Positions 1 to 64,000 of a DNA stretch of 64,000 nt are shown here, piece after piece. The position numbers and the translations under genes are program-made. The stretch's first letter is position 1. Every line of letters begins with the position of its first letter. The notes beneath the pieces are model-generated. The model saw only the letters and a list, made by a program, of their open reading frames with translations. It did not search any database and was not told the origin of the DNA. The stretch comes from Haematobia irritans (Eukaryota; Arthropoda; Insecta; Diptera; Muscidae). The stretch covers positions 41,804,671 to 41,868,670 of the forward strand of contig NC_134399.1 of assembly GCF_050003625.1 (NCBI RefSeq), read 5' to 3'.

Positions 1-54
1 CAAACTACCCAGGGGTAGAGGTGAAATAGTAAAAACACTAACGGTGGCACTATA

Positions 55-287
55 CTAAAAGAAGACCTTTCTTTTCTGAGGAACGAAATTTTAGACAAGC
101 AAAGTTTTCTTTTGAGGTTAAAAAAATTTCTTTCAAAGTAAATTAAAAATTGTTGGAGACAATCGTTGAAACGATTATCATAACTTCGGATTCATTTGCT
201 TTTAACCAAAAAAACTTCATACGAAAGGCGAATTTATTTTGTCTAAAATTTTGTTCCGGAGCAAAGTATTTTTTCTTTGGGTGTAAT
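55..287. mobile_element. Short terminal-inverted-repeat element (MITE)
   Basis: The two ends are imperfect inverted copies: the left end carries AACGAAATTTTAGACAA and the right end carries, inverted, AACAAAATTTTAGACAA, each beside a purine-rich run. A possible 6 bp duplication ACTATA lies at 49-54 and 288-293. No protein is encoded. The same terminal block recurs at the right end of the element at 46293-47219, so they are probably one family. Superfamily not assigned. Confidence 0.4.
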
Positions 288-293
288 ACTATA

Positions 294-984
294 AGAGCCT
301 TGGAATATAGTTGTCCATTCCGCGAAAAGAAATCTGTCTTCGAAAAACCCTGAATGACAGGGTAGATTCTTAACGTTGGCAAAGGTCCGAAGACTTTACA
401 ATAGGGCTCGTCGGACGATGTATACTGGGATGCTTATCACAGCAGGCTGAGAGAATACAATAAAATTGCAAGGTGTCCTGTGATTTCGTTATCGAGACTT
501 AGAGAATGAAGAAATTAACTTCTAAAACCCATAGCCCAACCGAAACTATGGTAAACGATGTGGGGAATAGAATGGAGTCAATAGAAGATATGATACTCTT
601 AATAGACATTCACTTCTCCGATGGGTATCAGACCGGTAGGAGCTAAAAAATTAATGTTTAGGGTTTAAAAATAATGTACTTTTAAATGTTAACGTTAGAA
701 AACTACTGGATTCAATGGAAAAATATTAAGTTTTACACTAGGTTTGTTACTATATAATTTCAGGTTATTAAATTAAATAATAAAGATGTATATGCCTAAA
801 CTTGGCGTTAAATTAGCAATTTTATAATGAAAATATAAAAACCGAAAGCCGGTTGTTGGGGCCTTGATAACACCGGTTCTACCGGTCCACCGAAAATGGG
901 ATTTTCACGAAATCCGACATTCGGTGTAAGAAGATAAACCAGTCCATCGGCTTTGATAACTCTACCGGGCCTAAGATCCTATTC
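294..984. other. No recognisable gene
   Basis: AT-rich sequence with only short chance open frames. I see no domain, RNA gene or repeat structure that I can support. Confidence 0.5.
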
Positions 985-1203
985 CGATTACCGGACAACT
1001 GCACAATCCTGCAGGCAGAAATGAGTGTCATAATGGAATGTGTGAAATGGCTCGGAAATAACACTAGGACACAAAACGTTAACATTTGCACAGATTGCCA
1101 GTGGACAATGCAAGGAAGGATGTCTGCTGTCATTACGGTTCGATCACGTACCGTATTTGAATGCAAAAGCATGACCAACGAGTACTCGGAACGGCGACGA
1201 AAA
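985..1203 (+). pseudogene. LINE RNase H domain remnant
   Basis: The frame reads RLPDNCTILQAEMSVIMECV and then NICTDCQW, the order expected around the conserved Glu and Asp of the RNase H domain in LINEs of the I/R1/LOA group; compare the LINE at 58279-63462. A region resembling the following TVFECK helix is seen near 1140-1180 after a gap. No reverse transcriptase lies upstream, so this is an isolated decayed fragment. Confidence 0.6.
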
Positions 1204-1435
1204 TACTAGGTTAGCCATATGACAATGTCGCATTTTAGATCGTAGGTCAGGTTATATATTGTTACAAACGTTGCCGTAAAATGAAAAACGATGTTATGTT
1301 TTCGATTTAAATCCAAAAACTCATCTGCCTTTTATTTTGTTCAATCTAGAACAACTCCCAAGCAAAGGCTACTATGTCTAAAAAATACTTAAATCTAGCA
1401 TAATGCAATTATCTAAAAAGTCATGACTACTACGA

Positions 1436-1800
1436 TTAGAAATCGTGCAAAGTATTGTTCCAACATTCTCCTTTCTTAATCTTGAATTCTTTGTCGGATT
1501 TGTATGCAATGTTTACGGAACAATATGCGTCAATCAATACATTGTATATGACAGAACCAACTCTTTCAATTATCTGGCCTTTGCACCACTTTACTTTGCC
1601 GTTCCTAAACATTTGCGCAAACACCAAATCGCTTTTTTGAAACTCTCTCTTACGTGCACCATGTTTCTTATTGAAAATTGATTCCATAGCTTCATTTCTG
1701 TTTGCAAATGTGTGAATATTTTTCTTAACTGGTTTTAGCAACCTTAAATTTCTTCCGATAAACCATTCAGCTGGACTTTTGCTCTCAGGAGCGTTATGTC
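1436..1800 (-). pseudogene. Ty3/gypsy integrase C-terminal fragment
   Basis: Reading on the minus strand from about 1800, the frame gives NAPESKSPAEWFIGR, followed by a basic stretch and DLVFAQMFRNGKVKWCKGQI then ERVGSVIYNV. This is the end of a retroviral-type integrase: the conserved SPAE..(F/L)GR block followed by the small beta-barrel DNA-binding domain. The stop at 1436 falls just inside the LTR, as is usual for this group. The catalytic core is absent on this strand. Confidence 0.7.
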
Positions 1801-1805
1801 CTTCT

Positions 1806-2082
1806 TTGAATATTCATTGTCCATAAAGCATATGACAACTCCTCCTTACCATCCTCAGTCAAACGGACCGAACGATTTGTTGATACGGTTAAAAGAGTAG
1901 TGCAGAAAGCATACAATGAATATTCAAAGAGCGACAAACTTCATCTAAGTACGTTTTTGGCAGCTTATCGATCAACACCTAATCAAAACGCTCCTGAGAG
2001 CAAAAGTCCAGCTGAATGGTTTATCGGAAGAAAAATTTCTTCTGCCATTATTTTTGGTATCATAAGTCATCCATCGTTGTGA
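1806..2082 (+). pseudogene. Inverted duplicate of gypsy integrase core end
   Basis: The plus strand reads TTPPYHPQSNG near 1826-1866 and then, after a frameshift, KAYNEYSKSDKLHLSTFLAA to NAPESKSPAEWFIGRK. The HPQSNG block is the integrase core motif around the catalytic Glu. The part around 1980-2040 is the reverse complement of 1747-1797, so this piece and the minus-strand integrase form a head-to-head inverted pair. Confidence 0.65.
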
Positions 2083-2147
2083 CCTATTCCATTACAAAGT
2101 TTGCATTTGTGATCCGAAAATGGGCAATTTTTAACGAAATACAAAAA

Positions 2148-2370
2148 AATTCGTACTTTTAATGAAGAAACTTCGTACTTTTTATGAATAACTTTCGTAC
2201 TTTGTATGAAAAAATTTCGTTCTTTTTATGAAAATGTTTCGTACTTTTTACGAAAACCTTTCGTAGTTTTTATGAAAAATTTTCGTACTTTTTATGAAAA
2301 AATTTCGTTCTTTTTATGAAAATGTTTCGTACTTTTTATGAAAAAACTTTCGTACCTTTTTTTTCAAAAT
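2148..2370. repeat. Short tandem-like repeats, TTCGTACTTTTTATGAAAA
   Basis: The motif TTCGTACTTTTTATGAAAA recurs about every 25-30 bases with small changes (FTCGTTC, TACGAAAACC variants). Related but looser TTCGTA/AATGAAGA motifs continue to about 2930. Non-coding; no target duplication recognised. Confidence 0.6.
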
Positions 2371-2988
2371 GTTCGAACTTTTAGAAAAAAAAAATTATAG
2401 TCGAATGTGCATTTGGTTGTAGTGTGAAAAATGTATCACTACTTTACATCTTAAGGCTTTTAATAATTTTTAGTTTTATTGCTTCACTTTTATTCATAGC
2501 ACGTTATCACCCAAGTGGCATAGACATGCATAAAAAAATAGAATAAAGGAATACACCCAAGCACATTATCAGAGGAATTTTATGTCGCGAACGGAAATTT
2601 TACAACTTCAATGAAACATCTTCGTTATTTTAAAGAACATGTTTCGTATTTTTTATGAAGAAATTTTAATGCAGAATGTTCCGTAAAATAATCGTGAATA
2701 CTTCTTCACAAAAGTCATGAAATTTGAAGTGTCGTTAAAAGTACGAACTTTTTACGAAGAAAAGATAGTGTAGAATATTTCGTAGACGTTTCGTATTTTC
2801 GTAAAATGTTCTTCGTAAAATTTACGAAAATGAATGAAAATTTCGTTGTTTTAATGAAGAATTCACGAAGAATAATTAATGAAGGATTCTTCGTAAAATT
2901 AACGAAGAGAATTCTTTCGGTGTATGTACTTTATTTACTTGAGTGTCGACCCTTGAAGGTAACTCTGTAGGTGGTTGAGCGCCTAGGT

Positions 2989-3329
2989 TAGGTTAGGTGG
3001 CAGCCCGATGTATCAGGCTCACTTAGACTATTCAGTCCATTGTGATACCACATTGGTGAACTTCACTCTTATCACTGAGTGCTGCCCGATTCCATGTTAA
3101 GCTCAATGACAAGGGACTTCCTTTTTATAGCCGAGTCCGAACGGCGTTCCACATTGCAGTGAAACCACTTAGAGAAGCTTTGAAACCCTCAGAAATGTCA
3201 CCAGCATTACTGAGGTGGGATAATCCACCGCTGAAAAACTTTTTGGTGTTCGGTCGAAGCAGGAATCGAACCCACGACCTTGTGTATGCAAGGCGGGCAT
3301 GCTAACCATTGCACCACGGTGGCTCCCGA
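2989..3329 (-). mobile_element. tRNA-derived SINE copy 1
   Basis: Reading on the minus strand, a tRNA-like head with a box A (TGGTGCAATGGTTAGCATG) and a box B (GGTTCGATTCC) is followed by a ~200 bp body, a conserved 3' domain (TGTGGTATCACAATGG...) and a CCTAACCTAACC tail. These boxes form an internal RNA polymerase III promoter. It is flanked by the target duplication TTGAGCGCCTAGGT (2975-2988 and 3330-3343) and sits inside gypsy gag, so it is younger than that element. Other copies: 41245, 50317 and 61170. Confidence 0.85.
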
Positions 3330-3332
3330 TTG

Positions 3333-4018
3333 AGCGCCTAGGTGAACATCTTCTTTGAGAGATTTATATCGTTGAGCTTCTTCAACTAGCTTATCCAGTG
3401 TCAGAGTATCAGGATCGTTCTCTATTAACGTCAGCCTCCACAGAGGACTTAAGAACAATGATAAAAATTAAGCATTTCAATTCATTTGCCCATGAACAAA
3501 ATTTTCGCACTGTTTATTCACTCTTGACCCATAACTTACAAAATCCTCTAAGTCGCTTTTCTGGGTACTGAGACATTTATATCGAATGCTGAATAATGAC
3601 TCCTTTTTGTCAAGCATAAATTTGAGTTGTTGGACAGGTTTATGGAAATCCAAATCTTTCGGTTTTTCTGACAATATGTAATCAGCATATTTTGTATAGT
3701 CCTTGTGATTTAATTTTCGAAGTAGCAGCCGAACTTTAGCATTATCATCCAAACTCTTAGCATCCTTGCTAAAACGGTCTTCGAAACATGCAGACCAACT
3801 TGAAAATGTTAAGTTATCTTCAGATAACGGTATTCTTGAATGTTCCTGGAAATAATATCCATCAATGCATCTTGATGCTGTGGAACTGACGTATCTGGAG
3901 AAATTTGTGTTTGTGAATTCAAATTTCTCGATAGCATTTCCATTAAATCCTGTTGGCGTTTTTCCGTATCTAGTTGTTGTGTCAACTGGGCTAGAATATT
4001 TTCTAAAATAGCCATCGC
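3333..4018 (-). pseudogene. Ty3/gypsy gag-like gene, frameshifted
   Basis: The start is probably the ATG at 4018 (MAILENILAQLTQQ). The frame then breaks near 3840 and continues with FSSWSACFEDRFSKDAKSL, VRLLLRKLNHKDYTKYADYI and DLEDFVSYGSRVNKQCENF, the capsid-like region typical of Mag-type gypsy gag. After another break, TLDKLVEEAQRYKSLKED appears at 3458-3345. No CCHC zinc knuckle is seen. The SINE interrupts the next part. Confidence 0.65.
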
Positions 4019-4183
4019 GTAGACTCGATAGAATCCTCGTCGCCAATTGTTACAAAAAAAATCTAGAAACACTCCCAAGCAAAGGCTGCTATGTCTAAAA
4101 AATACTTAAATCTAGCATAATCCAATTATCCAGAAAGTCTTGACTACTACGAGTAGAAATCGTTCAAAGTATTGTTCCAACAT

Positions 4184-4624
4184 ATATTTTTGGATAATTT
4201 TAATACATACACTCAAATGTACGCCAGGAGTGGAAAAGTAGGATTAAGCTATATAAGAATATGGACCAATATTTCAAAAAGTCCAAAATATAAAAAAGTT
4301 GAAAAGTCGACGTTTGGATTCCGTTGTTAATCATTTCATTCCTTTCTGGTTTACTTCATAAAAAAAATTACTATGTACAACAATAAATTACTTTTTAATG
4401 TATTTTTCTTCGAAATTGGAAATTTGGTTTGGTGGAAGGAATTTTGTACAATTTTGAAAAAAATTTGGTACAAAATAAAATTTTGTTGTGGCAACGCTGT
4501 TTGTAACACCCCAGCAAAAAAATATGGAAGTCCTTCCAAAGGCACAACTTTAAAAGTACTTCCAGAAGATGCGCTCCTAATGATGTTCTTTATTTTAACT
4601 ACCCAGGAAGTTCTTTTAATTTAT
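4184..4624. other. No recognisable gene
   Basis: AT-rich sequence between the gypsy LTR and the first composite repeat. Only chance open frames are present. Confidence 0.5.
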
Positions 4625-5990
4625 TATACCCTCCACCATAGGATGGGGGTATATTAACTTTGTCATTCCGTTTGTAACACATCGAAATATTGCTCTAAGA
4701 CCCCATAAAGTATATATATTCTGGGTCGTGGTGAAATTCTGAGTCGATCTAAGCATGTCCGTCCGTCCGTCCGTCTGTCCGTCTGTCCGTCTGTCCGGCT
4801 GTCCGTCCGTCTGTGGAAATCACGCTAACTTCCGAACGAAACTAGCTATCGGCTTGAAACTTGGCACAAGTAGTTGTTATTGATGTAGGTCGGATGGTAT
4901 TGAAAATGGGCCATATCGGCCCACGTTTACGTATAGCCCCCATATAAACCGATCCCCAAATTTGGCTTGCGGAGCCTTCCGGAGCAGCAAAATTCATCCG
5001 ATCCGGTTGAAATTTGGTACGTGGTCTAAGTATACGGTCTCTAACAACCATGCAAAAATTGGTCCATATCGGTCCATAATTATATATAGCCCCCATATAA
5101 ACCGATCCCCAGATTTGACCTCCGGAGCCTCTTGGAGGGGCAAAATTCATCCGATCCGGTTGAAATTTGGTACCTGATGTTAGTATACGGTCTCTAACAA
5201 GCATGCAAAAATTGGTCCATATCGGTCCATAATTATATATAGCTCCCATATAAACCGATCCCCAGATTTGAACTCTGGAGCCTCTTGGATGAGCAAAATT
5301 CATCCGATCCAATTGAAATTTAGTACGTGGTGTTAGTATATGGTCTCTAACAACCATGCAAAAATTGGTCCATATCGGTCCATAATTATATATAGCTCCC
5401 ATATAAACCGATCCCCAGATTTGACCTCCGGAGCCTCTTGGAGGAGCAAAAGTCATCCGATGCGGTTGAAATTTGGTACATTTCGTTAGTATATGGCCTC
5501 TAACAGCCATGTAAAAATTGTCAAATTTTATTACTATAGAAAGTTTTGTCAAAATTTCATTTCTATAGAAAGTTTTGTAAAAAGTTTATTTCTATAGCAA
5601 TGTTTGTCAACATTTTATTTCCATAGAAAATTTTGTCAAAATTTTATTTCTATAGAAAATTTTGTAAAAAAATTATTTCTGTAGAAAATTTTGTCAACAT
5701 TTTATTTCTATAGACAATTTTGTCAACATTTTATTTCTATAGAACATTTTGTCAACATTTTATTTCTATAGAAAATTTTGTCAACATTTTATTTCTATAG
5801 AAAATTTTGTCAAAATTTTATTGCTATAGAAAATTTTGTCAACATTTTACTTCCATAGAAAATTTTGTCAACATTTTATTTCTATAGAAAATTTTGTCAA
5901 GTTTTTATTTCTATAGAAAATTTTGTCAAAATTTTATTTCTATAGAAAATTTTGTCAAACTGAATTATATACGTATTTAATCGGCCTTTT
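4625..5990 (+). mobile_element. Composite repeat, copy 1 (head + arrays, no tail)
   Basis: The head (4625-4925) begins TATACCCTCCACCATAGG and contains a TCCGTCCGTCTG simple repeat. It is followed by about four ~150 bp units (to about 5515), each containing CCCCCATATAAACCGATCC and a GGTCTCTAACAACCATGC block. A ~29 bp array of TTTCTATAGAAAATTTTGTC occupies 5517-5955. It ends at AATCGGCCTTTT, where the next head starts at once. Non-autonomous; the mobilising family is unknown to me. Confidence 0.7.
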
Positions 5991-8365
5991 TATACCCTCC
6001 ATCATAGGATGGGGGTATATTAACTTTGTCATTCCGTTTGTAACACATCGAAATATTGCTCTAAGACCCCATAAAGTATATATATTCTGGGTCGTGGTGA
6101 AATTCTGAGTCGATCTAAGCATGTCCGTCCGTCCGTCCGTCCGTCCGTCCGTCCGTCCGTCCGTCCGTCTGTTGAAATCACGCTAACTTCCGAACGAAAC
6201 AAGCTATCGACTTGAAACTTGGCACAAGTAGTTGTTATCGATGTAGGTCGGATGGTATTGAAAATGGGCCATATCGGTCCACTTTTACGTATAGCCCCCA
6301 TATAAAGGGACCCTCAGATTTGGCTTGTGGAGCCTCTAACAGAAGCATATTTCATCCGATCCGGCTGAAATTTGGTACATGGTGTTGGTATATGGTCTCT
6401 ACCAACCATGCAAAAATTGGGCCATATCGGTCCATAATTATATATAGCCCCCATATAAACCGATCCCCAGATTTGGCTTGCGGAGCCTAAAACAGAAGCA
6501 AATTTCATCCGATCCGGCTGAAATTTGGTACATGGTGTTGGTATATGGTCTCTAACAACCATGCAAAAATTGGTCCACATCGGTCCATAATTATATATAG
6601 CCCCCATATAAACCGATCCCCAGATTTGGCTTGCGGAGCTTCAAAGAGAAGAAAATTTCATCCGATCCGGCCGAAATTTGGTACATGATGTTGGTATATG
6701 GTCTCTAACAACAATGCAAAAATTGGTCCACATCGGTCCTCAATTATATATAGCCCCCATATAAACCGATCCCCAGATTTGGCTCGTGGAGCCTCTAAGA
6801 GAAACATATTTCATCCGATCCGGCTGAAATTTGGTACATGGTGTTGGTATATGGTCTCTACCAACCATGCAAAAATTGGGCCATATCGGTCCATAATTAT
6901 ATATAGCCCCCATATAAACCGATCCCCAGATTTGGCTTGCGGAGCCTAAAAAAGAAACAAATTTTATCCGATCCGGCTGAAATTTGGTACATGGTGTTGG
7001 TATGTGGTCTCTAACAACCATGCAAAAATTGATCCACATCGGTCCATAATTATATATAGCCCCCATATAAACCGATCCCCAGATTTGGCTTGCGGAGCTT
7101 CAAAGAGAAGAAAATTTCATCCGATCCGGCCGAAATTTGGTACATGATGTTGGTATATGGTCTCTAACAACAATGCAAAAATTGGTCCACATCGGTCCTC
7201 AATTATATATAGCCCCCATATAAACCGATCCCCAGATTTGGCTCGTGGAGCCTCTAAGAGAAACATATTTCATCCGATCCGGCTGAAATTTGGTACATGG
7301 TGTTGGTATATGGTCTCTAACAATCATACAAAAATTGGTCCACATCGGTCCATAATTATATATAACCCCCATATAAACCGATACCCAGATTTGGGTTCCG
7401 GAGCCTCAAAGAGAAGCAAATTTCATCCGATCCGGCTGAAATTTGGTACAAGATGTTGGTATATGGTCTCTAACAACCATGCAAAAATTGGTCCACATCG
7501 GTTCATAATTATATATAGCCCCAATATAAACCGATCCCCAGATTTGGCTTGCGAAGTCTCCAAGAGAAGCAAATTTCAGCCAAGCCGGTTGTAATTTGGA
7601 ACATGGTGTTAGTATATGATCTTTAACAACCGTACCAGAATTGGTCCATATCGGTCCATAATTATATATAGCCCCCATATAAAACGTTCTCCAGATTTGA
7701 CCTCCGGAGCCTCTTGGAAGAGCAAAATTCATCCGATCCGGTTCAATTTAGGAAGGGGGGGGTTTAGTATATGGTTGCTAACAACCATACCAAAATTGGT
7801 CCAATCACACAAACATTGGTCCATATCGTTTCATAATTATGGTTGCCACTAGAGCCAAAAATAATCTACCAAAATTTTATTTCTATAGAAAATTTTATCA
7901 AAATTTTATTTCTATAGAAAACTTTGTCAAAATTTTATTTCTAGAGAAAATTTTGTTAAAATTTTATTCGGTTCATAATCATGGTTGCCACTCGAGCCAC
8001 AAATAATCTACCAAGATTTTATTTCTATAGAAAATTTTGTGAAAATTTTATTTCTATAGAAAATTTTGTTAAAATTTTATTTCTGTAGAACATTTTGTCA
8101 AAATTTTATGTCTACTTTGTCAAACTGAATTATATACGTATTGGATCGATCTTTTTTGATTTAATATATACCACGTATGGACTTACATACAATTTAGAAG
8201 ATGGTGTTAGGAGGTTTTAAGATACCTTGCCATCGGCAAGCGTTACCGCAACTTAAGAAATTCGATTGTGGATGGCAGTGTTTAGAAGAAGTTTCTACGC
8301 AATCCATGATGGAGGGTACATAAGCTTCGGCCTGGCCGAACTTACGGCCGTATATACTTGTTTTG
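5991..8365 (+). mobile_element. Composite repeat, copy 2 (complete)
   Basis: The order is head (5991-6300, with an eight-fold GTCC tract near 6123), about ten 151-153 bp units (6300-7800), a 29 bp array (7870-8110) and a tail (8150-8365) that reads GAAGCTTCGGCCTGG-like then GGCCGTATATACTTG. Units 6635-7093 and 7094 onward repeat with a 459 bp period, a three-unit higher-order repeat. Copy 1 and copy 2 are arranged head-to-tail and share this one tail. Confidence 0.75.
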
Positions 8366-8571
8366 TTTAATATATACCCCTTATGGACTAACTTACAATT
8401 TAGAAGACAGTGTTAAAAAGTTTTACGATACCTTGCCATCGGCAAGTGTTATCGCAACCCAAGTAATTCGATTGTGGATGACAGCCTTTAGTAGAAGTTC
8501 CTACGCAATCCATGGTGGAGGGTACATAAGATTCGGCCTGGCCGAACTTACGGCCGTATATACTTGTTTTT
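8366..8571 (+). repeat. Solo composite-repeat tail module
   Basis: A second tail copy lies directly after the first. Both start TTTAATATATACC and end CGGCCGTATATACTTGTTTT. They differ by scattered substitutions, so this is an older tandem duplication of the tail only. Confidence 0.7.
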
Positions 8572-10101
8572 TTTATAACTTGGGTTTTTACATACTTTTA
8601 ATGGGTAATTTTAACTTTTTTGTTTCAAATTGGTTAAAAACAGTTTAAGAATTCATAAAATGGTACAAATTATTTAAATTTTGTCTAAAAAAATGCTAAA
8701 TCCAATCTGAAAAAATCGTGAATTTTTGAAATATTTGAGGTCACACGTTTCCGACAAGCGTTAGAGTCCATTAAAAATTATAAATAATTATAAACATTAT
8801 TTATTTGACAAAATATCACAGAATTTTTTAATTTACATCCAAAACATTGAATTCGGATAACACCTAAAGAAGTGATGCAAATTCAGTGCAACGGCTGTTG
8901 AAATGGAGAACTTCCGTCCTATGACAAGCCCATGTTAAATTCATCGCTTCTGCGTCAATTTTGCACCACTTCCGGATCCAAAAAGAACATTTTCATTACT
9001 TTTTTGGTGACGACTTTTTTGTTGGGACTACCTTTGTCACTTCCCTGCCTTTACTATGCAACAAGTGGCTCGGGTGATTCGGGAAGAATTTGGGAATTCG
9101 TTTGAATCACAGAGTTGCTAGAATAAACACAAAGCGCCACGAGCCGAATACTGGCTTAGCCATCTCATGCCCGAATTAAAATGTACGGATTTAAAAACTT
9201 TTATGCGCTATATATTTTTGCCTTGACTCACACATGGCATGAAAAAATCAAAGTCCTTGGTATCTTGGTTCGTCACATAATGTACAACATCGCATGTCTT
9301 ACATTATAAAAATAACGGGACTTAGAAGCATATAAGCACAATATTGCATGAGAAGGTTAGGTGTATGCCACCCGCCATGAGACATGGTAAACTGAATCCT
9401 TTCTTCAACCTAACCTAACTTCGGTTGTGTTAACAGCTGCATCTTAATTCTAAATTGTATGTTAGAGTTTGTGTTAGATAAAAGAGACAGATTTAAACCA
9501 ATTTAGTTCTTGATCTGAATACACTAGTTTACAAAATAAATTTTTTCATATACATTTGACTTTTGATCTGCTGAATTCGAAAATGAAGGATAATTTTTTT
9601 TATGCAACAGTTTTTGAGAAATCCCGTTATTATTAATTTTTCGGTCTTTTTTCACTAAACAAATCAGAGATGGCCGATTATATCGATGCTGGTATTGGAA
9701 TTCATATTTTGTAAATTCTAATATGGTCATAATTGCATGCAATTACCCAACACTGAAAGGAGAACGAATTGTTACGTCCCGGTGACGAATTTTTCGTCAA
9801 AAATGAGCTGACGTAACATTTCATCCCGGTGATGAATTTTTCCTCATGGCGATGAATTGCAATTCATCGCTGTGACGAACATATTGACATCCCATTGATC
9901 ACTATATTACGTCCAGGCGATGAAAGTTTTTCATCTATGCGATTATGTTTTTAGTATCTGTGATTATTCTCTTTCATCCATGCGATGATGAAATTCTTCA
10001 AAACAAACGCGATCGTCAAAGCGATGAATGCTTTTCCTAAATTTGACGTTATCCATTCATCAATATGATGTAATCGATTCATCAATATGATGTAAACCGT
10101 T
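8572..10101. other. No gene; short CGTC/GATGAA motif clusters
   Basis: From 8572 to about 9760 there is AT-rich sequence without recognised features. From 9765 to 10100 many GATGAA, GACGAA and CATC motifs follow one another in both orientations. This looks like part of the fold-back element at 10102-10310 but its ends are unclear. Confidence 0.4.
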
Positions 10102-10310
10102 CATAAATTTGATGTAATATATTAATCAATATAAGTCAATTTTGTGGTAAGGGCGGATATATTCGCTACATAAACAAATTTATATTAATGAATGGACGGA
10201 TATTATTATATTCGCCCACTCTATAATATCAATTCGTTTACATTGCGAACATTTCCGTCCTTATTACAAATTTGACTTATATTGGTGAATAGATTACATC
10301 AAATTTATAA
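10102..10310. repeat. Fold-back inverted repeat
   Basis: The left arm (about 10110-10160: GATGTAATATATTAATCAAT, then ATAAGTCAA) is repeated inverted at about 10260-10305 (TTGACTTATATTGG, then GATTACATC). The arms can pair over about 45 bp around a loop containing two GCGGATAT/ATTCGC segments. Probably the core of a MITE. Confidence 0.5.
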
Positions 10311-10359
10311 AAATATTTCCTACGACACTTTTAATAAACAACCATATTGTCGTTTTTTA

Positions 10360-11890
10360 TACCCTCTACCATAGGATGGGGTTATATTAACTTTGTTATT
10401 CCGTTTGTAACACATCGAAATATTGCTCTAAGATCCCATAAAGTATATATATTCTGGGTCGTGGTGAAATTCTGAGTCGATCTGAGCATGTCCGTCCGTC
10501 TGTTGAAATCACGATAACTTCCGAACGAAACAAGCTATCGACTTGAAATTTGGCACAAGTAGTTGTTATTGATGTAGGTCGGATGGTATTGAAAATGGGC
10601 CATATCGGTACGTATAGCCCCCATATAAACGGACCCCCAAATTTGGCTTGCGATTGCTCTAAGAGAAGCAAATTTAATCCGATTCGGCTGAAATTTAGTA
10701 CATGGCGTTAGTATATGGTCTCTAACAACCATGCAAAAATTGGTCCATATCGGTCCACTTTTACGTATAGCCCCCATATAAACGGACCCCCAAATTTGGC
10801 TTGCGATTGCTCTAAGAGAAGCAAATTTAATCCGATCCAGCTGAAATTTGGTACATGGTGTTAGTATATGGTCTCTAACAACCATGCAAAAATTGGTCCA
10901 TATCGGTATATAATTACATATAGCCCCCATATAAACCGATCCCCCGATTTGGCTTGCGGAGCCTCTAAGAGAACCAAATTTCATCCGATCAGGCTGAAAT
11001 TTGGTACATGGTGTTAGTATAGGGTCTCTAACAATCGTCCAAAACTTGGTCTACATCGGTCCATAATTATATATAGCCCCCATATAAACCGATCCCCCGA
11101 TTTGGCTTGCGGAGCCTCTAAGAGAAGCAAATTTCATCCGATCCGGCTGAAATTTGGTACATGGTGTTGGTATATGTTCTCTAAAGGCCATGCAAAAATT
11201 GGTCCACATCGGCCCATAATTATATATAGCCCCCATATAAACCGATCCCCAGATTTCACCTCCGGAGCCTCTTAGAGGAGCAAAAGTCATCCGATCCGAT
11301 TGAAATTTGGTCCGTGGTGTTAGTACATTGTCTCCAACAACCGTGCCAAAATTGGTCCATATCGGTCCATAGTTATATAGCCCCCATATAAACCGTTCCC
11401 TAGATTTGATCTCCGGAGCCTCTTAGAGGAGCAAAATTCATCCGATCCGGTTGAAATTTGCAACGTGGAGTTAGTATAAGGCCGCTAATAACCATGCCAA
11501 AATTGATCCATATCGGTCTATAGTCATATATAGGCGATCCCCAATCACACAAAAATTTGTCCTTTTCGGTTCATAATCATGGTTGCCACTCGAGCCAAAA
11601 ATGATCTACCAAAATTTTATTTTTATAGAAAACATTGTCAAAATGTTATTTCTATAGAAAATTTTGTCAAAATTTTATTTCTATTGAAAATTTTGTCAAA
11701 ATTTTATTTCTATAGAACATTTTGTCAAAATTTTATTTCTATAGAAAATTTTGTCAAAATTTTATTTCTATAGAAAATTTTGTCAAAATTTTACTTCTAT
11801 AGAAAATATTGTCAAAATTTTATTTTGTCAAAATTTTATTTCTATAGAAACTTTAAACTTAATTATATACGTATTTAATCGGCCTTTTTA
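10360..11890 (+). mobile_element. Composite repeat, copy 3 (head + arrays)
   Basis: The head is at 10360-10620, with a short GTCCGTCCGTC tract. It is followed by ~153 bp units to about 11530 and a 29 bp A/T array to about 11860, ending AATCGGCCTTTT directly before the next head. It is closely similar to copy 4 over the unit and A/T arrays, so the pair looks like a local duplication of about 1.5 kb. Confidence 0.7.
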
Positions 11891-13786
11891 TACCCTCCAC
11901 CATAGGATGGGGGTATATTAACTTTGTCATTACGTTTGTAACAAATCGAAATATTGCTCTAAGACCCCATAAAGTATATATATTCTGGGTCGTGGTGAAA
12001 TTCTGAGTCGATCTGAGCTTGTCCGTCCGTCTGTCCGTCCGTCTGTTGAAATCACGCTAACTTCCGAACGAAACAAGCTATCGACTTGAAACTTGGCACA
12101 AGTAGTTGTTATTGATGTAGGTCGGATGGTATTGCAAATGGGCCATATCGGTCCACTTTTACGTATAGCCCCCATATAAACGGACCCCCAAATTTGGCTT
12201 GCGATTGCTCTAAGAGAAGCAAATTTAATCCGATCCGGCTGAAATTTGGTACATGGTGTTAGTATATGGTCTCTAACAACCATGCAAAAATTGGTCCGTA
12301 TCGGTATATAATTACATATAGCCCCCATATAAACCGATCCCCCGATTTGGCTTGCGGAGCCTCTAAGAGAACCAAATTTCATCCGATCAGGCTGAAATTT
12401 GGTACATGGTGTTAGTATATGGTCTCTAACAACCATCCAAAAATTGGTCTACATCGGTCCATAATTATATATAGCCCCCATATAAACCGATCCCCAGATT
12501 TGGCTTGCGGAGCCTCTAAGAGAAGCAAATTTCATCCGATCCGGCTGAAATTTGGTACATGGTGTTGGTATATGTTCTCTAAAGGCCATGCAAAAATTGG
12601 TCCACATCGGCCCATAATTATATATAGCCCCCATATAAACCGATCCCCAGATTTCACCTCCGGAGCCTCTTAGAGGAGCAAAAGTCATCCGATCCGATTG
12701 AAATTTGGTCCGTGGTGTTAGTACATTGTCTCCAACAACCGTGCCAACATTGGTCCATATCGGTTCATAATTATATATGGCCCCCATATAAGCCGATCCC
12801 CAGATTTGACCTCCGGAGCCGTTTAGAGGAGCAAAATTCATCCGATCCGGTTGAAGTTGGGTACGTGGTGTTAGTATATGGTCTCTAACAACCGTGCAAG
12901 AATTGGTCCATATCGGTCCATAATTATATATAGCCCCCATATAAATCGATCCCCAGATTTGTCCTCCGGAGCCTCTTGGAGGAGCAAAATTCATCCGTTA
13001 CCCGGTTGAAACTTGGAACATGGTGTTAGAATGTGGTCTCCAACAAACACGCAAGAATTGGTCCATATCGGTCCATAGTTATATATAGCCCCCATATAAA
13101 CCGTTCCCTAGATTTGATCTCCGGAGCCTCTTAGAGGAGCAAAATTCATCCGATCCGGTTGAAATTTGCAACGTGGAGTTAGTATAAGGCCGCTAATAAC
13201 CATGCCAAAATTGATCCATATCGGTCTATAGTCATATATAGGCGATCCCCAATCACATAAAAATTGGTCCTTATCGGTTCATAATCATGGTTGCCACTCG
13301 AGCCAAAAATGATCTACCAAAATTTTATTTTTATAGAAAACATTGTCAAAATGTTATTTCTATAGAAAATTTTGTCAAAATTTTATTTCTATTGAAAATG
13401 TTGTCAAAATTTTATTTCTATAGAACATTTTGTCAAAATTTTATTTCTATAGAAAATTTTGTCAAAATTTTATTTCTATAGAAAATTGTGTCAAAATTTT
13501 ATTTCTATAGAAAATTTTGTCAAAATTTTACTTCTATAGAAAATATTGTCAAAATTTTATTTTGTCAAAATTTTATTTCTATAGAAACTTTAAACTTAAT
13601 TATATACGTATTTAATCGGCCTTTTTTAGTTTAATATATACCACGTATGGACTATGTGGTATATATTACGGTGTTAGGAAGTTTTAAGATACCTTGCCAT
13701 CGGCTTCAGTAGAAGTTTCTACGCAATCCATGGTGGAGGGTACATAAGCTTCGGCCTGGCCGAACTTACGGCCGTATATACTTTTG
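11891..13786 (+). mobile_element. Composite repeat, copy 4 (with tail)
   Basis: The head starts TACCCTCCACCATAGG. Units run to about 13260, the 29 bp array to about 13590, and a shortened tail (13620-13786) ends CGGCCGTATATACTTTTG. The tail has an internal deletion compared with copy 2: the TTAGAAGATGGTG segment is missing. Confidence 0.7.
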
Positions 13787-14189
13787 TTTTATTTAGGATT
13801 GAGATTCTTTCAACATGTATTTCAGAGAAAAGTGTGTTTCATCAATTTGAAGATTCTTTCGTCGCATTGACGAAAACTAGAAGCCTTGCTACATCATGGA
13901 AATAAAACTCTTAAAACTTTTGTCCAACTTATATTAAAATGTGAAATTCATATAACGGGACTTCATATTAAAGAAATAAAATTAAATCAAGTGTTAATTT
14001 TGGTTAACTTTCCCTGAATCGTTAAGAAAATAATGTCGTCACGTAGACGAAACTAAATCGTCAATGTGACAAACAAGGAAATAACAGAAATTGACTCTGA
14101 TGATTGATTTCGTCATGTGGACTACCGAAATACTCACATGGACGAAACTTTACATCGCATAGACGATAACGTCTTCAGGTGGATCTAAG
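13787..14189. other. No recognisable gene
   Basis: AT-rich sequence. Several ACGTAGACGAAA / GTGGAC motifs resemble the GACGAA clusters at 9765-10100, suggesting an old MITE of the same type. No coding potential. Confidence 0.4.
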
Positions 14190-14805
14190 CGGGTCATGGC
14201 TTCAATCCCAGTTTGGACGGAACACCGAAAAGTTTTTGTTTTCGGTGTTCCCTTCACAATAAAGGGAGCCCCTATCAATGAGCTAAACACAGAATCGACC
14301 AGCACCCATTGTTAAGAAGGAAGTTCGCCCATACACAATAGAATATATATAGATGATCCATCGGTGTCAAACGATGTTTGACAGTTCCGAAAATTAAGAA
14401 TAAATACAGAAAATAAGAGCACCCTTACATTCTCTTTTGTGTTCCGTTTTGTAGTTTGCCAATTTTACACAAAACTAGAACGTTTATGATTTACCAGAGG
14501 ATTTATAAATAAATTATTATATTAAAAGTTCATATTTGAACAAAAAATTGTGACCAAAAGCGCGAAAATACGAAATTAAATTTTGAGCAGCATTGCTCTT
14601 TACGAACAACACAAAAGCAAATGCACGAAAATTAATGTTTGGGACTGACTCTTTACGAAAAAATCAAAACGAAATGTCAGAAAATTAATTTTTGGAACTG
14701 ACACATTTTTTTAAAGAGACAAGTGGGTCATCTATATATATATATTCTATAATCTATGAATTCGCCATATGTGGTCTCACCATGGGCTTAGTGTAAACAA
14801 TAGAC
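14190..14805 (+). mobile_element. Old, divergent SINE split by a MITE
   Basis: Segments 14190-14337 (TTTGGACGGAACACC, AAAGGGAGCCCC, AATGAGCTAAACACAGAATCG) and 14757-14805 (ATGTGGTCTCACCATGGG) match, in order, the body of the SINE at 41245-41595 with many substitutions. The gap between them is filled by the MITE at 14338-14748. The tRNA-like head is not clear. Confidence 0.5.
14338..14748. mobile_element. MITE with ~22 bp terminal inverted repeats
   Basis: The left end TAGAATATATATAGATGATC and the right end, inverted, both contain AGAATATATATAGATGACC-like sequence. It has a ~410 bp AT-rich interior with no open frame. It interrupts the old SINE, so it is the younger of the two. Superfamily uncertain. 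Confidence 0.55.
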
Positions 14806-15488
14806 AGTCAGTATTGGAAATCCACTCTGGTCATTAAATAAAAGGAAAGATTCCTAAACCTTGATTTCTGCATTAGAGATGAGAGGGCAAACTCAAGACA
14901 ATTTATTGATATTTTATTGAAGCAATTTATAGGTAAAAGTAGGGCTGAAGTTGTTTTTTAATATGGAGGTAGTGTATGTAAATATCGATACGGCCTCATG
15001 TATTTTTTGTAATCAAATAAACTACATAGGGGTGCATGCGTGCGAACATAAGAATATATGGAGCGTAGGTGGAACATTGAATGTCCTTTGAGGCAGTGGT
15101 GCGAGGGAAGCCACATACAAAATAAAGCCTCTTTCAGACAATACCTTCAGAAACGTAAAGCTTTACACATTATTTAAGTTAATGGACTCATTACGCTAAT
15201 TACAAGCTATTACAATAAATTCTATTGAATAGTGGATGATTAAAATAATTTGAATGGTTGTATCGAAGGTACAGCCACATTCTAATCAGTAAATGTTTGT
15301 GTGACAAATTTATATTCGTTAGAGTTTTTAAAATTTAATTGAGCAAAATCCCCATCATATACCGCATGGCTTTCTCATTAGACATCCACAAAGACTCAAG
15401 TGTTTGCGATATCTAATGGACACATTTATTTGAATTCCCTTGATCATAGGATGGGGGTTTAGTTCTTTGTCATATAATGCAATTAGTA
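14806..15488. other. No recognisable gene
   Basis: No domain, RNA gene or clear repeat can be supported in this AT-rich stretch. Confidence 0.5.
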
Positions 15489-15719
15489 CACTGTTAGAAA
15501 AATATGTTTTTCATATGTTCCGATATAAACAAAATGTGTTTCGGGCATAATTTTTAAACACAATATATTTAAGTGCAAACATTTAATGTTCCTAAACTAA
15601 CACTAAATTTTTGGGACACATATGTTAATATGTTAGAATATATTATGTTTGGGGCATGAATGTTTCATAAAAATTATATGTGTGAATATAAACTTATATA
15701 AATTTACAAATTTCGAGTA

Positions 15720-15989
<270 letters not shown>

Positions 15990-16003
15990 GATATTTTATT
16001 CAG

Positions 16004-16037
<34 letters not shown>

Positions 16038-16324
16038 TATAGAGAAAGAAATAGAGATGGAAACCGGGAGGGTTGACGAAAGATATCAACATAACACAGC
16101 GAGAGAATCAAAAGGGAGCAATTTCTGTGAAACCGCTTGTATGTTATTTCGGAAAACTGTTTTACGATAAGGCCAAAAATTTAATATGCTTAAGTCTAAA
16201 TATTATTTAATTTGAATATTAGAATGAGTATTCGGAGTAAAGAGAATAGACATTCGGAAGCAAGAGAATAGACCAAGAGGAGTTGACGGACGCCATCAAG
16301 TAGAAAAGCGGACATTAAGTTTTA

Positions 16325-16576
16325 GGGAGCCATCGTGGTGCAATGGTTTGCATGCCGTGGGTTCGATTCCTGCTTCGACCGAACGCCATTTTTTTAATTT
16401 ACACATTTGTACTTAATTTTATTTTTACCGTTAAGGCCGGTATTAAGTTGGCATTATCACTCTAAAGTGGAAATATTTTGCCTTTTACTTTTCTTTTCTT
16501 TAAAAATGAAATTAAGTACAAATGTGTAAATTAAAAAAATGGCATTCGGTCGGAGCAGGGATTGAACCCACGACCC
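16325..16576. repeat. Tail-to-tail pair of tRNA-like SINE heads (palindrome), truncated
   Basis: A forward tRNA-like head (box B GGTTCGATTCC near 16362) followed by GCCATTTTTTTAATTTACAC is mirrored by an inverted copy ending in a reverse box B (GGATTGAACCC near 16558). The arms can form a hairpin of well over 60 bp. The right arm is cut at 16576 by the mitochondrial junction; in the right flank copy it continues to about 44693. Confidence 0.75.
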
Positions 16577-16582
16577 ATATGT

Positions 16583-17704
16583 AATAAAAATTAATTAATT
16601 TAATTTTCTCGATTTTAAAAGAGTTAATATATTATAAAAGTTAATGTGATAAAATTATTTTTAATAATATATTAGAAATGAAATGTTATTCGTTTTTAAA
16701 GGTATCTAGTTCTTTAAGAAATAAATTTAATTTAGAAATTTTATATTATTTAATTAGTTAAATTAATTAAATAAATATTTAATTTTAATATTTTACGGGA
16801 TAAGCTGTAAAATAAATTTTTAAAAATATTTAAATAAAATAATAAATATAGATTTAGAAATAGTTATTATTAATAAAAGTGTTATAATTTATTTTATAAA
16901 TTAAATTATTTATTTAAATTTTAAATTTTTATTAAAGTTTTAATTTTAATTAAAAAAATTAAATAATAATGATAAAATTAGTATATATTATTGTATAAAT
17001 AAATAAATATGAAAAGTTTATATAAAGAACTCGGCAAAATAATGTTCGCCTGTTTAACAAAAACATGTCTTTTTGAATTATATTTAAAGTCTAACCTGCC
17101 CACTGAAATTTTTAAATGGCCGCAGTATCCTAACTGTGCAAAGGTAGCATAATCATTAGTCTTTTAATTGAAGGCTGGTATGAATGGTTGGACGAGATAT
17201 TAACTGTTTCATATAAATTTATAATAGAATTTTATTTTTTAGTCAAAAAGCTAAAATTTATTTAAAAGACGAGAAGACCCTATAAATCTTTATATTTAAA
17301 ATATTATATTTTTTTAGAATTATTTTAATATAATATTTAATAATATTTTATTGGGGTGATATTAAAATTTAATAAACTTTTAATTATTGAAATCATTAAT
17401 TTATGAATAATTGATCCGTTATTAACGATTAAAAATTTAAGTTACTTTAGGGATAACAGCGTAATTTTTTTGGAGAGTTCATATCGATAAAAAAGATTGC
17501 GACCTCGATGTTGGATTAAGAAATATGTTTAGGTGTAGCAGCTTAAATAATAAGTCTGTTCGACTTTTAAATTCTTACATGATCTGAGTTCAAACCGGCG
17601 TAAGCCAGGTTGGTTTCTATCTTTAAAAAATTAAAATATTTCAGTACGAAAGGACCTAATATTTGATAAATAATTATTTTAAAATTGAATATTATTAATA
17701 TTAT
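16583..17704 (+). rRNA. rrnL: NUMT copy of 16S rRNA, pass A, 5'-truncated
   Basis: This nuclear copy lacks the first ~203 bases of rrnL (compare 34960-35162) because the junction lies inside the gene. It contains the conserved large-subunit core: GACGAGAAGACCCTATA at 17267, GGGATAACAGCGTAAT near 17450, and CAGTACGAAAGGACC near 17642. It is not expected to give functional rRNA from the nucleus. Confidence 0.9.
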
Positions 17705-17769
17705 ACTATTTTGGCAGATTAGTGCAATAAATTTAGAATTTATTTATGTAATTTTTATTACAAATAGTA
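17705..17769 (+). tRNA. trnL1: NUMT copy of mitochondrial tRNA-Leu(CUN)
   Basis: Acceptor arms ACTATTT/AAATAGT and anticodon TAG lie between rrnL and nad1, the normal dipteran position. A nuclear copy, intact by eye. Confidence 0.85.
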
Positions 17770-17770
17770 C

Positions 17771-18718
17771 ATGTTTTTTATAGAAAATCTAATATTTATT
17801 ATTGGTAGATTATTATTAATTATTTTTGTTTTAGTAAGAGTAGCTTTTTTAACATTATTAGAACGAAAAGTTTTAGGTTATATCCAAATTCGTAAGGGTC
17901 CTAATAAAGTTGGAATTATAGGAATTCCTCAACCTTTTTGTGGTGCAATTAAATTATTTACTAAGGAACAAACTTATCCTTTATTATCTAATTATATTTC
18001 TTATTATTTTTCTCCTATTTTTTCTTTATTTTTGTCTTTATTAGTTTGAATATGTATACCTATATTTATTAAATTATTTTCTTTTAATTTAGGATTATTA
18101 TTTTTTTTATGTTGTACAAGTTTAGGTGTTTATACTGTTATAATTGCGGGATGATCTTCTAATTCAAATTATGCATTATTGGGTGGATTACGAGCTGTTG
18201 CTCAAACTATTTCTTATGAAGTTAGATTAGCTTTAGTTTTATTGAGTTTTATTTTTTTAATTGGAGGTTATAATATATTAATATTTTATAAATATCAAAT
18301 ATTTATTTGATTTTTATTTATTATATTTCCTATAGCATTAGTTTGATTTAGAATTTCTTTAGCTGAAACTAATCGAACTCCTTTTGATTTTGCCGAAGGG
18401 GAATCTGAATTAGTATCTGGATTTAATGTAGAATATAGAAGAGGAGGATTTGCTTTAATTTTTTTAGCTGAATATGCAAGTATTTTATTTATAAGAATAT
18501 TATTTTGTGTAATATTTTTAGGAAGAGATGTATTTTCTTTTATATTTTATATTAAATTAACTTTTGTTTCTTTTATATTTATTTGAGTTCGTGGAACTTT
18601 ACCTCGATTTCGATATGATAAATTAATGTATTTAGCATGAAAAAGTTTTTTACCTTTTTCATTAAATTTTTTATTATTTTTTGTAGGTTTTAAAATTTTT
18701 TTATTATATTTATTATAG
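17771..18718 (+). pseudogene. nad1: NUMT nad1, pass A
   Basis: A 315-codon frame from ATG to TAG is open only in the invertebrate mitochondrial code; in the standard code it stops at the first TGA (Trp), near 18048. The product would be complex I subunit 1; [20 protein letters not shown] marks the first conserved loop. This pass reads FCGAIKLF where pass B and functional homologues have Asp (FCDAIKLF), a missense change suggesting relaxed selection in the nucleus. Confidence 0.9.
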
Positions 18719-18737
18719 TGAATATTTTTTAGTAAAT

Positions 18738-18805
18738 AAGTTAATAGAAAATTTAATTTCTATCTTATGTTTTCAAAACATATGCTTAATTCAAGCTCAT
18801 TAACT
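18738..18805 (-). tRNA. trnS2: NUMT copy of mitochondrial tRNA-Ser(UCN)
   Basis: The minus strand reads AGTTAATGAGCTTGAATTAA at the 5' end and has anticodon TGA. It sits between nad1 and cob as in flies. Confidence 0.85.
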
Positions 18806-18807
18806 AA

Positions 18808-19944
18808 TTAATTTAATAAATTATCTCATCATTTTGTAACTAAAGGATTAATTATAAAATAAGCAAAATAAACTACTGTTAAAATTTGTCCAACAATTAC
18901 GTATGGAGTTTCAACAGGTCGTGCTCCAATTCATGTTAATAAAATAACTGTTACTACTATTAATCAAAATATAATTTTATTAATAGGGTAAAATTGAATT
19001 CCTCGGAATTTACTTAAATGATAAAATGGTAAAATTGCTAAAATTGCAATAGAAAGAACTAAAGCAATTACTCCACCTAATTTATTAGGAATAGATCGAA
19101 GAATAGCATAAGCAAATAAGAAATATCATTCAGGTTGAATATGAACTGGTGTAACTAAAGGATTAGCTGGAATAAAATTATCAGGATCTCCTAATAAATT
19201 TGGACTAATTAGTACTAATAAAATTAAAATTATTGTTATAATAATAAATCCTACAATATCCTTATAAGTAAAATAAGGGTGGAATGGAATTTTGTCAATA
19301 TTAGAGTTTAATCCAATAGGATTGTTTGATCCTGTTTCATGTAAAAATAATAAATGAATTATTGTTATAGCTAGTACAATAAAAGGTAAAATAAAATGAA
19401 AAGTAAAGAATCGAGTTAAAGTTGCATTATCAACAGCAAATCCTCCTCAAACTCATTGAACTAAATCAATTCCTAAATAAGGAACTGCTGATAATAAATT
19501 AGTAATTACAGTAGCTCCTCAAAATGATATTTGACCTCAAGGTAAAACATAACCTATAAAAGCAGTTCCTATTACTAAAAATAAAATAATTACTCCTACT
19601 AATCATGTTGGAGTATATAAATATGATCCATAATATATTCCTCGACCTACATGTAAATAAATACAAATAAAGAAAAATGATGCACCATTAGCATGTAATG
19701 TTCGTAATAATCATCCATAATTTACATCTCGACAAATGTGATTTACTCTATTAAAAGCTAAATTAATATCTGCAGTATAGTGTATTGCAAGAAATAATCC
19801 TGTTAAAATTTGGATAATTAAACATAATCCTAAAAGAGATCCAAAATTTCATCATGATGAAATATTACTTGGAGCTGGTAAATCTACTAATGCATTATTA
19901 GCAATTCTTAAAATTGGATGTTTAAGTCGTAAAGGTTTGTTCAT
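18808..19944 (-). pseudogene. cob: NUMT cytochrome b
   Basis: The 378-codon frame runs from ATG (MNKPLR) to TAA in the mitochondrial code. [16 protein letters not shown] near the N-terminus identifies the cytochrome b subunit of complex III. Family-typical length. Present only once: pass B keeps just its last ~18 codons because of the 1883 bp deletion. It overlaps the nad6 stop by one base, as in the organelle. Confidence 0.9.
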
Positions 19945-20468
19945 TAGTTAAATATTGGTCGAAGAGGTCCCTTAAATAAATTAGTAATTTTAACTACAGC
20001 AATTAAAGTAATTAATAGGTAATTTATTAATAAAATTGTTAATAAATTAGTAGGGTAATTATATAATTTATTTAATGATAATGAATTTTCTATAATGTAT
20101 GAATTTAAGTTTGAAATTGATTGAGTTTCAATTCTGAAATATTGTATTAATAAATTTTTATCTATAAAATATAATCTTAAAATTATTAATATAAAAATAG
20201 TAAATGAAATTAATATTAATTTAATTGAGAAAGAAAATATTTCATTTGATGCTAATGATGTAACATAAATAAATAAAACTAATATTCCTCCAAGGAATAC
20301 TAGAAATAAAATATATGAAAATCAAAATCTTTTAGATATTAATCCTGTTGTTATTGATACTAAAATAGTTTGAATTAATAAAATTAAACCTATAGCTAAA
20401 GGATGTTTAATATTTATAAAAACTAAATTAAAAATAAATATAATAGTTAATAAAATTCATTGTATAAT
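19944..20468 (-). pseudogene. nad6: NUMT nad6
   Basis: The frame from ATT (20468) to TAA is 525 bp, the usual fly length. YILFLVFLGGMLVLFIYVTS is the conserved membrane segment of complex I subunit 6. Single copy here; deleted from pass B. Confidence 0.88.
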
Positions 20469-20470
20469 AT

Positions 20471-20535
20471 CAAGAAGTAGTTTAAATAAAATATTAATTT
20501 TGGAGATTAATGATAAAGAATTTCTTTTTTCTTGA
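20471..20535 (+). tRNA. trnP: NUMT copy of mitochondrial tRNA-Pro
   Basis: The acceptor stem CAAGAA pairs with TTCTTG and the anticodon is TGG. Directly adjacent to the opposite-strand trnT, as in flies. Confidence 0.85.
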
Positions 20536-20600
20536 AGTTTTAAAAGAATTTATCTTATTTTTGATTTACAAGACCAATGTTTTTATTAAACTATTAAAAC
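20536..20600 (-). tRNA. trnT: NUMT copy of mitochondrial tRNA-Thr
   Basis: The minus strand starts GTTTTAATAGTTTAATAAAA and has anticodon TGT. Lies two bases before nad4L on the other strand. Confidence 0.85.
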
Positions 20601-20602
20601 TA

Positions 20603-20899
20603 ATGTTAATAATTTTAAATTGAAGTTTACCTAGAATTTTATTTATTATAGGAGTTTTTACTTTTGTATCAAATCGAAAGCATTTATTATCAATATTATT
20701 AAGTTTAGAATATATTGTTTTAAGATTATTTTTTTTATTATTTATTTATTTAAATATATATAATTATGAAAATTTTTTTAGAATAATATTTTTAACTTTT
20801 AGAGTTTGTGAAGGTGCATTAGGTCTTTCAATTTTAGTTTCAATAATTCGAACACATGGAAATGATTATTTTCAAAGATTTAATATTTTACAATGTTAA
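20603..20899 (+). pseudogene. nad4L: NUMT nad4L, pass A
   Basis: The frame from ATG to TAA is 297 bp and open in the mitochondrial code. The product would be complex I subunit 4L, a small three-helix membrane protein; [10 protein letters not shown] is visible. It overlaps nad4 by seven bases (ATGTTAA), the standard organelle arrangement. Confidence 0.9.
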
Positions 20900-22231
20900 A
20901 AATTATATTTATAATTATTTTTTTATTTCCATTATGTTTTATAAAAAACTTATATTGAATGGTTCAAAATTTTTTATTTTTAATTAGATTTATTTTTATT
21001 TTAATAAATATATATTCTAATTATTTTATATCTATTTCATATTTATTTGGTATAGATATAATTTCTTATGGATTAATTTTATTGAGTTTATGAATTGTTG
21101 CTTTAATAATAATAGCAAGTGAATCAATTTATAAATATAATAATTATACTAATTTATTTATATTTAATATAATTATATTATTAATTTTATTAGTTTTAAC
21201 TTTTAGAAGAATAAGATTATTTATATTTTATTTATTTTTTGAAAGTAGTTTAATTCCAACTTTATTTTTAATTTTAGGATGAGGTTATCAACCTGAACGT
21301 TTACAAGCTGGGGTTTATTTATTATTTTATACTTTATTAGTTTCTTTACCTATATTAATTGGGATTTTTTATTTATATAAAATTACTAATACAATAAATT
21401 TTTATTTATTAAATAATTATATATTTAATTATGAAATTTTATATTTTTCTTTAGTTATAGCTTTTTTAGTAAAAATACAAATATTTTTAGTTCATTTATG
21501 ATTACCAAAGGCTCATGTAGAAGCTCCTGTTTCTGGTTCAATAATTTTAGCTGGAATTATATTAAAGTTAGGGGGTTATGGGTTATTACGAGTATTTCCA
21601 TTTTTACAACTATTAGGATTAAAATTTAATTATATTTGAATTAGAATTAGATTAGTAGGAGGGGTTTTAGTAAGTTTAACTTGTTTATGTCAAACTGATT
21701 TAAAGGCTTTAATTGCTTATTCTTCAGTTGCTCATATAGGAATTGTATTAGCAGGTTTAATAACAATAACTTATATAGGTTTATGTGGTTCTTATACTTT
21801 AATAATTGCTCATGGATTATGTTCATCAGGTTTATTTTGTTTGGCAAATATTACTTATGAACGAATAGGAAGACGAAGTTTATTAATTAATAAGGGATTA
21901 TTAAATTTTATACCTTCTATAGCTTTATGATGATTTTTATTAAGATCTGCAAATATAGCTGCTCCTCCTACATTAAATTTATTAGGAGAAATTTCTTTAA
22001 TTAATAGAATTATAAGATGATCTTGATTAACTATATTTATATTATCTTTATTATCATTTTTTAGAGCTGCTTATACTTTATATTTATATGCTTATAGTCA
22101 ACATGGAAAGTTATTTTCTGGAACTTATTCATTTAGAGGAGGTAAAATTCGTGAATATTTATTATTATTTTTACATTGATTTCCTTTAAATTTATTAATT
22201 ATAAAAAGAGATATATGTATATTATGATTAT
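20893..22231 (+). pseudogene. nad4: NUMT nad4, pass A
   Basis: The frame begins ATG inside nad4L and ends with a single T before trnH, which in the organelle is completed to TAA by polyadenylation. [16 protein letters not shown] is the conserved complex I subunit 4 block. Just before it, this pass reads VKMQM where pass B reads EKMPM; the usual sequence is VKMPM, so each pass has its own missense change. Confidence 0.9.
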
Positions 22232-22295
22232 ATTTAAATAGTTTAATAAAAATATTGATTTGTGGTGTCAATGATAAGAGAATTTCTTTTTAAAT
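22232..22295 (+). tRNA. trnH: NUMT copy of mitochondrial tRNA-His, pass A
   Basis: Acceptor ATTTAAA/TTTAAAT, anticodon GTG. Pass B differs by one base just after the anticodon arm (GTCAAT versus GTCTAT). Confidence 0.85.
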
Positions 22296-22296
22296 C

Positions 22297-24031
22297 GTGA
22301 AATATTTATCAATTTGTTCAATTAGATTTGTTTCTTTATTTTTTTTTAGAATTTTATCTTTTTCAATAGGTTTAATTTTTATTATAAATGATTATAGAAT
22401 TTTTATTGAATGAGAAGTAGTTTCAATAAATTCAATAATAATTGTTATAACTATTTTATTAGATTGAATAAGATTAATTTTTATATCTTTTGTTTTAATA
22501 ATTTCTTCTTTAGTTATTTATTATAGAAAGGAATATATAGAAAGTGATTATAAAATTAATCGTTTTATTATATTAGTATTAATATTTGTTACATCTATAA
22601 TATTATTAATTATTAGACCAAATTTAATTAGTATTTTATTAGGATGAGATGGATTAGGATTAGTATCTTATTGTTTAGTAATTTATTTTCAAAATATTAA
22701 GTCTTATAATGCTGGAATATTAACGGCTCTATCAAATCGAATTGGGGATGTAGCTTTATTATTGGCAATTGCTTGAATATTAAATTATGGAAGATGAAAT
22801 TATATTTTTTATTTAGAAGTAATAAATTCTAATATAGAAATAATAATTGTTGGTGGTTTAGTAATATTAGCTGCAATAACTAAAAGAGCTCAAATTCCAT
22901 TTTCTTCTTGATTACCAGCTGCTATAGCTGCTCCAACTCCTGTTTCTGCTTTAGTGCATTCTTCGACTTTAGTAACAGCAGGAGTATATTTATTAATTCG
23001 TTTTAATATTTTATTAGCTAATTCTTGATTAGGAAATTTATTATTATTATTATCTGGATTAACAATATTTATAGCTGGATTAGGAGCTAATTATGAATTT
23101 GATTTAAAAAAAATTATTGCTTTATCTACTTTAAGTCAATTAGGATTAATAATAAGAATTTTATCTATAGGATTTTATAAATTAGCTTTTTTTCATTTAT
23201 TAACTCATGCTTTATTTAAAGCTTTATTATTTATATGTGCTGGAGCAATTATTCATAATATAAATAATACACAAGATATTCGTTTAATAGGAAGATTAAG
23301 TTTAATAATACCTTTAACTTCTTCTTGTTTTAATGTAGCTAATTTAGCTTTATGTGGAATACCATTTTTAGCAGGATTTTATTCTAAGGATTTAATTTTA
23401 GAAATAGTATCTTTTTCTTATATTAATATATTTTCATTTTTTTTATATTTTTTTTCAACTGGTTTAACAGTATGTTATTCTTTTCGTTTAGTTTATTATA
23501 CAATAACTGGGGATTCAAATTTTTCTTCTTTAAATATACTTAACGATGAAGCTTGAGTTATATTAAAAAGTATAATAGGATTATTAATTTTAAGAATTTT
23601 TGGTGGAAGAATACTTAGATGATTAATTTTTCCAACTCCTGCTGTAATTATTTTACCTAAATCTTTAAAATTATTAACATTATTTGTTTGTATTGTTGGA
23701 GGGTTAGTAGGTTACTTAATTTCAAATGTTTCTTTATTTTTTTATAATAAGGCTTTAAATAATTATAATTCTTCTTATTTTTTAGGTTCAATATGATTTA
23801 TACCTTATATTTCGACTTATGGAATTATTAATTATCCTTTATTAGTAGGTAAATTAAGTATTAAAACTTTTGATCAAGGTTGATCTGAATATTTTGGTGG
23901 TCAACAACTTTATTATAATTTAATTAAAAATTCTCAATTTAATCAAATATTACAAAATAATAATTTAAAAATTTATTTATTATGTTTTGTTTTTTGAATT
24001 ATTATTTTATATATGTATATAATTTGTTTTT
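22297..24031 (+). pseudogene. nad5: NUMT nad5, pass A
   Basis: The frame starts at GTG right after trnH (VKYLSICSISFVSLFFF) and ends with an incomplete stop T before trnF: 1735 bp. [19 protein letters not shown] marks the conserved proton-pumping subunit 5 core of complex I. The stretches I translated are open in the mitochondrial code. Confidence 0.9.
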
Positions 24032-24096
24032 ATTCAAATAGCTTATATTTAGAGTATGACACTGAAGATGTTAGGGAGATTAATTAATCTTTGAAT
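24032..24096 (+). tRNA. trnF: NUMT copy of mitochondrial tRNA-Phe
   Basis: ATTCAAATAGCTTATATTTA opens the 5' half; the anticodon is GAA and the acceptor pairs with TTTGAAT. Confidence 0.85.
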
Positions 24097-24115
24097 ATAG
24101 TGAATTTTTTTTAGT

Positions 24116-24182
24116 AATTTATAAAATAAATATATTTATTTTTACAATGAAAATGTAATGTTTTATATTAAACTATATAAAT
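24116..24182 (-). tRNA. trnE: NUMT copy of mitochondrial tRNA-Glu
   Basis: The minus strand has acceptor ATTTATA/TATAAAT and anticodon TTC. First of the five-tRNA block E-S1-N-R-A. Confidence 0.85.
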
Positions 24183-24183
24183 T

Positions 24184-24251
24184 AGAAGTATAAATGGAAT
24201 TTAACCATTAAAAGAAAAAAGTTAGCAGCTTTTACTTGAACATCATACTTC
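24184..24251 (-). tRNA. trnS1: NUMT copy of mitochondrial tRNA-Ser(AGN)
   Basis: The minus strand reads AAGTATGATGTTCAAGTAAA then an AGCTGCT anticodon region. The D arm is reduced, as usual for this tRNA. Confidence 0.8.
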
Positions 24252-24317
24252 TTTAATTGGAGGATAATTCTCAATTCTATCATTAACAGTGATAAGCCTC
24301 TTTTTGGCTTCAATTAA
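24252..24317 (-). tRNA. trnN: NUMT copy of mitochondrial tRNA-Asn
   Basis: The minus strand has acceptor TTAATTG/CAATTAA and anticodon GTT. Confidence 0.85.
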
Positions 24318-24324
24318 TATAAAA

Positions 24325-24389
24325 AAAGAATAAGGGTAATGATACCTAAAATTAGGTCGAAACTAATTGCAATAAATCGCTTCATATTC
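24325..24389 (-). tRNA. trnR: NUMT copy of mitochondrial tRNA-Arg
   Basis: The minus strand begins GAATATGAAGCGATTTATTG and has anticodon TCG. Confidence 0.85.
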
Positions 24390-24453
24390 AAGGTAGATTG
24401 ATAAATCAATACTTTTTGAATGCAAATCAAATGTTATAATTAACTACAACCCT
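24389..24453 (-). tRNA. trnA: NUMT copy of mitochondrial tRNA-Ala
   Basis: The minus strand begins AGGGTTGTAGTTAATTATAA and has anticodon TGC. It abuts nad3. Confidence 0.85.
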
Positions 24454-24805
24454 AATTTGATCAGTTTAATATTCCTTGATTTCATTCATGGTATAATCCT
24501 AAAAGTAAAATTAAAATAAAAATAATTGAAGTGATTGTTCAGGTTAATAAATTTGAAAATTTAATAATTAAAATAATTGGTAAAATTAGTGCAATTTCAA
24601 CATCAAAAATTAAGAAAATAATTGTAATTAAAAAAAATCGTAAAGAAAAGGGAATACGAGAAGATGATTTAGGATCAAATCCACACTCAAAAGGTGAAGC
24701 TTTTTCTCGATCAACAATCGTTTTTTTTGAAAGAATTGAGGCAAGAATTATTACAATTATAGAAATTAATATAATAATAGAACTAATTGTTAAAATTGAA
24801 AAAAT
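24452..24805 (-). pseudogene. nad3: NUMT nad3, pass A
   Basis: I read the whole 117-codon frame: ATT start, TAG stop, open in the mitochondrial code. [19 protein letters not shown] is the conserved complex I subunit 3 loop. Its stop overlaps trnA, as in the organelle. Confidence 0.92.
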
Positions 24806-24806
24806 T

Positions 24807-24870
24807 ATCTATACTATTAATAATAGACCATATGATTGGAAGTCAAATATACTTTTTATACTATATAGAT
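24807..24870 (-). tRNA. trnG: NUMT copy of mitochondrial tRNA-Gly, pass A
   Basis: The minus strand has acceptor ATCTATA/TATAGAT and anticodon TCC. Intact here; the pass-B copy is split by a SINE, so this is the empty-site allele. Confidence 0.88.
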
Positions 24871-24876
24871 AATTAA

Positions 24877-25665
24877 TTAACCTCCTCATCAGTAAATTGA
24901 TACATAAAGGAATAATCAAACAATATCAACAAAATGTCAGTATCAAGCAGCTGCTTCAAATCCAAAATGATGATTTATAGAGAAATGGTTATTTAAATGA
25001 CGAATTAAACATACTAATAAAAATGTAGTTCCAATTAATACATGTAATCCATGGAAACCAGTTGCTATAAAAAATGTAGATCCATAAACTGAGTCTGCAA
25101 TAGTAAATGGAGCTTCAATATATTCATAAGCTTGTAAAATAGTGAAATAAACTCCTAATAAAACAGTGAAAAATAATCCTTGAGTAGTTTGTGAATGATT
25201 ATTTTCTATTAGACTATGATGAGCTCAAGTAACTGTAATTCCTGAAGTTAATAAAATTACTGTATTTAATAAAGGAATTTGAAATGGATTAAAAGGAGTA
25301 ATTCCTATAGGAGGTCATATAGCTCCTAATTCAATAGATGGGGATAAACTTCTATGAAAAAAAGCTCAAAAAAATGAAACAAAAAATAATACTTCTGAAA
25401 GAATAAATAAAATTATTCCTCATCGTAATCCTGTAGTTACAGCTAGTGTATGAAGACCTTGGAATGTTCCTTCTCGAGATACATCTCGTCATCATTGATA
25501 TACTGTTAAAATTGTAATTAAATTACCTAATAAAAATAATGAATTATCATACTGATGAAATCATTTTACTATACCTGCAACTGTAGTTATAGCTCCAATA
25601 GATGCAGTTAATGGTCATGGACTATAATCTACTAAATGAAATGGGTGATTTGCGTGAGTTGACAT
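24877..25665 (-). pseudogene. cox3: NUMT cox3, pass A
   Basis: The 262-codon frame begins MSTHANHPFHLVDYSPWPLT and ends SIYWWGG then TAA. This would be cytochrome c oxidase subunit III. Length is typical and a seven-A run near 25360 is intact here, whereas pass B has lost one A. Confidence 0.9.
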
Positions 25666-26342
25666 TAGTTTACTTCTCTAGAATATAAAGTTCTTAATAC
25701 AACAAATACATATGATTGAATTATTGCAACAGCTGATTCTAAAACTAATAAAGCAATTTGTGTAATTAATAAAAATCCTAATAAAATTGTTGACAATGAA
25801 GGACCAGTATTACCTAATAATGTTAATAATAAATGCCCAGCAATTATATTAGCTGTTAATCGAACAGCTAAAGTTCCTGGTCGAATAATATTACTAATAG
25901 TTTCAATACATACTATAAAAGGTATTAGAACAGCAGGAGTTCCTTGTGGTACTAAATGAGCAAATATATGTTGAGTATTATTAATTCATCCAAATAATAT
26001 AAAACATAATCATAAAGGAAGAGCTAAAGTTAATGTTAATGTTAAATGACTTGTACTAGTAAAAATATATGGAAATAATCCTATAAAATTATTAAATAAA
26101 ATTATAGAAAATAAAGAAACAAAAATAAAAGTAGATCCATTAGCTCCTATTGGACCTAAAAGATTTTTGAATTCTTTGTGTAATGTTAATAAAATATTAT
26201 TTCAAAAAATATGATATCGAGAAGGTATTAATCAATATATTGAAGGAATTATTAAGATTCCTAAAAAAGTACTTAATCAATTTAATGAAAGATTAAAAAT
26301 ACTAGATGAAGGGTCAAATACAGAAAATAAATTAGTTATCAT
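25665..26342 (-). pseudogene. atp6: NUMT atp6
   Basis: The 225-codon frame starts MMTNLFSVFDPSSSIFNLS and ends TAA, overlapping the cox3 ATG by one base. It is ATP synthase subunit a. Pass B keeps only the last 26 bases. Confidence 0.9.
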
Positions 26343-26500
26343 TTTCAATTTAAAGAGTTTGTAGAATATAAATTATTATTTAAATTAGATTTAGGTATAG
26401 ATGGAATATAAGAGTAATAATTTATTATATTAAAAATTATAAATGTAATTGAAAAAATAATAAATAAACTTAATCAACCAATAGGTGCTATTTGAGGAAT
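26336..26500 (-). pseudogene. atp8: NUMT atp8
   Basis: The 54-codon frame from ATT (IPQMAPIGWLSLFIIF) to TAA overlaps atp6 by seven bases (ATGATAA). ATP synthase subunit 8, single copy here. Confidence 0.9.
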
Positions 26501-26501
26501 T

Positions 26502-26567
26502 AAAAAATATTAATAAATTAATAATTTTAGTTTGACAAACTAATGTTATGATTTTAACTAATTTTTT
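26502..26567 (-). tRNA. trnD: NUMT copy of mitochondrial tRNA-Asp
   Basis: The minus strand has acceptor AAAAAAT/ATTTTTT and anticodon GTC. Confidence 0.85.
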
Positions 26568-26637
26568 CATTAGAAGTAAGTGCTAATTTACTATAAAATG
26601 GTTTAAGAGACCAGTACTTGCTTTCAGTCATCTAATG
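26568..26637 (-). tRNA. trnK: NUMT copy of mitochondrial tRNA-Lys
   Basis: The minus strand begins CATTAGATGACTGAAAGCAA and has anticodon CTT, the usual insect form. Confidence 0.85.
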
Positions 26638-27322
26638 AAGAATTATTATTAGAGATTCATTTAATGAAATAATTTACAGGGATTCTTTCAATTACAATTG
26701 GTATAAAACTATGATTAGCTCCACAAATTTCTGAACATTGACCATAAAATAATCCTGGTCGATTAATTAAAAAATTTGTTTGATTAAGACGTCCAGGAGT
26801 TCCATCAACTTTTACACCTAAAGCTGGAACAGTTCATGAATGAATTACATCAGCTGCAGTTACTAAAATTCGAATTTGAGAATTTATAGGTAATACAACT
26901 CGATTATCAACATCTAATAAACGAAAACTATCAATTGATAATTCATTTGTTGGAATTATATATGAATCAAATTCAACATTTCTAAAATCTGAATATTCAT
27001 AACTTCAATATCATTGGTGACCAATAGCCTTTAATGTTACTGAAGGTTCATTAATTTCATCTAGTAAATATAATAATCGAAGAGAAGGAAAAGCAATAAA
27101 TAGTAAAATAATTGCTGGTAAAATTGTTCAAATAATTTCAATAGTTTGTCCATGTAAAAGGAATCGATTTACATAATTATTAAAAAATAAAGTAAATATT
27201 AAGTATCCAACTAATACAGTAATTATTACTAAAATTAAAAGAGCGTGATCATGAAAAAAAATTAATTGTTCTATTAAAGGAGAAGAACTATCTTGTAAAC
27301 CTAAATTTGCTCATGTTGACAT
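26638..27322 (-). pseudogene. cox2: NUMT cox2
   Basis: Starts [20 protein letters not shown] and ends with a single T before trnK. GHQWYWSYEYSDF carries part of the CuA-side conserved region of cytochrome c oxidase subunit II. 228 codons, normal for flies. Confidence 0.9.
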
Positions 27323-27326
27323 TAGT

Positions 27327-27387
27327 TTCTAATAAAAGTAAAATACTTTATATATGGAGCTTAAATCCATTGCACTAATCTGCCATA

Positions 27388-27392
<5 letters not shown>
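27327..27392 (-). tRNA. trnL2: NUMT copy of mitochondrial tRNA-Leu(UUR)
   Basis: The minus strand begins TCTAATATGGCAGATTAGTG and has anticodon TAA. Overlaps the cox1 stop. Confidence 0.85.
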
Positions 27393-28924
<1,532 letters not shown>

Positions 28925-28926
<2 letters not shown>

Positions 28927-28990
28927 TTAAATGGCTGAAGTTTAGGCAATAGATTGTAAATCTATTTATGAGAATTATTCTCTTTAATCA
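28925..28990 (+). tRNA. trnY: NUMT copy of mitochondrial tRNA-Tyr
   Basis: Acceptor GATTAAA/TTTAATC, anticodon GTA; abuts the cox1 start on the opposite strand. Confidence 0.85.
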
Positions 28991-28991
28991 T

Positions 28992-29054
28992 GGCTTTATA
29001 GTCAATAATGACATTAGACTGCAATTCTAAAGGAGTAATAATTTACTAAGGCTT
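28992..29054 (+). tRNA. trnC: NUMT copy of mitochondrial tRNA-Cys
   Basis: Begins GGCTTTATAGTCAATAATGA, anticodon GCA. Confidence 0.85.
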
Positions 29055-29114
29055 AAAAGATTATTCTTATATTGATAGCTTTGAAGGCTATTAGTTTATT
29101 TAACTTAAAACCTT
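29055..29114 (-). tRNA. trnW: NUMT copy of mitochondrial tRNA-Trp
   Basis: The minus strand begins AAGGTTTTAAGTTAAATAAA and has anticodon TCA, which reads TGA as Trp. Exact ends are uncertain by a few bases. Confidence 0.8.
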
Positions 29115-30126
29115 AAAATAAAAAATATAAGGAAGAAGCTAAAAATAAACCAAAAGAAGAAATATAAGAATAAATTAATAGAATCTTTATATAAGAAGTT
29201 TTATATATTGCATAATTTAATCAATTATTTTCATAATAATTTAATATAAATGCACTATAACATAATCGTATATAAAAATATAAAGTAATTAAAGTTATTA
29301 ATACTATAAAAGTCAATAAAAATAATTGATTATTTATTGTTAAAGCTTGAATTACTAATAGTTTAGGTAAAAATCCTAAAAATGGAGGAAGACCTCCTAA
29401 TGATAATAAATTAAAAAATAAAAAAAATTTAATATTTTTATCATGAAAAAATAATGAGAATAATTGATTAATATAAGAAATTTTAAATATATTAAATATA
29501 AATACTATAGAAAATGTTAAAAAACAATAAAATAAAAAATAAATTAATCATAAATTTCTATTATATATTGCAGCTAATATTCATCCTAAATGATTAATAG
29601 ATGAATAAGCTATTAATTTTCGTAATGATGTTTGATTTAATCCTCCTAATGCACCAATTAAACTTGATAAAATAATTCTAATAATAATTAATGGCTTAAA
29701 AATAATATAAGAAATTAATATTAAAGGAGCAATTTTTTGTCAAGTTATTAAAATTAATGCATTAATTCAAGATAATCCTTCTATTACATTAGGAAATCAA
29801 AAATGAAAAGGAGCTGATCCACTTTTTAATAATAAAGAAGAAAAAATAATTATTTCTATTAAATAATTAGATTCAATTCTTTTTGAATTTAATAAAAATA
29901 AAATTACTGCAAATAAAAATACTGAGGAAGCTAAAGCTTGAGTTAAAAAATATTTCAATGAAGCTTCAGTAGATATTAATTTATTATCTCTTATTAGGGG
30001 GATAAAAGCTAATAAATTAATTTCTAATCCTATTCATGCTCCTAATCAAGAATTAGCTGAAATAGAAATTACTGTACCTATTATTAAAATAATTAAAAAT
30101 ATAATTTTAGATGAATTATTAAAAAT
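29113..30126 (-). pseudogene. nad2: NUMT nad2
   Basis: The 337-codon frame starts ATT (IFNNSSKIMFLIILMMGT) at 30126 and ends TAA in trnW. Complex I subunit 2. A composite repeat starts two bases upstream of the start codon, separating nad2 from trnM; the reading frame itself is untouched. Confidence 0.88.
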
Positions 30127-30127
30127 T

Positions 30128-32596
30128 AACAAGTATAAACGGCCGTAAGTTCGGCCAGGCCGAAGCTTATGTACCCTCCATCATGGATTGCGTAGAAACT
30201 TCTTCTAAACACTGCCATCCACAATCGAATTACTTAAGTTGCGGTAACGCTTGCCGATGGCAAGGTATCTTAAAACCTCCTAACACCATCTTCTAAATTG
30301 TATGTAAGTCCATACGTGGTATATATTAAATCAAAAAGATCGATCCAATACGTATATAGTTCAGTTTGACAAAGTAAAAAGATAAAATTTTAACAAAATT
30401 TTCTATAGAAATAAAATTTTCACAAAATTTTCTATAGAAATAAACTTTTGACAAATTTTTCTATAGAAATAAAATCTTGGTAGATTATTTTTGGCTCGAG
30501 TGGCAACCATGATTATGAACCGAATAAAATTTGAACAAAATTTTCTATAGAAATAAAATTTTGACAATGATGAAAATTTTATTATGAACCGAATAAAATT
30601 TTAACAAAATTTTCTCTAGAAATAAAATTTTGACAAAATTTTCTATAGAAATAAAATTTTGACAAAATTTTCTATAGAAATAAAATTTTGACAAAATTTT
30701 CTATAGAAATAAAATTTTGATAGACTATTTTTGGCTCTAGTGGCAACCATGATTATGAACCGATATGGACCAATTTTTGTGTGATTGGACCAATTTTGGT
30801 ATGGTTGTTAACGACCATATATTAACACACGTTCCCAATTTGAACCGGATCGGATGAATTTTGCTCCTCCAAGAGGCTCCGGAGGTCAAATCTGGAGAAC
30901 GTTTTATATGGGGGCTATATATAATTATGGACCGATATGGACCAATTCTGGCACGCTTGTTAAAGATCATATACTAACACCATGTTCCAAATTACAACCG
31001 GATTGGATGAAATTTGCTTCTCTTTGAGGCTTCGCAAGCCAAATCTGGAGATCGGTTTATATGGGTCTATATATAATTATGGACCGATGTGGACCAATTT
31101 TTGCATGGTTGTTAGAGACCATATACCAACACCATGTACCAAATTTCAGCCGGATCGGATGAAATTTTCTTCTCTTTGAGGCTCCGCAAGCCAAATCCGG
31201 GGATCGGTTTATATGGGGGCTATATATAATTATGGACCGATGTGGACCAATTTTTGCATGATTGTTAGAGACCATATACCAACACCATGTACCAAATTTC
31301 AGCCGGATCGGATGAACTGTGCCTCTCTTAGAGGCTCCACAAGCCAAATCTGGGGATCGGTTTATATGGGGGCTATATATAATTAAGGACCGATATGGAC
31401 CAATTTTTGCATGGTTGTTAGAGACCATATACCAACATCATGTACCAAATTTCAGCCGGATCGGATGAAATTTTCTTCTCTTTGAGGCTCCGCAAGCCAA
31501 ATCTGGGGATCTGTTTATATGGGGGCTATATATAATTATGGACCGATGTGGACCAATTTTTGCATGGTTGTTAGAGACCATATACCAACACCATGTACCA
31601 AATTTCAGCCGGATCGGATGAAATTTTCTTCTCTTTGAGGCTCCGCAAGCCAAATCTGGGGATCGGTTTATATGGGGGCTATATATAATTATGGACCGAT
31701 GTGGACCAATTTTTGCATGATTGTTAGAGACCATATACCAACACCATGTACCAAATTTCAGCCGGATCGGATGAACTGTGCCTCTCTTAGAGGCTCCACA
31801 AGCCAAATCTGGGGATCGGTTTATATGGGGGCTATATATAATTAAGGACCGATATGGACCAATTTTTGCATGGTTGTTAGAGACCATATACCAACATCAT
31901 GTACCAAATTTCAGCCGGATCGGATGAAATGTTCTTCTCTTTGAGGCTCCGCAAGCCAAATCTGGGGATCGGTTTATATGGGGGCTATATATAATTATGG
32001 ACCGATGTGGACAAATTTTTGCATGGTTGTTAGAGACCATATACTAACACCATGTACCAAATTGCAGCCGGATCGGATGAAATTTGCTTCTCTTTTAGGC
32101 TCCGCAAGCCAAATCTGGGGATCGGTTTATATGGGGGCTATATATAATTATGGACCGATGTGGACCAATTTTAGCATGGTTGTTAGAGACCATATAATAA
32201 CACCATGTACCAAATTTCAGCCGGATCGGATGAAATATGCTTCTGTTAGAGGCTCCACAAGCCAAATCTGAGGGTCCCTTTATATGGGGGCTATACGTAA
32301 AAGTGGACCGATATGGCCCATTTTCAATACCATCTGACCTACATCGATAACAACTACTTGTGCCAAGTTTCAAGTCGATAGCTTGTTTCGTTCGGAAGTT
32401 AGCGTGATTTCAACAGACGGACGGACGGACGGACGGACGGACGGACGGACGGACGGACGGACGGACATGCTTAGATCGACTCAGAATTTCACCACGACCC
32501 AGAATATATATACTTTATGGGGTCTTAGAGCAATATTTCGATGTGTTACAAACGGAATGACAAAGTTAATATACCCCCATCCTATGATGGAGGGTA
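30128..32596 (-). mobile_element. Composite repeat, copy 5, inserted in the NUMT
   Basis: From left: tail (30130-30345, ACAAGTATAAACGGCCG), 29 bp A/T array (about 30350-30725), about ten 151 bp units (30760-32280) and head (to 32596, ending GGAGGGTA). The known trnM-nad2 join gives the empty site, so the ends are certain to within a base or two: a duplicated TA (possibly TTA) flanks the element. Units around 31236 and 31689 repeat at 453 bp. The ends are not inverted repeats of each other. Confidence 0.85.
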
Positions 32597-32665
32597 TAAA
32601 AAGAAAAGGATTAGAACCTTTATAAATGGGGTATGAGCCCAGTAGCTTAATTAGCTTATCTTTTT
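32597..32665 (-). tRNA. trnM: NUMT copy of mitochondrial tRNA-Met
   Basis: The minus strand begins AAAAAGATAAGCTAATTAAG, has anticodon CAT and closes with CTTTTTA. The composite repeat lies directly at its 3' end. Confidence 0.88.
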
Positions 32666-32673
32666 ATAATAAG

Positions 32674-32742
32674 TATATTTTGGTGTACGATGCACAAAAG
32701 TTTTTGATACTTTTAGAAATAGTTTAATTCTATTAAATATAA
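32674..32742 (+). tRNA. trnQ: NUMT copy of mitochondrial tRNA-Gln
   Basis: Begins TATATTTTGGTGTACGATGC, anticodon TTG, acceptor pairs with AATATA. Confidence 0.85.
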
Positions 32743-32745
32743 TAT

Positions 32746-32809
32746 AATGAATGTAATATTATTACATGATCTATCCTATCAAGATAGCCCTTTTATCAGG
32801 CAATTCATT
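32746..32809 (-). tRNA. trnI: NUMT copy of mitochondrial tRNA-Ile
   Basis: The minus strand begins AATGAATTGCCTGATAAAAG and has anticodon GAT. It borders the control region, as in flies. Confidence 0.85.
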
Positions 32810-33106
32810 ACTGTTAAAAACATCGTTTTTTTTTTTTTTTTTTTTTTTATACATATATTTTTATGGAATAACAAAATTTTTAAAATTATTAATTTATTTT
32901 TTAATAATTAAAAATAGTATTTTAATAATTTAAAATATATTTTCATTAAAAATTTTATAAAAGAATTTTATTTAATTTTTAATGAAAATAAAAATAATGT
33001 AGATAATTTTTTTTGCGCATATATATATATATAGAAATTTATATATACCATTTTTTACTAATACGTAAATTTTTACATTATTTATATAAATAATTGATAA
33101 TTTATA

Positions 33107-33174
<68 letters not shown>

Positions 33175-34104
33175 CAAATATTAATATATAAATTATTTAT
33201 ATATTATTAAATAAATATTAATCAACATTTTAGCCTATACCTCCAATTAGATGGGTAATTAGAGTTTATAGTAATACTAGCCTTAATTGAATGGTTGTGA
33301 AATTTTTTTTTGCTCTAGATTAATAGATCCCTATTAATTAATTAAATATTTATATATATATAGATATCTATTAATCTTAATTAGTATATCGTCTTAAATT
33401 CGTAAATTGCACTCTTCAATATACTTTTTGGGACCCTTAATAAAATAATGAAAAATTATCAGTAATTTAAAAAAAAAAATTTAAAAATTTTTACAAAAAA
33501 AAATTTTTTTTTTATAAAAAAAAAAAAACTAGGTAATTTCTATGTAATTATAAATTTATTAAGATTTATAATCAATATTATTACTAAATTTAATTATTAT
33601 AATAATTATAGATAAATAAATTATAAATTTATAATATTATTATATAATATAGTTAATAAATAAATTTTTATAGGTTTATAATTATATTATATATTATTTT
33701 ATATTTATAGTATTATTTTAAATTTATACTTAATTTAATTCATTAATTTATAATTATATAGAAATAATTTTTTCAAAAAATTTTTTATTATAATATTAAA
33801 AATATAATATAAATTATATAAATTAATTTACTTTATAAAATTTTTAATGAAAATATACTTATTATAAATTAAATTGGGGATAATTTATAGTATTTATTTT
33901 AATTATATAATTATTATGTAGGGGTATATAATAATATAATTATAAATTTTTATATGTAATTTATATTGAAAAATTATTGGAGATAGTACCAATTTTTAAT
34001 TATTAAGTTTATAATTGTATTTATAATTATTTTTACTAATTATTATTATTAATTTATAATTTAATTATATTAATTTTTATAATTTATATTAATAATTAAA
34101 TTAT
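32810..34104. other. NUMT copy of the mitochondrial control region
   Basis: About 1.3 kb of extremely AT-rich sequence between trnI and rrnS, where the organelle carries its replication and transcription control. Visible blocks are an uninterrupted T run at about 32827-32847 beside trnI, a (TA)n tract at 33110-33170, mixed A/T homopolymers near 33470-33530, and poorly structured AT sequence up to rrnS. No large tandem repeats. Not duplicated in pass B. Confidence 0.85.
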
Positions 34105-34887
34105 AAAGTTTTATTTTGGCTTATTAATTTATTATTAGTTTAATTTATATGTAAATTTTTGTGAGGAATTTTATTTATTTTAATAATAAATAAATTAATT
34201 TATATTCGCAGTAATTAATTTTATTAATTAAAGAAATTTAGAAATAGTAATACTAAATAGTATTGGCTAAATTTGTGCCAGCAGCCGCGGTTATACGAAT
34301 AATGCAAATAAATTTTATCAGTAAAAGTTAAATTGTTTATTTATATAATATAATATAAATTATTAGGTGAAATTTTTGATTTATTAATTATTATATTTAA
34401 TATTAATTGAAGCTTGAAAATTTTAATAATAAACTAGGATTAGATACCCTATTATTTAAAATGTAAATATTAATGCTTAGGTAGTAATAGTTATGTTCTT
34501 GAAACTTAAAAAATTTGGCGGTATTTTAGTCTATTCAGAGGAACCTGTTCTGTAATCGATAATCCACGTTGGACCTTACTTAAGTTTGTTTAGTTTATAT
34601 ACCGTCGTTATTAGAATATTTTATAAGAATGTTAATTTTCATAATTTTATAAAAGAAAATATATCAGATCAAGGTGTAGCTTATATTTAAGTAGAAATGG
34701 GTTGCAATAAAATTATTTATATGGATTTAAATTTGAAATGTTTAATGAAAGTGGATTTGATAGTAAAATTATAAAGATTAATAATTTGATTTTAGCTCTA
34801 AAATATGTACACATCGCCCGTCACTCTTATTATTAAGATAAGATAAGTCGTAACATAGTAGATGTACTGGAAAGTGTATCTAGAATT
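34105..34887 (+). rRNA. rrnS: NUMT copy of 12S rRNA
   Basis: Starts AAAGTTTTATTTTGGCTTAT. GTGCCAGCAGCCGCGGTTAT at about 34276 and the decoding-site GTACACATCGCCCGTCAC at about 34806 are the conserved small-subunit signatures, followed by AAGTCGTAACATAGTAG. About 780 bases, full fly length. Only one copy in the window. Confidence 0.92.
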
Positions 34888-34959
34888 CAATTTAAAGCTT
34901 AATTAGTAAAGCATTTCATTTACATTGAAAAGATTTTTGTGCAAATCAATATAAATTGA
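34888..34959 (+). tRNA. trnV: NUMT copy of mitochondrial tRNA-Val
   Basis: Acceptor CAATTTA/TAAATTG, anticodon TAC, between rrnS and rrnL. Completes the set of 22 mitochondrial tRNAs. Confidence 0.88.
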
Positions 34960-36005
34960 TTAAATTTTATTTATTAATTTTTTTATTATGTAAATTATTT
35001 TATTAAAAATAATTATAAATTGTTTATTTTTAGTATTTTATAAAGAAAAAATAAAATTAATTATAGTGTATTAGTATTGTGAAAGAAAATTGAAATAATT
35101 TGAAAAATTATTATTTTAGAAGAAAATTTAATTTATTGTACCTTGTGTATCAGGGTTTATCAAATAAAAATTAATTAATTTAATTTTCTCGATTTTAAAA
35201 GAGTTAATATATTATAAAAGTTAATGTGATAAAATTATTTTTAATAATATATTAGAAATGAAATGTTATTCGTTTTTAAAGGTATCTAGTTCTTTAAGAA
35301 ATAAATTTAATTTAGAAATTTTATATTATTTAATTAGTTAAATTAATTAAATAAATATTTAATTTTAATATTTTACGGGATAAGCTGTAAAATAAATTTT
35401 TAAAAATATTTAAATAAAATAATAAATATAGATTTAGAAATAGTTATTATTAATAAAAGTGTTATAATTTATTTTATAAATTAAATTATTTATTTAAATT
35501 TTAAATTTTTATTAAAGTTTTAATTTTAATTAAAAAAATTAAATAATAATGATAAAATTTATTTAAAAGACGAGAAGACCCTATAAATCTTTATATTTAA
35601 AATATTATATTTTTTTAGAATTATTTTAATATAATATTTAATAATATTTTATTGGGGTGATATTAAAATTTAATAAACTTTTAATTATTGAAATCATTAA
35701 TTTATGAATAATTGATCCGTTATTAACGATTAAAAATTTAAGTTACTTTAGGGATAACAGCGTAATTTTTTTGGAGAGTTCATATCGATAAAAAAGATTG
35801 CGACCTCGATGTTGGATTAAGAAATATGTTTAGGTGTAGCAGCTTAAATAATAAGTCTGTTCGACTTTTAAATTCTTACATGATCTGAGTTCAAACCGGC
35901 GTAAGCCAGGTTGGTTTCTATCTTTAAAAAATTAAAATATTTCAGTACGAAAGGACCTAATATTTGATAAATAATTATTTTAAAATTGAATATTATTAAT
36001 ATTAT
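34960..36005 (+). pseudogene. rrnL: NUMT 16S rRNA, pass B, internal deletion
   Basis: This copy has the 5' end missing in pass A. It then loses the 279 bp equivalent to 16973-17251 of pass A; the join at about 35553-35559 falls on TAAAATT, which is present at both ends of the lost piece. The missing part includes CCTGCCCACTGA and AACTGTGCAAAGGTAGC of the large-subunit core, so it could not fold as rRNA. Confidence 0.92.
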
Positions 36006-36070
36006 ACTATTTTGGCAGATTAGTGCAATAAATTTAGAATTTATTTATGTAATTTTTATTACAAATAGTA
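36006..36070 (+). tRNA. trnL1: NUMT copy of tRNA-Leu(CUN), pass B
   Basis: Matches the pass-A copy by eye, including anticodon TAG. Confidence 0.85.
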
Positions 36071-36071
36071 C

Positions 36072-37019
36072 ATGTTTTTTATAGAAAATCTAATATTTAT
36101 TATTGGTAGATTATTATTAATTAGTTTTGTTTTAGTAAGAGTAGCTTTTTTAACATTATTAGAACGAAAAGTTTTAGGTTATATCCAAATTCGTAAGGGT
36201 CCTAATAAAGTTGGAATTATAGGAATTCCTCAACCTTTTTGTGATGCAATTAAATTATTTACTAAGGAACAAACTTATCCTTTATTATCTAATTATATTT
36301 CTTATTATTTTTCTCCTATTTTTTCTTTATTTTTGTCTTTATTAGTTTGAATATGTATACCTATATTTATTAAATTATTTTCTTTTAATTTAGGATTATT
36401 ATTTTTTTTATGTTGTACAATTTTAGGTGTTTATACTGTTATAATTGCGGGATGATCTTCTAATTCAAATTATGCATTATTGGGTGGATTACGAGCTGTT
36501 GCTCAAACTATTTCTTATGAAGTTAGATTAGCTTTAGTTTTATTGAGTTTTATTTTTTTAATTGGAGGTTATAATATATTAATATTTTATAAATATCAAA
36601 TATTTATTTGATTTTTATTTATTATATTTCCTATAGCATTAGTTTGATTTAGAATTTCTTTAGCTGAAACTAATCGAACTCCTTTTGATTTTGCCGAAGG
36701 GGAATCTGAATTAGTATCTGGATTTAATGTAGAATATAGAAGAGGAGGATTTGCTTTAATTTTTTTAGCTGAATATGCAAGTATTTTATTTATAAGAATA
36801 TTATTTTGTGTAATATTTTTAGGAAGAGATGTATTTTCTTTTATATTTTATATTAAATTAACTTTTGTTTCTTTTATATTTATTTGAGTTCGTGGAACTT
36901 TACCTCGATTTCGATATGATAAATTAATGTATTTAGCATGAAAAAGTTTTTTACCTTTTTCATTAAATTTTTTATTATTTTTTGTAGGTTTTAAAATTTT
37001 TTTATTATATTTATTATAG
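36072..37019 (+). pseudogene. nad1: NUMT nad1, pass B
   Basis: Second full-length copy, 315 codons in the mitochondrial code. Three differences from pass A are seen: TTAGTT for TTATTT near 36122, Asp (GAT) kept in FCDAIKLF, and Ile for Ser in the CCT(S/I)LGVYT segment near 36421, where Ser is usual. Both passes therefore carry private changes. Confidence 0.9.
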
Positions 37020-37038
37020 TGAATATTTTTTAGTAAAT

Positions 37039-37106
37039 AAGTTAATAGAAAATTTAATTTCTATCTTATGTTTTCAAAACATATGCTTAATTCAAGCTCA
37101 TTAACT
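37039..37106 (-). tRNA. trnS2: NUMT copy of tRNA-Ser(UCN), pass B
   Basis: Matches the pass-A copy by eye; anticodon TGA on the minus strand. Confidence 0.85.
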
Positions 37107-37108
37107 AA

Positions 37109-37162
37109 TTAATTTAATAAATTATCTCATCATTTTGTAACTAAAGGATTAATTATAAAATA
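37109..37162 (-). pseudogene. cob: NUMT cob 3' fragment, pass B
   Basis: Only the last ~18 codons remain (…NPLVTKWWDNLLN). At 37161-37162 the sequence jumps into nad4L: a 1883 bp deletion relative to pass A with only a TA shared at the join. Confidence 0.9.
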
Positions 37163-37317
37163 TTTATTTAAATATATATAATTATGAAAATTTTTTTAGA
37201 ATAATATTTTTAACTTTTAGAGTTTGTGAAGGTGCATTAGGTCTTTAAATTTTAGTTTCAATAATTCGAACACATGGAAATGATTATTTTCAAAGATTTA
37301 ATATTTTACAATGTTAA
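37161..37317 (+). pseudogene. nad4L: NUMT nad4L 3' fragment with nonsense codon, pass B
   Basis: The 5' half is gone through the deletion. In the rest, the TCA of pass A (GGTCTTTCAATT) is TAA here (GGTCTTTAAATT, near 37246), a stop in the mitochondrial code as well. This copy cannot encode the protein in either compartment. Confidence 0.9.
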
Positions 37318-38649
37318 AAATTATATTTATAATTATTTTTTTATTTCCATTATGTTTTATAAAAAACTTATATTGAATGGTTCAAAATTTTTTATTTTTA
37401 ATTAGATTTATTTTTATTTTAATAAATATATATTCTAATTATTTTATATCTATTTCATATTTATTTGGTATAGATATAATTTCTTATGGATTAATTTTAT
37501 TGAGTTTATGAATTGTTGCTTTAATAATAATAGCAAGTGAATCAATTTATAAATATAATAATTATACTAATTTATTTATATTTAATATAATTATATTATT
37601 AATTTTATTAGTTTTAACTTTTAGAAGAATAAGATTATTTATATTTTATTTATTTTTTGAAAGTAGTTTAATTCCAACTTTATTTTTAATTTTAGGATGA
37701 GGTTATCAACCTGAACGTTTACAAGCTGGGGTTTATTTATTATTTTATACTTTATTAGTTTCTTTACCTATATTAATTGGGATTTTTTATTTATATAAAA
37801 TTACTAATACAATAAATTTTTATTTATTAAATAATTATATATTTAATTATGAAATTTTATATTTTTCTTTAGTTATAGCTTTTTTAGAAAAAATACCAAT
37901 ATTTTTAGTTCATTTATGATTACCAAAGGCTCATGTAGAAGCTCCTGTTTCTGGTTCAATAATTTTAGCTGGAATTATATTAAAGTTAGGGGGTTATGGG
38001 TTATTACGAGTATTTCCATTTTTACAACTATTAGGATTAAAATTTAATTATATTTGAATTAGAATTAGATTAGTAGGAGGGGTTTTAGTAAGATTAACTT
38101 GTTTATGTCAAACTGATTTAAAGGCTTTAATTGCTTATTCTTCAGTTGCTCATATAGGAATTGTATTAGCAGGTTTAATAACAATAACTTATATAGGTTT
38201 ATGTGGTTCTTATACTTTAATAATTGCTCATGGATTATGTTCATCAGGTTTATTTTGTTTGGCAAATATTACTTATGAACGAATAGGAAGACGAAGTTTA
38301 TTAATTAATAAGGGATTATTAAATTTTATACCTTCTATAGCTTTATGATGATTTTTATTAAGATCTGCAAATATAGCTGCTCCTCCTACATTAAATTTAT
38401 TAGGAGAAATTTCTTTAATTAATAGAATTGTAAGATGATCTTGATTAACTATATTTATATTATCTTTATTATCACTTTTTAGAGCTGCTTATACTTTATA
38501 TTTATATGCTTATAGTCAACATGGAAAGTTATTTTCTGGAACTTATTCATTTAGAGGAGGTAAAATTCGTGAATATTTATTATTATTTTTACATTGATTT
38601 CCTTTAAATTTATTAATTATAAAAAGAGATATATGTATATTATGATTAT
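37311..38649 (+). pseudogene. nad4: NUMT nad4, pass B
   Basis: Full length, open in the stretches I translated. At least five substitutions separate it from pass A (GAAAAAATACCA for GTAAAAATACAA near 37887, GTAAGATTA near 38089, AATTGTAAG near 38427, TCACTTTTT near 38473). The first makes Val to Glu in a conserved membrane segment. Confidence 0.9.
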
Positions 38650-38713
38650 ATTTAAATAGTTTAATAAAAATATTGATTTGTGGTGTCTATGATAAGAGAA
38701 TTTCTTTTTAAAT
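38650..38713 (+). tRNA. trnH: NUMT copy of tRNA-His, pass B
   Basis: As in pass A except one base (GTCTAT for GTCAAT) beside the anticodon stem. Confidence 0.82.
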
Positions 38714-38714
38714 C

Positions 38715-40449
38715 GTGAAATATTTATCAATTTGTTCAATTAGATTTGTTTCTTTATTTTTTTTTAGAATTTTATCTTTTTCAATAGGTTTAATTTTTAT
38801 TATAAATGATTATAGAATTTTTATTGAATGAGAAGTAGTTTCAATAAATTCAATAATAATTGTTATAACTATTTTATTAGATTGAATAAGATTAATTTTT
38901 ATATCTTTTGTTTTAATAATTTCTTCTTTAGTTATTTATTATAGAAAGGAATATATAGAAAGTGATTATAAAATTAATCGTTTTATTATATTAGTATTAA
39001 TATTTGTTACATCTATAATATTATTAATTATTAGACCAAATTTAATTAGTATTTTATTAGGATGAGATGGATTAGGATTAGTATCTTATTGTTTAGTAAT
39101 TTATTTTCAAAATATTAAGTCTTATAATGCTGGAATATTAACGGCTTTATCAAATCGAATTGGGGATGTAGCTTTATTATTGGCAATTGCTTGAATATTA
39201 AATTATGGAAGATGAAATTATATTTTTTATTTAGAAGTAATAAATTCTAATATAGAAATAATAATTGTTGGTGGTTTAGTAATATTAGCTGCAATAACTA
39301 AAAGAGCTCAAATTCCATTTTCTTCTTGATTACCAGCTGCTATAGCTGCTCCAACTCCTGTTTCTGCTTTAGTGCATTCTTCGACTTTAGTAACAGCAGG
39401 AGTATATTTATTAATTCGTTTTAATATTTTATTAGCTAATTCTTGATTAGGAAATTTATTATTATTATTATCTGGATTAACAATATTTATAGCTGGATTA
39501 GGAGCTAATTATGAATTTGATTTAAAAAAAATTATTGCTTTATCTACTTTAAGTCAATTAGGATTAATAATAAGAATTTTATCTATAGGATTTTATAAAT
39601 TATCTTTTTTTCATTTATTAACTCATGCTTTATTTAAAGCTTTATTATTTATATGTGCTGGAGCAATTATTCATAATATAAATAATACACAAGATATTCG
39701 TTTAATAGGAAGATTAAGTTTAATAATACCTTTAACTTCTTCTTGTTTTAATGTAGCTAATTTAGCTTTATGTGGAATACCATTTTTAGCAGGATTTTAT
39801 TCTAAGGATTTAATTTTAGAAATAGTATCTTTTTCTTATATTAATATATTTTCATTTTTTTTATATTTTTTTTCAACTGGTTTAACAGTATGTTATTCTT
39901 TTCGTTTAGTTTATTATACAATAACTGGGGATTCAAATTTTTCTTCTTTAAATATACTTAACGATGAAGCTTGAGTTATATTAAAAAGTATAATAGGATT
40001 ATTAATTTTAAGAATTTTTGGTGGAAGAATACTTAGATGATTAATTTTTCCAACTCCTGCTGTAATTATTTTACCTAAATCTTTAAAATTATTAACATTA
40101 TTTGTTTGTATTGTTGGAGGGTTAGTAGGTTACTTAATTTCAAATGTTTCTTTATTTTTTTATAATAAGGCTTTAAATAATTATAATTCTTCTTATTTTT
40201 TAGGTTCAATATGATTTATACCTTATATTTCGACTTATGGAATTATTAATTATCCTTTATTAGTAGGTAAATTAAGTATTAAAACTTTTGATCAAGGTTG
40301 ATCTGAATATTTTGGTGGTCAACAACTTTATTATAATTTAATTAAAAATTCTCAATTTAATCAAATATTACAAAATAATAATTTAAAAATTTATTTATTA
40401 AGTTTTGTTTTTTGAATTATTATTTTATATATGTATATAATTTGTTTTT
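38715..40449 (+). pseudogene. nad5: NUMT nad5, pass B
   Basis: Full-length second copy of 1735 bp. I noted three substitutions against pass A: GGCTTTATC near 39143, AAATTATCTTT near 39597 (Ala to Ser) and TTATTAAGTTTT near 40398. No indel seen. Confidence 0.9.
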
Positions 40450-40871
40450 ATTCAAATAGCTTATATTTAGAGTATGACACTGAAGATGTTAGGGAGATTA
40501 ATTAATCTTTGAATATAGTGAATTTTTTTTAGTAATTTATAAAATAAATATATTTATTTTTACAATGAAAATGTAATGTTTTATATTAAACTATATAAAT
40601 TAGAAGTATAAATGGAATTTAACCATTAAAAGAAAAAAGTTAGCAGCTTTTACTTGAACATCATACTTCTTTAATTGGAGGATAATTCTCAATTCTATCA
40701 TTAACAGTGATAAGCCTCTTTTTGGCTTCAATTAATATAAAAAAAGAATAAGGGTAATGATACCTAAAATTAGGTCGAAACTAATTGCAATAAATCGCTT
40801 CATATTCAAGGTAGATTGATAAATCAATACTTTTTGAATGCAAATCAAATGTTATAATTAACTACAACCCT
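40450..40871. tRNA. NUMT tRNA block F-E-S1-N-R-A, pass B
   Basis: Positions by comparison with pass A: trnF 40450-40514 (+), trnE 40534-40600 (-), trnS1 40602-40669 (-), trnN 40670-40735 (-), trnR 40743-40807 (-), trnA 40807-40871 (-). No difference from pass A was noticed in this block. Confidence 0.85.
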
Positions 40872-41223
40872 AATTTGATCAGTTTAATATTCCTTGATTT
40901 CATTCATGGTATAATCCTAAAAGTAAAATTAAAATAAAAATAATTGAAGTGATTGTTCAGGTTAATAAATTTGAAAATTTAATAATTAAAATAATTGGTA
41001 AAATTAGTGCAATTTCAACATCAAAAATTAAGAAAATAATTGTAATTAAAAAAAATCGTAAAGAAAAGGGAATACGAGAAGATGATTTAGGATCAAATCC
41101 ACACTCAAAAGGTGAAGCTTTTTCTCGATCAACAATCGTTTTTTTTGAAAGAATTGAGGCAAGAATTATTACAATTATAGAAATTAATATAATAATAGAA
41201 CTAATTGTTAAAATTGAAAAAAT
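40870..41223 (-). pseudogene. nad3: NUMT nad3, pass B
   Basis: 117-codon copy that looks the same as pass A by eye. Nearly unchanged sequence supports recent common origin of the two passes. Confidence 0.9.
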
Positions 41224-41224
41224 T

Positions 41225-41654
41225 ATCTATACTATTAATAATAGGGAGCCACCGTGGTGCAATGGTTAGCATGCCCGCCTTGCATACACAAGGTCGTGGG
41301 TTCGATTCCTGCTACGACCGAACACCAAAAAGTTTTTCAGCGGTGGATTATCCCACCTCAGTAATGCTGGTGACATTTCTGAGGGTTTCAAAGCTTCTCT
41401 AAGTGGTTTCACTGGAATGTGGAACGCCGTTCGGACTCGGCTATAAAAAGGAGGTCCCTTGTCATTGAGCTTAACATGGAATCGGGCAGCACTCAGTGAT
41501 AAGAGAGAAGTTCACCACTGTGGTATCACAATGGACTGAATAGTCTAAGTGAGCTTGATACATCGGGCTGCCACATAACCTAACCTAACCTAACCTACTA
41601 TTAATAATAGACCATATGATTGGAAGTCAAATATACTTTTTATACTATATAGAT
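41225..41654 (-). pseudogene. trnG: NUMT trnG, pass B, split by a SINE
   Basis: The tRNA-Gly sequence is in two parts, 41225-41244 and 41596-41654, with the 15 bp TACTATTAATAATAG duplicated at the break. The intact version at 24807-24870 shows the site before insertion. Confidence 0.92.
41245..41595 (+). mobile_element. tRNA-derived SINE copy 2, in the NUMT
   Basis: 351 bp: tRNA-like head (GGAGCCACCGTGGTGCAATG, box B GGGTTCGATTCC), body with AGTTTTTCAGCGGTGGATTA, 3' domain TGTGGTATCACAATGGACTG, then CCTAACCTAACCTAACC. Perfect 15 bp target duplications (41230-41244 and 41596-41610). This is the cleanest full-length copy here and defines the family's ends. Conserved pol III boxes suggest a recently active source. 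Confidence 0.95.
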
Positions 41655-41660
41655 AATTAA

Positions 41661-42448
41661 TTAACCTCCTCATCAGTAAATTGATACATAAAGGAATAAT
41701 CAAACAATATCAACAAAATGTCAGTATCAAGCAGCTGCTTCAAATCCAAAATGATGATTTATAGAGAAATGGTTATTTAAATGACGAATTAAACATACTA
41801 ATAAAAATGTAGTTCCAATTAATACATGTAATCCATGGAAACCAGTTGCTATAAAAAATGTAGATCCATAAACTGAGTCTGCAATAGTAAATGGAGCTTC
41901 AATATATTCATAAGCTTGTAAAATAGTGAAATAAACTCCTAATAAAACAGTGAAAAATAATCCTTGAGTAGTTTGTGAATGATTATTTTCTATTAGACTA
42001 TGATGAGCTCAAGTAACTGTAATTCCTGAAGTTAATAAAATTACTGTATTTAATAAAGGAATTTGAAATGGATTAAAAGGAGTAATTCCTATAGGAGGTC
42101 ATATAGCTCCTAATTCAATAGATGGGGATAAACTTCTATGAAAAAAGCTCAAAAAAATGAAACAAAAAATAATACTTCTGAAAGAATAAATAAAATTATT
42201 CCTCATCGTAATCCTGTAGTTACAGCTAGTGTATGAAGACCTTGGAATGTTCCTTCTCGAGATACATCTCGTCATCATTGATATACTGTTAAAATTGTAA
42301 TTAAATTACCTAATAAAAATAATGAATTATCATACTGATGAAATCATTTTACTATACCTGCAACTGTAGTTATAGCTCCAATAGATGCAGTTAATGGTCA
42401 TGGACTATAATCTACTAAATGAAATGGGTGATTTGCGTGAGTTGACAT
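41661..42448 (-). pseudogene. cox3: NUMT cox3, pass B, frameshifted
   Basis: Same as pass A except one A lost from the seven-A run (ATGAAAAAAGC near 42139), which shifts the frame about a third of the way from the gene's start. The only indel seen between the passes apart from the two large deletions and the SINE. Confidence 0.92.
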
Positions 42449-42473
42449 TAGTTTACTTCTCTAGAATATAAAG
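42448..42473 (-). pseudogene. atp6: NUMT atp6, last 26 bases; right end of mitochondrial DNA
   Basis: Matches pass A through ATATAAAG (25665-25690) and then diverges completely, marking the right mitochondrial junction at 42473/42474. Confidence 0.9.
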
Positions 42474-42656
42474 GTGTCATCGTACCCCTCGTTCTGAACG
42501 TGTTGGCTTTGGATAATTTTGTTTTTTTTTGTTTGTGAATAAAATTTGTTTGATCTTTGGGCTGAGTCGTGAGGGGTGATTCCACAACCGATGAGAAAAG
42601 CCGAACGACGCTATCCGGGAGGTCATCCGTCTCAGTGCGATTAAGGATCATAACAA
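42474..42656. other. 183 bp junction filler of unknown origin
   Basis: Sequence between the mitochondrial end and the duplicated nuclear flank. It is more GC-rich than its surroundings in its right part (GACGCTATCCGGGAGGTC) and matches neither the mitochondrial passes nor other repeats in the window. It contains only a chance minus-strand frame. Confidence 0.75.
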
Positions 42657-42752
42657 AATATGTTAGAATATATTATGTTTGGGGCATGAATGTTTCATAA
42701 AAATTATATGTGTGAATATAAACTTATATAAATTTACAAATTTCGAGTAGAC

Positions 42753-42783
<31 letters not shown>

Positions 42784-42797
42784 GATATTTTATTCAG

Positions 42798-42838
<41 letters not shown>

Positions 42839-43975
42839 AGAGAAAGAAATAGCAGTGTTGCCAATTTGGTGCTTTTAGCACCAAATTTAGTGCTTTTTGA
42901 TTTCTAAAAAGCACCAAATTGCCTTTTTGGTGCCTTTTCAAAAAAAGCACCAACTTGGTGCTTTCTGGCATTTTCATTTAGTGCTTTTGGTGCTTTTTTT
43001 TATTTTGAACAGTATTAAGTTTAATTGATACAAACATTTTGATTAGACTTTCAAGAGCCGAAGAAACTCAAATTTATTGCCAAATATAGAATTTGATTGT
43101 TATGAAGTTGGTATTGATTATTTTTTAATTAATATTGTTATTTAGGGTATTCTGTAGGAAAGTCGAGCGATGAGTGTCGAATTTTCGAATTTGGTAAAGA
43201 TGTCATAAAAAACGTTTGTATTAAATTCACAAAAGCACGCACAACTGAAATAAGACTCCTTCCATATATTAATGTTTTGAAAGTTGAAAAACATCACTGA
43301 TCAAAATGAATTGGACGAAAGCATTAAAACGGATCAAAGTGTATACTTGAATAGCGGTTCATAATGGTGAGTACTAATTGTGTTTTCTTTTCTGAAAAAA
43401 GTGCTTTGCCTTCATTTTGTCTGTACAGAATGCGCATTTTTAAAATGTTACCAGCAACCTAAAAAAATGCTATCATTTCAGCGGGCAGAAAAGAATTCAA
43501 AGAAGGAAACAGCAATCGCAAGCAACACTCTCGTTTGTTGGCAGTGCTGAAAATGCCCGTCATTTGCCTCTAATGGTGGCGCTATTTTCACAACAGAATT
43601 CGAAGCCTTTTCGCACTTTTGGCTGTTTTTTTTAGAAAAGAATCTAAAGAGTACATTTTCCGGGCAAAATGCAAAAAAAGTGTGCATTTTTTACAAGAAA
43701 AGAAAACGCCATAAGTTCGAGTTTTGCCGCTAAAGTGAAAACTATATCAGTAAAAAAGGCATAAAATTATGCATATTTGCTGCAAATTTTATTATAACTT
43801 GATGGGGAATAGCCAAAAGCAAATTTTCACAAAGTTTGTATTCCTTAAAATGAATTATTAAAGAAATTGTAATTGTCAAAAAATGACTATTTTAGCAGCT
43901 AAACTCGATCTTAATACCCACCTTAACTTCTTAAAATTCAATTCACAAAAGTTCTATAATAGGTACATCTTCGGA

Positions 43976-44014
<39 letters not shown>

Positions 44015-44648
44015 GTAGAGCATGTAATTTTCGATTTTGTGGTGGAAGGTGGTATGTTAGAATTTATAATATATTTTTGGTGCTTTTTGGCCTTGGGGAG
44101 TTGGCAACACTGAGAAATAGAGATGGAAACCGGGAGGGTTGACGAAAGATATCAACATAACACAGCGAGAGAATCAAAAGGGAGCAATTTCTGTGAAACC
44201 GCTTGTATGTTATTTCGGAAAACTGTTTTACGATAAGGCCAAAAATTTAATATGCTTAAGTCTAAATATTATTTAATTTGAATATTAGAATGAGTATTCG
44301 GAGTAAAGAGAATAGACATTCGGAAGCAAGAGAATAGACCAAGAGGAGTTGACGGACGCCATCAAGTAGAAAAGCGGACATTAAGTTTTAGGGAGCCATC
44401 GTGGTGCAATGGTTTGCATGCCGTGGGTTCGATTCCTGCTTCGACCGAACGCCATTTTTTTAATTTACACATTTGTACTTAATTTTATTTTTACCTTTAA
44501 GGCCGGTATTAAGTTGGCATTATCACTCTAAAGTGGAAATATTTTGCCTTTGCCTTTTACTTTTCTTTTCTTTAAAAATGAAATTAAGTACAAATGTGTA
44601 AATTAAAAAAATGGCATTCGGTCGGAGCAGGGATTGAACCCACGACCC
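42657..44648 (+). repeat. Right copy of the nuclear sequence duplicated around the NUMT
   Basis: Direct repeat of 15627-16576, lengthened by a 1260 bp hAT-like element. The TA tract is short here. Beyond 44648 the tRNA-like module runs on without a break (TTTGCATGCAAGGCAGACAT), so the right side keeps the uninterrupted version of the target. Confidence 0.9.
42853..44112. mobile_element. hAT-like non-autonomous DNA element
   Basis: Terminal inverted repeats CAGTGTTGCCAA / TTGGCAACACTG and an 8 bp target duplication AGAAATAG (42845-42852 and 44113-44120), the size expected for hAT. The left flank copy has the empty site (GAAAGAAATAGAGATGG). No transposase frame; a ~30 bp T run lies near 43980. 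Repeats of 'GGTGCTTTT' and its inverse near the left end may be subterminal binding motifs. Confidence 0.88.
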
Positions 44649-44900
44649 TTTGCATGCAAGGCAGACATGCTAACAACTGCTCCACGTTGCCAACAAATGT
44701 ATGTTTCTGTTAAATAATGTTATGTTTCCATGGGTTCCTGGGCGCTGCAAACTATGCTATATAAATGTAACTTATAACGATAATTGTCTACAGATGACTT
44801 TAACAGCTACGTAGCCCAGTGGATAGTGTGTCGGCTTACAAACTGTATGGTCCTCGGTTCGATTTTCCGTCCAGGCGAAAGGTAAAATTTTAAAAAATTT
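44393..44900. repeat. Opposed tRNA-like modules, copy 1
   Basis: Contains the palindromic SINE heads (44393-44693, the second read on minus with GGATTGAACCC at 44630) and then a plus-strand tRNA-like module at about 44812-44881 with GTAGCCCAGTGGATAGTG (box A) and GGTTCGATTTTCC (box B). The same pair of opposed modules, about 110-130 bp apart, recurs at 46640-46890 and inverted at 48669-48945. Confidence 0.65.
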
Positions 44901-45185
44901 TAATAATTGAGTAATTTCTTCAAAATTATTTGTATTACAGAAAAAGGTGCCAAGAACTCAAAAATTTCGTGGAAGTGAAAATTATGTGAGGGAATGAGCA
45001 CAATATTCTCTGGGGAAAATTCTTTGAAGCATATAATATTTTTGGGCTCAAAATGCTTACAAACATATAATATGTTTACATAAAACAAACATTTTAATGT
45101 TTCGGCAGTATCCAATAATATATGTGCTTCCTGCAAAATATGTTTGGAACATATGTTAGAGAAGCGATTTTTTTTGAGGGTGTAC
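44901..45185. mobile_element. 3' part of the element interrupted by the NUMT
   Basis: AT-rich with many AACATATAATATG motifs; it ends GAAGCGATTTTTTTTGAGGG. Inverted, this end matches the start of the element at 48206 (CACCCTCAAAAAAAAATCGC). Together with 15489-16576 it probably formed one ~1.6 kb element before the NUMT arrived. Confidence 0.5.
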
Positions 45186-45693
45186 TTATCCCCACTATAC
45201 ACTTAAAAAACAGTGAACCCACCTGGAATGAAGATTTTGGTTCATTTTAGAAAACTTTGGTAAATTTTTGAAAATTTTAACTAAACTATATAATAAACCA
45301 CAACGACACGCCGATTTCACAAAAGTATGTAAATATCTTTAGACAAATTCAAGAAAATTTATTAAACATAATAAATTGTTTTCACTTGTTAACGAAAATT
45401 TCATAGTTTGAAGGAAATAATTGGAGCTAAAAATTATAAAAATTTCCTTAGTTCCACCCTGAGATCAATTTATCGTAAAAATGGGAATAAATCTTCAATA
45501 TTATTGAAATCGTTTTTAAATTTGATATTTTTTCTAACGAAATGTTACGTTATTTTAACGAAATTTTCTTCATAATTTTATGAAGAACTTTCATATTTTT
45601 AGTGTATACTTTATGTACTTTCTACGAAACTATTTCGTATCTTTTATGGAAAAGTTTTTTTCCTTCTTAGTTTTATACTTTTTTTGACATTGT
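45186..45693. other. No gene; MITE-like A/T sequence
   Basis: 45205-45290 (GGAATGAAGATTTTGG...AAATTTTAACTAAA) resembles 56270-56338. TTCGTA/ACGAAAT motifs near 45530-45650 resemble 2580-2930. No coding potential. Confidence 0.4.
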
Positions 45694-47375
45694 TTATACC
45701 CATTGTGATGGGAATATAATATGTTCGTTATTCCGTTTGTAACACATCCAAATATCGATTTTCGACTATATAAAGTATATATATTCTTGATCAGGGAGAA
45801 ATTCTAGGACGATATAACCATGTCTGTCTGTTGTAATCACGCTACAGCCTTCAGTCTTCGTCCTGAAATTTTGCACAGATTCGTTTTTGTTTGCAGGCAG
45901 GTCAAGTTCGGAGATGGGCTATATCGGTCCAGGTTTTGATATAGTCCCCATATAAACCGATCTGCCGATTTCAGGTCTTGGGCTTATAGAAACCATATTT
46001 TTTATCCAATTTGCCTGCAATTGGAAATCTAGATGTATTTTAAGACCATAAAGAGGTTCGCCGAAAATGGTGAGTATTGGTCCATGTTTTGATATAGCCC
46101 CCATATAAACAGATTTCCCGATTTAACTTCTTGAGCTTCTAGAAACCGTAGTTTTTATCCAATTTGCCTGAAATTTAAAATCTACAGGTTGTTTAGGACA
46201 ATAAATAGACTTTCAGAAAATGGTGTGCATCGGTCAATGTTTTGGTATAGCCCTCATATAGACCGGTCTCCAGAGTTTACTTCTTGGGCTACTAGAAACC
46301 GTACATGCAAAGAAAAAAACGTTTGGAAAACGTGTACCGAAAACGTTTTTCTTTTGTTAGAGTTTTTTGAATTGCTTCGAAAATTTTAAACTTTTATCAC
46401 AAAAAAAATTCGTTTGTTACAAAATTTTTATTTTTTCAATAAAAAAAGCTATTTTTGAAACAACAACACAGTTCATTTCGTTTGTATCAAACACTGTTCT
46501 TTTCTGACTTCAGGTATTTAATAAGACACATTTTACAGTTCAAAATTTAATATACTACAATGTAATGTTGAACCTTTTTTCGGAATCTTCCGAACATATC
46601 TGGAATATATGTAAAAAAAAAACAAAAAAAAACTAAGGTCGAAGCAGGGATCGAACCCACGACCCTTGGCATGCTAGTCGGACGTAGCAACCACTGCTCC
46701 ACGGTGCCAAACTAAATGTTTGTTTCTGTTAAATAAACTTTGTTTATTCGGTTCGTGGGTGACGCAAGGTATGCTATATAAATATAACTTATATTGATAT
46801 TTATCTATTGATGACCATAACAGGTACATAGCTTAGTGGTTAGTGTGTTGACGTACAAAGTGCATGGTCCGCGGTTCGATTCTCCGTCCAGGCGAAAGGT
46901 AAAACAAAATTTTAATATTTATAAAATCGTATAATTTCTTCTACATTGTTGGTATTACAGGAAAAGGTGTTAAGAACTAAAAAACCTCGTCGATGTGAGA
47001 AAGATGTGAGGGAAAATGCAATTAGCAAGAAAACAACGTTTTTTTTTTGAGTTTGTCTTTATGAAATTGTTTTTACATCCTGTAAAAGAATAAACGTTTA
47101 TCACAAAAAGTATATACTTTTCTTCCAAATACACTTCCTTACAGCGAAAAGCAAATGAGAAACGAACTTTGTTTGTCTAAAATTTCGTTTGGGAGGAAAG
47201 AATTATTTTTTTGCGTGTAGTTTATATCCAATTTGTGTATCGGTACAGATTTTGACAAGATTCTGTAGTTTTCTAGAACCACAATTTGGTGTGCTTAATT
47301 TGGTGTGTATCATGTTTTTGGCATACCCATATAGACTGATCTCCTAAATTTAACTCCTTCGGCTTATACAAATTG
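45694..47375 (+). repeat. Divergent relative of the composite repeat, interrupted
   Basis: Starts TTATACCCATTGTGATGGG and contains GTTTGTAACACATCCAAATA, TATATATTCTTGATCAGG and CATGTCTGTCTGTTG, clearly related to the composite-repeat head. It is followed by ~140 bp units with CCCCATATAAAC(C/A)GAT. The element at 46293-47219 splits it. No A/T array or tail is seen. Confidence 0.6.
46293..47219. mobile_element. Element with opposed tRNA-like modules, copy 2
   Basis: Inserted in the divergent repeat; GTA flanks both sides (CCGTA|CATGCAAAG ... TTGCGTGTA|GTTTAT). Ends are imperfect inverted repeats: ATGCAAAGAAAAAAACGTTT versus ACGCAAAAAAATAATTC. Inside, a minus-strand tRNA-like module (GGATCGAACCC at about 46648) and a plus-strand one (TTAGTGGTTAGTGTG, GGTTCGATTCTCC at about 46875) point away from a ~110 bp spacer. 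No protein. Confidence 0.6.
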
Positions 47376-48205
47376 CTTTATACTGAAAGTAAAATTTTAT
47401 GATTCTACTTCAATCATTCTTGTTGTTTTTGAGTTCAACTTAAAACCATGCATTGACTAAACTACAAGTGTAGCTTAACCAACAGACTGCAAGATGGTTG
47501 GATGGACGCACGTTTCGGAATTACCACATTCCTCATCAGCGTCCTCTACTTGCAGCAAAACTATCAACCAATTATCAGAATAAATTCAGGCCGTTCACTA
47601 AACCCAAAAGTGAACCACACTTGAACCTTCCGAAGAAAGATTTTACATGATAGCCGAAATAAATTCGTACAAACATATCTCTTTTCCTTTCATTCAAATC
47701 GATTTCATCGATTTGAGTGCAGTTGGCTGGGTTTATTTTGAGCGTGCTTCCTCTTTTTTTCATTCGTTTTGTTTCGTTATTGTTGGTTTTTTCCTTTAAT
47801 CATTGTTGTGGTTTTTGATTTCAGCTTAAAACCATGCATTGACTAAACTACAATCTGTAGATTTTTACAACCATTATTCTAATCATTTGAATAATGGTTG
47901 CAAAAATCTACAAATTTCAAATCAAGTCGTTTTTCATAATTTTCTTGCACACTTACGCGAGATGTTTATGATTCCTCACACAAAAAATAATACATTTATT
48001 TTATGAATAGTGTTCACTAAAATTTTCCAAATACGGGATTCATAAATTATATGAAATAAATTATATGAAAAAAATCATAAATTAAAATATACAGGTTTTC
48101 ATTGACTACGAATAGTTACATAATATTAACGAAATTTTTAATATTATAAATGAAATATACATATTTTTCGACATTGAAAAATATGTACTTTTACATAATA
48201 TATAC
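47376..48205. other. No gene; contains a widely spaced direct repeat
   Basis: CTTAAAACCATGCATTGACT plus AAACTACAA occurs at about 47440 and again at about 47825. Between them lies ACGCACGTTTCGGAATTACC and a chance 62-codon minus frame. It could be a relic with short direct repeats; not classified. Confidence 0.4.
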
Positions 48206-49215
48206 ACCCTCAAAAAAAAATCGCTTCTGTAACATATACTCCCAAACACATTTTGCTTCAAGCATATACATTTTTGGGTATTGCCCAAACATTTATATAT
48301 TTGATTTCTTCCAATATATAATATGTTTGAAAGCATATTGGTCTAAACAATATAATATGTTTGGGTAGTCTAAGTTCAAAACATTATGTATTTTTCCATC
48401 CAAATTCAATAATGTTGTATTCCAAAAAACTATATGTTATTATGTGAACATATAATATGTTTGGAAACATTTTGAACCCAAAAATATTATATGCTTAGAA
48501 GAATTTTCTCCCAAAGAAGATTGTGCTCAAATTTTTTTCTGCCTAATTGTATATTCCCTCACATTTTTCTCACTTCCATGAGTTTTTTAGTTCTTAGCAC
48601 CTTTTTCTGTAATACAAACATTGTAGAAGAAATTATTAAATTTTATAATTTTTTAAATTTTACCTTTTGCCGGACGGGGATTCGAACAGCGGACCACACA
48701 GTTTGTAAGCCAGCACACTAACCACTGGGCTACGTAGCTGTTATGGTCATCAAGAGATAATTATCGTTATAAGTCATATTTATATAGCATAGCTTGCGGC
48801 GCCCACGATCCGATGCAAACATAACATTGTTTAACAACATAACAGTGTTAAACATATATTTGTTGGAGACGTGGAGCAGTGGTTGGTACGTCCGCCTTGC
48901 ATGCCAAGGGTCCTGGCTTCGATCCCTCCTCCGACCGACACCATTTTTTTATTTTTTTTTACAAATACGTTCGGAATATCCCGAAAAGGTGTTCAACATT
49001 ACATATTACTATATTAACTTTTTACTACGAAACTGTAAAGTGTGTCTTATAAAAGACTTAAATTCAGAAAAGAACAGTGCTTTATATAAACGAAATGGAC
49101 TGATTTCAAATCATATATTATTTTTTATTGAAAAAATAAAAAAATTGTAACAAAAAAGGGTTTTGTACACAAGTTTGAAATTTTCGAAGAAATTCAAAAA
49201 ACTCTTACAAAGGAA
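48206..49215 (-). mobile_element. Element with opposed tRNA-like modules, copy 3 (inverted)
   Basis: Starts CACCCTCAAAAAAAAATCGC. 48206-48660 is the inverted counterpart of 44880-45185. Reversed tRNA-like modules lie at 48669-48745 (GGGATTCGAACAGC) and 48870-48945 (GGCTTCGATCCCTCC). 48950-49210 mirrors 46325-46620. It is thus a mosaic joining ends seen separately in the other two copies. Confidence 0.6.
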
Positions 49216-49387
49216 GAATGTGAAGTTGAGGAATATATAAATATTTTTCCATCGAATCCTAAAGTTAACGATAACCATTCAAAAGCACATTACATTTAAA
49301 TTCGAAACAATAATTTTACAACCAACACATAAATTTATTTAGGTGTGAACAATTGTTTGCTTTCTTTAATAATTTATTCTAAAGAAA

Positions 49388-50816
49388 ATAAGTATACACA
49401 GCCGTAAGTATATACAGCTGTAAGTTCGGCCAGGCCGAATATTATGTACCCTCTTCCATGGATTGCGTAGAAACTTCTACTAAAGATTGTCATCCACAAT
49501 CGAAGTATTTGGGTTGCGGTAACACTTGCCGATGACAAAGTATCTTAGAACTTCTAAACATCGCCTTCTAAATTGTAAGTTAGTCCATACAGGCCGTAAG
49601 TTAGTCCATATACGTATTTAGTATATAATTCAGTTTGACAAAATTTGCTGTAGAAATAAAATTTGAACAAAATTTTCTATAGAAATAAAATTTTGGTAGA
49701 TTATTTTTGGCGATTTGGACCAATTTTTGTGTGATTGATCATCGGCTATATATAACTATAGACAGATATGGATCAATTTTTGCATGACTGTTAGCGGCCC
49801 TACTTAGCGCACAGTACCAAATTTCAACCGAATCGGATGAATTTTGCTCCTCCAAGAGGTTCTGGAGGTCAAATCTGGAGATCGATTTATATGGGGGCTA
49901 TATATAATTATGAACCGATATGGACCAATTTTTGCATGGTAGTTGGAGACCATATACTAACAACACGTACGAAATTTCAACCGGATCGGATGAATTGTGC
50001 ACCTTCAAGAGGCTCCGGAGGTCAAATCAGGGGATCGGTTTATATGGGGGCTATATATAATTATGGACCGATATGGACCAATTTTTGCATGGTTGTTAGA
50101 GATCATATACTTACACCACGTACCAAATTTCAACCGAATCAGATGAATTTTGCTCCTCCAAGAGGCTTCGCAAGCCAAATCTGGGGATCGGTTTATATGA
50201 GGGCTAAACGTAAAAGTGGTCCGAAATGGCCCATTTGCAATACCATTCGACCTACATCAATAACAACTACTTGTGCCAAGTTTCAAGTCGATAGCTTGTT
50301 TCGTTCGGAAGTTAGCTAACCACGGTGGTGGTGCAATGGTTAGCATGCACGCCTTGCATACACAAGGTCGTGGGTTCGATTCCTGCTTCGACCGCACACC
50401 AAAAAATTTTCAGCGGTGGATTATCCCGCCTCCGTAATGCTGGTGACATTTCTGAGGGTTTCAAAGCTTCTCTAAGTGGTTTCACTGCAATGTGGAACGC
50501 CGTTCGAACTCGGCGATGAAAAGGAGGTCCCTTGTCATTGAACTTAACATGGAGTCGGCAGCACTCAGTGATAAGAGAGAAGTTCACCAATGTGGTATCA
50601 CAATGGACTGAATAGTATAAGTGAGCCTGATACATCGGGCTGCAACCTAACCTAACCTAGCGTGATTTCAACAGACGGACGGACATGCTTAGATCGACTC
50701 AGAATTTCACCACGACCAAGAATATATGTATACTTTGTGGGGTCTTAGAGCAATATTTCGATGTGTTACAAACGGAATGACAAAGTTAATATACCCACAT
50801 CCTATGGTGGAGGGTA
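49388..50816 (-). mobile_element. Composite repeat, copy 6, split by a SINE
   Basis: Tail (49388-49610, with a small internal duplication of CCGTAAGT), very short A/T array (to about 49710), about three units (49740-50190) and head (50190-50816) with a SINE inside. Only a short GACGGACGGAC tract remains in the head. Confidence 0.75.
50317..50657 (+). mobile_element. tRNA-derived SINE copy 3
   Basis: Full body with box B (GTGGGTTCGATTCCTGC) and tail CCTAACCTAACC. It splits GTTAGC|GTGATTTC of the composite-repeat head, with only TAGC clearly duplicated. The first bases read TAACCACGGTGGTGG instead of GGAGCCACCGTGG, so the 5' end is altered. Confidence 0.85.
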
Positions 50817-51572
50817 TAAAAGTCGGGCAATATTATTGTGTAAGAGCTACATGTATGTAAGTCTAAATACGATAGGCTAGTACATCAAAATTTGAAATTT
50901 GTGTAACATTGGTTAATAAATAAGAGCATTATGGCCAAATTTGGGAAAATCGAGCGACGCATATATATGGGAGCTATATCTAAGTCGGAACCAATATGTA
51001 TAATATTTTGAAGGTATGATATATATGAATAAGGTTTTATGGCCAAATTTGGGAAAATCGTGCGATACATTTATATGGGAGCTATATCTAAATCTGAACA
51101 GATTTCGATGAAGTTTTGCAGACTTGAAAAAGAAGAAAAAGATTATTTTCTGCCCGATCCCACAATTACTATCAATAACAACTATAGGGTGAAAAATAAA
51201 CTATATAAATCATTATCTTCCTTATAATAATAACCATGTCAGCATGTTCCTTCTAATATGTAGATGCGTCTAGATTTCCAACAAATCAGCAGCCTGTAAA
51301 CTAAATTAGTTTTTTTCTGAAAGTAAACAGAATAATTCGAATTTAATTTTGTTCAATTGAAAGTTAATTTTGTTAAACATTACCTCCATAAAATATCAAG
51401 TTCAATTCTTAGTTCCAGGTTGCAGATTTATAATCTTCTTTTGCAGTTGTAGTCTTTTAGCATAAAAAGGTGTATTAAGGAGCTCGGTAGTTTAATTTTA
51501 GTAACAATTCCTTTCCAAAATTTCCACACATTGAAATCGTCTATTAAAATTTGAACCAATCAAAGACAAAAA
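50817..51572. repeat. ~110 bp tandem duplication and unassigned sequence
   Basis: TTATGGCCAAATTTGGGAAA followed by ATCG(A/T)GCGA and ATATGGGAGCTATATCTAA occurs at about 50930 and again at about 51037. The rest to 51572 shows no recognisable feature. Confidence 0.5.
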
Positions 51573-53072
51573 ACAAGTATAAACGGCCGTAAGTTCGGCC
51601 AGGCCGAAGCTTATGGACTTCTACTGAAGACTGTCATCCACAATCGAATTACTTGAGTTGCGGTAACAGTTGCCGATGGCAAGGTATCTTAAAACTTCCT
51701 AACACCGTAATATATACCACATAGTCCATACGTGGTATATATTAAACTAAAAAAGGCCGATTAAATACGTATATAATTAAGTTTAAAGTTTCTATAGAAA
51801 TAAAATTTTGACAAAATAAAATATTGAAAACATTTTCTATAGAAGTAAAATTTCGAAAAAATTTTCTATAGAAATAAAATTTGGAAAAAAATTTTCTATA
51901 GAAATAAAATTTTGACAAAATTTTCTATAGAAATAAAATTTTGACAAAATTTTCTATAGAAATAAAATTTTGACAAAATTTTCTATAGAAATAACATTTT
52001 GACAATGTTTTCTATAAAAACAAAATTTTGGTAGATTATTTTTGGCTCGAGTGGCAACCATGATTATGAACCGATATAGACAAATGTTTGTGTGATTGGG
52101 GATCAGCTATATATAACTATAGACCGATATGGACCTAATTTTGGCATGGTTATTAGCGGCCTTATGCTAACACCACGTTGCAAATTACAACCGGATCGGA
52201 TGAATTTTGCTCCTCCAAGAGGCTCCGGAGATCAAATCTGGGGAACGGTTTATATGGGGGCTATATATAATTATGGACCGATATGGACCACTTCTTGCGT
52301 GTTTGTTAGAGACCACATTCTAACACCATGTTCCAAATTTCAACCGGATCGGATGAATTTTGCTCCTCCAAGAGGCTCTGGAGGACAAATCTGGCGATCG
52401 GCTTATATGGGGGCTATATATAATTATGGACCGACATGGACCAATTTTGGCATGGTTGTTAGAGACAATATACCAACACCATGTACCAAATTTCAGCCGG
52501 ATCGGATGAAATTTGCTTCTCTTAGAGGATCCCTAAGCCAAATCGGGGGATCGGTGTATATGGGGGCTATATATAATTATGGGCCGATGTGGACCAAATT
52601 TTGCATGGTCATTAGAGAACATATACCAACACCATGTACCAAATTTCAGCCGGATCGGATGAAATTTGCTTCTCTTAGAGGATCCGCAAGCCAAATCGGG
52701 GGATCGGTTTATATGGGGGCTATATATAATTATAGACCGATGGTTGTTAGAGACCATATACTAACACCATGTACCAAATTTCAGCCGGATCGGACCAAAT
52801 TTCAGCCGGATCGGATGAAATTTGGTTCTCTTAGAGGCTCCACAAGCCAAATCGGGGGATCGGTTTATATGGGGGCTATATGTAATTATGGACCGATATG
52901 GACCAATTTCTGCATGGTTGTTAGAGACCATATACTAACACCATGTACCATATTTCAGCGGGATCGGATGAAATGTGCTTCTCTTAGAGCAATCGCAAGC
53001 CAAATTTGGGGGTCCGTTTATATGGGGGCTATACGTAAAAGTGGACCGATATGGCCCTTTTGCAATACCATT
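51573..53072 (-). mobile_element. Composite repeat, copy 7, head missing
   Basis: Tail at 51573-51770 with the same internal deletion as copy 4, A/T array to about 52045, about six units to 53060. The head is replaced at 53072 by a SINE 3' fragment. A 328-codon frame through the units reflects the 153 bp (51-codon) period, not a known protein. Confidence 0.72.
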
Positions 53073-53108
53073 TGCTGATACATCGGGCTGCCACCTAACC
53101 TAACCTAT
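53073..53108 (+). mobile_element. Minimal SINE/LINE 3' tail fragment
   Basis: CTGATACATCGGGCTGCCAC followed by CTAACCTAACCTA is exactly the last ~35 bases of the SINE family. Probably a very short, 5'-truncated retrotransposition product. Confidence 0.7.
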
Positions 53109-55920
53109 TGATAATACTTTGCAAATTCTGGAAATAGAAAAAAATATAAATGGAAAATACATATTTTTATTATTTTCGGATATTTTTCATATTTTTCAGC
53201 TCATTAGTTTATATAACAGATATACTGCTCTCTACTTGGGTTCAAACTGAAAAAGACAAGTAAAACAAAAATGCAATTTAATGCCAACGCTACTTCGCAA
53301 CTTCATGGTGAATCTTCCAACAAACCCACACCGCTCTTGCTTTTAAGAAAACTAGGAGTGGAAAACATATAATTTTAAAAGATCAATAAGGTAACCACTT
53401 TTTGATTGCAAACATATTCTTATATTCTTATATATTTGACAAAATTATGGAGTTGATGGGATTGATTGGTCAATTTCACGAAATAAAATTGGTCACTAAA
53501 AGAAATGAATACAAAATATATTATTTTAGTCCTTTTAATGTAAACAGGCTTCAATGGGAAACGGTATTAACATTTCACAATTTCTTACCTTCATTAAACG
53601 TAGATTGTTTTCCATTTTTACAATACCACAAAACACAAACACAGGTAATTTCAAATGAGTTCTATCATTTATCCTTTACCACGTGGCCTTTTGTTGTTGC
53701 ACACTTTATTTATTTCAAGCCTTTGCTATGATTTGTTGTTGCGTTCAAAATATTTATGCACACATTTTGAATGCAGCAGACAGAATGTCGCCAACCATGT
53801 TTTTCAATTTACGCGAAAAACAAAAACCCAACCATTCGTTACGAGTTACTTCCACAGACTGATCTCTCCATCATACATTGTTGAATAAATATCCATTCTC
53901 TTGTTCTCTTTTCGCTCTTTCCATTGCTCAAAATTATTCAATTTCAATCACAAAGGTGATTGGATCAATCACATGTGTAATTGGAAACGGAAAATTTTTC
54001 AATCTCGTTTTTAATTGAAAATTATTTCCGAATATCAATCATTTTTTAATTGGTTTTTATTCGGATTTGATTAAATAATTAATTGAACCAATTAACATAT
54101 TAATTGAATACGTTTCCAAATTCAATTAAGTGTTTAATTGAAAAAAATTTGGTGATCATTTTTTGTGTGCAGACAGTAGATGACCGTAATGTCCATGGTT
54201 CAGACGCCTGATTTCAAAAAATCAGTGTGTCCATTGTACCTAAGGTGTAGCCAATAAAATTCAAATTTCTAATCATAATATGTATTATAAAATTTTATGC
54301 ATGAGCATTATTATTGCACTTTTATTGAAATGAGTCGAGGATATGCATATTAATATTGCCGAGGATATTGTATATCCGCTAGTATATGTGTTCGCTAATC
54401 ATTTTAATTTCTATTCAAATTGATAACTACCATGCTCAAAAGTGCGCAAATAATTTAAGTTAGATGGTGGTTTATGAAACTATGACGGGGTTTCCATCAA
54501 GCTCAGTCAATTAGTTTTCAATTTCAGAACGGAGACGAAGACAAATTGCAATAGCACAACACGAACTTATCCTTGTTTATTCTCTGTTTCCGCTTCCAGG
54601 AGGATTTTATTTTTCGATCTCCCCTTCTCTCTCGCCCTCTCCAACACAGACAAAGCGAGCCAAATGAATAATTAGAGCAACACCTGTTTCCACATCTTAT
54701 TAGCATATAAATGAAATTGAAATAGTTTCCTAAACATCAAACAACACCATCCACTGCGGCAAGGACTCGAGCAGAACTGAAAAGTGGTTGGATGCACAAA
54801 GCACTATGCTGTGATGGTGGAGTAGACGGCAATGGTGGACTTTGTTGTAGTCCTGCCGAAGGTGAAACCAAAACAACAAAGTATCCTTGTTGTACTTATC
54901 TCGATGATGTAGCTCTTTTGGTGTTCATCACTTTATTGGTAGGGGAGTGAGTAGTGCTGTTGCTCTTGGAGGAGGGGATAATGTTGACGATGTCAGTGAT
55001 GTTGGCATTGAGATGATGCCAAAGGGTTTTAATAAAATGTTCCATATCAAAAACAAGCTTTCTTAGTTTACTCCTCTGATCGGAATATGCAAAGTGTGCA
55101 ATTTTAGTCCGACAAACAAATATTGCCACACTGATGGTGCTTTATTCTTAACTTTTTTGCCGTGGATAAATGACTGGACTTGGTTAAAATGCTCTACAAT
55201 TTCAACAATAAATCGAAGTGGCGCAAATGCCTATTAATATTGTATGAGATAATTGTTAAAAAATGTGACAGGATTGTTTAAAGAAATATTGCTGAATATA
55301 CCATTCCCAAAATTCGTATCAAAAATCCTCAAATGGGGACATATTGTAAAAAAGCGTTATTTTTTTCTAATTTGCACATTTCTCAGCTGTTTACTGTTAG
55401 GATGTTGAAACCTTTTACAGATAGTTAGTGGACATATGAGGCCTTTTGGAAAAGAGATCGGCTTAGCAATCGGTGCTTTGCCAAATGAGAATTTCGTAAA
55501 ACAATTTTTTTTTTTCATTTTTAAAAATTGCTATTTTTGAGATGAGAAGAACCCATATATTATTTGACCAAAATGACCGATAAAAGCTTAAAAAGTATCC
55601 TTATTTGATGTTCTATAAGAAACAAGCAAAAAACGATTGAGAGAAATCTATAAAAAATGTTACGACAGAAAGAATGTAGGTGCCTTTTTCGAAACAAAGG
55701 GTCAAAATTTTGTAGAGCTTTACAAACTGTTTTCTAGAGTTTTACAAGCCACGAAACAATCAACGAAAACGGTTGCGGAGTTACAGCTAAAAAAAATTTC
55801 GTAGCCCCGAGGTGATCGACTTTCAACGCTTAAAGGTAAGTCCATGGAGCTACAAAGGACACACAAATTAGAGTTCATATCTTTTTCTGTTCAAAAGTTG
55901 TAGAATTATTTCCAAAAAAC
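53109..55920. other. No recognisable gene; one MITE-like segment
   Basis: About 2.8 kb. 53935-54175 is rich in AATTGA/TCAATT motifs in both orientations (CAATCACAAAGGTGATTGGA near its left end) and is probably a MITE. 54480-55140 is less AT-rich but its open frames are short and show no domain I recognise. A host exon cannot be excluded without expression data. Confidence 0.4.
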
Positions 55921-56145
55921 GATTTGGTAACACTGTGCTATGGTTGCTCTCCGTTCGCATTCATAGACCGTGGGATCAGAATAAATGCTGATTATTATCG
56001 AGGAAATGTTTTGGAGATTGTAAAAAGTAGGTTCTTCGGTCCATTTCTTCGGCCCATTTGTAACACACATTGGTCACAAAAATCTCCGGATCTCAATCCG
56101 TTGGATGTGCGTAATGGCGCTGCCAGTCGTTGGAGGGCGTGCTAA
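55921..56145 (+). pseudogene. mariner-like transposase remnant
   Basis: The frame reads FAFIDRGIRINADYYRGNVL then, after an internal deletion, QKSPDLNPLDV. INxDYY and SPDLNPLD are hallmarks of the C-terminal half of Tc1/mariner DDE transposases. The segment between them carrying the second catalytic Asp is missing, so it is inactive. Confidence 0.65.
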
Positions 56146-56338
56146 ATGTATCCAATTCCATAAATGTCAATAGTTATGAAAATAAAAAGATCGACTAAAA
56201 CACCAAAAAACAAGAAAAGTATCCAATTCCAATTTCCATCATTTGGGGAAATATGGTAGAAAATTTCATACACAGAGAAGCCACCAGGAATGAAAATTTT
56301 GGTTAATTTTGCAAAATTTTAGAAAATTTTAACTAAAA

Positions 56339-58269
56339 AACATGGTATCGGGATTAAATGTTAAAGAGAAAATTGATTTTTGTGATGTCTGCGTGGAGGC
56401 AAAACACTGTAGAGAGCCTTTTAGTAGAACGCGTGAGAGGGCGAAAAGACCATTAGAAAGAATACATTCTGATGTTTGTGGCCCCATTGATCCAAAAGCT
56501 TGGGATGGTTCAGATACTTTGTATCTTTTATAGATGATTTTATACATTTTTCTATGGTATACAATATTAAAAACAAATCTAGTGTTTTTGATAAGTTCAA
56601 GGAATATGAAGCATTAACAACTGTACATTTTGGAACATCTATATCTAAGCTCACTGTTGGTCAAGGTACAGAATATAGTTCGAATGAACAACGAAGCTGG
56701 TATTCAAATAAGGGGAAGAGACCATAGCATACTCTGCTCAGCAAAATGGAGTTGCTGAGCGGTTCAACAGAACTGTAGTTGAAAAGGTACGGTGAATGCT
56801 TATCGAATCAAGTGCTCCCAAATATCTTTGGAATGAAGCTACACTAACAGCAGTTTACACAATCAATAGAAGTCCTACTGTAGCCTTGGAAGGAAATGTA
56901 ACGCCTGCAGAAATGTGGTATGGTTATAAACCTAACATCGCCACCCTAAGAATATTTGGATGTAAAGCCTATGCATGGGTACCTAAACAGACAAGAAAGA
57001 AACTTGATGCCAAGAGCAAGCAAATGATAATGATTGGGTATGTTCCGAATGGGTACAAGCTGTGGGATGCCGAAAAGAAAAAGTTTGTCACATCTCGACA
57101 CGTCAAATTTGATGAAAATGTGTTTCCTTATAAGGAACATTGGAACAAAGTTACAGATGTTATTGTGGTAAGAAACGAGCAAGAAGGGGATGAAAATATG
57201 ATCGTTTCTAATGATAGTTTAGGAATGATAGAGTCCCATAATCCAGAAGCAATTCAAAATTGTCATGTATAACCAGATGAGCAAAATCCGCATGAAGAAA
57301 TCACAGAATATTTGCCATAAATGAATGAAAACTGCCCAAGGTGAAGACGATTCTTATGAAGAAAATACTCTATGGAGAAGTACCAGAGAACGGAGACTAC
57401 CATTACGGTTTTTGGATTATTTCACAAGCAATTTCGAAACATCTGAATCTGCATGTGAATCTTTCCCGGAAAATTATTCAGATATCTCGGGGAGAGCTGA
57501 CTCTGAAGAATGGTACAAGGCTGTTAATGAAGAATTGAAGTCGATGGATAAAAATAAAGTGTGGGCAATATCAAATCTCCCGGATATGGTAAAGCCTTTG
57601 AAAACAAAGTGGGTATTTCGAATCCAGTCAGACGAGAATGGACAACCGGTAAGATATAAAGCAAGACTTGTTGCCAAGAGGTTTTTGCAGAAGTATGGAG
57701 TAAATTACTCTCAGACGTATGCTCCTGTAGCCAAATTGACCACTGTAAGGATAATCTTAGCGGCTGCTACAAAACGGAATTTACACTTAGAACAACTAGA
57801 TGTTAAAACAGCATTTCTTCACGGCATTTTGCAAGAAGAAAATTATATAGATATCCCAGATGGGATTGCAACAACTGAAGGGAATGCATGTAAACTGCTC
57901 AAGTCTCTTTATGGGCTAAAACAGGCTCCTAAGTGTTGGAATGACACTTTAAAACATTTTTTATTAAGTATTGGTTTCCAAAGATCAAAGCATGACTATA
58001 GCCTTTACACAAAATTTGAAAGTGAAAATGAATACATATTTATTATAAAGTATGTGGATGATTTGTTAATTGCCGCAATAATCACCTTTCAAAAACTAAA
58101 ATCTGAAATGTTTTAACAATTTGAGTTGTCAGAATGTGGAAATCTAAAATATTTTCTTGGGATGAAATGTGAAATTCAGAATAGTAAATTGTTGCTATCT
58201 CAAGAAGCTAATATTAAAAACATACTTAAACAAGTAAGTAAAGTAGAAATTCGGGCGGGGTCAACTATA
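56339..58269 (+). pseudogene. Ty1/copia pol polyprotein, truncated and frameshifted
   Basis: In order: zinc-binding CDVCVEAKH (56342-56420), integrase core from HSDVCGPI with FIDDFIHFSMVY in a shifted frame (56500-56727), AYSAQQNGVAERFNRT near 56730, then PKYLWNEA...FGCKAYAWVP (56796-57272), and reverse transcriptase (57325-58116) with KTKWVFRIQSDENG, QTYAPVAKLTTVR, LDVKTAFLHG, LYGLKQAPKCW and YVDDLL. A stop at 58114 is followed by 'LSECGNLKYFLGMKCEI'. No gag, protease, RNase H or LTR. In the integrase, VGQGTEYSS replaces the expected SDNGGEY-like block, losing a catalytic Asp. Confidence 0.85.
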
Positions 58270-58278
58270 TCATACCCT

Positions 58279-58357
58279 AGGTTAGGTTAGGTTAAAGTGG
58301 CAGCCCGATTAAGATTCAGGCTCACTTAGACTATTCAGTCCATTGTGATACCACATT
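58279..58357 (-). repeat. LINE 3' terminal tail shared with the SINE
   Basis: On minus: TGTGGTATCACAATGGACTG, AATAGTCTAAGTGAGCCTGA, then ATCGGGCTGCCAC and TAACC repeats. The same sequence ends SINE copies at 2989, 41245, 50317 and 61170, with ATCTTA in the LINE where the SINEs have TAC. It lies inside the LINE's own target duplication, so it belongs to the LINE. Confidence 0.8.
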
Positions 58358-58415
58358 AACTAAAAGTACCTATTACATATGGGCACTTCTAGTTATAACC
58401 GCTGAACCTTCTTGA

Positions 58416-59206
58416 TTATTTTTCTTTGTTGAACCAACCAGATTGTTCCAAAAACATTAGCAGACTGCTTAAGTTAACGTTTTCCAAATCCGCCAGTAAT
58501 CTGAAGCTATATGCTCCTAAAAGTTGCTTGCGCTTTACACAAAATGCAGGACTCTCACACAAGAGGTGTTTAATTGATTCTTTTTCCTCCGCATCATGAC
58601 AGCTCATACAATAGTCATTATACTTCGCGCCAATGGTTTTTGCAAAATCGCCTATCAGGCAGCAACCCTTTATAGCAGATATCAGGAGTGATATCTGACG
58701 TCTCGAGAACATTAGCATATCTAGTGTGCGGTTTAAGTTGAAATGGGGCCATATTTGCTTGGTGTCGTTACAACCCTTGCAATTCTCCCATCGAACATTT
58801 GTCATCATAACAGCCTTCTCACGCAGCATGAGCTTGCAGGTAGCTAGGGGCATACCAACAAATTCTAGTTCCCCTGGAATATGTAAGGTATTCCCTAGCC
58901 TTGCCAACTCATCCGCTTCGCAGTTCCCCGGTATGTTCCTATGGCCAGGCACCCATATTAGGTGAATATTGTACTGCTCAGCCATCTCATTGAGAGATTT
59001 GCGGCAGTCGATGGCCGTTTTCGAGTTGAGGAACACAGAGTCCAAGGATTTTATTGCAGGTTGACTGTCTGAGTATATATTAATGCCCACATTTTTTTGG
59101 AACATTACTTCCCAGCCAATTCGCCACCTCTCTTATTGCTAATATTTCAGCCTGAAAAACACTACAGTGATTAGGTAATCTTTTCGCTATTCGAAGTTCC
59201 AGATCA
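58416..59206 (-). pseudogene. LINE ORF2 C-terminal part: RNase H and end domain, frameshifted
   Basis: Continues from DFYTDGSKLDGQVGFGVF (59250-59207). A frameshift near 59210 leads to LELRIAKRLPNHCSVFQAEI, and another at the A run near 59097 leads to INIYSDSQPAIKSL and WVPGHRNIPGNCEADELARL. The Asp, Glu, Asp and His-Asp positions of RNase H are present. A Cys-rich CMSCHDAEEKESIKHLLCES motif follows, usual at LINE C-termini. RNase H removes RNA from the cDNA hybrid. Confidence 0.85.
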
Positions 59207-61150
59207 TTAGAATACTCCGAACCCCACTTGTCCATCCAATTTGGAGCCATCAGTGTAGAAATCTATATATTCTTTATTCCCCGGGGTCTGTGTGCACCAC
59301 GCCTCACTGTTGGGGATTAGAGTCTCAAACTTCTTGTCGAAAAATGGACTCGCCAAAGTGTAATCCACTACGTTAGGCACATCTGGCATTATTTTGAGGA
59401 CAGAACTGTGACCGTAACCTTTTTCCGACCACAGCGATAGTTCGCGCAACCGCACAGCCGTTGTTGCAGCTGACTGTTTGGCCAAAATGTCTAAAGGCAA
59501 TAGATGCAGCATGACATTAAGGGAATTTGTTCCTGTCTTGCTGAATGCGCCTGAAATACACAAACACGTCATACGCTGAACTTTATCTAAACAAATCGGT
59601 TTCTGAAGTGCCGGCCACCAGACTACAACACCATATAGCATTATAGGTCTAACCACTGCCGTGTATGGCCAATGCACAAGTTTTGGTTTTAGTCCCCACT
59701 TTTTTCCTATTGCCTTTTTGCACGAGTACAAAGCTATAGTTGCCTTTCTCGCCCTTTCTTCAATATTAAGCTTAATGTTCAGCTTCATGTCCAAAATAAC
59801 GCCAAGGTATTTTGCACAATCACCAAAGGGAATTTCAATACCCCCTAAGGAAATAGGCCTAACCGTGGGAGTTTTGCGATCTTTGCAGTACATGACTAAT
59901 TCTGTCTTTGAGGGATTTACCCCAAGACCATTGTCTTTCGCCCATTTATCAGTCATCCGGAGGGCCCTCTGAATAATATCTCTGATTGTGGATGGGAATT
60001 TTCCCCTGACTGCCAGAGCCACATCATCTGCGTATGCCACCACTTTTATCCTTTCTTTTTCTAGAGTAACCAGAAGGCTATTTATAGCAACATTCCAAAG
60101 AAGAGGTGATAGAACTCCTCCTTGGGGAGTGCCTCTGTTCACATACCTTTGTATGTTTGCTTGCCCTAGTGTGGCTGAAATACGTCTCTTCATTAGCAGT
60201 TCGTCTAACAGCCTGAGTATACATGGATCAACATTTAGAGTTGTCAGTCCATTTAATATCGAGCTCGGATGGACATTATTGAACGCCCCTTCGATGTCTA
60301 GAAACGCCACGATTGTGTATTCTTTGACAGATAGTGAGCTTTCAATAAAGCTGACTAGTTCATGTAGTGCGGTCTCAGTAGACCTGCCCTTCGAGTATGC
60401 ATGCTGTCGTTTCGAGAACAAACTTGAATCGATGCTAGTTCTAAGATAAATATATATCATCCTCTCCAGAGTCTTAAGTAGGAATGAGGATAAGCTGATT
60501 GGTCGGAAATCCTTCGCCCTCGAGTGAGAGGCTTTTCCCGCTTTAGGTATGAAAACGACTTTTGTTTCCCTCCACTTTCCTGGGATATATGATAAGTTGA
60601 TACATCCTTTATATATCACCGACAACCAGGGGATAATTTTGTCAGTTACAGCTTGTAACTCCGCCGGAGTAATTCCATCAGGTCCGGGGGATTCGAATGG
60701 TCCAAAGCTATTTAGCGCCCATCTTATCCTAGTTTCCGATACAATTTCCTCGACAGGAAACGACCGCTGAGCAACTGTGGCACCGCCAGTACATGGTTCA
60801 ACCGTCTGATTGCCAGGAAAATGTGTGTTCAATAGTACCTCCAGCGTCTCCTCACTGGACGTTGTCCAATTGCCCTCCGATGTTTTAATGAAACCTGGAG
60901 CGGAGTTGGTGGATGCTAGAACCTTCCGTAGTCTGGAAGCCTCGGACGTATTCTCAATACTGCCGCAGTAATCATTCCAAGAGTTATGGTGAGCCTTTCT
61001 CAGTTCTCGCTTGTATCCTCTCAGATTCTTCTTGTAAGCGTCCCAGTCCTCAGGGGCTCTGGTGGACTTTGCCTTGTTAAAGAGCTTCCTGCAGGATTTC
61101 CTCATATTACTTAATTCCGTAGACCACCATGGTGGTCGATGTTTCCCCAT
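59207..61150 (-). pseudogene. LINE ORF2 reverse transcriptase part
   Basis: One open frame of 647 codons. From the N side: HRPPWWSTELSNMRKSCRKL, KVVFIPKAGK, DFRPISLSSFLLKTLER, AFLDIEGAFNNV (first catalytic Asp), GTPQGGVLSPLLWN, AYADDV (catalytic pair), KTELVMY and KYLGVILD. The enzyme copies the element RNA at the nicked target. Full catalytic residues remain, so this domain has decayed little. The frame connects in phase with the endonuclease part when the SINE is left out. Confidence 0.9.
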
Positions 61151-61169
61151 TGGCTTTCCTCTAGGGCAT

Positions 61170-61513
61170 AGGTTAGGTTAGGTTAGGTGGCAGCCCGATG
61201 TATCAGGCTCACTTAGACTATTCAGTCCATTGTGATACCACATTGGTGAACTTCTCACTTATCACTGAGTGCTGCCCGATTCCATGTTAAGCTCAATGAC
61301 AAGGGACCTCCTTTTTATAGCCGAGTCCGAACGGCGTTCCACATTGCAGTGAAACCACTTAGAGAAGCTTTGAAACCCTCAGAAACGTCACCAGCATTAC
61401 TGAGGTGGGATAATCCACCGCTGAAAAACTTTTTGGTGTTTGGTCGTAGCAGGAATCGAACCCACGACCTTGTGTATGCAAGGCGGGCATGCTAACCATT
61501 GCACCACGGTGGC
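61170..61513 (-). mobile_element. tRNA-derived SINE copy 4, inside LINE ORF2
   Basis: Full-length SINE on minus, flanked by CCTCTAGGGCAT (61158-61169 and 61514-61525). It splits ORF2 between the endonuclease and reverse transcriptase domains. Head, body, 3' domain and tail all match copy 2 closely. Confidence 0.92.
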
Positions 61514-62376
61514 CCTCTAGGGCATGCAGCTTTCAGTGAGATGTTGAAGGCCTTAGTAATCCGCTCCACTGCGTATTCGATATCTTGCACATTTCTCATA
61601 TTTGTCTCTGTTATTTCCCTTATCATCATATTGAACGATTCCCTATACCTATTCCAGTCAGCTTTCCTAACATTTGGCGGAAATATGATCTTGGTGATAT
61701 GAACATCAAATTTGAAACTGATGTAGCGATGATCTGAGAAGCTGTGTTCACTTAAAACCTGCCACTCAGATATCATTTCATTCAGTTCTTGCGAGGCCAA
61801 GGTGATGTCCAAAACCTCTTGCCTGTTTTTAGTGACAAAGGTTGGGACATCTCCCTTGTTGCAAACTACCAGATTAGTACGCAAAATAAACTCTATTAGC
61901 GACTCTCCCCTTGCATTAGTATCACTACTTCCCCATATACTATGATGTGCATTCGCATCGCATCCCATAATGAGTTTCGTCTTTGTTTTCCGTGACTCCT
62001 CCACTAAGGTCTTAACGGCATATGGAGGCATCTCCCTGTCATGTCCCATGTAGACCGAAGATACCCAATATTTGCATTTGGCTATTTCTAAACTGGCAAC
62101 GACAGTGTCTGTATTGCACATTGAAGGAAGCAGAAACAAGTTGAGCTCGTTTTTAGCAATTATACAGGCTCGATTTACATCATTACCACTATACTGCAAT
62201 AGTTTGAACCCCGGAGTACTTAATTCACATATTTTGTTTTTATAAACATATGGTTCTTGAATAAGAACTATATCTATGTCCCCTTTCATCAGGAGAACTT
62301 TTAAGGCAGCACATGCAGCCTTACAATGATGAAGATTTATCTGGAGGATCCGTAGGACCATCGAGATTTTCAACAA
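61514..62376 (-). pseudogene. LINE ORF2 endonuclease domain
   Basis: APE-type endonuclease that nicks the target to prime reverse transcription. LRILQINLHHCKAACAAL (Asn), IQEPYV (Glu), GCDANAHHSIWGSSDTNARG (Asp/Asn) and SDHRYI (Asp-His) are all in place. The frame is open up to the SINE. Its start overlaps the ORF1 end by about 55 bases in another frame, as in many LINEs. Confidence 0.88.
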
Positions 62377-63407
62377 CCGTCACATCAGCCGCTTCAGTCG
62401 AGTCATCAAGAATGTTCTCTTCAGAGATCTCGGTGACTCTCGCAATAACCATAGGTTCAACTTTGGTGAGTTCTGAGGCAATAGAAACCTCCTCTCGCAT
62501 ACGGTGTCTACCAATGTCTTCAACTTTGGTATCTCCCTCGACTTCGCACGAGGATCCGCTTACTTCTGATTCAGACAGAGGCTTGTCCATTTCTGAATCC
62601 TTTAGCTGATCGTTTTAATATACCTTCATTTGGATATAATGAAAGCCATAACATACACGGCCCTGGGACTTTGCTAGATGTGGCAAAGACTGAGTGTTCA
62701 ATATAAACACTGCATACCGTCTTGGTCCATCCACTTCATCCAAACGGCCAATCTTCCAATCAGCTGTTGGAAGATCTGGATTGCATCGTTTCAGTCTATT
62801 TAGAATAGATTCAGGGTCAGAAGGGTTTGCAGGTATCCACGCATGTGCTCTTGGTCTAGCCGGTATGTCTTTCTTCTCGACTAACTCTAGAGCAGCTCCT
62901 TCCCAAACTTCACCAATTAGTATCAGAGCAGCTTTAAAACATTCTATAGACCTCTGGCCCTCAAATGCGACTAGCTTAAATCGTCCTTGATACCAACCAG
63001 CCTCTTGGTGTCGAGGATCTGGGCCGGGAAACTTTTCCAGCACCTGTGAGTAGACGACAGACAGAGCATTCTCAATTTCCCCCATTTTTGCTTTGGAACC
63101 ATACCGTCCAATGCTCCTTTATTAATGATAGCCATCACAAGGCTGGCTTTAGCAACTGAGGCAAACGATCTTTGATCCCTTTTGGAGGATGGCAGCTCAT
63201 CCGGCGATCGTTCCCTTTTTCCAGTCTCAAGAATTCCTTGAGCCCATTCGCTTGAGCGGAATCGCTTTGTTTAGCCGACAGCGTGCTTGGGTCGACTGAT
63301 CCTAATTTCTTTAGGATAAACAAAGCATTTCTGCGTTCCTTGAATCTCTTTCGTGAGGGATAACCTCCTTTTGATGTCGTTACCTTAGAAAAAGTTCGCC
63401 TTGTCAT
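62321..63407 (-). pseudogene. LINE ORF1 (DUF4780-like), disabled
   Basis: Three pieces: a basic N-terminus (63407-63135, MTRRTFSKVTTSKGGYPSRK), the DUF4780-like core (63085-62615; GWYQGRFKLVAFEGQRSIEC, RPRAHAWIPANPSDPESILN, RYAVFILNTQSLPHL, CYGFHYIQMKVY) and an acidic tail (62590-62321). A frameshift separates the first two. The core and tail are in one frame, interrupted by a single TAA at 62615. ORF1 proteins bind element RNA. Confidence 0.78.
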
Positions 63408-63462
63408 AGTGTCGCCACCTGTCGACCCTTCTACAGGTCGACTAATTGGGCCTAACTCTTGG

Positions 63463-64000
63463 TCATACCCTAAACCACCATTACAGAATTAGTAATCATA
63501 AGCATTTGTGGGGTAACATATAGGTCTGGGAGATAAACCGCAGTTGCATCTTTAAGAAAATTAAGGGGTACATGTCTATGGGTGCTTTGTGTCAATCTGA
63601 CTATAGCTCATAGTCAATGTTGCCAGGGAAAATGTTCGGTTTACCCTACAAGGACAAAAAACGTTCCCTACTTTCCCATACATTCCCAAACAATTTTCCC
63701 TACTATATTTTTCGTTAAATTTAAAAAAATTTTACAAAACAAAACTGGTTCTAAGTAGTTTATTATCTTAAAACATGAATATGCAACGTATATAACTTAG
63801 AATATAAATTTGTATTACCACCACGGTTGCCACAGTTGGTAGAATTCTACCCAAATTAGTAATCTTTTTTGTTAAATCTCTACAAAAATTAAATTTTGGA
63901 AAAAGTTTCTATAAACAAATTTTTGTGAGAAATTTTTCTATAGAAATAAAATTTTGACAATAAATTCTATAGAAATAAAATTTTGAGAAATAATTCCACA
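63463..64000. repeat. Dispersed repeat resuming after the LINE; A/T array at the edge
   Basis: CATACCCTAAACCACCATTA continues the sequence broken at 58278 (GGTCAACTATATCATACCCT). CAATGTTGCCAGGGAAAATG at 63617 looks like a hAT-type end. 63925-64000 holds TTTCTATAGAAATAAAATTT units, the inverted 29 bp array of another composite repeat leaving the window. Confidence 0.55.

Follow-up and report, generated by a model that had tools for sequence, protein, structure and literature searches.

The horn fly (Haematobia irritans) locus described here raises the question of how mitochondrial DNA longer than one mitochondrial genome came to lie in nuclear DNA, and whether it was captured at that length or enlarged after insertion. 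Within the window, the whole 64,000-nucleotide stretch that was analysed, positions 16583-42473 of the assembled sequence constitute a mitochondrial-derived array in which the region 16583-25690 is repeated at 35163-42473. Self-BLAST resolved this repeat into four blocks of 397, 1,610, 4,092 and 879 bp with identities of 99.7-100%, and a chance origin is excluded because even the smallest block, of 397 bp, matches at 100%. Since the repeat has exactly these limits, both ends that an earlier note on this DNA had given for the array, 16583 and 42473, are exact. Equivalent positions of the two passes lie 18,580 bp apart, and subtraction of the net 2,470 bp of an inserted repeat element yields a mitochondrial unit of ~16,110 bp, which is close to the 16,078-bp contig of H. 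irritans irritans. With the 9,108 bp-equivalents spanned by the second pass, the array amounts to 1.565 turns, as against the 1.56 claimed; together with the complete tRNA order of the first pass, this bears out the view that the array exceeds one genome and is arranged head to tail. Nuclear repeats are present on both sides and the window contains no N, so that the array is continuous with nuclear DNA in the assembly. Derived from mtDNA, flanked by nuclear sequence in the assembly, and containing both decay and mobile elements, the array is a NUMT of the horn fly mitochondrial lineage.

Pass 1 (16583-35162, plus strand, N-strand orientation) was opened inside rrnL and carries the full mitochondrial gene set, as identified by self-BLAST, Pfam and ARAGORN. 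The frames tested in this pass are open under table 5. Pfam named all ten proteins tested (nine of pass 1, plus the nad1 product of pass 2), with nad6 lying 0.2 bits below the cut-off. The cob product is 100% identical to P0001, which is encoded on the 16,078-bp contig, and nad4 and nad5 show 99% identity to H. irritans proteins. ARAGORN in mitochondrial mode made 33 tRNA calls, 22 of which make up the expected complement, arranged as L1 S2 P T H F E S1 N R A G D K L2 Y C W M Q I V; the other 11 look spurious, being located within genes, the repeat element or AT-rich DNA. The low-GC region between trnI and trnV (32811-34886, plus strand) is assigned to the control region and rrnS with no internal boundary drawn, and what we take to be rrnS was recognised by its position and known motifs rather than by a model. 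Between nad2 and trnM lies a nuclear repeat element (~30127-32596, 2.47 kb) that contains tandem repeats of 153 bp; its ends match other copies in the window and are uncertain by ~10 bp, and its target duplication is perhaps TA. One such match is that of 32440-32603 to 6149-5986, at 100% over 164 bp.

The transition between the passes lies within trnV and rrnL (34887-36005, plus strand; Rfam, self-BLAST and ARAGORN), the Rfam match covering the later (3') part of rrnL. At the seam itself, position 35163, rrnL is continuous and shows no visible scar, and the proposal that the order runs through the control region, rrnS and trnV and re-enters rrnL without a break thus withstood inspection. With the 279 bp that pass 2 has lost added back, rrnL at the seam measures 1,324 bp from trnV to trnL1, a typical length for this gene in flies. 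If a single linear genome had been duplicated, breaks at exactly both its ends would have been needed to create such a seam. As far as the sequence tells, the seam would correspond to a circular junction without visible scar, as in a concatemeric NUMT.

Pass 2 (35163-42473, plus strand; self-BLAST) begins in rrnL and stops at the 3' end of atp6, and ARAGORN in mitochondrial mode made 11 tRNA calls there, 10 of which belong to the expected set. The description of the array as having an uninterrupted order holds for gene order only, as pass 1 is interrupted by the repeat element and pass 2 by deletions and a SINE. The first deletion removed 279 bp of rrnL and left a scar with a 7-bp microhomology at 35553-35559 (block offsets; rrnL by Rfam), the 279 bp being composed of the 272 bp between the matched blocks in pass 1 (16980-17251) and one extra copy of the 7 bp. 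The second, of 1,883 bp, begins within the 3' end of cob and reaches into nad4L, with its scar at 37153-37162 (self-BLAST, Pfam and ARAGORN); the pass 1 stretch 18862-20734, comprising most of cob, nad6, trnT, trnP and the start of nad4L, is gone from pass 2. Because of the missing stretches, the region from nad1 to cox3 is not wholly covered a second time, contrary to what the earlier note had claimed. Both deletions may be older or younger than the insertion. A reading of the missing stretches as insertions in pass 1 was rejected, since their sequence is rrnL and cob-nad6 DNA. At trnG, pass 2 carries a tRNA-headed SINE of 351 bp with a CCTAA tail (41245-41595, plus strand) and a 15-bp target duplication, TACTATTAATAATAG, for which pass 1 represents the empty site; further long copies in the window show 94.3-97.7% identity. 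Loss of these 351 bp from pass 1 was likewise rejected, as they are a SINE with a target duplication and more copies in the window. The cox3 gene of pass 2 is one A shorter owing to a 1-bp indel in an A run (25357/42141), where a sequencing error is possible.

The nuclear DNA next to the array is itself duplicated, an observation absent from the earlier note (15627-16576 and 42657-44648). The left copy, F (15627-16576, 950 bp, plus strand), was recognised by self-BLAST with the right copy, F' (42657-44648, plus strand; self-BLAST and sequence comparison). F includes a run rich in (AT)n as well as SINE-like sequence and is truncated on the right at the mitochondrial junction, whereas F' runs on into a complete SINE-like head that F does not have. 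The two copies match over 122 bp at 100% and over 530 versus 536 bp with one substitution and one 6-bp indel. F contains an imperfect inverted repeat (16356-16572) with 72-bp arms of 93% identity (BLAST, 16501-16572 versus 16427-16356), and the left junction lies 4 bp beyond the foot of this hairpin. The predicted DNA fold of 16320-16576 has an energy of -77.6 kcal/mol (z -14.45), and none of 200 shuffles was as good. Six bp (16577-16582, plus strand) separate the nuclear DNA from rrnL and are unlike both F' and the rrnL of pass 2 at the corresponding places. On the right, a 183-bp filler (42474-42656, plus strand; sequence comparison) leads from the array to F'; in the remainder of the window, no match to it at E up to 10 exceeds 35 bp. 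F' is interrupted by a DNA transposon of 1,260 bp (42853-44112) with 12-bp terminal inverted repeats, CAGTGTTGCCAA, and an 8-bp target duplication, AGAAATAG; F is its empty site, and from its hallmarks the element is presumably hAT-like. One of eight flank proteins had no Pfam match. Taken together, the flanking duplication, the 183-bp and 6-bp fillers and the hairpin resemble the scars left when breaks are repaired in an error-prone manner.

Whether the two passes existed before insertion can be judged from the changes that separate them. They differ by 13 substitutions in 6,955 compared positions (0.19%), a count from which positions 20735-20742 (eight positions with three mismatches at a deletion edge) and the 1-bp A-run indel were excluded. 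Twelve of the 13 are coding, and 10 of these 12 are non-synonymous, including one stop, where the neutral expectation for the non-synonymous share is 0.795 (about 80%). The coding differences between the passes represent decay without mitochondrial constraint. Heteroplasmic mtDNA variation as their source is disfavoured, as the non-synonymous share fits neutrality. At a nuclear rate of ~3.5e-9 per site per generation, as in Drosophila, 0.19% would amount to ~270,000 generations, a value that is indicative only. Fly mitochondrial DNA was not found in the scans of viral contigs with cox1 (5 loci) and cob (46 loci) or among the best 80 of 592 cob relatives in genome contigs, the relatives being too distant for a fly because their identities were 42-59%. 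The polarity of the changes therefore rests on the proteins of a few genes. Where the compared references agree, four changes are private to pass 1 and five to pass 2, in addition to the pass 2 stop. In columns of nad4 and nad5 that are invariant across the aligned references, three changes are private to pass 1, three to pass 2 and none is shared; nad1, compared with Drosophila, contributes one and two, respectively. All references were muscids: for nad5, 9 of the 120 listed were used, and for nad4, 8 of the 120. The nad5 comparison excluded residues past the annotated reference ends and the start-codon column, which reads I in the two passes and M in the references. Both passes depart from the H. 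irritans references at four residues, all in columns that are variable among muscids.

These counts bear directly on the choice between an inserted multimer and a later tandem duplication, the two origins that had been offered. A late origin would mean that an insert slightly longer than one genome was enlarged in the nucleus by unequal exchange. Such events have a precedent, as NUMTs that became tandemly duplicated once inserted are on record in the literature consulted (PMC2820518), and terminal redundancy would allow homologous exchange to produce a scarless seam. However, changes at invariant sites of nad4 and nad5 number three and three private against none shared, and an insert longer than one genome is still required. 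The absence of shared changes is compatible with a one-copy state for up to about half of the nuclear life (P(0)=0.05 at one half). Moreover, F and F' have diverged about as much as the passes (1 substitution in 652 aligned bp, or 0.15%, versus 0.19%), although this dating consists of one substitution, with the (AT)n and (AG)n runs, which vary in length, excluded. A multimeric origin is favoured because the seam bears no visible scar and F and F' are about as diverged as the passes. Late duplication is thereby weakened to the less likely of the two, and we regard enlargement by unequal exchange as rather unlikely.

An assembly artefact, in which the array or the F/F' pair would stem from the joining of genuine mitochondrial reads or of two haplotypes of this nuclear locus, is similarly doubtful. 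The tested frames of pass 1 are open and its cob equals the protein of the 16,078-bp contig, as expected of real mtDNA, and the transposon and the different (AT)n length in F' resemble differences between alleles. In the excerpts consulted, whole-mitogenome inserts in assemblies have been questioned before, and a 2018 H. irritans assembly is described as a short-read/PacBio hybrid with a 23-kb scaffold N50, from which the assembly of the window may differ. However, both passes have private residues in columns invariant among the aligned muscid proteins, and the array and F' hold three mobile elements, two with clear target duplications. A haplotype switch would also leave unexplained the 183-bp filler and a duplicate that ends exactly at the array junction. 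A ready-made multimer is favoured over late duplication and misassembly alike because both passes carry private changes and share none in nad4 and nad5. That separate mitochondrial fragments were ligated, all facing the same way, prior to insertion or in the course of it is very improbable: the two collinear joins in pass 2, one with a 7-bp microhomology, could be fragment joins, and organelle fragment joining appears in excerpts on plants, but all pieces are collinear in one orientation and the seam between the passes has no visible scar.

The account that we consider likely is that a mitochondrial molecule comprising more than one genome length, arranged head to tail, was captured in a single event during double-strand break repair at the nuclear hairpin. 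The order, the unscarred seam, the flanking duplication, the filler, the hairpin and the private pseudogene-like changes in both passes are directly readable in the assembly. The molecule may have been a dimer, a larger multimer or a rolling-circle product, and would have been multimeric before capture. The chromosome would have broken at the hairpin, and repair synthesis restarting upstream, by template switching or synthesis-dependent strand annealing, could have generated the 950-bp duplication and the filler. After insertion, the copies would have decayed independently, with the repeat element entering pass 1, the SINE pass 2 and the hAT-like element F'. The fuller version, in which the fly germ line already contained a ready-made multimer (e.g. 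rolling-circle or dimeric) that was taken up in a single step where a hairpin had induced a break, with repair of a replication-like kind giving rise to the 950-bp duplication and its filler, is put forward tentatively, at somewhat less than even chances.

The value of this locus is that a NUMT exceeding one genome can be read base by base, in its two passes as well as at its two junctions. The two passes serve as mutual controls, the empty sites of the SINE and of the hAT-like element are each present in the opposite copy, and private versus shared changes separate duplication before insertion from duplication after it. The array makes it possible to test whether concatemers of mtDNA get into the nucleus of the germ line; if the proposed account is true, it would be a single sequence-resolved record of such concatemers and of their route into a chromosome. 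It also calls for caution with markers in the horn fly, as the three pass 1 proteins compared are 99-100% identical to those of H. irritans and could be mistaken for real ones. Among the matches listed in open-licence PMC text, there was no paper on a horn fly NUMT and none on an insect NUMT whose array, resolved in sequence, exceeds one genome.

NUMTs longer than one mitochondrial genome are already known, and the horn fly array is an unusually readable new example. The following comparisons draw on portions of the papers cited. Human Mega-NUMTs (PMC7897518; hypothesis in PMC6563850) likewise consist of head-to-tail whole mitochondrial genomes in the nucleus and were judged to be a concatemer; they are multi-copy and were inferred from PCR and pedigree (PMC7897518), whereas the horn fly array has 1.565 turns with both junctions in sequence. 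The domestic cat Numt (cited in PMC2820518) is also tandem mitochondrial DNA in a chromosome, but with a 7.9-kb partial-genome unit in 38-76 tandem copies, as opposed to a whole-genome unit in fewer than two copies. The X-linked NUMT of Drosophila melanogaster DGRP-820 (PMC9222939) is likewise a recent fly NUMT, of more than 16.2 kb and nearly the whole mtDNA, for which its authors were unable to exclude a concatemer; it was mapped by crosses and PCR, whereas the horn fly junctions were read in the assembly. The 620-kb NUMT of Arabidopsis (cited in PMC7037861) is similarly very long and derived from partly duplicated mtDNA, but this plant insert is far larger and, unlike the horn fly array, rearranged. 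Break repair in vertebrates has been reported to leave local duplications with filler (PMC2671141), likewise accompanied by microhomology at the repaired break, organelle DNA not being the subject of that study; the 950-bp duplication and 183-bp filler of the horn fly exceed the human duplications of up to 619 bp and fillers of 1-68 bp. What is new in the horn fly is the duplicated 950-bp nuclear flank, together with the 183-bp filler and the position of the left junction next to a hairpin foot.

The mitochondrial array consists of two successive passes through the genome, pass 1 (16583-35162) and pass 2 (35163-42473), which meet at a seam inside rrnL. A self-BLAST of 15,000-45,500 revealed that 16583-25690 recurs at 35163-42473 in four blocks (397, 1,610, 4,092 and 879 bp) with 99.7-100% identity, and these blocks showed that the array ends proposed in the earlier note, 16583 and 42473, are exact. 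GC drops across most of 15-42 kb, and the window contains no N. Equivalent positions of the passes lie 18,580 bp apart, which, minus the net 2,470 bp of a repeat element in pass 1, gives a mitochondrial unit of roughly 16,110 bp, similar in length to the 16,078-bp contig listed for H. irritans irritans. Since pass 2 spans 9,108 bp-equivalents of this unit, the array amounts to 1.565 turns. ARAGORN in mitochondrial mode made 33 tRNA calls in pass 1, 22 of which form the expected set, arranged along the N strand as is usual in insects, while 11 look spurious; 10 of the 11 calls in pass 2 were expected, trnP and trnT being among the absent ones. All ten tested frames, open under table 5, matched Pfam (COX1, COX2, ATP6, COX3, ND3, ND2, ND6, ND4L, CYTB and ND1), with ND6 scoring 0.2 bits under the cut-off. 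ND5, ND4, ND1 and ND2 matched PDB entries for complex I (8b9z and others), presumably from Drosophila, in chains labelled NADH-ubiquinone oxidoreductase. Judging from three reference-protein comparisons, namely nad5 (99% to P0121 and P0122), nad4 (99% to P0241) and cob (100% to P0001), the best relatives would be Haematobia irritans.

Across 6,955 positions, the passes show 13 differences, a count that omits edge mismatches and one 1-bp indel. Ten of the 12 coding differences are non-synonymous, and one of these creates a stop in the pass 2 copy of nad4L; neutral evolution would give a non-synonymous share of 0.795, as computed on nad1, nad4 and nad5. In alignments with muscid references (9 of the 120 listed for nad5, 8 of 120 for nad4), each pass showed three private residues at reference-invariant columns of these two genes, and no changed residue at such columns was common to both passes. 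Both passes were unlike the H. irritans references in four columns, all of which vary among the references. The single nad1 reference sides once with pass 2 and twice with pass 1. Because both passes carry private changes, neither appears to resemble functional mtDNA as it stands. However, the frames of pass 1 are open in the genes tested and its cob is identical to the listed protein, which suggests a very young pass 1 or, with lower probability, a partial chimera.

Each pass is also interrupted. Pass 1 carries a nuclear repeat element between nad2 and trnM, 164 bp of which, at its right end, are identical to a copy at 5986-6149. In pass 2, rrnL has lost 279 bp at a site of 7-bp microhomology, a further 1,883 bp are missing from within the 3' end of cob to nad4L, and cox3 has one A fewer within an A run. 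At trnG, pass 2 contains a 351-bp SINE (41245-41595) flanked by 15-bp target duplications; pass 1 shows the corresponding empty site.

The window is repeat-rich, including 153-bp repeat arrays. A family with internal 153-bp tandem repeats and 29-bp arrays occurs at 4750-13355, 30786-32324, 49744-50267 and 52106-53054, and 31062-32462, within the NUMT, and 6123-7523 are inverted copies of this family (96% complementary). SINEs of one family, tRNA-headed and ending in CCTAA repeats, are found at 41245-41595, 2984-3331, 61169-61519 and 50328-50659; since the copies are 94-98% identical to the SINE of pass 2, this family was probably recently active. Seven of eight tested flank proteins had a Pfam match, five to retroelement domains (for example RVT_1, RVT_2 and endonuclease at 56.8-62.4 kb). 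Of the retroelement fragments at 56796-62379, SH3_retrovirus and RVT_2 lie on the + strand; the - strand carries RVT_1, endonuclease and RNase H.

A nuclear duplication flanks the array, its left copy F (15627-16576) recurring as F' (42657-44648) beyond a 183-bp filler (42474-42656). With an (AT)n and an (AG)n run omitted, 122 bp are identical, and 530 bp of F differ from 536 bp of F' by one substitution and one 6-bp indel. In F the AT-rich (AT)n run extends over 262 bp, compared with 26 bp in F'; a short unique piece inside this run is itself duplicated in F (15675-15984; self-BLAST matches at offset 99-195). The 1,260-bp hAT-like element in F' (42853-44112) has 12-bp terminal inverted repeats, is bounded by 8-bp target duplications and includes a 34-bp T run; F shows the corresponding empty site. 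At the mitochondrial junction F ends within a SINE-like head that extends further in F'. The old locus would therefore most simply have read left flank, F, rest of the head, right flank, and the insertion would have added 6 bp, the array, the filler and another copy of F.

The left junction lies 4 bp past an inverted repeat with 72-bp arms, and the DNA fold of 16320-16576 reaches -77.6 kcal/mol (z -14.45 versus 200 shuffles). Inverted-orientation SINE-like sequence (16323-16576) forms this strong hairpin directly at the NUMT junction. Most likely, a mitochondrial multimer would have filled a break at the hairpin, in which the hairpin itself may have played a part, and repair synthesis would have copied a short template and then restarted about 950 bp upstream.

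Had a single linear genome been duplicated later, the seam would be scarred unless the two breakpoints coincided with the ends of the insert. No scar is visible at the seam between the passes, and rrnL would measure 1,324 bp across it if the lost 279 bp are included. Zero shared versus six private changes has a P of 0.05 if half of the nuclear time was single-copy, and of 0.28 if three tenths were; the lack of shared changes thus sets a real but loose bound on single-copy time. F and F' diverge by 1/652, like the passes, as expected if all arose in one event, although one substitution makes a weak clock.

In human DNA, a local duplication with filler marks synthesis-dependent repair, with duplications of up to 619 bp and fillers of up to 68 bp (PMC2671141); compared with these, both the duplication and the filler of the horn fly array are larger. 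Among the best-ranked matches in the open-licence PMC literature we found no horn fly case of such a NUMT. Tandem arrays and near-whole or longer inserts are already known: the tandem array of the cat (cited in PMC2820518), human Mega-NUMTs (PMC7897518, PMC6563850), the 620-kb insert of Arabidopsis (cited in PMC7037861) and a near-complete NUMT on the Drosophila X (PMC9222939). The horn fly array belongs among these tandem or over-length NUMTs, and its anatomy is unusually readable.
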